In this document: in pieces, positions 1 to 37,716 of the stretch | Position numbering within the stretch: the first letter of the stretch is position 1 | Layout: every line of letters begins with the position of its first letter | DNA from: Bacteroidales bacterium | GTDB taxonomy: Bacteria; Bacteroidota; Bacteroidia; Bacteroidales; UBA12077 | Length of the DNA stretch: 37,716 nucleotides | Direction: 5' to 3' | NCBI GenBank assembly: GCA_030637515.1 | Contig: DAOWGM010000128.1 | Span: 1-37,716, forward strand | The notes under the pieces: model-generated | Told to the model about the DNA's origin: nothing | The model's input: the letters and a program-made list of their open reading frames with translations, nothing else | The model's database searches: none | Position numbers and translations under genes: made by a program

Positions 1-594
1 AGTAGTATATTTACCGTTCTTTAATAGAAAGCTATTATCTGCAAGTTTGTTAGTTTGTTCACTATGAAGAAAGCCCTGCTCCTCCTCAGTAAATACATCT
101 TCAATATATCCCTTTTTTGTTTTAAAATTGTACTTTATCGTTTTAGCAATAAACTCTTCTTCTCCTTCTTTAAATTTAGGCTTTCCAGTCAATTCCCCAA
201 GCGAATCAGTTACTCCGGTTGCAAAAACATAATTTTTCTCCTGATCATATTCAATATAGTCAGCTTCAAGAATTATTTCACCATAAATTATCTTTGCCTC
301 TTTATATAAAAATACTTTTTTGGAATCACTTGATAAGGCAATTGAATCCTTCGCTGAATAAATTACTTTTGAATCAAGAACATTTTCATTTCGCTTCGGC
401 TTTTCACCTGAAATAGTGTCGTTTACAGGAACAGAATCTCGTATAGCAATATTTCTTTCACTGTTATTATTCCTTACTTCTCTTGTTCTTTCATTTTGGG
501 CAAAGTTTTTGAGAGGAATAATAATGAACAGTACAATAATAAAAACGAAATATCTAAATTTTAAATACAATTTAATTATACTATTTTTGTGCAA
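1..594 (-). CDS. lptD: LptD/OstA-like LPS assembly protein, N-terminal part (runs off the left edge)
   Basis: Reading the minus strand gives an open frame from a TTG just after a stop at 595-597 to base 1 with no stop, so about 198 N-terminal residues are present and the rest lies outside the window. A hydrophobic signal peptide ends in ..LKNFAQ. It is followed by the segment AKIIYGEIILEADYIEYDQ and then TGVTDSLGELTGKPKFKEG and IKYNFKTKKGYIED, the OstA/LptA-type beta-jellyroll typical of Bacteroidetes LptD. The family forms the outer-membrane translocon that inserts lipopolysaccharide. No ATG is available; TTG at 594 or TTG at 570 are the possible starts, and the latter gives a more conventional signal peptide. 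It is divergent from the amidase gene. The family call is firm and the exact start is not. Confidence 0.85.
   Translation of the reverse strand, partial: MHKNSIIKLYLKFRYFVFIIVLFIIIPLKNFAQNERTREVRNNNSERNIAIRDSVPVNDTISGEKPKRNENVLDSKVIYSAKDSIALSSDSKKVFLYKEAKIIYGEIILEADYIEYDQEKNYVFATGVTDSLGELTGKPKFKEGEEEFIAKTIKYNFKTKKGYIEDVFTEEEQGFLHSEQTNKLADNSFLLKNGKYTT
582..589 (+). promoter_or_regulatory. Possible -7 element of the amidase-mce operon
   Basis: TATTTTTG matches the Bacteroidetes -7 consensus TAnnTTTG. It lies about 67 bases upstream of the amidase ATG at 657. The expected -33 position holds TTTT rather than TTTG. In such AT-rich DNA this can occur by chance. Confidence 0.3.
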
Positions 595-656
595 TTACAG
601 TTTATTTTTTTCGAGTTCCAAAACTAACGAAAATATTGTATACATTATTACTGAAG

Positions 657-1784
657 ATGTATTTTATAACAAAAAAAATCATACAAAAAAGATACCATAA
701 ACAGTTTTTATTACTGTTTGTATTTAATCTTTTCTTATTTTCTGTAGGTTATAGCCAGATTAACGAACGTTATTCTATAAAGACTATTGTTATTGATGCC
801 GGACACGGAGGAAAAGATCCTGGTACTTCGGGCAGAAAAAATAAAGAAAAAGACATTGCTCTTGCAATAGCTTTAAAACTGGGAACTTATATTGAAGAAA
901 ACATTCCTGAAGTTAAAGTAATTTATACCAGAACAAAAGATGTTTTTATTACTTTAAATGAAAGATCAGATATTGCAAACAGAAATAAAGCCGACTTATT
1001 TATTTCAATACATGTAGATGGCTGGCATGATTCAAAAGTATACGGAACAAGCACACACGTGATGGGATTGCACAAAACAGAGCAAAACTTAGAATTAGCA
1101 AAAAAGGAAAACTCTGTTATTTTACTTGAAGAAGACTATACAAATAAATATGAAGGCTTTGATCCAACATCATCTGAATCTTATATCATTTTTTCTTTTT
1201 TACAGAATACATTCTTGGAGCAAAGTCTTAATTATGCATCATTTGTAGAACATGAGTTTGAAACCCGAGCACTTAGAAAAAGTCGTGGTGTAAAACAAGC
1301 CGGTTTTCTTGTATTATGGAAAACTACAATGCCAAGTGTACTAATTGAAACCGGTTTTCTAACAAACCCAAGAGAAGAAAGATACCTTTCATCGAATGAT
1401 GGTCAGGAATATATAGCTTCTGCTATTTATAGAGCATTAAAGAATTACAAAAAAACAATTGAAGAAAAAAGTGCATTTGTTGCTAAAATTGATTCCTCTC
1501 AGATAATCTCAGGATCAGATTTGATTTTATTTAAAGTACAAATAGCATCTTCAGGAAACTCAATTTCAAAAGAATCAGATTTCTTTAAAGGATTTGAAGA
1601 CGTTGAAGAATTTAAAATCAATAATGCATTTAAATATACTATTGGGTCAGCAGCCGATTTTGAAAAAATAGTTGCTTATAAAAAAATAATAGCAGAGAAA
1701 TTTCCCGATGCTTTTATTATAGCTGTTGATAAATCAGGAAAAATAATACCTCTGAATGAGGCTCTAAAATTGATAAACAACTAA
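657..1784 (+). CDS. N-acetylmuramoyl-L-alanine amidase (Amidase_3) with C-terminal SPOR-like region
   Basis: Predicted zinc amidase that cuts the bond between N-acetylmuramic acid and L-alanine in peptidoglycan in the periplasm. An N-terminal signal peptide (QFLLLFVFNLFLFSVGYSQ) is followed by the Amidase_3 core: TIVIDAGHGGKDPGTSG with the first zinc His, then the SIHVDG His, and LIETGFLTNPREE with the catalytic Glu. Roughly the last 85 residues (FKVQIASSG ... AFIIAVDKSGKIIPL) look like a SPOR-type peptidoglycan-binding domain. I chose ATG 657; a TTG at 636 would add seven residues in front of the signal peptide. The MCE gene starts five bases after the stop, so the two form an operon, a pairing common in Bacteroidetes. 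The family assignment is firm. Confidence 0.9.
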   Translation: MYFITKKIIQKRYHKQFLLLFVFNLFLFSVGYSQINERYSIKTIVIDAGHGGKDPGTSGRKNKEKDIALAIALKLGTYIEENIPEVKVIYTRTKDVFITLNERSDIANRNKADLFISIHVDGWHDSKVYGTSTHVMGLHKTEQNLELAKKENSVILLEEDYTNKYEGFDPTSSESYIIFSFLQNTFLEQSLNYASFVEHEFETRALRKSRGVKQAGFLVLWKTTMPSVLIETGFLTNPREERYLSSNDGQEYIASAIYRALKNYKKTIEEKSAFVAKIDSSQIISGSDLILFKVQIASSGNSISKESDFFKGFEDVEEFKINNAFKYTIGSAADFEKIVAYKKIIAEKFPDAFIIAVDKSGKIIPLNEALKLINN

Positions 1785-1789
1785 AACAT

Positions 1790-2731
1790 ATGAAACTGAA
1801 TAAAGAAACTAAAATCGGTATAGTCGCAATAATAATAATATCATTATTTATTTGGGGATTCAATTTCTTAAAAGGTAAAAATATTCTTTCTGCAAACAGT
1901 TCTTATTATGCTGTTTATGATAATATTGATGGCTTAGAAAAAGCCAGTGCTGTATTTATAAGCGGGTATAAAATTGGTATTGTAGAAAACATCAAATTAC
2001 ATGATTCTCGGCAAGGAAAAATCATAGTAAAATTCATAGTTGAAGAAAATATAAAACTTCCAAAGAATTCAAAGGCCATTATCTATCCTGCTACATTAAT
2101 TGCTGGTAAAGCAATTAAACTAGAGTTCTCTGATTTAGATAAATATTACTCAAATGGCGATACTGTTATAGGGATTCTAGAAAAAGATTTAGTTACTAGT
2201 TTAAGTGAGGAATTAATGCCTTTAAAAGATAAAATTGAAAACTTAGTACAATCAATGGATTCTGTTTTAGCTATATTCGATGATCAAAGAAGAGAAAACC
2301 TAAAATCTTCACTTGATAACATTCATAATATTACAGAAGATTTTAATGATTTAGTAACTGAAGAAAAACAAAAATTGGCGAATATTCTTGGTAATGTAGA
2401 ATCAATCTCTTCTAATTTGAAAAACAATAATGAGCAAATTTCCAATATATTGGAAAACTTTTCAAGCATTAGTGATTCTCTTGATAAAGCTGATATTAAA
2501 GCTACTTTAACTAATGCCAACAATACACTTGCTGAGTTTAGTGCAATTTCAGCTAAAATAAACAAGGGTGAAGGCACAATAGGCATGTTGATAAATAACG
2601 ATTCTCTTTATCATAATCTTAATAATTTATCTGCCGATTTGGATACTTTGGTTATTGATTTGAATGAAAACCCTGGTCGTTATATTCATTTTTCATTATT
2701 CGGAAAAAAGGATAAAAAAACAAAAGACTAA
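1790..2731 (+). CDS. MCE/MlaD family lipid-transport substrate-binding protein
   Basis: A 313-residue protein with one N-terminal membrane anchor (IGIVAIIIISLFIWGFNFL) and an MCE domain at about residues 38-115, including VYDNIDGLEKASAVFISGYKI and the LIAGKAIKLEF strand. A long helical, coiled-coil-prone region rich in Asn, Ser and Leu follows, with a short basic tail. MCE proteins of the MlaD type bind phospholipid and work with an ABC transporter (MlaE/MlaF) in trafficking between inner and outer membranes; no mlaE or mlaF is in this window. It is co-transcribed with the upstream amidase (five-base gap). There is no clear hairpin terminator after the stop. Confidence 0.88.
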   Translation: MKLNKETKIGIVAIIIISLFIWGFNFLKGKNILSANSSYYAVYDNIDGLEKASAVFISGYKIGIVENIKLHDSRQGKIIVKFIVEENIKLPKNSKAIIYPATLIAGKAIKLEFSDLDKYYSNGDTVIGILEKDLVTSLSEELMPLKDKIENLVQSMDSVLAIFDDQRRENLKSSLDNIHNITEDFNDLVTEEKQKLANILGNVESISSNLKNNNEQISNILENFSSISDSLDKADIKATLTNANNTLAEFSAISAKINKGEGTIGMLINNDSLYHNLNNLSADLDTLVIDLNENPGRYIHFSLFGKKDKKTKD

Positions 2732-3060
2732 ATCATCTTCTATTTGCTTAGACTAAATTTAAATTATCACTTTTTTGACTAACGTTCTTTTTTAATTGAG
2801 TAAGTATTAATTTAAAGTTTAGTTAAAATCAACTAAATAATTAGATAACAATTCATTAACGAACAATTTCCGCAACTAACTGGCATGTAGGCTTTTACGA
2901 TTTTTCAAAAAAGTTTTCTAAATTAAACTACTGATACAAAAACCCATATATATTTTTTCGAAAAAACAACACTTTTTTAATTTTTTTTTCCTTTTTTTTT
3001 TCACAAATTTGTTTAACCGAAAAATGAATTAGTGGAAATTTTTAAATGTTTGTGAGTTAA
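2732..3060. other. 329-base gene-free region upstream of dnaA, with T-rich tracts
   Basis: No open frame of interest and no RNA gene was seen. Bases about 2955-3001 are a pyrimidine-rich stretch with runs of six to ten T. I found no copy of the DnaA-box consensus TTATCCACA, so I do not call an origin. The dnaA promoter must lie here, but no full TTTG/TAnnTTTG pair is visible. Confidence 0.5.
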
Positions 3061-4494
3061 ATGGATAATAAAAACTATCAAGAAATTTGGAATAATTGTT
3101 TAAACATTATTAAAGATAATGTGCCTTCAATTAGTTTTAGAACTTGGTTCGAACCAATTGTTCCAATAAGATTAGAAGAGAATATCTTAACAATTCAGGT
3201 TCCGAGCCCTTTCTTTTATGAATATCTCGAAGAACAGTATATTGATATTCTTAGAAAAACCCTTCATAAAGAATTGGGTGAGAATGCTAAATTAGAATAC
3301 AGCGTTGTTATGGAAAACAGTGTTTATTCAAATAATAAACCATTTACGGTAAAATTTCCAACAAACTATAAAGCTGAATTATCTAATAAACCGGTTACAG
3401 TTCCATTTAATTCTGAAGAAAAATCAATCAAGAATCCATTTATAATACCTGGAATAAAAAAATTACATGTTGATCCAAGACTAAATCCTGATAATAACTT
3501 TAATAATTTTGTTGAAGGAGAATGCAACCGTTTAGCAAGATCTGCTGGTGATGCTGTTGGTGATAATCCTGGTGGAACAGCTTTTAATCCTTTATTTCTT
3601 TACGGTGATTCTGGACTTGGAAAAACACACCTTTCACAAGCCATTGGTATTAAAGTAAAAGAAAAGTTCCCTGAGAAAACAGTATTATATGTAAATGCAA
3701 ATAAATTCCAAACTCAGTTTGTTGAATCTGTAAGAAATAACAATAAAAATGATTTTCTTCATTTTTATCAAATGATCGATGTTTTAATTATTGATGACGT
3801 TCATGAATTTGCTGGAAAAGAAAAAACACAAGATGTCTTTTTCCATATATTTAATCATTTACATCAGTCTGGAAAACAATTAATACTTACTTCTGATAAA
3901 GCTCCTGTTGAAATGCAGGGAATGGAACAAAGGCTATTGTCCAGATTTAAATGGGGACTTTCAGCTGATTTACAAACTCCTGATTACGAAACAAGAAGCG
4001 CTATTTTACGCCAGAAGATTTATCACGACGGTATTGATATGTCTGATGAAGTAATAGAATATATTGCATCACATATTACTACTAATATTCGTGAACTAGA
4101 AGGTGCTTTAATTTCGTTATTGGCACAATCAACACTAAATAAAAAGGAAATTACGCTGGAATTAGCCAGACAAATGATTGACAGATTAGTTAAAAACTCT
4201 AAAAAAGAAATATCTGTTGATTATATACAAAAAGTTGTGTGCGATTATTTTAGTTTATCTTCAGAGTTACTACAGTCAAAAACTCGAAAAAGAGAAATCG
4301 TACAAGCACGTCAAATTGCGATGTATTTCTCCAAAGCAATGACAAAATCATCTTTAGCTTCTATTGGTGCATTGATTGGAGGAAAAGATCACGCAACTGT
4401 TTTGCATGCATGTAAAACAGTTAATAACTTAATGGATACGGACAAACGTTTTAAAAGTCAGATAGAATCCATTGAGAAAAAGTTAAAAGTTTAA
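3061..4494 (+). CDS. dnaA: Chromosomal replication initiator protein DnaA
   Basis: A 477-residue DnaA with all four domains. Domain I at about 1-85 (YQEIWNNCLNIIKDN..FRTWFEPI) is followed by a linker. The AAA+ domain III has Walker A GDSGLGKTH near residue 182, Walker B VLIIDDVHEF, sensor-1 LTSDKAP and the arginine-finger region QRLLSRFKWG. Domain IV ends with the DnaA-box-binding signature GGKDHATVLHACK. It binds origin DNA and unwinds it when ATP-bound. It stands alone, with a strong hairpin directly after the stop; dnaN, recF and gyrB are not neighbours, which is usual in Bacteroidetes. The assignment is certain. Confidence 0.98.
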   Translation: MDNKNYQEIWNNCLNIIKDNVPSISFRTWFEPIVPIRLEENILTIQVPSPFFYEYLEEQYIDILRKTLHKELGENAKLEYSVVMENSVYSNNKPFTVKFPTNYKAELSNKPVTVPFNSEEKSIKNPFIIPGIKKLHVDPRLNPDNNFNNFVEGECNRLARSAGDAVGDNPGGTAFNPLFLYGDSGLGKTHLSQAIGIKVKEKFPEKTVLYVNANKFQTQFVESVRNNNKNDFLHFYQMIDVLIIDDVHEFAGKEKTQDVFFHIFNHLHQSGKQLILTSDKAPVEMQGMEQRLLSRFKWGLSADLQTPDYETRSAILRQKIYHDGIDMSDEVIEYIASHITTNIRELEGALISLLAQSTLNKKEITLELARQMIDRLVKNSKKEISVDYIQKVVCDYFSLSSELLQSKTRKREIVQARQIAMYFSKAMTKSSLASIGALIGGKDHATVLHACKTVNNLMDTDKRFKSQIESIEKKLKV

Positions 4495-4502
4495 GTTAAA
4501 TG

Positions 4503-4525
4503 AGGCTCCGAAAGGAGCCTTTTTT
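4503..4525 (+). terminator. Rho-independent terminator of dnaA
   Basis: AGGCTCC and GGAGCCT form a perfect seven-base-pair stem with a GAAA tetraloop, followed by a run of T from 4520. It begins nine bases after the dnaA stop codon. Confidence 0.93.
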
Positions 4526-4719
4526 ATTATCTCCTGTCTTGATTGTCCTGAAAATTTCAATCAAAATATTTTTCGCTTTTAATCTTTTAACAAGCTTTTA
4601 AAAGAAAATAATTGCTGAAATACAACTCTTCACAGAACAACAATCTAAAGTATCTTAAAAAAAACAGTGTTCAATAAATTTTTATAATTTTATACTGATT
4701 ATAAAATGTTTATTGCAAC

Positions 4720-5514
4720 ATGAAAATTACGAAATATATAAATGTTTTTCTTATATCATTTCTTTTAATTACAATAGGAACAATATACTCTTGTAAAGAG
4801 AAATCTCAAAATAACAATAGTGAAACTGAGCAAATAAATGTTCAGTTATTTGCAGCTACAGGAGCTATGGTTCCTTCCATTGAAATTTGTTATTCTTTTG
4901 AAACAAATAATAATATTAAAGTAGATAAAAACTTTGCTGCATCAGGTGCATTAGCACGACAGATTAAAGCAGGAGCTGAAGCTGACATTTATATTTCGGC
5001 AAATAAACAATGGATTGATTATTTAATTGAAAATAATTCAATTGTTGAAAATACAGCTGCAGAATTAGCTGGAAACAAACTTGTTGTAATTTGCAAGAAA
5101 GATTTAGATATCAAAATTAAATTCACCAAAGAGTTTGATATTAAATCAACAATCAAGGATAATATCTCAATGGGAGACCCAAAATATGTTCCTGTTGGGA
5201 AATATGCAAAACAAGTATTAGATTCGTTAGATTGGTTTAATAAAATACAAACCAATATTATTCTTGCAAAAGATGTAACATCGGTTTTACATTATGTTGA
5301 AATGGGTGAATGTGATTGGGGAATCGTGTATTATTCCGAAGCAATTAAGTCTGACAAAATTAAGATTGCTTATGAAATTCCATTGGAACTTTACGATCCA
5401 ATTATTTTTTATATTGCACTGTTAAATGAGAATACTCAAACAGCTCAGTTATATCAATATTTTTTAGATAATACAGCCAAAAATATTCTCAAAAAGAATG
5501 GATTTAACAAATAA
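4720..5514 (+). CDS. modA: Molybdate ABC transporter, substrate-binding lipoprotein ModA
   Basis: A 264-residue periplasmic binding protein of the ModA/WtpA type. The N-terminal signal peptide ends at a lipobox-like TIYSC, predicting a lipid-anchored protein. Family features are VQLFAATGAMVPSIEICYSF near the start of the mature protein, ASGALARQIKAGAEADIYIS with the oxyanion-contacting Ser, the MGDPKYVPVGKYAKQ loop, and the hinge segment ECDWGIVYYSEAI. It should bind molybdate (tungstate cannot be excluded) and deliver it to ModBC. It is the first gene of the modABC-xdhAB series, whose later genes are molybdoenzymes. No ModE-type operator was recognised in the 190 bases upstream. Confidence 0.93.
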   Translation: MKITKYINVFLISFLLITIGTIYSCKEKSQNNNSETEQINVQLFAATGAMVPSIEICYSFETNNNIKVDKNFAASGALARQIKAGAEADIYISANKQWIDYLIENNSIVENTAAELAGNKLVVICKKDLDIKIKFTKEFDIKSTIKDNISMGDPKYVPVGKYAKQVLDSLDWFNKIQTNIILAKDVTSVLHYVEMGECDWGIVYYSEAIKSDKIKIAYEIPLELYDPIIFYIALLNENTQTAQLYQYFLDNTAKNILKKNGFNK

Positions 5515-5552
5515 TAAACTATTAACTTGTAACTTTTACCTAATAACTAATC

Positions 5553-6236
5553 GTGTTTAGCTCTGAAGAAATATCTGTTATTTTATTAACCTTAAAAGTA
5601 GCTATAACAAGCACTTTGCTAACATTGCCTTTAGCAATCTGGTTAGGCTGGATTTTAGCCAGAAAAAACTTCTGGGGCAAATTCTTAGTTGAAGGTTTGG
5701 TGAATATACCTTTAGTGGCACCACCTGTTGTTACAGGTTATCTTTTATTAATAGTTTTAGGAAGAAACGGAATAATAGGTCAATGGTTTTATGAAACTCT
5801 CGGAATTAAATTTGCATTCAATTTCACTGCATTAATTATTGCATCGGTTGTTGTTTCGTTACCCTTAGCTGTTCGTAGCACAAAATCAGCTTTTGAATTA
5901 GTCGATCCGAATTATGAAAAAGCATCAGAATCACTTGGGGCATCAAAAACTGGAACATTTTTTAGAGTTTATTTACCTTTAGCTTTCCCAGGTATTTTGA
6001 GTGGTGCTGTGTTAGCTTTTGCTCGTAGCTTAGGTGAGTTTGGTGCTACAATATCTTTTGCAGGTAATATATTTGGTAAAACACAGACTATTGCTTTAAA
6101 TGTATATTCTAATATGCAAATACCTGGTAAAGAAATGCAAGTAACACGTTTAGTCATTATATCATTGGTAATTTCATTATTAGCAATAATTGCATCGGAA
6201 TATTTAAATAAGAAAAAGAGATATTTTGTAAGATGA
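5553..6236 (+). CDS. modB: Molybdate ABC transporter permease ModB
   Basis: A 227-residue inner-membrane permease with about five hydrophobic segments. It carries the permease/ATPase coupling (EAA) loop EKASESLGASKTGTFFRVYLP, followed by GILSGAVLAFARSLGEFGAT, which is characteristic of ModB. The start is GTG at 5553: a stop lies three codons upstream in frame and no suitable ATG follows. It overlaps modC by four bases (ATGA), indicating translational coupling. Confidence 0.94.
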   Translation: MFSSEEISVILLTLKVAITSTLLTLPLAIWLGWILARKNFWGKFLVEGLVNIPLVAPPVVTGYLLLIVLGRNGIIGQWFYETLGIKFAFNFTALIIASVVVSLPLAVRSTKSAFELVDPNYEKASESLGASKTGTFFRVYLPLAFPGILSGAVLAFARSLGEFGATISFAGNIFGKTQTIALNVYSNMQIPGKEMQVTRLVIISLVISLLAIIASEYLNKKKRYFVR

Positions 6237-7411
6237 TAATAAGATTCGAATCGGTAGAACACAAATTAGGTGAAAATCAATTTAGCTTTGATTTTCAGAC
6301 AAATAGCTCTATTACTGGAGTATTTGGTCCTTCCGGTGCGGGAAAAACAACCTTATTTAATTTATTATCTGGAGTTGACACACCAAAAAAAGGTAAAATA
6401 AAGCTCAATTCTGAGGTTTTAGTTGATATTGAAGGAAATCACATTGTTCAAGGAAAAAATAGAAATATTGGCTATGTTTTTCAAGAGAATCACTTATTTC
6501 CTCACTTATCAGTAAAAAAGAATTTATTGTACAGCAAACCATATATCAAAAATAAATCGCAATATTTTTCTTTTGAAGAAGTAGTTAGCTTATTAGATAT
6601 ATTACCATTACTTAATAAAAAACCCAGACAACTTTCGGGTGGTGAAAGACAACGAGTTGCTATTGGTAGAGCTCTTCTCTCCCAACCCCGTTTATTATTG
6701 CTTGATGAACCATTCTCAAATGTAGACTGTTCTAAGAGAAAGCAGATTATTTCATATTTACTCAGAATCAATAATCACTTCAAAATCCCAATGGTTATTA
6801 TTAGTCATCATTTGGAAGATATTCTTAAACTAACAAGAAAAATTGTTGTTATTGAAAATGGTAAATCAATAAATTCAGGTGATATATTTAATATTATTAA
6901 AAATGGAGAAAATCCTGAACTAATTAAATCTAAAAAATTTCAGAACACCTTTACAGCAAAGTTTGAAAGCTATAATCAAACTGAAAATATTTATCATTTG
7001 AATACTAAAGAAGATATCGAAATTAAGATTTCAAATCATTCTAAGTTATTGAATGAACAAACGAATAAAGGAACAAGAATTCAACTAAGCCTTAGACCTA
7101 CGGATATTGCTTTAAGTATTGATAAACACAAGGGAACAACAATACAAAATCAATTACAAGGAACTGTAAATAAGATTATTAAAAACAATGAAGGTGTTTT
7201 TTGTATTATCGATTGTGGGTTCGAAATATTTGTAGAAATATCTGAAGGAATTATTCATAATTTATACCTGCATGAAGGTCAGGAAATATATTGCCAGATA
7301 AAAGCCAATGATTTTGATGTAGTGCATGTATTTGATGAAATAGAAGAGGAAATAAAAAATAAATCATCAATAAAACACTCTGAAGAAATACTAATTTCTG
7401 AAAGATCATAA
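6233..7411 (+). CDS. modC: Molybdate ABC transporter ATP-binding protein ModC
   Basis: A 392-residue ATPase that powers ModAB. Walker A GPSGAGKTTL is near residue 33, the Q-loop is in VFQENHLFPH, the ABC signature is LSGGERQRVAIGRALL, Walker B is LLLLDEPFSNVD, and the switch His is in IISHHLED. The C-terminal part from about residue 225 carries TOBE/Mop-like repeats (LSLRPTDIALS, GTVNKIIKNN), typical of ModC and thought to sense oxyanion. The start codon overlaps the modB stop. It is 28 bases from the next gene, so transport and hydroxylase genes are probably one transcript. Confidence 0.95.
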   Translation: MIIRFESVEHKLGENQFSFDFQTNSSITGVFGPSGAGKTTLFNLLSGVDTPKKGKIKLNSEVLVDIEGNHIVQGKNRNIGYVFQENHLFPHLSVKKNLLYSKPYIKNKSQYFSFEEVVSLLDILPLLNKKPRQLSGGERQRVAIGRALLSQPRLLLLDEPFSNVDCSKRKQIISYLLRINNHFKIPMVIISHHLEDILKLTRKIVVIENGKSINSGDIFNIIKNGENPELIKSKKFQNTFTAKFESYNQTENIYHLNTKEDIEIKISNHSKLLNEQTNKGTRIQLSLRPTDIALSIDKHKGTTIQNQLQGTVNKIIKNNEGVFCIIDCGFEIFVEISEGIIHNLYLHEGQEIYCQIKANDFDVVHVFDEIEEEIKNKSSIKHSEEILISERS

Positions 7412-7422
7412 AAAATAGAAAT

Positions 7423-7440
7423 TAATTAACGAGTTAATTA
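7423..7440 (+). promoter_or_regulatory. Small hairpin ending on the xdhA start codon
   Basis: TAATTAAC and GTTAATTA can pair. The right arm includes the A of the ATG at 7440. Folded, it would mask the translation start between modC and the hydroxylase subunit. AT-only stems of this size also arise by chance. Confidence 0.25.
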
Positions 7441-8840
7441 TGATAACATTTATTCTAAATAATAAACTTATACAAACTGAAGCCCATCCGGGAACTACTT
7501 TACTTGATTTTGTTCGATATGGTGAAAATTTACCGGGAACTAAAATTGGTTGTCGTGAAGGTGATTGTGGAGCTTGTACGGTTTTGGAAGGAACTTATAG
7601 CAACAACATAGTACATTATAAAAGTATTGTATCTTGTCTTACTCCTCTTGGAAATGCACAAGGGAAACATATTGTAACAATCGAAGGTGTAAATATGAAA
7701 GAATTATCACCTGTTCAAAACGCTATGGTTGATAATGCCGGAACGCAATGTGGTTTTTGCACTCCTGGATTTGTGATGTCACTAACTGGTCATGGTCTTT
7801 CAGAAGAACCGTCAGATAAAGAAAAAGCTATTGCTGCTATTAGTGGAAATATTTGTCGCTGTACCGGATACAAATCAATTGAAAAAGCAGCAGAAAGCAT
7901 TTCTGAATTATTGAAAGTAAAAGATATCAATGATCCTGTAAAATGGTTAGTTGAAAATCAATTTTTACCAGAATATTTTCTTGAGATTAGTAGCAGATTA
8001 AATCAAATCGAGAATAAAACCAAATCGATTGAGAATTCAAAAATAATTGGTGGTGGAACAGATTTAATGGTTCAAAAACCTGAAGAGATAGCAGAATCAG
8101 ATATCAATTTATATTATCAAAGAGATGATTTAAAAGGGATTAAAGAAGATGTAGATTCTATTATTATTGGATCTGCAACAAATACAGGAGAAATAATGAA
8201 ATCACCTGTGATGCTGAAGTATTTTCCTGATATTGAATCACATTTTAAATTGATTTCATCAGAGCCAATTCGAAATATGGGAACTATTGCCGGGAATTTT
8301 GTAAATGCATCTCCTATTGGCGATTTAAGTATATATTTTCTGGCGTTAAATGCAAGTATCATTTTAAAAGAATCAAAGAATACCCGAAAAATACCTTTAA
8401 AAGATTTCTTTTTAGATTATAAGAAATTGAATCTCGTAAAAGATGAATATATTGAATCAGTTCGTGTTCCAATACCAAAACAGAAATATCTTTTTAATTT
8501 CGAAAAGGTAAGTAAACGAACTCATTTAGATATTGCCAGCGTTAATTCAGGCATTTATTTAAAAGTAAACGAAGATCTTATTGAAGAATGTTCGGTTTCT
8601 GCTGGCGGAGTTAGTGCAATTCCAAAATATTTGAGTAAAACATCAGAGTATTTAGTTGGGAAAAAGATTACAAACGGAACTGTTTTTAAAGCAAATGAAA
8701 TTCTACAGGAAGAAATATCTCCAATTAGTGATGTTCGCGGAAGTGTTGATTATAAAAGACTGTTATTAAGACAGTTATTCTTTGCTCACTTTATTAAACT
8801 ATGCCCTAATAGTATATCATTAAACGAATTATTAAGCTAA
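7440..8840 (+). CDS. xdhA: Xanthine dehydrogenase small subunit: fused 2Fe-2S and FAD domains (XdhA type)
   Basis: A 466-residue electron-transfer subunit of a molybdenum hydroxylase. The N-terminal plant-type 2Fe-2S cluster uses C38, C43, C46 and C66. The second 2Fe-2S domain uses C104, C107, C139 and C141 (QCGFCTPGF, NICRCTGYK). From about residue 200 an FAD-binding domain follows, with KIIGGGTDLMVQ and MGTIAGNFVNASPIGD, and a CO-dehydrogenase-flavoprotein-like C-terminal part. This order matches the small subunit of two-subunit bacterial xanthine dehydrogenases, where electrons pass from Mo through the clusters to FAD. The Mo subunit starts 14 bases after the stop. It carries the only FAD domain of this kind in the window. 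Confidence 0.92.
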   Translation: MITFILNNKLIQTEAHPGTTLLDFVRYGENLPGTKIGCREGDCGACTVLEGTYSNNIVHYKSIVSCLTPLGNAQGKHIVTIEGVNMKELSPVQNAMVDNAGTQCGFCTPGFVMSLTGHGLSEEPSDKEKAIAAISGNICRCTGYKSIEKAAESISELLKVKDINDPVKWLVENQFLPEYFLEISSRLNQIENKTKSIENSKIIGGGTDLMVQKPEEIAESDINLYYQRDDLKGIKEDVDSIIIGSATNTGEIMKSPVMLKYFPDIESHFKLISSEPIRNMGTIAGNFVNASPIGDLSIYFLALNASIILKESKNTRKIPLKDFFLDYKKLNLVKDEYIESVRVPIPKQKYLFNFEKVSKRTHLDIASVNSGIYLKVNEDLIEECSVSAGGVSAIPKYLSKTSEYLVGKKITNGTVFKANEILQEEISPISDVRGSVDYKRLLLRQLFFAHFIKLCPNSISLNELLS

Positions 8841-8854
8841 AACCTGTAATTGTT

Positions 8855-11107
8855 ATGAAAAATATAGATTCAAAAAATCACGTTACAGGCAGATCGGTTT
8901 ATGTTGATGATATACCTGTTCAGACTGGAACTCTTTACGGCGCAATTTTCGGATCACCTAAAGCTCATGGTAAAATCAAAAGCCTTGATTTATCGAAAGC
9001 AGAAGCTCTTGAAGGCGTTGAAAGAATTTTCACTTATAAAGATATTCCCGGAAAAAATCAGATCGGTGGTATAATTGAAGACGAACCTCTTTTAGCTGAA
9101 GATGAAGTTCATTTTGTAGGTCATCCTGTTGCATTTATTGTTGCAAAGAATGAGAAAATAGCACAAAAAGCTGCTAAGCTTATTAAAATAGATATTGAAG
9201 AATTTGAAATCATTACTGATCCTCGTAAAGCACAGAAAAAAGGACATTTACTAATTCCTCCTCGAACATTTCATATAGGCGATGTAAAAAATGAATGGTC
9301 GAAATGCGAATCCATTTTTGAAGGCAAAGTTGAAATTGGTGGTCAGGAACACTTATATATTGAGACACAAGGTTCTTATTCTTATCCAATAGATAACGGA
9401 AGTATAAAAATTCATTCATCTACTCAAGGTGCTACTCTGGTACAGAAGATTGCTGCACAAGTTTTAGGATTACCAATGCACCGAATTGAAGTTGATGTTG
9501 CACGATTAGGTGGAGCTTTTGGAGGGAAAGAAGATCAGGCAACAGCATATGCTTGTATGGCAGCTTTGGCTTCATACATCTTAAAAAAACCTGTTAAACA
9601 CATATTACATCGTTTAGATGATATGCACATGACAGGTAAGCGTCATCCGTATAGTGCCGATTTTAAAATTGGCTTATCGAAAGACCATAAGATATTAGCT
9701 TTTCAAACTACCATGTATCAGAATGGTGGCGCTGCAAATGATTTGTCTCCTGCAATTATGGAACGTACTTTGTTTCATACAACCAATGTTTATTTTATTC
9801 CTAATACCAAAGTTACAGTTTACAGTTGCAAAACTAATTTACCTCCAAACACTGCTTACAGAGGCTTTGGTGCTCCACAGGGAATGTTTTTAATTGAATC
9901 GGCTATTGCTAAGGCAGCATACGAACTGAATGTCCCTAAAAGAACAATTCAGGAGAAAAATTTCATCAAAGAAAATGATCTATTCCAATACGGACAAATA
10001 GCTGAAAATGTAAATATTACAAACTGCTATCAAACTGCTAAAAAAAAGTATCATATTGATAAGATTGAAAAAGATATTCAGGAATTTAATTCTAAGAATC
10101 CAAACCATAAAAAAGGTATGGCAGTTATGCCGATTTGTTTTGGAATATCCTTCACAAAAACTCCAATGAATCAGGCTCGTGCATTGGTTCATATTTATCA
10201 GGATGGAAGCCTTGGAATTAGCACAGGAGCAGTTGAAATGGGACAAGCTGTTAATACAAAAATGATACAGGTAGCAGCAAAAGTGTTCTCTATAAATACA
10301 GATAGAATTAAAATTGAATCAACCAACACAACACGTGTTGCAAATACTTCTCCTACAGCAGCAAGTTCAGGAGCAGATTTAAACGGAAATGCTTTACGAA
10401 TAGCGTGTAATGCTTTATTAGAGAGATTAAAAGAAACCGCAGCAAAAATGCTTTCTTGTAAGGTTTCTGAAGTTTCAATTGTGGATGAAACTGTACTAAA
10501 AAATGGAAAGAAAACAGAAATTCTATGGGAGTCATTAATTGAAACTGCATTCTTAGATCGTGTTTGTCTTACTGAAAACGGTCATTATGCTACTCCAATA
10601 ATTCATTTCGACAAAACCAAAGAAAAAGGACATCCGTTTGCATATCATGTTTATGGAGCTGCAATTATAACTGTTACTTTAGACTGTATTCGTGGAACCT
10701 ACGAATTCGACGATGTAAAAATCGTTCATGATTTTGGAAATAGTATGAACTCAACTATTGACAATGGTCAGGTTGAAGGAGCTATTGTACAAGGAATTGG
10801 CTGGATGACAATGGAAGAATTAGCTTTCGGAAAAGACGGACGTTTATTATCAAATAGTTTATCGACATACAAAGTGCCTGATATTTATTCTATTCCTAAA
10901 AACATTGAAATTACAGCATTAAAAACTGAAGGTCCTGAATTAGCTTTATTACGCTCTAAAGCCATTGGAGAACCACCATTTATGTATGGAATTGGAGCTT
11001 ATTTTGCTTTAACAAAAGCAATTAGGGAATTTAATTCGAATTATAAGCTCGATTTTGATTCTCCATTAACTCCAGAGAAAGTTTTAATGAGATTGTACCA
11101 AAAATAA
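8855..11107 (+). CDS. xdhB: Xanthine dehydrogenase molybdenum-binding subunit (XdhB type)
   Basis: A 750-residue Mo-pyranopterin subunit, close to the usual XdhB length. Visible family motifs are GGQEHLYIETQGS (active-site Glu loop), RLGGAFGGKEDQA, HMTGKRHPYSADFKIG (Arg that in xanthine dehydrogenases positions purine), AYRGFGAPQGM, GAVEMGQAVNTK, and the catalytic base E706 in KAIGEPPFMYG. The Arg and the GEPP signature favour purine hydroxylation (hypoxanthine or xanthine to urate, or the reverse under reducing conditions) over CO oxidation or aldehyde oxidation. It works with the 2Fe-2S/FAD subunit immediately upstream and ends at a hairpin shared with the convergent mocA-like gene. Substrate is inferred from motifs. 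Confidence 0.92.
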   Translation: MKNIDSKNHVTGRSVYVDDIPVQTGTLYGAIFGSPKAHGKIKSLDLSKAEALEGVERIFTYKDIPGKNQIGGIIEDEPLLAEDEVHFVGHPVAFIVAKNEKIAQKAAKLIKIDIEEFEIITDPRKAQKKGHLLIPPRTFHIGDVKNEWSKCESIFEGKVEIGGQEHLYIETQGSYSYPIDNGSIKIHSSTQGATLVQKIAAQVLGLPMHRIEVDVARLGGAFGGKEDQATAYACMAALASYILKKPVKHILHRLDDMHMTGKRHPYSADFKIGLSKDHKILAFQTTMYQNGGAANDLSPAIMERTLFHTTNVYFIPNTKVTVYSCKTNLPPNTAYRGFGAPQGMFLIESAIAKAAYELNVPKRTIQEKNFIKENDLFQYGQIAENVNITNCYQTAKKKYHIDKIEKDIQEFNSKNPNHKKGMAVMPICFGISFTKTPMNQARALVHIYQDGSLGISTGAVEMGQAVNTKMIQVAAKVFSINTDRIKIESTNTTRVANTSPTAASSGADLNGNALRIACNALLERLKETAAKMLSCKVSEVSIVDETVLKNGKKTEILWESLIETAFLDRVCLTENGHYATPIIHFDKTKEKGHPFAYHVYGAAIITVTLDCIRGTYEFDDVKIVHDFGNSMNSTIDNGQVEGAIVQGIGWMTMEELAFGKDGRLLSNSLSTYKVPDIYSIPKNIEITALKTEGPELALLRSKAIGEPPFMYGIGAYFALTKAIREFNSNYKLDFDSPLTPEKVLMRLYQK

Positions 11108-11112
11108 GAAAA

Positions 11113-11175
11113 TAGCCTCATGCTTCAAGCTTCAAGGAATTTCAATAAATAAACTTGGAGCTTGAGGCTTGTAGC
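11113..11175. terminator. Imperfect hairpin between the convergent xdhB and mocA-like genes
   Basis: GCCTCA..CAAGCTTCAAG at 11115-11136 pairs imperfectly with CTTGGAGCTTGAGGC at 11154-11168, across an AT-rich loop. Its place between two converging stop codons suggests a bidirectional terminator. It lacks a strong T run, and it may be a degenerate dispersed repeat. Confidence 0.45.
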
Positions 11176-11780
11176 TAATCAAAATTCTTTCTATACTCTT
11201 CAGTAGTATTGATATTGACCAAAACTTTTTCATCTTCAACTGGCACTTTTATTTTAAGGAATTGGTTTAGAAATTCTTTCAAGTGCTTTCGATCTTCTTC
11301 TACTTGCGCAATTTCTTTAATTACTTTTTCGGATAATAAGAATGGATGCCCTCCTTTTCCTTCAAACTCAGGACTTATATAATCAGCTGTATTTATATTA
11401 TTAAATAATGCTTTTAATACATCATTATTTACGAATGGATTATCCACATTATGAATAAATACAGAATGAGTTTCTGATAAACTCTTCGCTCCTATTTTAA
11501 GTGAATAAAACCTGTGCCACTCAGGATGTTCGTTTATTACAACTTTCACAATATCAGGAAACTGGATCTCATATTTATTCAAATATTCAAACCCTATTTC
11601 GTTTACAACGACAGCAATATCTTTACAGCCAAAACTCAAATATTCACTAATTATGTGCTCTATAAAATTTTCCTTTTCATCATACCTTAATGATAGTTTT
11701 GGGAAACCCATCCGTTCTGATTTTCCGGCTGCAAGTATAATAGCAGAAAATTCTTTTTCGTTTACATTATTTCGCTTCAT
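11175..11780 (-). CDS. MocA/YgfJ-like molybdenum cofactor nucleotidyltransferase
   Basis: A 201-residue member of the NTP-transferase fold. The nucleotide-binding loop AIILAAGKSERMGFPK near residue 14 is the MocA/MobA signature, and IHNVDNPFV is the metal-binding acidic motif. MocA adds CMP to molybdopterin to give the cytosine dinucleotide form used by many Mo hydroxylases. YgfJ, its paralogue in the E. coli purine cluster, is the better contextual match because the gene lies between xanthine dehydrogenase and ygfK. It is divergent from ygfK with a palindrome between them. Whether it makes MCD or another nucleotide form cannot be read from sequence. Confidence 0.85.
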   Translation of the reverse strand: MKRNNVNEKEFSAIILAAGKSERMGFPKLSLRYDEKENFIEHIISEYLSFGCKDIAVVVNEIGFEYLNKYEIQFPDIVKVVINEHPEWHRFYSLKIGAKSLSETHSVFIHNVDNPFVNNDVLKALFNNINTADYISPEFEGKGGHPFLLSEKVIKEIAQVEEDRKHLKEFLNQFLKIKVPVEDEKVLVNINTTEEYRKNFD

Positions 11781-11832
11781 CTTTTTCCTAAAATAGAGTA
11801 TAAATATAGAAGAAATTTAAGAATCTCAGCTG

Positions 11833-11844
11833 ATTTACGTAAAT
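11833..11844. promoter_or_regulatory. Palindrome ATTTACGTAAAT in the mocA-like/ygfK divergent promoter region
   Basis: This is a perfect 12-base palindrome. It overlaps a putative ygfK -7 element. The core TTTACGTAAATT recurs upstream of the PLP-enzyme gene at 15823. It is a candidate operator for an unidentified regulator. Confidence 0.45.
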
Positions 11845-11847
11845 TTG
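11840..11847 (+). promoter_or_regulatory. Putative -7 element of ygfK
   Basis: TAAATTTG fits TAnnTTTG, with TTTA 20 bases upstream as a weak -33 element. The palindrome at 11833-11844 covers it, so a bound regulator would block RNA polymerase. Confidence 0.4.
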
Positions 11848-11961
11848 TTTTGATACTACATCTTATGAATTCTTGATTATAAAATTATACTAATTCATTA
11901 ATAATCATGAAATCAAATTAATTCATAATTTGTAATTTTTAATTCCTAATTCATTTTAGCT

Positions 11962-14900
11962 ATGACGGACAAGTTTTATCCTATATCAATCAATCAATTA
12001 TTACAGATTATCTTAAAAGAATACAATACCAACAAAAGTATTTTTGGCATTCCTGAAGAATTGTTCTTTAATCCAGTAAAAAACAATGAATTCAAAGTTG
12101 ATCAATTTAATCAAAATATTGACTCACCACTGGGAGTTGCTGCTGGTCCGCATTCTCAAATGTCTCAAAATATTATTGGAGCATGGTTAACAGGTGCAAG
12201 ATATATTGAACTGAAAACAATACAAACCTTAGATGAACTTGAAATTGCAAAACCTTGCATTGATATGCAAGATGAAGGATATAACTGTGAATGGTCGCAA
12301 GAATTAAAGATTAAGGAAAGTTTTAATGAATATCTGAATGCATGGATTATAATCCATATTCTGAATCATAAATTTGCATGGAATAAAGAGATTGGAACTA
12401 TTTTCAATATGAGCGTTGGTTATAATCTGGAAGGAATTCTTAAGGAAAACGTTCAATGGTTCTTCGATAAAATGAATGATTGTACAGTTGAGTTACAAGA
12501 GAAAGTCAATAAAGTAAAAGAAGTTTATCCTGAAATAAAATCAATAGACATTCCTTCACAAATTTCAAATAACATTACTTTATCGACCATGCACGGCTGC
12601 CCGGCCAACGAGATTGAAGATATAGCGAAGTATCTTTTAGAAGAAAAAAATCTACATACATTCGTTAAACTAAATCCAACTTTGCTGGGACCAGAATTTT
12701 TAAGAGAAATCTTAAACGACAATTTGAATTTCAAAACCAATGTTCCGGATATTGCTTTTGAGCACGATTTGAAATATCCTGATGCATTAAAAATTATTCG
12801 CACCTTACAAGAAACAGCAAAGCAAAAGAATTTACACTTCGGATTAAAACTGACTAATACATTAGAATCTGTAAATAATAAATCCGTTTTTGGTTCCGAA
12901 ATAGAAATGATGTATATGAGTGGTCGCGCTTTGCATCCTATTTCAATTAATGTTGCAAAAAAATTGCAAAACGAATTTAATGGAGAGCTGCAATTATCGT
13001 TCTCTGCAGGAGCCGATGCATTTAATATTTCTGACATACTTTCTTGTGGATTTAAGACTGTTACCGTATGTTCTGACATATTGAAACCTGGTGGTTACAT
13101 GCGATTGAATCAGTATTTCGAAGAACTTCAAATACATGATTCGTTCAAAGTCTCTAAAGAAATAGCCTTAAGCAATCTAAATAATTATGCAGAAAGAGTA
13201 TTAGAATCAGATCAATATAAAAGAAATGCAATAAAAGATCCTGACATAAAAACGGAGCGTAATTTAGGCTTTTTCGATTGTATCTCAGCTCCTTGTAAAG
13301 ATACGTGTGCTACAAATCAGGACATTCCGAATTATTTGCATTATACTTCTACCGGTCAGTTTGATAAAGCATATGAAGTGATTTTAAAAACAAATCCATT
13401 TCCAAGTATAACAGGAATGGTATGCGATCATTTATGTCAAAATAAATGCACAAGAGTTAATTATGATAACTCTCTTTTAATTCGCGAAGTAAAACGATTT
13501 ATTTCTGAACAGGAAGAAGTAAAGCTAAGTGCATCTGACAAAAACAAACTAAAAGTTGCCATTATTGGAGCTGGACCATCAGGACTATCTTGTGCATACT
13601 ACTTGGCTTTAGCAGGATTTTCAGTTGAAGTATTTGAGTCAAACTCCAAAGCAGGCGGAATGGTTCAGTACGCTATACCTGGTTTTAGATTAACCGACGA
13701 AGCAATTGAAAAAGACTTCAAACGTGTAACCGATTTAGGTGTTCAAATACATTATAATCAGAGAATTAACAAAGAAACATTCCAAAGCGTTAAAACAAAC
13801 TATAACTATTTATTCATAGGTGTAGGCGCTCAACTCTCAGCTCCTTATAAACTGGACGGAATAAAATCAAAAGGAGTTTTAGATTCTTTAGAATTTTTGT
13901 TCAATGCTAAAAAAGGAGAAGAAACAGGAATTGGTAAAAATGTAGTAATTATTGGTGGTGGGAATACCGCCATGGATGCAGCACGAACCGCATATCGTTT
14001 AGTTGGAAAAGAAGGTAAAGTAAGTATTGTATATCGACGTACGATTAATGAAATGCCCGCTGATCAAGGAGAGATTAAGGCTATTTTAGAAGAAGGAATG
14101 GAAATAATGGAGCTAATTGCTCCAGAAAAAGTCTTAAGTGATAATGGTAAGCTTAAAGCACTTTTATGCAGCAAAATGGAATTAGGAGAAAAGGATTCTT
14201 CGGGAAGACCAAGACCAGTAAAAATTGAAGGATCAGAATTTGAAATTCCTTGTGACACTATTATTCCAGCTATTGGTCAAAGTTTGGATATTGATTTTAT
14301 TCAAGAAAAGTTATTAAAAGCTGAAATTGAGAATTACCAAACACAACTGGAAAATATTTTTATTGGCGGTGACGCTTTACGAGGTGCAGCAACAGCAATT
14401 AAAGCAATTGGTGATGGACGAAAAGCTGCTGAAAAAATTATTAAAAAATCAGAAATTGATTTTAGCATTCAGAAACCAACGAATGGAAAATCACTAAGCA
14501 AGAAAGAACTAATTCTAAAAAGAGCTGAAAGAAAATTTGCTCCAGAATTAATTGAATTAGATATTAATGATCGCAAAAACTTTAAACTTGTAAGTGAAAC
14601 TTTAGATCAAGAAACCATTATAAAAGAAGCTGCTCGCTGTTTGCAATGCGATGAAATCTGTAATATTTGCACAACCGTTTGTCCTAATTTTGCAAACTAT
14701 TCATACGAAATTGAACCTGTAACATATTATCTACAAAAAGTGATTCAGTTTGAAAATGGAGAACAGGAAATTGAAAATGAAGGATTGTTTGAAGTGAATC
14801 AGAAGTATCAAATCTTAAATATTGCAAATTACTGTAACGAATGTGGTAATTGTAATACCTTCTGCCCTACTAACAGCGCTCCTTATAAAGAAAAGCCTAA

Positions 14901-15183
14901 GTTTTGGTTAACAAAATCATCTTTTGATTTAGCTGAAGAAGGTTATTACGTTGAAAATACAAATACCATACTTTGTAAAAGAAACAATGAATTAGTTTCA
15001 CTATCTGAAACTCAGGATGAGTATATCTATATTACCGATAAATTTGAAGCTAATTTGAGCAAGGTTGATTTATCTGTATTAAAAATCAATTTTATGTCGA
15101 AAGAGAAATTTGAAGCGAACTTTTATCATGCAGCTGAAATGAGTATCTTATTAAAAGCGACGAAAAACCTGGTTTTTAAGTAA
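11962..15183 (+). CDS. ygfK: YgfK-like selenate reductase-family protein (DHODH-like, GltD-like and 4Fe-4S domains)
   Basis: A 1073-residue modular redox protein, about the length of E. coli YgfK. Residues 1 to about 400 resemble a dihydroorotate/dihydropyrimidine dehydrogenase barrel (SPLGVAAGPHSQ, STMHGCPANEIE). A GltD-type Fe-S helical domain follows (PCKDTC near 443, VCDHLCQNKC near 487). The FAD motif VAIIGAGPSGLSC is near 532 and the NAD(P)H motif VVIIGGGNTAMDAA near 661. Two C-terminal Cys groups, CLQCDEICNICTTVCP near 891 and CNECGNCNTFCP near 957, bind 4Fe-4S clusters. The layout parallels NADPH-dependent dihydropyrimidine dehydrogenase. YgfK was named for a selenate phenotype, but homologues in gut purine clusters point to reductive purine or ureide chemistry. 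It starts its own transcription unit, divergent from mocA-like. Confidence 0.9.
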   Translation: MTDKFYPISINQLLQIILKEYNTNKSIFGIPEELFFNPVKNNEFKVDQFNQNIDSPLGVAAGPHSQMSQNIIGAWLTGARYIELKTIQTLDELEIAKPCIDMQDEGYNCEWSQELKIKESFNEYLNAWIIIHILNHKFAWNKEIGTIFNMSVGYNLEGILKENVQWFFDKMNDCTVELQEKVNKVKEVYPEIKSIDIPSQISNNITLSTMHGCPANEIEDIAKYLLEEKNLHTFVKLNPTLLGPEFLREILNDNLNFKTNVPDIAFEHDLKYPDALKIIRTLQETAKQKNLHFGLKLTNTLESVNNKSVFGSEIEMMYMSGRALHPISINVAKKLQNEFNGELQLSFSAGADAFNISDILSCGFKTVTVCSDILKPGGYMRLNQYFEELQIHDSFKVSKEIALSNLNNYAERVLESDQYKRNAIKDPDIKTERNLGFFDCISAPCKDTCATNQDIPNYLHYTSTGQFDKAYEVILKTNPFPSITGMVCDHLCQNKCTRVNYDNSLLIREVKRFISEQEEVKLSASDKNKLKVAIIGAGPSGLSCAYYLALAGFSVEVFESNSKAGGMVQYAIPGFRLTDEAIEKDFKRVTDLGVQIHYNQRINKETFQSVKTNYNYLFIGVGAQLSAPYKLDGIKSKGVLDSLEFLFNAKKGEETGIGKNVVIIGGGNTAMDAARTAYRLVGKEGKVSIVYRRTINEMPADQGEIKAILEEGMEIMELIAPEKVLSDNGKLKALLCSKMELGEKDSSGRPRPVKIEGSEFEIPCDTIIPAIGQSLDIDFIQEKLLKAEIENYQTQLENIFIGGDALRGAATAIKAIGDGRKAAEKIIKKSEIDFSIQKPTNGKSLSKKELILKRAERKFAPELIELDINDRKNFKLVSETLDQETIIKEAARCLQCDEICNICTTVCPNFANYSYEIEPVTYYLQKVIQFENGEQEIENEGLFEVNQKYQILNIANYCNECGNCNTFCPTNSAPYKEKPKFWLTKSSFDLAEEGYYVENTNTILCKRNNELVSLSETQDEYIYITDKFEANLSKVDLSVLKINFMSKEKFEANFYHAAEMSILLKATKNLVFK

Positions 15184-15222
15184 AAAAACACCGCCATCTG
15201 CAATGCGGATGACGGCTTCTTT
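15182..15222. terminator. Bidirectional terminator between ygfK and the Lrp gene
   Basis: Arms 15191-15201 and 15205-15215 form an 11-pair stem with one C-A mismatch and one G-T wobble around a three-base loop. A run of A precedes it and a T-rich tail follows, so it can serve both converging genes. Confidence 0.8.
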
Positions 15223-15239
15223 TATATCAAAGTATATTC

Positions 15240-15701
15240 TTATAAAATAAAATTCTGCTTAACTTTTGTTTCAGACATTACAAACGAACTATAAAACTGT
15301 GTGATATTACCAATCACAGAAAACTTAGTTGTAATAAAATGATGAAAATCGTCCATGTCATTACAGAAAACTTTCAATAAGAAATCAGAACTACCTGAAA
15401 TGTAGTAGGATTCCATTACTTCATCCAATTTTCCCATTTGAGCTTCAAATTCCTCAATTGCTTCTTTCGTATGCTTATTTAGTGATACAGAAATATATAC
15501 AATAAGTTTCTTCCCAATCATTTTTGGGTCAACCATTGTTATATACTGTTGAATGTAACCATTTTTCTCCAGCTTCTTAATTCGCTCGTGAATTGGAGTT
15601 GTAGATAAATGCAATTTTTCAGAAAGTTCTCGAATAGTTATCCTACTGTTAGTCTGCAGAATATTCAGTAGTTTCTTATCAATTTCATCTAATGCTTTCA
15701 T
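15240..15701 (-). CDS. Lrp/AsnC family transcriptional regulator
   Basis: A 153-residue regulator. The N-terminal winged helix (LDEIDKKLLNILQTNSRI, then TIRELSEKLHLSTTPIHERI) is followed by the RAM ligand-binding domain (LIVYISVSLNKHTKEAIEEF, ESYYISGSSDFLLKVF). Family members sense amino acids as octamers or dimers. It is transcribed away from the 494-residue PLP-enzyme gene, with 163 bases between, the classic arrangement of an Lrp-type regulator and its target. It may therefore respond to an amino-acid intermediate of the pathway, such as a diamino acid; that is inference. The gene has a near-perfect Bacteroidetes promoter. Confidence 0.92.
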   Translation of the reverse strand: MKALDEIDKKLLNILQTNSRITIRELSEKLHLSTTPIHERIKKLEKNGYIQQYITMVDPKMIGKKLIVYISVSLNKHTKEAIEEFEAQMGKLDEVMESYYISGSSDFLLKVFCNDMDDFHHFITTKFSVIGNITQFYSSFVMSETKVKQNFIL

Positions 15702-15740
15702 AATAGTCTATTTTTCTGATCATGTAAATGCTATACCTCA

Positions 15741-15771
15741 CAAATATAATATATTTCTTTTAAAATTCAAA
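15741..15771 (-). promoter_or_regulatory. Promoter of the Lrp/AsnC gene
   Basis: On the minus strand, TTTG (15771-15768) is followed by 19 bases and then TATATTTG (15748-15741). This exactly fits the Bacteroidetes -33/-7 consensus, about 40 bases before the ATG at 15701. Confidence 0.75.
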
Positions 15772-15822
15772 TTTTCAGTCATTTTTACCATATATTTATC
15801 ATTGAGAAGAAGATATTGATAT

Positions 15823-15832
15823 TTTACGTAAA
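15823..15832. promoter_or_regulatory. Palindrome TTTACGTAAA upstream of the PLP-enzyme gene
   Basis: This perfect 10-base palindrome lies 32 bases before the ATG at 15865. It shares TTTACGTAAATT with the site upstream of ygfK at 11833. No other copy was seen in the window. It is a candidate operator in the lrp-PLP divergent region. Confidence 0.4.
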
Positions 15833-15864
15833 TTGCAGAGCAAATTAATCTAACATTATAAAGA

Positions 15865-17349
15865 ATGATCCCAGTTATTGATAAAATAAGCAATGAGAAA
15901 GCATTACAGAATGCTGTAGACAGATTCAAAGAGAGAAAAATCATACTTCCTACATTTGAACAACAAAGAAATCCGGATTTGGTTCCTGAAAAAATAAAAG
16001 ATCAATTAAAGAATATTGGTTTATGGGAAATTAATCCTTTAAATCTTTTTAGAATTACTTGGAAAAACGAACCAAAAGAAAAAGGCGGTTTGTATGGTAA
16101 TGTTAATCATATTGAATTACCAAAAGAGATAACAGGTGTTAACGCTCGTATTGTTTTACTTATTGGCAAATGGTTCCCAACAGGAGCACACAAAGTGGGT
16201 GCAGCGTATGGTTGTTTAGCTCCAAGAATTACAACTGGTGAATTTGATCCAACATATCATAAAGCAGTTTGGCCTTCAACAGGAAATTATTGTCGTGGAG
16301 GTGCTTTTGATTCAAAATTAATGGGAACAGAATCTGTTGCTATATTACCTGAAGAAATGAGTAAAGAGCGATTTACATGGTTACGTGATGTAATTGGTTC
16401 TGAAGTAATTGCTACTCCTGGTTGTGAATCAAATGTAAAAGAAATCTACGATAAATGCTGGGAAATAAAAAGAACTCGTGAAGACTGTATTGTTTTTAAT
16501 CAGTTTGATGAATTCGGAAATGCAGCATGGCATTACAACACAACTGGTAAAGCTATTGAAGAAGTTTACAATCTTGTAAAATCAGATAAAAGTAATTTAG
16601 CAGCCTATATTTCAGCTACAGGATCAGCTGGCACAATTGCAGGAGGTGATTATTTACGAACCATTGCACCGCATGTAAAAGTAGTAGCTTCTGAAGCATT
16701 ACAGTGTCCTACCTTATTAATGAATGGCTTTGGTGGTCATAGAATTGAAGGAATAGGTGATAAACATGTACCTTGGGTTCACAATGTTAAAAATACAGAT
16801 GTTGTTACTGCAATCGATGATGAAGATTGTATGAGAATCTTACGATTATTCAATACTAAAGAAGGACATGCTTATTTGAAATCAATTGGTGTTAATCAAG
16901 AAATCATTGACAATCTTCACTTAATTGGCATCTCAGGTATTAGTAATATGCTATCTTCAATTAAAGCAGCTAAATATTACGAAATGACTGAAGATGATAT
17001 AGTTATTACAATTGCTACCGACTCAGCGGATATGTATCAATCAAGAATTGAGGAATTAACTGAAGAGCATGGCGTTTATAATACTATTCAGGCTGTAAAG
17101 GATTTCGAGAAATGTATTTTGGGTTCAACAACTGATTATATGAAAGAGCTTAACTATTATGATAAAAAAGCAATTCATAATTTAAAATATTTCACTTGGG
17201 TTGAGCAACAAGAGAAAGATGTTGAAGACCTAAACCAGCTTTGGAATGATCGAGAAATTTGGAATAAACAATTCAATCAGGTTCAACGTTGGGATGAATT
17301 AATAAATGAATTTAATGAAAGAACCGGATTATTGAAAGAATTTAAATAG
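15865..17349 (+). CDS. Fold-type II PLP-dependent enzyme (cysteine synthase/TrpB-like family), function unassigned
   Basis: A 494-residue protein of the tryptophan-synthase-beta superfamily. The PLP lysine is K110 in PTGAHKVGAAYG. Substrate-loop residues are in PSTGNYCRGGAFDSKLMG, and the phosphate-binding loop is SATGSAGTIAGG. It is much longer than cysteine synthase (about 310) and has extra segments at the N-terminus and after residue 400. It does not resemble YgeX diaminopropionate ammonia-lyase, which has NAFKMLGG around its lysine. The position between Lrp and the threonine-synthase-like gene in a purine/ureide locus suggests beta-elimination or deamination of an amino-acid intermediate. 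It could be the functional replacement of YgeX. Family firm, substrate unknown. Confidence 0.8.
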   Translation: MIPVIDKISNEKALQNAVDRFKERKIILPTFEQQRNPDLVPEKIKDQLKNIGLWEINPLNLFRITWKNEPKEKGGLYGNVNHIELPKEITGVNARIVLLIGKWFPTGAHKVGAAYGCLAPRITTGEFDPTYHKAVWPSTGNYCRGGAFDSKLMGTESVAILPEEMSKERFTWLRDVIGSEVIATPGCESNVKEIYDKCWEIKRTREDCIVFNQFDEFGNAAWHYNTTGKAIEEVYNLVKSDKSNLAAYISATGSAGTIAGGDYLRTIAPHVKVVASEALQCPTLLMNGFGGHRIEGIGDKHVPWVHNVKNTDVVTAIDDEDCMRILRLFNTKEGHAYLKSIGVNQEIIDNLHLIGISGISNMLSSIKAAKYYEMTEDDIVITIATDSADMYQSRIEELTEEHGVYNTIQAVKDFEKCILGSTTDYMKELNYYDKKAIHNLKYFTWVEQQEKDVEDLNQLWNDREIWNKQFNQVQRWDELINEFNERTGLLKEFK

Positions 17350-17377
17350 TACCTGTTCATAGATAATAAGCAAATAT

Positions 17378-17495
17378 AAAAGGTGTCTCATTGTAGCTTA
17401 AAAATTACCTGAATTAACTCAATACAAAAACTTATTTAATAAGTAAAAATCACAGGTATACCAAACCTTTAAACATAACTACTGAGACACCTTTT
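17378..17495. repeat. 118-base nested inverted repeat (MITE-like or structured RNA)
   Basis: Terminal arms AAAAGGTGTCTCA (17378-17390) and TGAGACACCTTTT (17483-17495) are perfect 13-base inverted repeats. Inside, GTAG pairs with CTAC, TACCTG with CAGGTA, and ACTTAT with ATAAGT, giving one long stem with internal loops. TATA occurs on both flanks and could be a target duplication. It contains no open frame. It may terminate the upstream gene. Confidence 0.7.
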
Positions 17496-17568
17496 GTATA
17501 ACTATAGTAAACAGATTTTAGGGTTTTGTTAAACAAAAATAGTTAAATTCGCAGTAGTTTAAAATATT

Positions 17569-18819
17569 ATGTCACTTAATTACAGTACTCAAAAGTTCAT
17601 ATATGAGTGTATTGATTGTGGAAAACAATTCAATACAAATAAAACAATTTACCTTTGCCCCCATTGCAGTAAGAAAAATGACGATTCAAATCCGCCAAAA
17701 GGTGTTCTCAGAATTGTTTATAACTTTTTTGAAATAATTCAGAAAAATATTCTTTTCGTAGATTTAAAAAAGGATAATTTCCTGCAATTACTTCCTATAG
17801 AAAAAATTGAAAGTCTTCCGAAACTAAAAGTTGGAAATACTCCAATGTATCAATTTAATAAAATTGATAATAAAGAACTCACCTTTCAAATCTTTTTGAA
17901 AGATGATTCTCAAAACCCAACATTTTCTTTTAAAGACAGAGCTTCTGCTATTGTATCGGCTTATGCAAAAGAAAAAGGTTTTGAAACTATTGTAGCTGCT
18001 TCAACTGGAAATGCAGGTTCATCCTTAGCAGGATTGTGCGCAGCACAAGGTCAGAAAGCTATTATTATGGTTCCAGAATCTGCTCCTTTAGCTAAATTAA
18101 CGCAAATAATCATGTACGGAGCTACAATAGTTCCTGTTGCAGGAACCTACGACGATGCATTTGATTTAAGCATTAAAGCAACTGAAGAATTTGGATGGTA
18201 CAATAGAAATACTGCTTTTAATCCATTTACAATTGAAGGAAAAAAGACAGTTTCTTTTGAGATTTTCGACCAGTTAAATGAATCTTTACCAAATAAAGTT
18301 TTTGTTCCGGTTGGCGATGGAGTTATTATCTCTGGTGTATACAAAGGCTTTGAAGATTTATTAAACTTGAAGATGATTGATAAGATTCCAATAATTGTTG
18401 CAGTTCAATCAGAAGGAAGTGATAATCTTACCCGAAATATTAATAATGATGATTTCGAAATAATACCAAGTAATACTGTTGCAGATTCTATCTCAGTTGA
18501 TATTCCGCGAAATTTTTATATGGCGAAACAGTTTATACAAAAGTACCAAGGTGAATACTTGACTGTTTCAGATGATGAAATTATGGAAGCATCATTAATA
18601 TTATCAAGAAATACAGGTATTTTTGCAGAGCCTGCAGCAGCAACTTCTTTTGCAGGAATATTAAAATATCAACAAGAAAATAAACTTGACAACAAGTCAA
18701 AAAATGTTGTACTTTTAACTGGAAGCGGACTAAAAGATCTTAATTCAGTACAAAAATTATTGAATATTCCTGAAGCAATTCAACCCACTATTGAAAATTT
18801 GAAAAAATTAATCTCATGA
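17569..18819 (+). CDS. Threonine synthase-like PLP enzyme coupled to xdhD
   Basis: A 416-residue fold-type II PLP enzyme with an N-terminal zinc ribbon (C14, C17, C30, C33), as in many threonine synthases. The PLP lysine lies in NPTFSFKDRAS near residue 123, AASTGNAGSSLAG binds substrate carboxylate, and VLLTGSGLKD is the C-terminal phosphate-proximal motif. By sequence alone it would be called threonine synthase (O-phosphohomoserine to threonine). The context argues for a catabolic role: its last codon overlaps the xdhD start (ATGA), and no other threonine-biosynthesis gene is near. It could act on 2,3-diaminopropionate or a ureido-amino acid in place of YgeX. Family firm, specific role inferred. 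Confidence 0.82.
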   Translation: MSLNYSTQKFIYECIDCGKQFNTNKTIYLCPHCSKKNDDSNPPKGVLRIVYNFFEIIQKNILFVDLKKDNFLQLLPIEKIESLPKLKVGNTPMYQFNKIDNKELTFQIFLKDDSQNPTFSFKDRASAIVSAYAKEKGFETIVAASTGNAGSSLAGLCAAQGQKAIIMVPESAPLAKLTQIIMYGATIVPVAGTYDDAFDLSIKATEEFGWYNRNTAFNPFTIEGKKTVSFEIFDQLNESLPNKVFVPVGDGVIISGVYKGFEDLLNLKMIDKIPIIVAVQSEGSDNLTRNINNDDFEIIPSNTVADSISVDIPRNFYMAKQFIQKYQGEYLTVSDDEIMEASLILSRNTGIFAEPAAATSFAGILKYQQENKLDNKSKNVVLLTGSGLKDLNSVQKLLNIPEAIQPTIENLKKLIS

Positions 18820-21365
18820 TAAATTTTACACTTAACAGCGTAAAAGAAACATACTCAGGTAATCCTGATGAGAACTTACTAAAATACTTACGTCTCGATA
18901 AACATATCACATCTGTAAAAGATGGTTGCTCAAACCAAGCAGCCTGTGGCGCTTGTACCGTTGAAATTGATGGGAAAGCCAAATTGGCTTGTGTTATTAA
19001 AATGAAAACATTAGAAGGAGCTAAAATTTTCACTCCTGAAGGATTCCCAGAATATGTTAAAGATACTATTGCCAAAGCATTTGTAAACAAAGGAGCTGTA
19101 CAATGTGGATTTTGCACACCCGGATTTATTAGTCGTACTAAAGTACTTTTACAGGATAACCCAAATCCAACAATTGAAGAAATACAAAAAGCGATTAAAC
19201 CACACATTTGCCGATGTACAGGATATAAAAAGATTGAAGAAGCAATTTTATACGCTGGTGAGGCTATTCGTGAGAATAAGAAATTAGAAATTACTAAAAC
19301 ATCAGGAAAAATTGGAGTTCCACATCCTAAATACGATGCTTACAAAACTGCACTTGGCGAACGTGATTTTGTTGATGATATTCAAATAGAAGGAATGCTT
19401 TATGCAGCACTTAAATTTAGTGATCATCCAAAAGCAAAAATTTTAAAAATTGATTCTACCGAAGCTGAGAAACTATCAGGTGTTCACAAAGTATTTACTG
19501 CAAAAGATATTCCTGGTGAGAAAAAAGTCGGTTTAATTCTTCAGGATTGGAGCCTAATGATTGATGAAGGTAAAACTACTCATTTTATTGGTGATGTAAT
19601 TGCCGGAGTTGTTGCTAATTCTGATGAGATTGCTCGCGAAGCAGTGAGCTTAATTAAAATTGATTATGAAGTATTTGAGCCTGTTACTGATGTTTTCAAA
19701 GCTATTGATGGTGAACGAGTTCATCCTGAAAGACCCAATAACTTTGATACTTGTCAATTTACCATTGGCGATACCGATAAAACATTAAAAGAATCAAAAT
19801 ATACATCAAAAGGGACATACGAAACACAACGAGTTGAGCATGCTTTTCTTGAAAAAGAAGCCGCTATTGCCTATCCTAATTGTAGTGGAGGGATAGAATT
19901 GCTTAGTCAAAGTCAGGGTGTTTACGAAGATCGCAGACAAGTGGCTATGATTTTAGGTTTACCTGAAGAAAATGTTCGCGTAACACTTATTCCAAATGGT
20001 GGCGGATTTGGTGGTAAAGAAGATTTAAGTGTACAAGGACATACTTCACTTTTTGCTTATCTTCTTCAAAAACCTGTAAAACTAACTCTTACAAGAGAAG
20101 AATCAATTCGTTTACATCCAAAACGTCATCCTGTTTTTATGGATATTGAAATTGGAGCTGATGAAAATGGAAAACTTACTGCACTTAAATTAAGAGCAGT
20201 TGGCGATACAGGAGCATATGCTTCTGTAGGAATGAAAGTTCTGGAAAGAGTTGCTGGTCATGCTTCTGCTGGATATTTTATTCCAGAAATTGATATCGAA
20301 GCAAAAACAGTTTATACCAATAATATTCCTTGCGGTGCCATGCGTGGATTTGGGGCAAATCAGGTATCTTTTGCTGTTGAAAGTTGTATTGATGATATTT
20401 GCGCACAAGCAGACTTTGGCAGATGGCAATTCAGATACGATAATGCTTTAGTTGATGGATTAAAAACATCAACTGGGCAAACAGTTCAAGGAGTTGGTAT
20501 TCGCGCGTGTTTGGATGCCGTTAAAGAAGATTTTAATAATGCTAAATATGCAGGATTAGCCTGTGCGATAAAAAATTCCGGAGTTGGTAACGGAATGGTT
20601 GATGAATCAAAAGTAATTATTGATATCATTTCCGAAAATCGGATTCTTTTACAACATGGTTGGACAGAAATGGGACAAGGTGTTCATAATATGGCTTTGC
20701 AAACACTTTGTGAAGAAACTTCTGTATCTCCCGAAATTATTGAAGTAATTGTTGATACTGAAGCACAGATAAAAACCGGAATGACCACATCATCACGCGC
20801 TACAGCTTTAGTAGGATTAGCTGTAATCAATGCAGCTAAATCATTAAAAGAGAATTTAAAAACAAAATCATTAAAAGAATTAGCAGGAAAAACATATAAA
20901 GGACAATACACATGCGACTGGACAACCAAACCTGGAAGTGATGTAAAAGAACAAATTACACATTACTCCTACGGATATGCAGCTCAGGTTTGTATTTTGG
21001 ATGATGAAGGGAAAATATCTAAAATGATTGCAGCGCACGATGGAGGTAAAATCATGAATCCAATGTTATTCGAAGGTCAGGTTGAAGGTGGTGTTCATAT
21101 GGGATTAGGTTATGCATTAACTGAATCTCTTCCAATGAAAGATGGTTTTTTAGTTAGTGATAAAATGAGAGATTTGAAAATTCTTAGAGCGCACGAAACA
21201 CCTGAGATCGATGTACGAATGATTGAAGTTAAAGATCCTATTGGACCTTATGGAGCAAAAGGAATTGGAGAAATTGGAATGGTTCCTACTGCTGCTGCAG
21301 TTGCTTGTGCTTTGGTTAAATATGATGGTAAAAAGCGATTTAAATTACCTTTATTGAGAGATTAA
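18816..21365 (+). CDS. xdhD: XdhD-like (selenium-dependent type) molybdenum hydroxylase, 2Fe-2S plus Mo domains
   Basis: An 849-residue fusion of a 2Fe-2S domain and a Mo-cofactor domain without FAD. Cluster ligands are C38, C44, C47 and C59, then C97, C100, C132 and C134. The Mo part has GGGFGGKEDLSVQG, RLHPKRHPVFMD, CGAMRGFGANQ, the TEMGQGVHN loop and the catalytic base E819 in KGIGEIGM. The order and gene company (ssnA, ygfK, mocA-like) match XdhD, a family associated with a labile selenium ligand on Mo. There is no in-frame UGA, so no selenocysteine is encoded. The FAD partner YgfM of E. coli is missing nearby; electrons may go to YgfK or to the FAD domain of XdhA. The start overlaps the preceding stop. 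Confidence 0.9.
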   Translation: MINFTLNSVKETYSGNPDENLLKYLRLDKHITSVKDGCSNQAACGACTVEIDGKAKLACVIKMKTLEGAKIFTPEGFPEYVKDTIAKAFVNKGAVQCGFCTPGFISRTKVLLQDNPNPTIEEIQKAIKPHICRCTGYKKIEEAILYAGEAIRENKKLEITKTSGKIGVPHPKYDAYKTALGERDFVDDIQIEGMLYAALKFSDHPKAKILKIDSTEAEKLSGVHKVFTAKDIPGEKKVGLILQDWSLMIDEGKTTHFIGDVIAGVVANSDEIAREAVSLIKIDYEVFEPVTDVFKAIDGERVHPERPNNFDTCQFTIGDTDKTLKESKYTSKGTYETQRVEHAFLEKEAAIAYPNCSGGIELLSQSQGVYEDRRQVAMILGLPEENVRVTLIPNGGGFGGKEDLSVQGHTSLFAYLLQKPVKLTLTREESIRLHPKRHPVFMDIEIGADENGKLTALKLRAVGDTGAYASVGMKVLERVAGHASAGYFIPEIDIEAKTVYTNNIPCGAMRGFGANQVSFAVESCIDDICAQADFGRWQFRYDNALVDGLKTSTGQTVQGVGIRACLDAVKEDFNNAKYAGLACAIKNSGVGNGMVDESKVIIDIISENRILLQHGWTEMGQGVHNMALQTLCEETSVSPEIIEVIVDTEAQIKTGMTTSSRATALVGLAVINAAKSLKENLKTKSLKELAGKTYKGQYTCDWTTKPGSDVKEQITHYSYGYAAQVCILDDEGKISKMIAAHDGGKIMNPMLFEGQVEGGVHMGLGYALTESLPMKDGFLVSDKMRDLKILRAHETPEIDVRMIEVKDPIGPYGAKGIGEIGMVPTAAAVACALVKYDGKKRFKLPLLRD

Positions 21366-21366
21366 G

Positions 21367-21433
21367 AGATTCTTCACTTCGTTCAGAATGACAAACTGTT
21401 TCTTATTGTCATTCTGAGTGTAACGAAGAATCT
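21367..21433. repeat. Dispersed palindromic repeat, copy A (two half-units)
   Basis: The unit AGATTCTTC..AGAATGACA at 21367-21393 faces its inverted partner TGTCATTCTGA..AAGAATCT at 21407-21433. Outer 8 and inner 11 bases pair with an unpaired middle. It lies between xdhD and ssnA and can form a transcript hairpin. Confidence 0.85.
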
Positions 21434-21455
21434 AATTATCTAATAATTACAAAAT

Positions 21456-22721
21456 ATGATTCTACTTAAAAACGCAACATATATTAATTGGAAAAGCCTT
21501 GAATTCAAGAATACGAATATTCTTATTGAAGAAGGTATTTCCGGTAAAATAAAGTTCATTGATAAGATTGATTCTATTGATGCTGAACAAATAATTGATT
21601 GCAAAGGAAAAATAGTTACTAAATCTTTTGCTGTTGGACATCATCATGTGTATTCTGCATTAGCACGTGGAATGGGCGCTCCCAAAAAGAATCCTGAGAA
21701 CTTTCATGAGATTCTTCAATACATTTGGTGGACATTAGATAAGGCTCTTGATAAGAACATGATTGAAGCAAGTGCTTTAACAACAGCTATGGCTTGTGCT
21801 AAAGCAGGTTCAACTTTTGTTATTGATCATCATGCATCACCAAACTTGATTTTAGGTTCACAAGAAATTATTGCAAAAGCTTTTGATAGAGTTGGTGTTA
21901 GTCATTTATTATGCTATGAAATTACGGACAGAGACGGATTAGATAAAGCTGAAGAAGGATTACAAGAAACTGAAAATTATTTAAAATCAAATCAAGGATT
22001 AGTTGGCTTACATGCATCATTCACTGTTAATGATGAAATCATGAGAAGAGCGGCAGATCTTATGAATAAATACAATTCAGGATTCCACATACATGTTGCG
22101 GAAGATCTTTACGACCAAAGACATTGCCACGATAATTACAACAAACGTGTAGTTGAACGTTTAAACGATTTTGGTGTTTTAAATTCATCAAAAACCATTC
22201 TTGGACATTGCTTACATATTGATGAAAATGAACGTAAAATCATTAAAAACTCGGAAGCTTTTGTAGTTCAGAATATGGAAAGTAACCTAAACAATAAAGT
22301 GGGTTACTTTAATGCAAAAGATTTAGGCGAAAATATCATGCTTGGAACCGATGGAATGCACAGTGATATGTTACAAAGTGTTAAAGCCGCATTTTTTGTA
22401 GGTCAAGGATTTGATACTATAGATTATCCATCGTCATATGAGCGATTCAGAAAAGTGCATGATTATATTTCAATGAATCAATTCGATGGTGATGGCGAAA
22501 ATAACCTTGTGATTCTGGATTACGACTCTCCTACTAAAATAAATCAAGATAACTTCTTAGGACATTTTATATTCGGTATCAATTCGAATCATGTAAATGA
22601 TGTAATTTCAAATGGGAAACTAATCGTTAAAGATCGAAAAATTCAGAACGTAAACGAATCCGAAATTTTAGAATTCTCAAAAGAACAGTCTTTACGACTT
22701 TGGAAAAAAATGCAACAATAG
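21456..22721 (+). CDS. ssnA: Aminohydrolase SsnA
   Basis: A 421-residue amidohydrolase-superfamily protein, slightly shorter than E. coli SsnA. The metal-site motifs are AVGHHHVYSALARGMG, HIHVAEDLYDQRHC, ILGHCLHIDENE and MLGTDGMHSDML, as in guanine-deaminase and chlorohydrolase-type enzymes. Spacing of the late motifs and the segment LARGMG..FHEILQYIWW fit SsnA. In E. coli it lies beside ygfK and xdhD and is thought to hydrolyse a purine-derived amidine or imine ring. It follows xdhD by 90 bases that hold a palindromic repeat, so it may be read from the same transcript with attenuation. Exact substrate not known. Confidence 0.9.
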   Translation: MILLKNATYINWKSLEFKNTNILIEEGISGKIKFIDKIDSIDAEQIIDCKGKIVTKSFAVGHHHVYSALARGMGAPKKNPENFHEILQYIWWTLDKALDKNMIEASALTTAMACAKAGSTFVIDHHASPNLILGSQEIIAKAFDRVGVSHLLCYEITDRDGLDKAEEGLQETENYLKSNQGLVGLHASFTVNDEIMRRAADLMNKYNSGFHIHVAEDLYDQRHCHDNYNKRVVERLNDFGVLNSSKTILGHCLHIDENERKIIKNSEAFVVQNMESNLNNKVGYFNAKDLGENIMLGTDGMHSDMLQSVKAAFFVGQGFDTIDYPSSYERFRKVHDYISMNQFDGDGENNLVILDYDSPTKINQDNFLGHFIFGINSNHVNDVISNGKLIVKDRKIQNVNESEILEFSKEQSLRLWKKMQQ

Positions 22722-22723
22722 TT

Positions 22724-22800
22724 ACAAGTTGAATGTTAAAGGTTAAAAGTTGCATTTTACTATATTAAACCTTTAACTTTGAACTTTAAACCTTAAACTT
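22724..22800 (+). terminator. AT-rich inverted repeat after ssnA
   Basis: TTAAAGGTT (22736-22744) and AACCTTTAA (22768-22776) are perfect nine-base arms within a longer degenerate inverted repeat built on AAGTT/AACTT words. It probably acts as a weak terminator or is a local repeat. Confidence 0.4.
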
Positions 22801-22805
22801 TTTTC

Positions 22806-23438
22806 ATGGAAATAAATATACTTCAATGGATTGGATATGCAGCTTCTGTAATTATTGCACTATCCATGACCATGAATTCCATTGTAAAGTTCAGATGGAT
22901 TAACTTAGCAGGAGCAATTACTTTCTCAACATACGGTTTTTTGATTGGCGCTTTACCTGTTGGATTCCTAAACGGATTTATTGTTTGTGTTGACATTTAC
23001 TATCTCTTTAAAATATATTCTAAAAAAGAAACATTCGAAACACTTGAAATCAGAGCTGATAATAAATACCTTTTACGATTCCTTGATTTTCATAACAAAG
23101 AAATACAAAAGTTTTTTCCCGGTTTTACCTATAAACCTGAAATGAATACCATCAGTTTTTTTATCCTGAGAAATACTGCTGTTGCAGGATTATTTTTAGC
23201 TCACAGAGAAGATAATAATGTTTTAAAAGTTGGTCTGGACTATGTTGTACCTGAATATCGAGATTTTAAAAATGGAAGGTTTATTTATCTTCGTTTAAGA
23301 AGAAGATTTATTGATGATGGCTTTGATAAGGTTGTGACATCGGGCGACTCTGCTAAATACGTCAAATATCTTAAGAAAATAGGCTTTACAGAAGATAAAG
23401 ACGGAACATATTTAAAAATATTGGATAAAACCATTTAG
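22806..23438 (+). CDS. YgjV-like membrane protein fused to a GNAT-like domain
   Basis: A 210-residue protein. The first 75 residues hold three hydrophobic segments (LQWIGYAASVIIALSMTM, INLAGAITFSTYGFLIGAL, GFLNGFIVCVDIYYLFKIY), resembling the YgjV inner-membrane family. From about residue 80 the sequence is soluble and reads like a small acetyltransferase fold, with VGLDYVVPEYRDFKNGRFIY as the acyl-CoA-binding strand-loop and a C-terminal YLKKIGFTED motif. Substrate unknown. The gene separates ssnA from hyuA together with two lipoproteins and has no evident link to purine breakdown. Confidence 0.65.
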   Translation: MEINILQWIGYAASVIIALSMTMNSIVKFRWINLAGAITFSTYGFLIGALPVGFLNGFIVCVDIYYLFKIYSKKETFETLEIRADNKYLLRFLDFHNKEIQKFFPGFTYKPEMNTISFFILRNTAVAGLFLAHREDNNVLKVGLDYVVPEYRDFKNGRFIYLRLRRRFIDDGFDKVVTSGDSAKYVKYLKKIGFTEDKDGTYLKILDKTI

Positions 23439-23509
23439 TTTTTCTTCTATAGTTCCATTGATAAAATCATCCTTTATAATGATATAAATTCCCATCCTGT
23501 TGATTTCAT

Positions 23510-23540
23510 TTTAGATGTCAACTATTGCGTCTTATTTTTG
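23510..23540 (+). promoter_or_regulatory. Promoter of the DUF1566 lipoprotein gene
   Basis: TTTA at 23510-23513, a 19-base spacer and TATTTTTG at 23533-23540 fit the Bacteroidetes consensus except for the last -33 base. The ATG follows 21 bases later. Confidence 0.5.
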
Positions 23541-23561
23541 TTTTAAACTAATAAATCAAAC

Positions 23562-24803
23562 ATGATGAAAACAAAAGCAAATTTAAAGATCAGTTCACTT
23601 ATACTCAGTATAATTTTATTATCATTCATAAGTTTAATAGGATGTAATAAAGATTCTGATGTAAGTCCAACGGAAGATAATCTTCCTGACATTTCAGAAT
23701 ATCCAATTGTAAGTACAAATCAAACAACATTTTATGATGATGCATCTATTATCTCAGAACCAAATTCTGGCGATGCATTTTATGGTCAAGATGGAACGTA
23801 TATTGGGAACCAACCATCTTATACTGATAATGGTGACGGAACCATTACAGATAATGTTACCGGATTAATGTGGGAACAAGATATGGGAGATAAAATTACG
23901 TACGATGATGCATTTAATAAAGCTGAATCTTCAATATTAGCTGATCATAACGATTGGAGAGTGCCAACAATTAAAGAAATCTATTCTCTTATATTGTTTA
24001 CTGGACAGGTTGCGGGAGAAGAAGCTATTAGCTATTTTATTAACACAGATTATTTTATTCAACCTTTAGGAAATACTTCCATTGGCGAACGTGAAATCGA
24101 TGCACAAACGTGGTCAAGTACACAATATGTTGGATTAACAATGGTTGGAGATGTTACTGTATTTGGTGTAAACTTTGTTGATGGAAGAATTAAAGGATAT
24201 CCAAAATATGATCCTGCAACTGGAGATGATAAGACAATGTATTTTAGAATGGTTAGAGGAAATACATCATATGGTGTGAACGATTTTACAGATAACGATG
24301 ATGAAACGGTTACTGATAACGCAACAGGATTAATGTGGCAACAAAACGACGATGGAAATACCAGGGATTGGGAAAATGCTTTATCATATGCAGAAAATTT
24401 AACTCTTGCCGGATATAGTGATTGGAGATTACCAAGTGCAAAAGAATTACAAAGTATTGTCGATTATACTCGCTGTCCGGATGTTACAAACTCACCAGCA
24501 ATAGATCCTACCTTTAATACTACGACTTTTAATGATCCGGAAGGAAATCCAGGTCAGTATGGTTATTATTGGACAGGAACAAGTCATCTCGATGGAGCCA
24601 ATCCATATTCATCAGCAGTTTATATTGCCTTTGGTGAAGCTCAGGGAGAAATGAATGGAAATTTAATGGACGTACATGGTGCAGGAGCTCAACGAAGTGA
24701 TCCTAAATCAGGTAATTCTGATGATTATCCTGAGTATTGGGGTCCACAAGGCGATGTAAGATATGTTTATAATTATGTTAGATGTGTACGAGATATAGAT
24801 TAA
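23562..24803 (+). CDS. Lipoprotein with two DUF1566 (Lcl C-terminal-like) domains
   Basis: A 413-residue exported protein. The signal peptide ends at the lipobox SLIGC near residue 28. Two tandem copies of the DUF1566/Lcl fold follow: the first begins DNGDGTITDNVTGLMWEQD, the second DNDDETVTDNATGLMWQQN. Each is followed by the ..DWRVPTIKEIYSLI or ..DWRLPSAKELQSIV segment. In other bacteria such domains occur in surface and adhesin-like proteins such as Legionella Lcl. It has its own promoter and a strong terminator, so it is an independent unit. Function beyond surface exposure cannot be stated. Confidence 0.8.
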   Translation: MMKTKANLKISSLILSIILLSFISLIGCNKDSDVSPTEDNLPDISEYPIVSTNQTTFYDDASIISEPNSGDAFYGQDGTYIGNQPSYTDNGDGTITDNVTGLMWEQDMGDKITYDDAFNKAESSILADHNDWRVPTIKEIYSLILFTGQVAGEEAISYFINTDYFIQPLGNTSIGEREIDAQTWSSTQYVGLTMVGDVTVFGVNFVDGRIKGYPKYDPATGDDKTMYFRMVRGNTSYGVNDFTDNDDETVTDNATGLMWQQNDDGNTRDWENALSYAENLTLAGYSDWRLPSAKELQSIVDYTRCPDVTNSPAIDPTFNTTTFNDPEGNPGQYGYYWTGTSHLDGANPYSSAVYIAFGEAQGEMNGNLMDVHGAGAQRSDPKSGNSDDYPEYWGPQGDVRYVYNYVRCVRDID

Positions 24804-24812
24804 CTCCATAGA

Positions 24813-24881
24813 TGTCATACTGAGTATTAGCGAAGTATCTCTTAAACCAAATAGAGATTCTTCACTTCGTTCAGAATGACA
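24813..24881. repeat. Dispersed palindromic repeat, copy B (two half-units)
   Basis: A variant unit TGTCATACTGA..GAAGTATCT at 24813-24840 faces AGATTCTTC..AGAATGACA at 24855-24881. It begins nine bases after the DUF1566 gene stop. Confidence 0.8.
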
Positions 24882-24905
24882 TGAACTTTTAATAATTAAT
24901 CATTT

Positions 24906-24944
24906 AAAGAGCAAGATACAGAAAGTATTTTGCTCTTTTTTTTT
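24906..24944 (+). terminator. Rho-independent terminator downstream of the DUF1566 gene
   Basis: AAAGAGCAA (24906-24914) pairs with TTGCTCTTT (24930-24938). An inner ATAC/GTAT extends the stem around AGAAA, and a run of nine T follows. It also insulates the next lipoprotein gene. Confidence 0.88.
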
Positions 24945-24977
24945 GTTTTAATACTATATTCGGTATAAAATAGTTTG

Positions 24978-24985
24978 TACATTTG
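24978..24985 (+). promoter_or_regulatory. Putative -7 element of the second lipoprotein gene
   Basis: TACATTTG fits TAnnTTTG exactly and lies 22 bases before ATG 25008. No TTTG is present at -33. Confidence 0.4.
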
Positions 24986-25007
24986 AATAAGATAAAGAAA
25001 TGTGAAT

Positions 25008-26066
25008 ATGAAGAACATCTTAAACTTTTTAATTATTATATTATTGCTATTGGTGGCATGCAAAAAAGACAACACCGAACCAACTATAAATGAAGAAGAA
25101 TCAAGTAGAATATATAGAATAGAAGCATTAAGGGCGACAAGTGATGGTGGATTATTGGCAGCAGGAAAAAAACAAGAAAAAGTTGCTTTTCTAAAATTTG
25201 ATGAAAATTGCAACCTTGAATGGGAAAAAGATCATATTTCAAGGAATACTGACCCTTGGTTTGGTTCATTACCCGTTAATGTAAAAGACATGTTTGAGTT
25301 AGACAATGGTGATTTTCTTGCTTTCTACTTCGTAGAAGGTTCAATGGGACTTGGCACATATTATTTAATGAGATTGGATAAAGATGGAAATCAAATATGG
25401 AAGAAAGGAATTTACACTGGACCAGATATATATGATGAAGAAACTGTAAATTCTATAATAGAAGGTAAGTTTTATACTTTGGACCCTAATGATTTGATTG
25501 TATATGATTTGAATTCATTTGAACGTGAAAATATCCATTTATCTGAACTGGATACGCTTACAACAGAAGAAATAATATATGATGATAAAACAAATCATTT
25601 CTTTACACTTTCAAGTGATCACATGACTCTAGGTTGGTTTAAAAAATGTGAATATTCTATTTCGGGGGAGTTAATAAATAAAAAGATTCTTAATTTAAGT
25701 GATTTATCTCAGTTTATTTTACTTGCTAATAATGGAATGATATTTCTTGGCTACCCGAATGAGGAAGAAATTTCAATAATCAGAATAACTGAAACTTGCG
25801 ATACTTTATGGACTGTGGAATTACCTCCTTTAGGTTATTTTACAAGCAATGCATTTCAATCTGTTTCGCAAACAGAATTTATAATAAAAGGGCAAGATAA
25901 AGTTCTATATATGAATATTGACGGTGATGAGCTGGGTTTAAAAGAAATTACTGAAGATGACAATCTTTTCTTTCAAAACAATGACTTTGTATTTCAGACA
26001 TTTTTAGATGATGATTATAATTACTGGGTAACAAAAACACCATTTAATGAATTTTTCTCAAAGTAA
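25008..26066 (+). CDS. Hypothetical lipoprotein, possible beta-propeller
   Basis: A 352-residue exported protein with lipobox LLVAC at about residue 16. ATG 25008 gives a cleaner signal peptide than GTG 25002. The mature part has repeated strand-like segments of the kind TSDGGLLAAGKK, VAFLKFDENCNLEWEK, YLMRLDKDGNQIWKKG and ISIIRITETCDTLWTV. These resemble the repeating blades of Bacteroidetes surface beta-propeller proteins that report values ('ATSDGG..W'). I do not recognise a catalytic site. It ends eight bases before hyuA, so hyuA may be read from its promoter even though the two look unrelated. Confidence 0.7.
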   Translation: MKNILNFLIIILLLLVACKKDNTEPTINEEESSRIYRIEALRATSDGGLLAAGKKQEKVAFLKFDENCNLEWEKDHISRNTDPWFGSLPVNVKDMFELDNGDFLAFYFVEGSMGLGTYYLMRLDKDGNQIWKKGIYTGPDIYDEETVNSIIEGKFYTLDPNDLIVYDLNSFERENIHLSELDTLTTEEIIYDDKTNHFFTLSSDHMTLGWFKKCEYSISGELINKKILNLSDLSQFILLANNGMIFLGYPNEEEISIIRITETCDTLWTVELPPLGYFTSNAFQSVSQTEFIIKGQDKVLYMNIDGDELGLKEITEDDNLFFQNNDFVFQTFLDDDYNYWVTKTPFNEFFSK

Positions 26067-26074
26067 ATTTTCAT

Positions 26075-27442
26075 ATGAATATTCTAATTAAAAACGGAAC
26101 CGTAGTAACATCCACTCAAGCATTTAATTCTGACATATATATTACTGATGGTAAAATAGTTCAATTAAGCGAATCATTAAATATTCTTGAACCCATTGAT
26201 AATACAATTAATGCATCAGGCAAACTCATCTTCCCTGGCGGGATAGATCCGCATGTTCATATGCATTTGCCAACGCCTGCAGGATATTCTGCCGATGATT
26301 TTGAAATAGGAAGTAAAGCTGCTCTTTTAGGAGGAACAACTACCCTGCTCGATTTTGTTACTCCACAAAAAGGACAATCGCTAATTGATGCTTTAATTGA
26401 CAGAAAAGCAGAAGCAGATAATTCTCTTTGTGATTATTCATTCCACGTTAGCCCTGTTGAATGGAATAAAAATACTGAACAAGAAATTACAGATTGTATA
26501 GAATCAGGAATCACTTCTTTTAAAGTGTATATGGCTTATAAAGATAGTATTGGTTTGAAAGATGATGATATTTTAAAGGTTATGCAAATTGTAGGTAAAG
26601 CTGGTGGAATTGTTACGCTGCATTGCGAATTAGGTGACGATATTGATAAGTTTAGAGAGGAATTGGGTCAAATTGGCAAATTAAGCCCTAAATTTCATCC
26701 TGTTTCTCGACCTGACTATACCGAAGCAGATGCTGTAAAAAATGCAATAGAAATGGCTAAAAAAGCTAATTGTCCTATATATATTGTTCATACATCAGCA
26801 GCAGAATCCGTTAAATATATTGAAGAAGCACAAAAATCAGGACAGCAGGTTTATTCAGAAACTTGCCCGCAGTATTTATTACTAAATGATTCTAAATATA
26901 TTGGTGATTTTAAAGACAGTTCTAAGTTTGTAATGAGTCCGCCATTACGTAAAAAGGAAGACCAGAATTCATTGTGGAGTGCCATAAATAAAGGTGTTAT
27001 AAAAACGATTGGAACAGACCACTGCCCTTTTACTCTGGAGCAAAAAGAACAAGGACTTAATGATTTCAGAAAAATACCAAATGGTGCAGGTGGTGTTGAA
27101 CATAGAATGACATTACTTTTTTCGTATGGTGTTTTGCAAAACCGAATTAATTACAATCAGTTTGTTGATATTACTTCAACACAGGCTGCAAAAATATTTG
27201 GTTTATATCCACAGAAAGGAGAAATAGCAGTTGGCTCAGATGCGGATATACTTATTTGGAATCCAAAAACTGAAAGTACAATTTCCGTTGAAAATCATCA
27301 TCAGAATTGCGATTTAGAAATCTACGAAGATGCAAAAACAGTTGGTGTTCCTGAGATTGTTATTTCGAATGGTGAAGTAGTTGTTGAAGACGGAAAGTTA
27401 ATTTCTGATACTAAAGGTAGATTTTTGAAGCGAAATATTTAA
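26075..27442 (+). CDS. hyuA: Dihydropyrimidinase/D-hydantoinase family amidohydrolase HyuA
   Basis: A 455-residue cyclic amidohydrolase. Metal ligands are visible in PGGIDPHVHMHLP, the carboxylated lysine K150 in TSFKVYMAYK, the His of VTLHCELGD, the His of YIVHTSAAES and the Asp of IGTDHCPFT. The family opens hydantoin or dihydropyrimidine rings to N-carbamoyl amino acids. In E. coli hyuA belongs to the same region as ygeW, ygeY and ygfK. In this locus a ureide or hydantoin intermediate of purine breakdown is the likely substrate (inference). It sits only eight bases after a lipoprotein gene and is followed by dispersed repeats. Confidence 0.92.
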   Translation: MNILIKNGTVVTSTQAFNSDIYITDGKIVQLSESLNILEPIDNTINASGKLIFPGGIDPHVHMHLPTPAGYSADDFEIGSKAALLGGTTTLLDFVTPQKGQSLIDALIDRKAEADNSLCDYSFHVSPVEWNKNTEQEITDCIESGITSFKVYMAYKDSIGLKDDDILKVMQIVGKAGGIVTLHCELGDDIDKFREELGQIGKLSPKFHPVSRPDYTEADAVKNAIEMAKKANCPIYIVHTSAAESVKYIEEAQKSGQQVYSETCPQYLLLNDSKYIGDFKDSSKFVMSPPLRKKEDQNSLWSAINKGVIKTIGTDHCPFTLEQKEQGLNDFRKIPNGAGGVEHRMTLLFSYGVLQNRINYNQFVDITSTQAAKIFGLYPQKGEIAVGSDADILIWNPKTESTISVENHHQNCDLEIYEDAKTVGVPEIVISNGEVVVEDGKLISDTKGRFLKRNI

Positions 27443-27448
27443 TTCGAT

Positions 27449-27516
27449 TGTCATGCTGAACGTTAGTGAAGCATCTATATTAACATTTTAGATTCTTCGT
27501 TACACTCAGAATGACA
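27449..27516. repeat. Dispersed palindromic repeat, copy C1 (two half-units)
   Basis: TGTCATGCTGA..GAAGCATCT at 27449-27476 faces AGATTCTTC..AGAATGACA at 27490-27516. It follows the hyuA stop by six bases and may terminate it. Confidence 0.8.
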
Positions 27517-27550
27517 ATAAAACTATAATCCAAAACAAAATCGAAGATTT

Positions 27551-27577
27551 TGTCATTCTGAGCAACGCGAAGAATCT
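27551..27577. repeat. Dispersed repeat half-unit, left flank of the GIY-YIG gene
   Basis: TGTCATTCTGA..AAGAATCT ends four bases from the stop codon of the GIY-YIG gene. It is inverted relative to the half-unit at 27882. Confidence 0.8.
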
Positions 27578-27581
27578 CTAA

Positions 27582-27878
27582 CTAATCAACATCATCATTC
27601 AAAAATCGCCATTCAGGATTAAAATCTAAAATAAGCTTTTCTTTTTTTGATCTATTCCAGCCTTTTATTTCCTTTTCACGTTTTATAGCGTGCTCAATTA
27701 ATTGAAATCGTTCATAGTAAACCAAATAGGAACAATTATACTTTCCTGCAAAAGTATCCTTCGCTCCTTTTGCATCTTCTTGGTGTTCGTATAATCTTCT
27801 TTTTAGGTTATTGGTAACACCGGTATATAAAACTGTTTTGTTCTTATTTGTAAGAATGTATGTAAAATAATTCTGCAT
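27582..27878 (-). CDS. Small GIY-YIG nuclease-family protein
   Basis: A 98-residue single-domain protein. The motif appears as YFTYILTNKNKTVLYTGVTN, the conserved Arg is in NNLKRRLYEHQ, and the catalytic-type Glu is in RFQLIEHAIKREKEIKGW. This fits the stand-alone GIY-YIG (YhbQ-like) family, whose cellular role is mostly unknown. The gene is bracketed by inverted half-units of the dispersed repeat, four and three bases from its ends. That gives it the look of a small mobile cassette. It is unlikely to take part in purine metabolism. Confidence 0.88.
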   Translation of the reverse strand: MQNYFTYILTNKNKTVLYTGVTNNLKRRLYEHQEDAKGAKDTFAGKYNCSYLVYYERFQLIEHAIKREKEIKGWNRSKKEKLILDFNPEWRFLNDDVD

Positions 27879-27881
27879 TAT

Positions 27882-27904
27882 AGATTCTTCACTATGTTCC
27901 GAAT
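27882..27904. repeat. Dispersed repeat half-unit, right flank of the GIY-YIG gene
   Basis: AGATTCTTC..CCGAAT is a degenerate unit with the same length and ends as the left flank at 27551 but in opposite orientation. It starts three bases before the ATG of the GIY-YIG gene (minus strand). Confidence 0.65.
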
Positions 27905-27963
27905 AATTTACTAAGTTACTTCAAAATAGAAATAAAACTACATATAACAGTGTCAAAACTACG

Positions 27964-28045
27964 TGTCATTCTGAGTGAAACGAAGAATCTATTCAAATAT
28001 GTGGTTATAAAAAAAGAAAGATTCTTCACTTCGTTCAGAATGACA
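27964..28045. repeat. Dispersed palindromic repeat, copy D (two half-units)
   Basis: TGTCATTCTGA..AAGAATCT at 27964-27990 faces AGATTCTTC..AGAATGACA at 28019-28045. It lies downstream of the minus-strand oxidoreductase and upstream of the GIY-YIG gene. Confidence 0.85.
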
Positions 28046-28068
28046 ACCGGATAAGGTTAGTACGAAAA

Positions 28069-28731
28069 TTACACTTTTGCTAATTTCACAATATCTTTTA
28101 CTTCCAATACTTTCTTATCATATCCTTTTGTAACAACATTTATCATTGCCAAACCTAATTCTTGTAATGATAAAACGTATTTTGGAAACAATACTCTAAA
28201 TATTGGTAATAAAGGTTTCATCACCTTATACGATGTATAGGTATTTTTTAATCCTTTGGTTGGAGTAATTACTCCCGGTCGAAAAGCAAATCCTGCTTTT
28301 ACAGTTAGCTTTATTAAATCATTTTCAGTCTTACCTTTTACTCTTGCCCACATGATTCTACCTTTTTCAGTTGAATCAGTTCCAGCACCTGAAACATAAG
28401 TCAAGGTTATCTCTGGATTTAACTTAGCTAAAGATTTAGCTAATGCCATTGTTAAATCATATGTCAAGTATCGAAACTTTTCTTCTTTCATTCCGACTGA
28501 CGATACGCCCATACAAAGAAAAGCTGCATTGTATCCGGACAATTCATTCTCAATACTTCCAAAATCAGAAAAATCTGAGTGAATAATCTCTTTCAATTTA
28601 GGATGTTGAACATTACAAGTTCTTCTGTTTATTACTAAAACAGACTCAACTTCAGGATGATTAAGGCATTCGTGCAGAACACCTTCACCAACCATACCTG
28701 TTGAACCAGTTATTATTGCTTTTATTTTCAT
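28069..28731 (-). CDS. NAD(P)-binding Rossmann protein (TIP30/HTATIP2-like epimerase family)
   Basis: A 220-residue atypical short-chain dehydrogenase. The nucleotide-binding loop is AIITGSTGMVGEGVLHE at the N-terminus. VLVINRR follows at the end of strand 2, the active-site-like segment is YVSGAGTDSTEKG..WARVKGKTEN, and the C-terminal part holds FRPGVITP. The family resembles HTATIP2/YbjT-type oxidoreductases of unclear substrate. It lies on the minus strand downstream of the SDR and TetR genes, but 209 bases containing a dispersed repeat separate them, so a common transcript is uncertain. Confidence 0.8.
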   Translation of the reverse strand: MKIKAIITGSTGMVGEGVLHECLNHPEVESVLVINRRTCNVQHPKLKEIIHSDFSDFGSIENELSGYNAAFLCMGVSSVGMKEEKFRYLTYDLTMALAKSLAKLNPEITLTYVSGAGTDSTEKGRIMWARVKGKTENDLIKLTVKAGFAFRPGVITPTKGLKNTYTSYKVMKPLLPIFRVLFPKYVLSLQELGLAMINVVTKGYDKKVLEVKDIVKLAKV

Positions 28732-28778
28732 ATAATTAATATTATTTTAATTTGATATAACACATTTTTTTAACAAAA

Positions 28779-28844
28779 ACACTTCGACAAGCTCAGTGTG
28801 ACAATTAGTATAAGAAAGGTGTCATGCTGAGTTTATCGAAGTAT
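28779..28844. repeat. Dispersed palindromic repeat, copy E (divergent subtype)
   Basis: ACACTTCGACAAGCTCAGTG.. at 28779-28803 faces TGTCATGCTGA..CGAAGTAT at 28820-28844. It belongs to the same family as copies A-D but is a different sequence subtype. Confidence 0.7.
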
Positions 28845-28940
28845 AGACAACTTTCAAAATATTGAATAGGCACTATAATCTTATATTCAATTTTGGCTAT
28901 CTCATGTTTAATTATTCTATCAGGTTACAATAATTCTTAA

Positions 28941-29720
28941 TTACTTAATTTTCTGCATATTCCTCACCTGTTTTAGAACCATTTTACGTGGACTTAATGG
29001 AATAAAAGCCATCATTAATCTTTGAGAGAAATTTACTCCAGCAATTTTATTCAATTTACCTTTCATCATACTTTTGTAACCATCTTCGGCAACCATCTTT
29101 GCACTATAAGTATTAACAAAAAGATTTGTTTTATCCATTCCCGAAACTTTTCCAAACTCGGTTTCGGTTGCCCCAGGTAACAACGCAGTAACCGTAACAT
29201 TCGTATCATGTAATTCTTCTGCAATTGCATTGCTAAATGATGTAACATAAGCTTTTGTTGCAAAGTATACAGCTTGTAATGGACCTGGCATTAAACTGGC
29301 TGTTGACGATACATTTAATATTCTTCCTCTATTTTTTTGAACAAAATCAGGCAAAAATATTCTGGTTAAAGATGTTAATGCCATAATATTTAGATTAATC
29401 ATAGCTTCATCTTGGTTCCATTCTCTTTCATGAAATTTACCTAAGCCACCAAAACCTGCATTATTTATCAAAAATTCAATATTGATACCAGCTTGTTTTA
29501 TTTCATTGTATATCTCCTGTGGTGCTTCTGGTTTAGTTAAATCTTTTACAATTATTTTAACTTGAACTCCGTATTTACTTTCAATTTCTTTCTTTAATGA
29601 TTCCAACTCTGCCTGACGACGAGCTACAATTACTAAATTTCCTTTTTCAGCTGCATGTATAAATGCTAACTCTCTTCCAATTCCACTGGATGCTCCAGTT
29701 ATTAATGCTACATTTTTCAT
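28941..29720 (-). CDS. Short-chain dehydrogenase/reductase (SDR)
   Basis: A 259-residue classical SDR. GASSGIGRE near residue 9 binds NAD(P), NNAGFGG is the NNAG structural motif, and the catalytic residues are the Ser of NVSSTAS and the Tyr and Lys of VYFATKAY. Substrate unknown. An arginine pair after the second beta strand (IVARRQAEL) favours NADP. It lies 69 bases downstream of the tetR stop on the same strand. A perfect copy of the tetR operator sequence is 33-49 bases before its ATG, so the repressor almost certainly controls it. It belongs to a passenger block rather than to purine breakdown. Confidence 0.9.
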   Translation of the reverse strand: MKNVALITGASSGIGRELAFIHAAEKGNLVIVARRQAELESLKKEIESKYGVQVKIIVKDLTKPEAPQEIYNEIKQAGINIEFLINNAGFGGLGKFHEREWNQDEAMINLNIMALTSLTRIFLPDFVQKNRGRILNVSSTASLMPGPLQAVYFATKAYVTSFSNAIAEELHDTNVTVTALLPGATETEFGKVSGMDKTNLFVNTYSAKMVAEDGYKSMMKGKLNKIAGVNFSQRLMMAFIPLSPRKMVLKQVRNMQKIK

Positions 29721-29752
29721 CTTTTTATATTTATTTAGTATTATTATTTTAC

Positions 29753-29769
29753 TGATTGACTAATCACTC
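29753..29769. promoter_or_regulatory. TetR-family operator upstream of the SDR gene
   Basis: TGATTGACTAATCACTC is identical to the sequence upstream of tetR at 30357. The core TGATT-GACT-AATCA is a perfect palindrome apart from the four-base spacer. Confidence 0.7.
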
Positions 29770-29789
29770 TATTTGTTATGTAAATTTTT

Positions 29790-30353
29790 TTAGTTCTTTT
29801 TTAATATATCGTAAAACAAATTAAAAGCTATGTTCATGAATTCTGAATCATGATACTTCTCAGGATTTACAACCAAATACTGTATCATACCAAATAGCTG
29901 TTGAGTTGCTATATTGTAAATTAATTCTACAGGAATTTCTTTAATTTCATGATTGTTGATTCCTTCCTGAATTAGATCTGTATATACCTCTTTTATCTTA
30001 TCAACTTCTTCCTGAGTATTGCTTGTTATGTATGGTGAGTACATGTATTGCTGAATAAAAAAGATCTTCTGTGGATTTGTCATAGCCCAATGGATTGTTT
30101 TAGACCATAAATATTCCAACTTCAATTTTAATGATTCAATCTTTTCAATTCCTTTAGTTGATTCTTCAACCATTTCGTTCTTTACTTTTAAGTAAAGATT
30201 ATTAATTAAATCTTCTTTGGTTTTGAAATAATGGAATAAAGTACCATTTGCTACTCCAGCTGTTTTTGCAATTTCGCTGGTTGGAGTACCATGAAAACCC
30301 TTTGTTGTGAACAAACTTAAGGCAGCTTCGAATATTTTATCTACTTTCTCCAT
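29790..30353 (-). CDS. TetR/AcrR family transcriptional repressor
   Basis: A 187-residue regulator. The N-terminal HTH is MEKVDKIFEAALSLFTTKGF, then TSEIAKTAGVANGTLFHYFKTKEDL. The C-terminal ligand domain (residues about 60-187) is not diagnostic. I start it at the ATG at 30353. A longer frame to 30389 exists, but it would place the promoter and operator inside the coding region. A consensus promoter overlaps the next few bases, and the operator sits between it and the ATG, so the gene should repress itself. The second operator copy points to the SDR gene as its target. Confidence 0.9.
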   Translation of the reverse strand: MEKVDKIFEAALSLFTTKGFHGTPTSEIAKTAGVANGTLFHYFKTKEDLINNLYLKVKNEMVEESTKGIEKIESLKLKLEYLWSKTIHWAMTNPQKIFFIQQYMYSPYITSNTQEEVDKIKEVYTDLIQEGINNHEIKEIPVELIYNIATQQLFGMIQYLVVNPEKYHDSEFMNIAFNLFYDILKKN

Positions 30354-30356
30354 TAT

Positions 30357-30373
30357 TGATTGACTAATCACTC
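30357..30373. promoter_or_regulatory. TetR-family operator in the tetR leader
   Basis: TGATTGACTAATCACTC lies between the -7 element and the ATG of tetR, three bases from the start codon. The identical 17 bases occur upstream of the SDR gene. Confidence 0.72.
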
Positions 30374-30375
30374 CA

Positions 30376-30406
30376 CAAAAGTACAACAATTGTTTTATTA
30401 TGCAAA
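30376..30406 (-). promoter_or_regulatory. Promoter of tetR
   Basis: On the minus strand TTTG (30406-30403), 19 bases, then TACTTTTG (30383-30376) match the Bacteroidetes -33/-7 consensus exactly. The operator directly follows. Confidence 0.78.
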
Positions 30407-30618
30407 TTTTTAATGAAAATAATAAAATTGAACTACTCCTATCTTAATAATTTCTTATTCAACAACCCACTATTATTAAACTTGAGCAAGATTGCTGTAA
30501 ATAATATATCCATCTACTTTGAAAGAAAATTTCTCTTAGTATTTCATATTCAATCAAGCAATTGAATCTAATTTTCACTAATTTGCAATTATACATTTTA
30601 GGAACAAAAATATAAGCT

Positions 30619-31458
30619 ATGAATATTATTGAATCAAAAAAAAACAAACTTAAAGCAAAGAGAATCTTCCTTACAAAAGGATCGTGCTCAAATACCTTCT
30701 TCTATATACTCAATAGAGAATTTGGACATCCAAAACCAAATGAGGAAAGAGCTATTGATCCAATGGCAGGCGGAATACTTCAAGCAGGTTACCAATGTGG
30801 TATGTTATGGGGAGCTTCAATGGCATTAGGCGCTGAAGCATACCGACGCAATAATAAAGATCTTAGCAAAGCTACTGCAGTTGCCATTAGAGCAACTCAA
30901 CATATAATGGAATCCTTTAAAAACAGAACAAAATGTATTGATTGTGAGGATTTTACAAAAACAGACTTTAAAAATAAATGGAGTTTTGCAAAATACATGT
31001 TCTCCGGTAAATTTTATTCATGTTTTAAATTAGCAGAAAATTGGGCGCCAGAAGCAATACAGGCTGCACACGAAGGATTATCCTTATCAGATTATGAAAT
31101 ATCGGAACCTACAATTAGCTGTGCATCTGAAACATTAAAAAAAATGAGTGCAAGTGATGAAGAAATTATTATGGTAGCAGGATTTGCTGGTGGTATGGGA
31201 CTAAGTGGTGATGGTTGTGGTGCTTTAGCTGCTGCTATATGGAAGACAATTTTAGAGTTGGTGAAAAAAGACGAATGGAAATCTACTCTACAGGACCCAG
31301 ATTCAAATAAAGTTCTAAATCGTTTTTTCGAAGCAAGTAATTATAAAATAGAATGTTATGAGATATGTGGCAAGCGTTTTAATTCAAGAGAAGAACACTC
31401 TGAATTTATAAAGAATGGTGGTTGCGAAAAACTAATCGAAGTTCTCGCACAAACATAA
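30619..31458 (+). CDS. Tandem C_GCAxxG_C_C-type redox-protein family member, ten cysteines
   Basis: A 279-residue soluble protein made of two similar halves. Half one has C23 (KGSCSNTFF), C60 (GYQCGMLWGASMALG), C106, C109 and C135. Half two has C168 (ISCASETL), C200 (GDGCGALAAAIWK), C246, C250 and C269. Cys spacing (37, 46, 3, 26 against 32, 46, 4, 19) and the GG..G.CG..W.A.. helix recur. This is the pattern of the C_GCAxxG_C_C family of putative redox or metal-binding proteins, which usually have one copy. Function is unknown. It lies convergent to ygeW behind a shared terminator and may provide electrons or hold a metal or Fe-S cluster for the locus (inference). Confidence 0.75.
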   Translation: MNIIESKKNKLKAKRIFLTKGSCSNTFFYILNREFGHPKPNEERAIDPMAGGILQAGYQCGMLWGASMALGAEAYRRNNKDLSKATAVAIRATQHIMESFKNRTKCIDCEDFTKTDFKNKWSFAKYMFSGKFYSCFKLAENWAPEAIQAAHEGLSLSDYEISEPTISCASETLKKMSASDEEIIMVAGFAGGMGLSGDGCGALAAAIWKTILELVKKDEWKSTLQDPDSNKVLNRFFEASNYKIECYEICGKRFNSREEHSEFIKNGGCEKLIEVLAQT

Positions 31459-31493
31459 AAAAGAGAGTAGGTTATAAACCTACTCTCTTTTTA
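31457..31493. terminator. Bidirectional terminator overlapping the ygeW stop codon
   Basis: AGAGAGTAGGTT (31462-31473) pairs with AACCTACTCTCT (31477-31488) around a three-base loop. A runs on the left and T runs on the right make it work both ways. The ygeW stop (31472-31474, minus strand) lies at the tip of the stem and loop. Confidence 0.9.
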
Positions 31494-32659
31494 TCCCTTT
31501 TAAGGATTTTATCTAACACTTCGTTTGGCTTTTCAAATTTGTTGGTAAACATCATTGCAGCAATAATATATGGTTTAAAGCCTGCTTCCAAATAAGTTTT
31601 TATTCTATATTTCTCAAATACATCACCATCAACTTCACCTTCTTTACAAGAAACACCGCTAATATCGGCAGGTAAACAGTGCATATACAAAGCATCCTGA
31701 TTTTTAGTTAATTTCTTTTTTTCTTCGTCGTATTCCCAATCTTTATATTTAGCGTTATTTGCTAAACAAGTCTGTTCAAGAGCTTTTAAACCTTCTGTAT
31801 CTTTATTTTTCAACAACTCTGTTCTTTGTTGCATAATATGAAATGGAGCCCAACTTTTTGGATATACAATATCAGCATCTTTTACTGCCTCTTCCATCGA
31901 ATGACTTATTTTGAATGATCCACCACTTTCCTCTGAATTCTTTTTAGCAATCTCTACAATCTCTGGAATCAAGTCATATCCTTCAGGATAAGCTAATTCA
32001 ATATCCATTCCGTAACGAGACATTAAACCAATTATACCTTGTGGTACTGATAATGGTTTTCCATAACTTGGCGAATAAGCCCAGCTCATTACAATCTTTT
32101 TACCTTTTAGATTCTCTAATGAACCAAACTCCTTTTGCAAATGCATTAAATCTGCCATCGATTGTGTTGGATGATCCTGATCACACTGTAAATTTACAAT
32201 TCCGGGACGTTCAGGCAATACTCCCTTTTCAAATCCTTCGTCTAAAGCATCTCCTACTTCACGCATGTATTTATTTCCTTCACCAAGATACATATCATCA
32301 CGAATTCCAATAAAATCCGAAAGAAAAGAAATCATATTTGCTGTTTCACGAACAGTTTCTCCGTGTGCAATTTGTGATTTTTGCTCGTCTAAATCCTGAA
32401 CAGCACAACCTAATAAGTTACTTGCCGATGCATATGAAAATCGTGTACGGGTTGAGTTATCACGGAAATTTGAAATTGCTAATCCTGAATCAAAAACACT
32501 TGGAGAAATATTATTATCTCTCATTTCTTTTAAAATCTCAGCAACTTCCAATATCCCTTTTAAATCATCTTTACTTTTTTCCCAGGTTAGTAAGAAGTCT
32601 TTTTTGTAAAGATCAGTTTTTAACTGACCCAGCTTGTTAATCTTATCTTGTAAACTCAT
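31472..32659 (-). CDS. ygeW: Knotted carbamoyltransferase YgeW
   Basis: A 395-residue aspartate/ornithine-carbamoyltransferase superfamily member of the YgeW type. The carbamoyl-phosphate loop is DNSTRTRFSYASA; further motifs are HGETVRETANM, DQDHPTQSMADLMHL (HPTQ) and MHCLPADISG (HCLP). E. coli YgeW has a trefoil knot and is regarded as a catabolic transcarbamylase of unsettled substrate. In the purine locus it would transfer the carbamoyl group of a ureido-amino acid to phosphate. It is 21 bases behind ygeY, so the two form one minus-strand operon. A carbamate kinase to use the product is not in the window. Confidence 0.94.
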   Translation of the reverse strand: MSLQDKINKLGQLKTDLYKKDFLLTWEKSKDDLKGILEVAEILKEMRDNNISPSVFDSGLAISNFRDNSTRTRFSYASASNLLGCAVQDLDEQKSQIAHGETVRETANMISFLSDFIGIRDDMYLGEGNKYMREVGDALDEGFEKGVLPERPGIVNLQCDQDHPTQSMADLMHLQKEFGSLENLKGKKIVMSWAYSPSYGKPLSVPQGIIGLMSRYGMDIELAYPEGYDLIPEIVEIAKKNSEESGGSFKISHSMEEAVKDADIVYPKSWAPFHIMQQRTELLKNKDTEGLKALEQTCLANNAKYKDWEYDEEKKKLTKNQDALYMHCLPADISGVSCKEGEVDGDVFEKYRIKTYLEAGFKPYIIAAMMFTNKFEKPNEVLDKILKRDKKRVGL

Positions 32660-32680
32660 ATGTTTTCTTTTTCAAAATTA

Positions 32681-33868
32681 TTAAATCTCGTAAGCAAAAG
32701 CAGCATAAAATGAAGCTGCTATAACTAAATCATCAATAGCTACTTTCTCGTTTGGAGCATGTGCTAAAACTTCATTTCCAGGACCAAAACCAATTGTTGG
32801 AATTCCATAAACACCATTGGTCATAATTCCATTTGTAGAGAATGTCCATTTATCAATTTTAACATCTTTATTGAATAGATTTTTAAATGTACGAACACCT
32901 GTTTGAACTACTTCGTGATCTTCAGGCATTTTCCAAGTCGGATAATATTTCTCCATTCCGTACTCTAAACCAGTATATGAAGTTTCTAAATAATCAAGAA
33001 CTTCAACTTTTGCGTTCATTCCTTTTATTAACTCTTCAATTTCTGCAACAGCAGATTCTTTGGTTTCGCCCCAAGTTAAACGACGATCCAAATGAATACG
33101 TGCATAATCGGAAACAGCACAAAGCGAAGGACTTCCAGAAATAACCTCTGAAATTGTAATACTTCCTTTACCTAAGAACTCATCAAATTTTAATCTTTCG
33201 TGCAATTGCTCAATCTCTAAAGCAGTTTTAGAAGCCATGTAAATAGCATTCTTTCCACGTTCCGGAGCCGAACCATGCGATGAAACACCATAAAAATGTA
33301 CGTGCATTTCCATACGTCCACGATGTCCACGATATATATTTAAATTAGTAGGCTCTGTACTAATTACAAAGTCTGGTTTTATTTTATCTTCTTCAACAAT
33401 ATATTTCCAACATAAACCATCACAATCTTCTTCAATTACACTTCCAACGAAATATATGGTAAGATCTTTATCGAAACCTAATTCTTTTAATATTCTACCT
33501 GTAGTAACAAATGCAGCTGGTCCACCTTCCTGATCAACAGTTCCACGACCGTGAACAAAACCATCTTTAATTTCACCACCAAGCGGATCAAAATCCCAGT
33601 TGTCCATATTTCCCATATCAACAGTATCCATATGACCATCGATTGCAAGAACCTTTTTTCCATTCCCTATTCTACCAATCACATTTCCTAAACCATCAAT
33701 GTATACTTCATCAAAGCCAGCTTCTTCCATCTGTCTTTTAAGTTCTAACTGAACTTCTTTTTCACCTAAGCTTAATGATTTGATTTGCACTAATTTTGAT
33801 AAGTTCTCTGCAGTATAATCGCGATACTTCTCTGATAATTCGTTAATTTTTTGAAAGATATTTTCCAT
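32681..33868 (-). CDS. ygeY: YgeY-type M20 family hydrolase
   Basis: A 395-residue zinc-dependent M20 amidohydrolase/deacetylase. Ligands and catalytic residues appear in AIDGHMDTVDMGN (His, Asp), GRGTVDQEGGPAAF (Asp), SVIEEDCDG (Glu-Glu), STEPTNLNIYRGHRG (Glu) and EVLAHAPNEKV (His). The pattern and the neighbour ygeW fit the YgeY family, called selenium-metabolism-linked hydrolase in annotation systems. It probably cleaves an amide or ureide bond in the purine-breakdown pathway; the real substrate is uncertain. It is the first gene of the ygeY-ygeW operon and divergent from xdhC across 267 bases. Confidence 0.93.
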   Translation of the reverse strand: MENIFQKINELSEKYRDYTAENLSKLVQIKSLSLGEKEVQLELKRQMEEAGFDEVYIDGLGNVIGRIGNGKKVLAIDGHMDTVDMGNMDNWDFDPLGGEIKDGFVHGRGTVDQEGGPAAFVTTGRILKELGFDKDLTIYFVGSVIEEDCDGLCWKYIVEEDKIKPDFVISTEPTNLNIYRGHRGRMEMHVHFYGVSSHGSAPERGKNAIYMASKTALEIEQLHERLKFDEFLGKGSITISEVISGSPSLCAVSDYARIHLDRRLTWGETKESAVAEIEELIKGMNAKVEVLDYLETSYTGLEYGMEKYYPTWKMPEDHEVVQTGVRTFKNLFNKDVKIDKWTFSTNGIMTNGVYGIPTIGFGPGNEVLAHAPNEKVAIDDLVIAASFYAAFAYEI

Positions 33869-34101
33869 ATTATTTCTATTCTAAATTATTCAAGTGCTAA
33901 AGTTACATTTTTTATCTTATCCAATAAATAATCAGGATAGTTTTATACATTATAGTTTTTAATATAGAATTTTTAAATACTAAGTAATCATTTTTAAGAA
34001 TTTTATTCTACCAATGAATAATAAAGTCAAAAAAGAGTCTTCAATTTAGATATAAAACATAAAAACTGTATTTTAAGAACCTAATATTACCTAATTCATT
34101 G

Positions 34102-34109
34102 TATTTTTG
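34102..34109 (+). promoter_or_regulatory. Putative -7 element of xdhC
   Basis: TATTTTTG fits TAnnTTTG and lies 27 bases before ATG 34136. No matching -33 TTTG. The rest of the 267-base ygeY-xdhC gap is plain AT-rich sequence. Confidence 0.35.
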
Positions 34110-34135
34110 ATATGTAAAAATTAAAGTAATTTATT

Positions 34136-35092
34136 ATGGATGTTTGGAGTTTTATTCAAAAAGAATTATCAGAAAATAATAATGTAATGCTTATAACTGT
34201 TGTTGAACGAAACGGAAGTAGTCCGGGTATTGTAGGGTTTAAAATGGCAATTTCAGAAACTGGAGCAATGACAGGTTCAATTGGTGGTGGTGTAATGGAA
34301 TACAACATGGTTGAATTAGCAAAAAAGGAGGCAAAAATAGGAAACCAAAAAGCATTCATTAAGAAACAAATACATAAAGCTGATGCAGGAAAAGATAAAT
34401 CAGGTTTAATGTGCTCTGGGGAGCAAACTCATGCTTTTACTCTGTTTGATTCTTCTAAAAAAGAAATCATTAATAATATTACAAATCGATTAGATAAAGG
34501 AGAAAATGGAGCTCTTACTTTAAATCAAAATGGAATCTCTTTTGATGAAACAATAACAGTATCCAACAAAATCAACTACCAATTTAGAAATGAAGAGAAC
34601 TGGGAATACACAGAACAAATCGGTTTAAAACCTACGCTTTACATTTTTGGAGCAGGTCACGTGAGCTTACCAATGAGTCAGATATTTAGAATATTGGATT
34701 TCAATGTTGTGGTTTACGATAACCGTGATGAACTTTCTACATTCGAAAATAACCAATACGCACATCGTAAAAAAATTATTGACTTTAAAGAAATTTCTGA
34801 TTTAGTTCCCGAAGGAGAAAACAGTTACGCTGTAATAATGACAGTCGGCCATAAAAGCGACGAATTGGTACTTAAACAACTCGTTACTAAAAAGCTAAAG
34901 TATCTGGGAATGATTGGAAGTAAAAACAAAGTAAAAACCATATATGACTCTCTAATTAACAAAGGAATTTCTGAAACTGATCTTGCAAAAGTAGATTCAC
35001 CAATCGGCTTATCCATAAACAGCAAATCAACGGCTGAAATAGCAATTAGTATTGCAGCTAAAATTATTCAAGTAAAAAATACAAACAAATAA
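34136..35092 (+). CDS. xdhC: XdhC/CoxI family molybdenum cofactor sulfurtransfer/insertion chaperone
   Basis: A 318-residue protein with both XdhC domains. The N-terminal CoxI part has VVERNGSSPGIVGFKMA and TGSIGGGVMEYNMV. The C-terminal Rossmann domain has TLYIFGAGHVSLPM, YDNRDEL, MTVGHKSDELVL, YLGMIGSKNKV and GLSINSKSTAEIAIS. XdhC binds the Mo cofactor, keeps it sulfurated and hands it to the hydroxylase. LMCSGEQTHAF contains the Cys region often important in the family. The E. coli counterpart in the purine cluster is YqeB. It probably serves XdhAB, XdhD or both, although the genes lie over 13 kb apart. The companion YqeC is not present. Confidence 0.92.
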   Translation: MDVWSFIQKELSENNNVMLITVVERNGSSPGIVGFKMAISETGAMTGSIGGGVMEYNMVELAKKEAKIGNQKAFIKKQIHKADAGKDKSGLMCSGEQTHAFTLFDSSKKEIINNITNRLDKGENGALTLNQNGISFDETITVSNKINYQFRNEENWEYTEQIGLKPTLYIFGAGHVSLPMSQIFRILDFNVVVYDNRDELSTFENNQYAHRKKIIDFKEISDLVPEGENSYAVIMTVGHKSDELVLKQLVTKKLKYLGMIGSKNKVKTIYDSLINKGISETDLAKVDSPIGLSINSKSTAEIAISIAAKIIQVKNTNK

Positions 35093-35301
35093 TTGATTTA
35101 TAATATTTTATAATTAATAAGCTTTCAGCTCTATCCTACTTCTATGAAGATGAATTTCTAAAAGAAAATTCCCTTCGAAATTCAATAATAAAGAGCTATT
35201 CCTTAAAATTATATTTGCTTTTACATTGCAAATACTCTAATTGACTTTAATGAATATTTAGGTTATATTGCATATAATAGCATTTCTCTAAATTTTATCT
35301 A

Positions 35302-36315
35302 ATGAATAAAGAAATAGAGATAATAAAGAAGATTATTAACATACTTCCCAAAAGTGAATATTTACAGAATAAGTTTTTTGAATCCGATGCTGAAATTGTA
35401 AACTATCATAACAAAAAGCTATTATTCTCAGTTGATGAATTTTCACAAGAAGATTTTTTCAATGATAATAACCCTTATGAATTAGGTAAAAATGTAACAA
35501 TTGCAACAATAAGTGATGTACTAGCAAGTGGAGGAACGCCATTATTTTATGCACACAGCTTAACAATAGACAGCGAAAAATGGGATAGTAAATTTATTGA
35601 AGCGTTTACTCAAGGTATTGCTATTGTGCTTAAAGAAGCAATGGCAGGCTTTATAGGTGGAGATTTGGGAATATCAAAATTGTGGAAATACACAGGTGTT
35701 GTTATAGGTGAAGCTGAAAATCCAATTACGAGAATTGGAGCAGCAGAAGGTAATCTGATATATATGACCGGTCAGCTTGGCGCAGGAAATATTGAAGCTG
35801 CAAAAAAGCTCTATTTGAACAATAATGTTAAAGGAAACAATTTAACCCTACCAAGTCTTAAATTAAATTTAAGATATAAAGAATCCAGGTTTATAAACAA
35901 ATATGCTACGTCTTGTATTGATTCAAGCGATGGTGTTTTGAGTGCCATTAATACGATTTCAGATTTAAATAATGTAGGTTTCAAAATTACTAAACTTCCA
36001 TATTCAGAAGAAGGCATCAAATTTTGTGAATTAATATCTAAACCAAAATGTTTGCTTTTCATGGGAGAATGCGGAGAATACGAACTCGTATTTACAATTA
36101 AAGAAGAAAGTAATGATTCTTTTATTCAAGAGGCAAACAACAATCAACTTTCTTTCACACAAATTGGAACGATTCAAATCAAAAATCAAAAATTATTACA
36201 AACCGAAGATGATTATATTGATTTAGCGAAATACAAAATAAGTGCCAGAGACTATAATAATATTAGTGAATATTTAACTGAACTAATAAATTATGTCAGA
36301 AATCACAAAAAATAG
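35302..36315 (+). CDS. AIR-synthase family ATP-binding protein (ThiL/SelD-like), function unassigned
   Basis: A 337-residue member of the PurM/ThiL/SelD/HypE fold. The N-terminal half has SVDEFSQEDFF, NPYELGKNVTIATISDVLASGGTP (the conserved dimer helix and ATP site) and GFIGGDLG. The C-terminal half has CIDSSDGVLSAI, PYSEEG and FMGECGEYELVFTI. The last two resemble ThiL, while the DVLASGG..LFYAH stretch also recalls SelD. There is no Gly-rich loop or Cys/Sec near residue 17 as in SelD, so selenide activation by the usual route is doubtful. The DD of ThiL is replaced by SDAEIVN. It overlaps the ketoacyl synthase gene by 23 bases, so both are expressed together. Role unknown. Confidence 0.75.
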   Translation: MNKEIEIIKKIINILPKSEYLQNKFFESDAEIVNYHNKKLLFSVDEFSQEDFFNDNNPYELGKNVTIATISDVLASGGTPLFYAHSLTIDSEKWDSKFIEAFTQGIAIVLKEAMAGFIGGDLGISKLWKYTGVVIGEAENPITRIGAAEGNLIYMTGQLGAGNIEAAKKLYLNNNVKGNNLTLPSLKLNLRYKESRFINKYATSCIDSSDGVLSAINTISDLNNVGFKITKLPYSEEGIKFCELISKPKCLLFMGECGEYELVFTIKEESNDSFIQEANNNQLSFTQIGTIQIKNQKLLQTEDDYIDLAKYKISARDYNNISEYLTELINYVRNHKK

Positions 36316-37582
36316 CAGAAGAGTTGTAATTACCGGTATCGGGCCTGTTTGTTCTAATGGAATAGGCAAAGATGAATTTTGGAAGAATATATTATCTCAA
36401 AAATTCATAGCGGAAAGAATTCCTGAAAAATATCAATCTTTTCATAATTATAAAACCAGCTTTTACATTCCTTTTCCTGAAATTAATTTAGATGATTTTA
36501 GTTTTTTGAAAAAATACTCCAGAATAATGGAAGCTACATCTGTTCTGGCTTTAGTTGGCACAGAGCTGGCATTAATTGATTCAGGAATTAAAGAAAATGC
36601 AAACTCTGATATTGCATCTGAAATATTCGAAAACTCAGGAATTATACTTGGTAATGGAATCGGCAGCTTAAATATGGGCTTTAGTTTTTATGTATTTCAT
36701 ACTTATAAAACGCTATTAAAAGATGCCCCAGGTGATTTCGTAAAACCAAAATTTAATAGAATGGTAATCCCTGCTACAATGCCTGATTCTGCAACTGCCT
36801 GGGTTTCCATTTTATATAAAATAAACTCGTTTAATTATACTATTAATGCAAGTTGTGCATCCGGAACTTATGCTATTGGAGAAGCATTTCGTAAAATTAA
36901 AGATGGTTATTCTGACATTATGATTACAGGCGGCGTTGAATGTCTGAAAGACGAGAGCGGTGCTATATTAAGAGGCTTTGATTCACTTGGAACTTTAACA
37001 AAATCAACAGATGGAAGACCTATGCCGTTCTCTTATGACAGAAGTGGATTTTTATTTGCCGAAGGTGGTGGATGTATTTTAATACTTGAAGAATTAGAAA
37101 TGGCTCAAAGTCGCGGAGCCAAAATATATGCTGAAATTGTAGATTATCAATCTAATAGTGATGCTCATAATATTGTTCAGGTACAGGAATCGGGAGAGCA
37201 AATCGCTAAATTATTGAAAAGTGTTATTAGTAGCCATAAGATTGATTATCTTAATACTCACGGAACAGGTACAGAGTTAAACGACAAAGTTGAGCAAAAA
37301 GTCATTAAAGAAATCTTTGGCAACAAGGAAAATCAACCTATTGTTAATTCAACGAAAAGTATTCTGGGACATACTATTGGAGCAAGTGGAGCACTCGAAA
37401 TAGCAGTAACTGCGCTTTCAATTAAGAACTCGAAAATTCATGCTAATTTATCTGATAATAACTTTGATGATTTGAATCTTGCTACTGAAACAGTTGACAT
37501 GGAAATCGATTATGCTTTGAAAACTTCTTACGGTTTTGGGGGTCACAATGCAGCTATTTTGTTAAAAAAATATAAAGAATGA
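36293..37582 (+). CDS. Beta-ketoacyl-ACP synthase family protein (KAS II/FabF-like)
   Basis: A 429-residue condensing enzyme with the complete catalytic set: nucleophile C188 in NASCASGTYAIG, H323 in NTHGTGTELND, and K355 plus H360 in NSTKSILGHTIG. The C-terminal TSYGFGGHNAAILL is typical of FabF-like synthases. It joins a malonyl-ACP unit to an acyl chain. It is not beside acpP or other fatty-acid genes in the visible sequence and overlaps the AIR-synthase gene. A secondary-metabolite role, such as the aryl-polyene/flexirubin type of Bacteroidetes, is possible but needs the sequence beyond the right edge. The catalytic assignment is firm. Confidence 0.9.
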   Translation: MSEITKNSRRVVITGIGPVCSNGIGKDEFWKNILSQKFIAERIPEKYQSFHNYKTSFYIPFPEINLDDFSFLKKYSRIMEATSVLALVGTELALIDSGIKENANSDIASEIFENSGIILGNGIGSLNMGFSFYVFHTYKTLLKDAPGDFVKPKFNRMVIPATMPDSATAWVSILYKINSFNYTINASCASGTYAIGEAFRKIKDGYSDIMITGGVECLKDESGAILRGFDSLGTLTKSTDGRPMPFSYDRSGFLFAEGGGCILILEELEMAQSRGAKIYAEIVDYQSNSDAHNIVQVQESGEQIAKLLKSVISSHKIDYLNTHGTGTELNDKVEQKVIKEIFGNKENQPIVNSTKSILGHTIGASGALEIAVTALSIKNSKIHANLSDNNFDDLNLATETVDMEIDYALKTSYGFGGHNAAILLKKYKE

Positions 37583-37633
37583 ATGTACGTTTATTTACCT
37601 AACCACAGGAGCTATATGCTGAAAACCAATTTA

Positions 37634-37709
37634 TTTGCCCCTAACCCTAAAGGGAGCAAATTGATTTTCCTAACACCCTTTAGTCCCGAAGGCTTTCGGG
37701 AGGGGCAAA
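37634..37709. repeat. Long palindromic repeat at the right edge
   Basis: TTTGCCCC (37634-37641) pairs with GGGGCAAA (37702-37709). CTAAAGGG (37647-37654) pairs with CCCTTTAG (37676-37683). TCCCGAA/TTCGGGA (37684-37701) forms a side hairpin with loop GGCT. It is far more GC-rich than its surroundings, which suggests a dispersed element. It lies 52 bases after the ketoacyl-synthase stop. Confidence 0.8.
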
Positions 37710-37716
37710 TGAGGAA

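Follow-up and report, generated by a model that had tools for sequence, protein, structure and literature searches.

The reductive pathway of urate degradation was solved only in 2025, on enzymes of E. coli and Clostridia. In the available part of PMC12507026 the enzyme chemistry was demonstrated for E. coli and C. difficile proteins, and the same chemistry is recounted for C. sporogenes in PMC12990295, according to which it is still open in what order and with what stereochemistry the final steps proceed. The E. coli cluster encodes XdhD-YgfM, YgfK, SsnA, HyuA, YgeW, YqeA, YgeY and YgeX. The Enterococcus faecalis region EF2563-EF2582 is described in the available part of PMC2276186 with a single fused FeS/Mo enzyme (EF2570 type), YgeW, YgeY, HyuA, YgfK and SsnA, as well as YgeX (EF2579), YqeB, YqeC and SelD. 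Pathway genes are listed for Actinobacteria, Bacillota, Fusobacteria and Proteobacteria in the available part of PMC12542679, and SsnA for Pseudomonadota, Bacillota, Chloroflexota, Actinomycetota, Spirochaetota and Elusimicrobiota in that of PMC12507026; Bacteroidota are in neither of these lists.

The window, a stretch of 37,716 nucleotides, came from a single contig of the genome (MAG, 91% complete) of an uncultured Bacteroidales bacterium. Gene families were called by comparing profile scores with the curated NCBIfam cut-offs (Table 1).

Table 1. Features of the window, with profile scores and identities to E. coli proteins
Feature	Position	Strand	Evidence
dnaA, anchor outside the pathway	3061..4494	+	Pfam DnaA domains
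modA, molybdate-binding protein	4720..5514	+	TIGR01256 159 bits (cut-off 62.5)
modB, molybdate permease	5553..6236	+	TIGR02141 233 bits (cut-off 182.6)
modC, molybdate ATPase	6233..7411	+	TIGR02142 297 bits (cut-off 285)
xdhA, 2Fe-2S and FAD subunit of xanthine dehydrogenase	7440..8840	+	TIGR02963 357 bits (below cut-off 467); Fer2, Fer2_2 and FAD_binding_5 domains
xdhB, molybdenum subunit of xanthine dehydrogenase	8855..11107	+	TIGR02965 780 bits (below cut-off 849.5)
MocA-like molybdopterin cytidylyltransferase	11175..11780	-	TIGR03310 103 bits (below cut-off 186)
ygfK, predicted yanthine reductase	11962..15183	+	TIGR03315 972 bits (cut-off 835); 40% to E. coli YgfK
Lrp/AsnC-type regulator, divergent from PLP-A	15240..15701	-	best NCBIfam match Lrp, 116 bits (below cut-off 233)
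PLP-A, uncharacterised fold-type II PLP enzyme, 494 aa	15865..17349	+	PF00291 only, 54 bits
PLP-B, threonine-synthase-like PLP enzyme, 416 aa	17569..18819	+	TIGR00260 194 bits (cut-off 167)
XdhD/XdhAC-type molybdoenzyme (2Fe-2S and Mo, no FAD domain), predicted urate to yanthine reductase	18816..21365	+	TIGR03311 877 bits (cut-off 830)
ssnA, predicted dihydro-yanthine aminohydrolase	21456..22721	+	TIGR03314 347 bits (below cut-off 455); 34% to E. coli SsnA
Three N-terminal helices (probably membrane) and GNAT-like domain	22806..23438	+	
hyuA, D-hydantoinase	26075..27442	+	TIGR02033 541 bits (cut-off 393)
ygeW carbamoyltransferase	31472..32659	-	TIGR03316 645 bits (cut-off 500); 69% to E. coli
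ygeY M20 hydrolase	32681..33868	-	TIGR03526 509 bits (cut-off 321.5); 51% to E. coli
XdhC-type maturation factor, not YqeB	34136..35092	+	NF045664 217 bits and TIGR02964 126 bits (cut-off 162), both below cut-off

By its gene content the locus is of the reductive (anaerobic) urate/purine degradation type, and we infer that urate may be degraded by this organism. An earlier note on this DNA had named modABC, xdhAB, ygfK, ssnA, hyuA, ygeW and ygeY together with MocA-, xdhD- and XdhC-like genes, and each was found where the note had placed it. The modABC-xdhAB tandem was also as described, with spacings of 28 bases (modC-xdhA) and 14 bases (xdhA-xdhB), and the claim of an own molybdate transporter was correct, though secondary. 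In the contigs of the genus modABC adjoined xdhAB except in G017, and xdhAB lay within 4 kb of mocA in eight of the ten contigs that reached that far, the exceptions being G003 (12 kb) and G006 (not seen). The note had called the locus rearranged, which is valid only relative to E. coli, since the core gene order recurs within the genus. This recurrence also argues that the cluster is not a product of chance. A dnaA gene also preceded the cluster in G003, G007, G013, G016, G017 and G019, which argues against a mis-binned contig. In many relatives, too, a gene with N-terminal helices and a GNAT-like domain stands between ssnA and hyuA, and the Lrp/AsnC-type regulator was 80-93% identical at the same place across the genus.

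Compared with the E. coli cluster, the window shares the YgfK, SsnA, HyuA, YgeW and YgeY families and the linkage of MocA and a maturation factor for MoCo hydroxylases, and a carbamate kinase is likewise encoded in the genome. However, the kinase gene lies outside the window cluster (C117, 367 bits, cut-off 358), no YgfM-like neighbour was seen in the locus, an Lrp-type regulator is present, and the sigma54 activator YgeV was not seen in the window. The molybdoenzyme gene called xdhD in the note is indeed one, but not of the E. coli XdhD type: the product belongs to TIGR03311, shares 28% identity with E. coli XdhD and scored 214 bits against TIGR03313, the model of the E. coli type with a figure of 1102. 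An insertion carrying Glu606 in E. coli XdhD has been proposed as the basis of yanthine specificity. In the alignment at 28% identity a gap stood at that column in the window enzyme, so its product could differ. Similarly, the XdhC/YqeB homologue of the note was retained as XdhC-type only, as YqeB (TIGR03309) gave no match at 34136..35092 at E 0.001.

The resemblance to E. faecalis, as far as that region is covered in the available part of PMC2276186, includes the single fused FeS/Mo enzyme and the five accompanying families, whereas YgeX, YqeB and SelD had no match in the window. SelD, which would be expected beside a selenium-dependent molybdenum hydroxylase, as would the YqeB maturation factor, was present in the source genome. 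Unlike E. faecalis, some relatives with YgfK and PLP-A (G036, G040, G050 and G056, all at least 96% complete) gave no SelD match at E 1e-20. An XDH homologue without a FAD subunit is also a trait of the C. difficile variant with UacX and UacY, but, judged by the available part of PMC12507026, YgfK and YgeW are kept here and the missing step is that of YgeX. SsnA of the window is colinear with E. coli SsnA, retains its His/Glu/Asp motifs, presumably metal ligands, and its gene adjoins xdhD. The TIGR03314 cut-off was reached in none of the 59 genomes compared (see below), and in G036 (99% complete, with YgfK and PLP-A) SsnA gave no match at E 1e-60.

The main departure from all these systems is at the terminal step. 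The earlier assignment to anaerobic urate/purine breakdown stands by gene content, yet the set is incomplete at a key step: YgeX (TIGR03528, cut-off 532 bits) was found neither in the window nor in the 91% complete genome, and the locus carries a conserved pair of PLP enzymes instead. Both the pair at 15865-18819 and the absence of YgeX were missing from the note. The top match to TIGR03528 in the genome was PLP-B itself with 42.8 bits, PLP-A had no match at E 0.001, and none of the 59 genomes, the source included, had a protein above the cut-off. Asp120 and Asp189 of YgeX, which we take to be its catalytic aspartates, are aligned with Thr and Asn in both PLP-A and PLP-B. These replacements and the scores below the cut-off rule against either protein being a member of the YgeX family.

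PLP-B passed the threonine synthase model TIGR00260 and has the N-terminal CxxC motifs of that family. It is very improbable, however, that PLP-B is an ordinary threonine synthase lying in the locus by happenstance. A separate ThrC on another contig (C5) scored higher (254 versus 194 bits), so PLP-B is not the sole candidate and its threonine synthase activity is doubted. Unlike ThrC, PLP-B is a second copy, forms a clade apart from the E. coli and own ThrC proteins, accompanies PLP-A across families and classes, and abuts xdhD with an overlap of 4 bases. In 38 of 46 measurable loci its stop lay within 30 bases of the estimated xdhD start or overlapped it, and 26 had the same 4-base overlap.

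PLP-A had no specific family model in NCBIfam. Its best match, CysK (TIGR01139), scored 102 bits, short of the cut-off of 351, and identity as a cysteine synthase was rejected on this score. The AF2 model (pLDDT 90) was nearest by Foldseek to cystathionine beta-synthase (CBS), beta-cyanoalanine synthase and CysK, with which it shares the fold-type II core, the aligned PLP lysine and the carboxylate-loop motif at 19-26% identity, but PLP-A, with its 494 aa, has N- and C-terminal helices outside the common core. These three families were the nearest by sequence, tree and fold alike, which would suit a beta-replacement enzyme diverting diaminopropionate or albizziin to biosynthesis (e.g., of cysteine, with sulfide) and leaving catabolism to PLP-B or YgeX. 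Such a role would also fit the coexistence of PLP-A and YgeX without redundancy, and distant homologues on Rhizobium and Bosea plasmids lie near a TauE-type sulfite exporter. We nevertheless consider it unlikely: no sulfur genes were recognised beside PLP-A in the window, and the Bosea homologue also has RidA and a YgeX gene interrupted by an in-frame stop in its vicinity, which fits elimination chemistry too.

Further, the distribution of the pair was followed in 59 genomes, including the source and 39 from outside the genus. YgfK was present in 23 and PLP-A in 24 of them. Within the genus YgfK was found in 16 of 20 genomes, and the three discordant members were fragmentary at the locus. Outside it, PLP-A and YgfK occurred together in seven genomes and were both absent from 32, with no discordant case. 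Among the best 80 of 562 PLP-A relatives, at least one of the six core genes (ygfK, xdhD, ssnA, hyuA, ygeW and ygeY) was in view at 66 loci and at least two at 50; PLP-B was seen in 52, YgeX in two and both in none. Fourteen of these 80 loci had no core gene in view, five of which had PLP-B. The genome and locus sets are not independent, since several of the loci sit on contigs that were also used in the gene-order comparison of the genomes.

In a sample of the phylum, PLP-A was found in 34 of 394 other genomes, and related gene sets occurred in other classes of Bacteroidota. For 20 of the 34, the distant loci were inspected with a strict count (at least 40% identity over at least 150 residues): 18 had at least one core gene near PLP-A and 13 at least two, the loci without any being L182 and L194. 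Looser bit cut-offs raised these numbers to 20 and 17, respectively. Core genes were found at none of 26 control loci. PLP-B was beside PLP-A in just three of the 20 distant windows; when whole genomes were considered, 18 of 33 had the two on a single contig, no more than about 25 kb apart. The linkage of the PLP pair to the pathway is well supported.

The same survey bears on how the two enzymes may share the work. PLP-A is the member that stays constant: at its loci PLP-B, YgeX or neither was in view, and in six of the 20 distant loci only 21-64 bases separate it from ygeY. PLP-A could hence be the terminal diaminopropionate lyase, with PLP-B or YgeX in an accessory role, e.g., on albizziin or the opposite enantiomer. 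As E. coli YgeX accepts both diaminopropionate enantiomers (PMC12507026, in the part available), a split of the task between two enzymes is possible. This assignment is doubtful all the same. A PLP-B-family match of at least 370 bits was retained somewhere in 33 of the 34 distant PLP-A genomes, and in G050 the order is ygfK, PLP-A, YgeX, so that YgeX occupies the place of PLP-B and not that of PLP-A. The genes beyond YgeX in G050 are not xdhD-ssnA, and the swap of the slot is therefore read solely from the position after PLP-A. PLP-A and YgeX occurred together in G050/L124, L142 and the truncated L136, which argues that PLP-A is not a simple replacement of YgeX. Seven of the 34 distant genomes had YgeX of at least 300 bits, either on a different contig from PLP-A or 127 kb away from it.

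Based on these data, we lean towards the locus being a YgeX-less variant of the known urate pathway, with PLP-B likely substituting for YgeX and PLP-A acting on the same amino acids in a further step. All enzyme activities in this organism, and the way in which PLP-A and PLP-B share the work, are deduced from sequence, while the steps from urate to pyruvate are established for homologues elsewhere and would apply here by analogy. XdhAB, served by MocA, XdhC and molybdate imported through ModABC, would oxidize hypoxanthine and xanthine to urate, which the FAD-less XDH homologue at 18816 would reduce to 2,8-dioxopurine (yanthine). The pyrimidine ring would be reduced and opened by YgfK and SsnA, and the hydantoin ring by HyuA, giving 2,3-diureidopropionate. 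YgeW would transfer one carbamoyl group to phosphate, the carbamate kinase encoded outside the cluster would form ATP from carbamoyl phosphate, and YgeY would take off the remaining ureido group. The amino acid so formed, either 2,3-diaminopropionate or albizziin as its ureido precursor, would be passed to the two PLP enzymes rather than to YgeX. PLP-B would most likely act as the ammonia-lyase yielding pyruvate, and PLP-A, with its CBS/CysK fold, may act on these C3 amino acids in a further reaction of the alpha-aminoacrylate type, either a beta-elimination or a beta-replacement.

The origin of the urate may be internal or external. A search for permeases of PF00860 (NCS2 type, including the UacT/NCS2 urate:H+ symporters) gave no match in the genome, which is 91% complete, and xdhAB lies beside the reductive genes, so urate could be made internally. 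That the locus salvages nitrogen from the cell's own purines or nucleic acids, and does not serve to import and degrade urate from outside, is nonetheless improbable in our estimate, as the transporter search covered the PF00860 family and the genome is incomplete.

The YgeX-less variant favoured here could be overlooked. In the available part of PMC12507026 a neighbourhood survey scored YgeX via PF00291, and in that of PMC12542679 a gutSMASH rule has ygeX as one of six markers. PF00291 is common to PLP-A and PLP-B. Such scoring or such a rule could hide the substitution. It is an even call whether environmental anaerobic Bacteroidota have a YgeX-independent exit, in which PLP-B would be a diaminopropionate lyase derived from threonine synthase and PLP-A a new enzyme of the albizziin/diaminopropionate branch; PLP-A also occurs in Aminicenantes/Acidobacteria, Spirochaetes and other lineages as annotated in the database. 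If so, marker rules based on ygeX may miss such organisms, and scans that count every PF00291 protein as YgeX would assign them wrongly. Within a single genus of uncultured Bacteroidales the predicted pathway is widespread, and the PLP-A/PLP-B pair offers concrete targets for its final steps.

The genes named in the earlier note were borne out by NCBIfam and Pfam scans, several of them at scores below the NCBIfam cut-offs (SsnA among these), and the claimed spacings of 28 bases from modC to xdhA and 14 bases from xdhA to xdhB were correct. The identity to the E. coli proteins was 40% for YgfK, 34% for SsnA, 39% for HyuA, 69% for YgeW and 51% for YgeY. The window comprised positions 1-37716 of one contig of an incomplete MAG (4.13 Mb, 185 contigs, 91% complete, 7.7% contaminated), had a G+C content of 28-35% and contained no tRNA genes. 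The left end carried dnaA, as identified by Pfam, and presumably also an amidase-like and an mce-like gene; ThiL-like and FabF-like genes were located at the right end. A mis-binned contig was considered and dropped, since dnaA and the cluster were colinear in relatives. No match was returned by PADLOC for four proteins submitted, and no PF00860 protein was found in the 91% complete genome.

Features of the window discussed in the text
Feature	Position	Description
PLP-A	15865-17349	fold-type II PLP enzyme; Pfam match to PF00291 (PALP) alone, 54 bits; nearest NCBIfam model CysK, 102 bits (cut-off 351)
PLP-B	17569-18819	threonine-synthase-like PF00291 enzyme
XdhD	at 18816	TIGR03311-type molybdoenzyme
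Helix/GNAT protein	22806-23438	GNAT-like domain preceded by three predicted helices (probably membrane) at the N terminus; no Pfam family
Lcl_C pair	23562-26066	Lcl_C-domain protein; lipoprotein-like protein with no Pfam family
Epimerase block	28069-30389	NAD-epimerase-like gene, SDR and TetR regulator
Redox protein	30619-31458	C_GCAxxG_C_C protein

Within the genus, YgfK (E <= 1e-150) was detected in 16/20 genomes, the own genome included; a second genus of the family gave 0/5 and other families of the order 7/34. The row ygfK, lrp (reverse strand), PLP-A, PLP-B and xdhD recurred in 13 further members of the genus (G001, G003, G004, G006, G007, G011-G014 and G016-G019), with ygfK partial in G001 and G004. 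The cluster was cut by contig ends in G002, G005 and G008, and ygfK and PLP-A lay on separate contigs in G010. The Lrp/AsnC-type regulator, divergent from PLP-A, was kept in the genus. Further along, hyuA was followed by ygeW and ygeY in G003, G006, G007, G012 and G017; neither was present within the 4.9 kb examined beyond hyuA in G016. The xdhAB genes were at most 4 kb from mocA (upstream) in 8 of the 10 contigs reaching that far, 12 kb away in G003 and not seen in G006, and modABC adjoined xdhAB except in G017. Because of this variable distance and the exception in G017, the molybdate transporter, which had been described as the locus's own, stood as a frequent neighbour in the genus but not as a constant part.

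In the genus, as in some other families, the helix/GNAT protein held its place between ssnA and hyuA. A role as a transporter was considered less likely: the AF2 model (pLDDT 75) gave GNAT acetyltransferases as the listed Foldseek matches, and the similarity to Imp-YgjV amounted to only 9 bits. The Lcl_C pair was situated between this gene and hyuA. The epimerase block, located between hyuA and ygeW, was present in G003 (locus L078) and was not found at that place in G006, G012 and G017, being a presence/absence insert. No counterpart of the redox protein turned up in those loci of relatives that were inspected.

A putative purine route was reportedly described in a paper of 2013. In E. coli, urate is reduced to 2,8-dioxopurine (yanthine) by XdhD-YgfM, ureidomethyl-hydantoin is produced by YgfK with SsnA and converted by HyuA to 2,3-diureidopropionate, the ureido groups are removed by YgeW and YgeY, and pyruvate and ammonia are released by YgeX (available part of PMC12507026; PMC12990295). 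The order in which the ureido groups leave differs between the two teams behind the elucidation of the pathway, and a study of the C. sporogenes pathway is recounted in PMC12990295.

The molybdoenzyme of the window scored 877 bits against TIGR03311 (cut-off 830), with only 28% identity to E. coli XdhD, and was of the FeS+Mo type with no FAD domain in the domain scan. We take EF2570 of E. faecalis to be of the TIGR03311 type as well. EF2570 has been described as a selenium-dependent XDH, and C. difficile xdhA5 is described, from its similarity to EF2570, as coding for the Mo centre as well as the FeS part (PMC11448449, part available). E. faecalis is among the urate degraders with this cluster (PMC12507026, part available), and in the visible part of PMC2276186 its column of the Haft and Self table contains no Mo enzyme besides EF2570. 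Hence, by analogy, the TIGR03311-type enzyme is a reasonable predicted urate reductase. The Glu606 insertion of E. coli was not seen in the window enzyme, which is weak evidence from an alignment at 28% identity. Two SelD matches were found in the own genome (G000:C160 and G000:C126), one of them in a frame of 345 aa and the other in a possibly fused frame of 744 aa. A requirement for selenium was nevertheless considered less likely, since no SelD match was obtained in G036, G040, G050 and G056, each at least 96% complete and carrying YgfK and PLP-A; G056, with ygfK, PLP-A, PLP-B, xdhD and ssnA in a single row, was the cleanest case. As such relatives exist and the maturation factor in the window was XdhC rather than YqeB, a sulfur-ligand molybdoenzyme is possible.

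The search for YgeX (TIGR03528) in the own genome returned only PLP-B at 42.8 bits, a superfamily similarity, and a match of 21.7 bits. The TIGR03528 cut-off was passed by none of the 59 genomes, and strong matches occurred only in G050 (366 bits) and G038 (276 bits). The AF2 model of PLP-A (pLDDT 89.9, pTM 0.91) had cystathionine beta-synthase, beta-cyanoalanine synthase and CysK as its nearest folds (E 2e-15 to 2e-13 and 19-26% identity among the 50 matches listed). It was considered whether PLP-B was the housekeeping threonine synthase, and this was dropped because a separate, better-scoring ThrC (254 bits) exists on contig C5 of the own genome. In a tree of 28 rows, the deep nodes of which were weak, PLP-A was placed next to CysK/CysM, and PLP-B formed its own clade, separate from ThrC and YgeX. 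Both enzymes had Thr and Asn at the alignment columns of YgeX Asp120 and Asp189, its two catalytic aspartates. Alignment A3 was made without rows L104 and L115 (stop or ambiguous bases).

The linkage of PLP-A to the pathway was assessed in the same 59 genomes, 24 of which were positive for PLP-A and 23 for YgfK. The discordant genomes were G001, whose PLP-A contig bears a fragment of YgfK, G005 (79% complete, PLP-A in two pieces) and G008 (contig ending inside ygfK). The Fisher value for 22/1/2/34 was 7e-13, a figure in which shared ancestry remains; outside the genus, with both present in 7 genomes and neither in 32, it was 6.5e-8, where shared ancestry also remains and the seven positives represent seven families. 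PLP-A and ygfK were on different contigs in G034, G036, G048 and G051, so the association was not one of adjacency alone. SsnA (E <= 1e-60) was present in 25/59 genomes, 22 of them at 314 bits or more, and was not found at this threshold in the PLP-A genomes G005, G019 and G036.

Among the best 80 of at least 562 PLP-A relatives, at least one of the six core genes (ygfK, xdhD, ssnA, hyuA, ygeW and ygeY) was matched at >= 40% identity over >= 150 residues in 66/80 and at least two in 50/80. By bit cut-offs, the same 80 loci contained ygfK in 46, xdhD in 51, ssnA in 40, hyuA in 24, ygeW in 16, ygeY in 16, PLP-B in 52 and YgeX in 2, and PLP-B and YgeX together in none. None of the core genes was found within view in 14/80, of which 5 had PLP-B; the neighbours in a few PLP-A loci without pathway genes had no common theme, and where G+C was high the ORF calls included questionable antisense frames. 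The distance from PLP-B to xdhD, with xdhD starts estimated from alignment, was at most 30 bases in 38 of 46 measurable loci, including a 4-base overlap in 26. The locus and genome sets overlapped, several loci being the same contigs as the genomes (e.g., L073 and G018). Sixty-two of the best 80 were named Bacteroidota, nearly all uncultured MAGs; the 18 other names are those of MAG records and may include mis-binned contigs, such as the 3.7-kb Izimaplasma contig L086.

In 395 genomes of the phylum, PLP-A (E <= 1e-80) was found in the own genome and in 34 others, all of the same phylum and a different class, and stretches of 9-19 kb were taken from 20 of the 34. The strict count gave at least one core gene in 18/20 and at least two in 13/20, with none in L182 and L194. 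Looser bit cut-offs gave 20/20 and 17/20, but admitted YgfK-like matches of 200-300 bits, no better than those in controls L002 and L003, as well as ssnA/hyuA-like matches near 30% identity; therefore, the strict count was used. By the strict criterion the 26 control loci, which together span 165 kb and are mostly 3-8 kb long and thus shorter than the test loci, showed no core gene; the looser cut-offs admitted the L002 and L003 matches and a YgeX match in a Bosea locus. PLP-A was 21-64 bases from ygeY in 6/20 distant loci. PLP-B-family matches of at least 370 bits occurred in 33 of the 34 genomes (G214 being the exception), and 18 of these carried it on the same contig as PLP-A, no more than about 25 kb apart; matches of 130-230 bits formed a distinct, weaker-scoring group. 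YgeX reached 300 bits or more in 7/34, on another contig or, in G182, at least 127 kb away. Eight distant loci (L175, L177, L178, L180, L181, L188, L192 and L193) combined PLP-A with XdhB/XdhC-type subunits closer to those of E. coli and with a YgfK resembling that of E. coli or else a weaker YgfK-like protein; these are perhaps further pathway variants.

Bacteroidota were not among the lineages given for this cluster in the available parts of PMC12507026, PMC12542679 and PMC13219045. The neighbourhood survey scored YgeX by PF00291 (PMC12507026, part available), a family that PLP-A and PLP-B also matched. A literature search by title gave nothing on PLP-A or a YgeX-less urate cluster; its coverage was partial, so absence from print is unproven.

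In G050 (locus L124), ygfK and PLP-A were followed by YgeX, where the genus has PLP-B, and then by a sensor-kinase-like gene, not xdhD. A plain replacement of YgeX by PLP-A was dropped because the two coexist in a few loci: in the SAR324 locus L142 they occurred together (yqeA-ygeW-ygeY-ygeX-PLPA), and in Aminicenantes L136 a truncated YgeX lay 10 kb from PLP-A. Owing to this coexistence, PLP-A would seem to supplement the YgeX step. Distant homologues (41-43%) were located on Bosea and Rhizobium plasmids, in regions with an M20 hydrolase, an amino-acid ABC transporter and TauE. The Bosea region (L162 12070-24775, L204) also contained RidA, pyruvate carboxylase and a YgeX gene with an in-frame stop; an Lrp-type regulator was about 20 kb distant. 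By their genes, the plasmid regions look like a diaminopropionate-type setting, with no urate genes in view. The conserved Lrp/AsnC regulator beside PLP-A fits an amino-acid signal.

Based on the exchange of place in G050, the coexistence with YgeX, the plasmid settings and the Lrp regulator, we proposed that PLP-B is likely a substitute for YgeX. PLP-A would act on albizziin or diaminopropionate in an additional PLP-dependent step, by elimination, replacement or another reaction, both activities being predicted.
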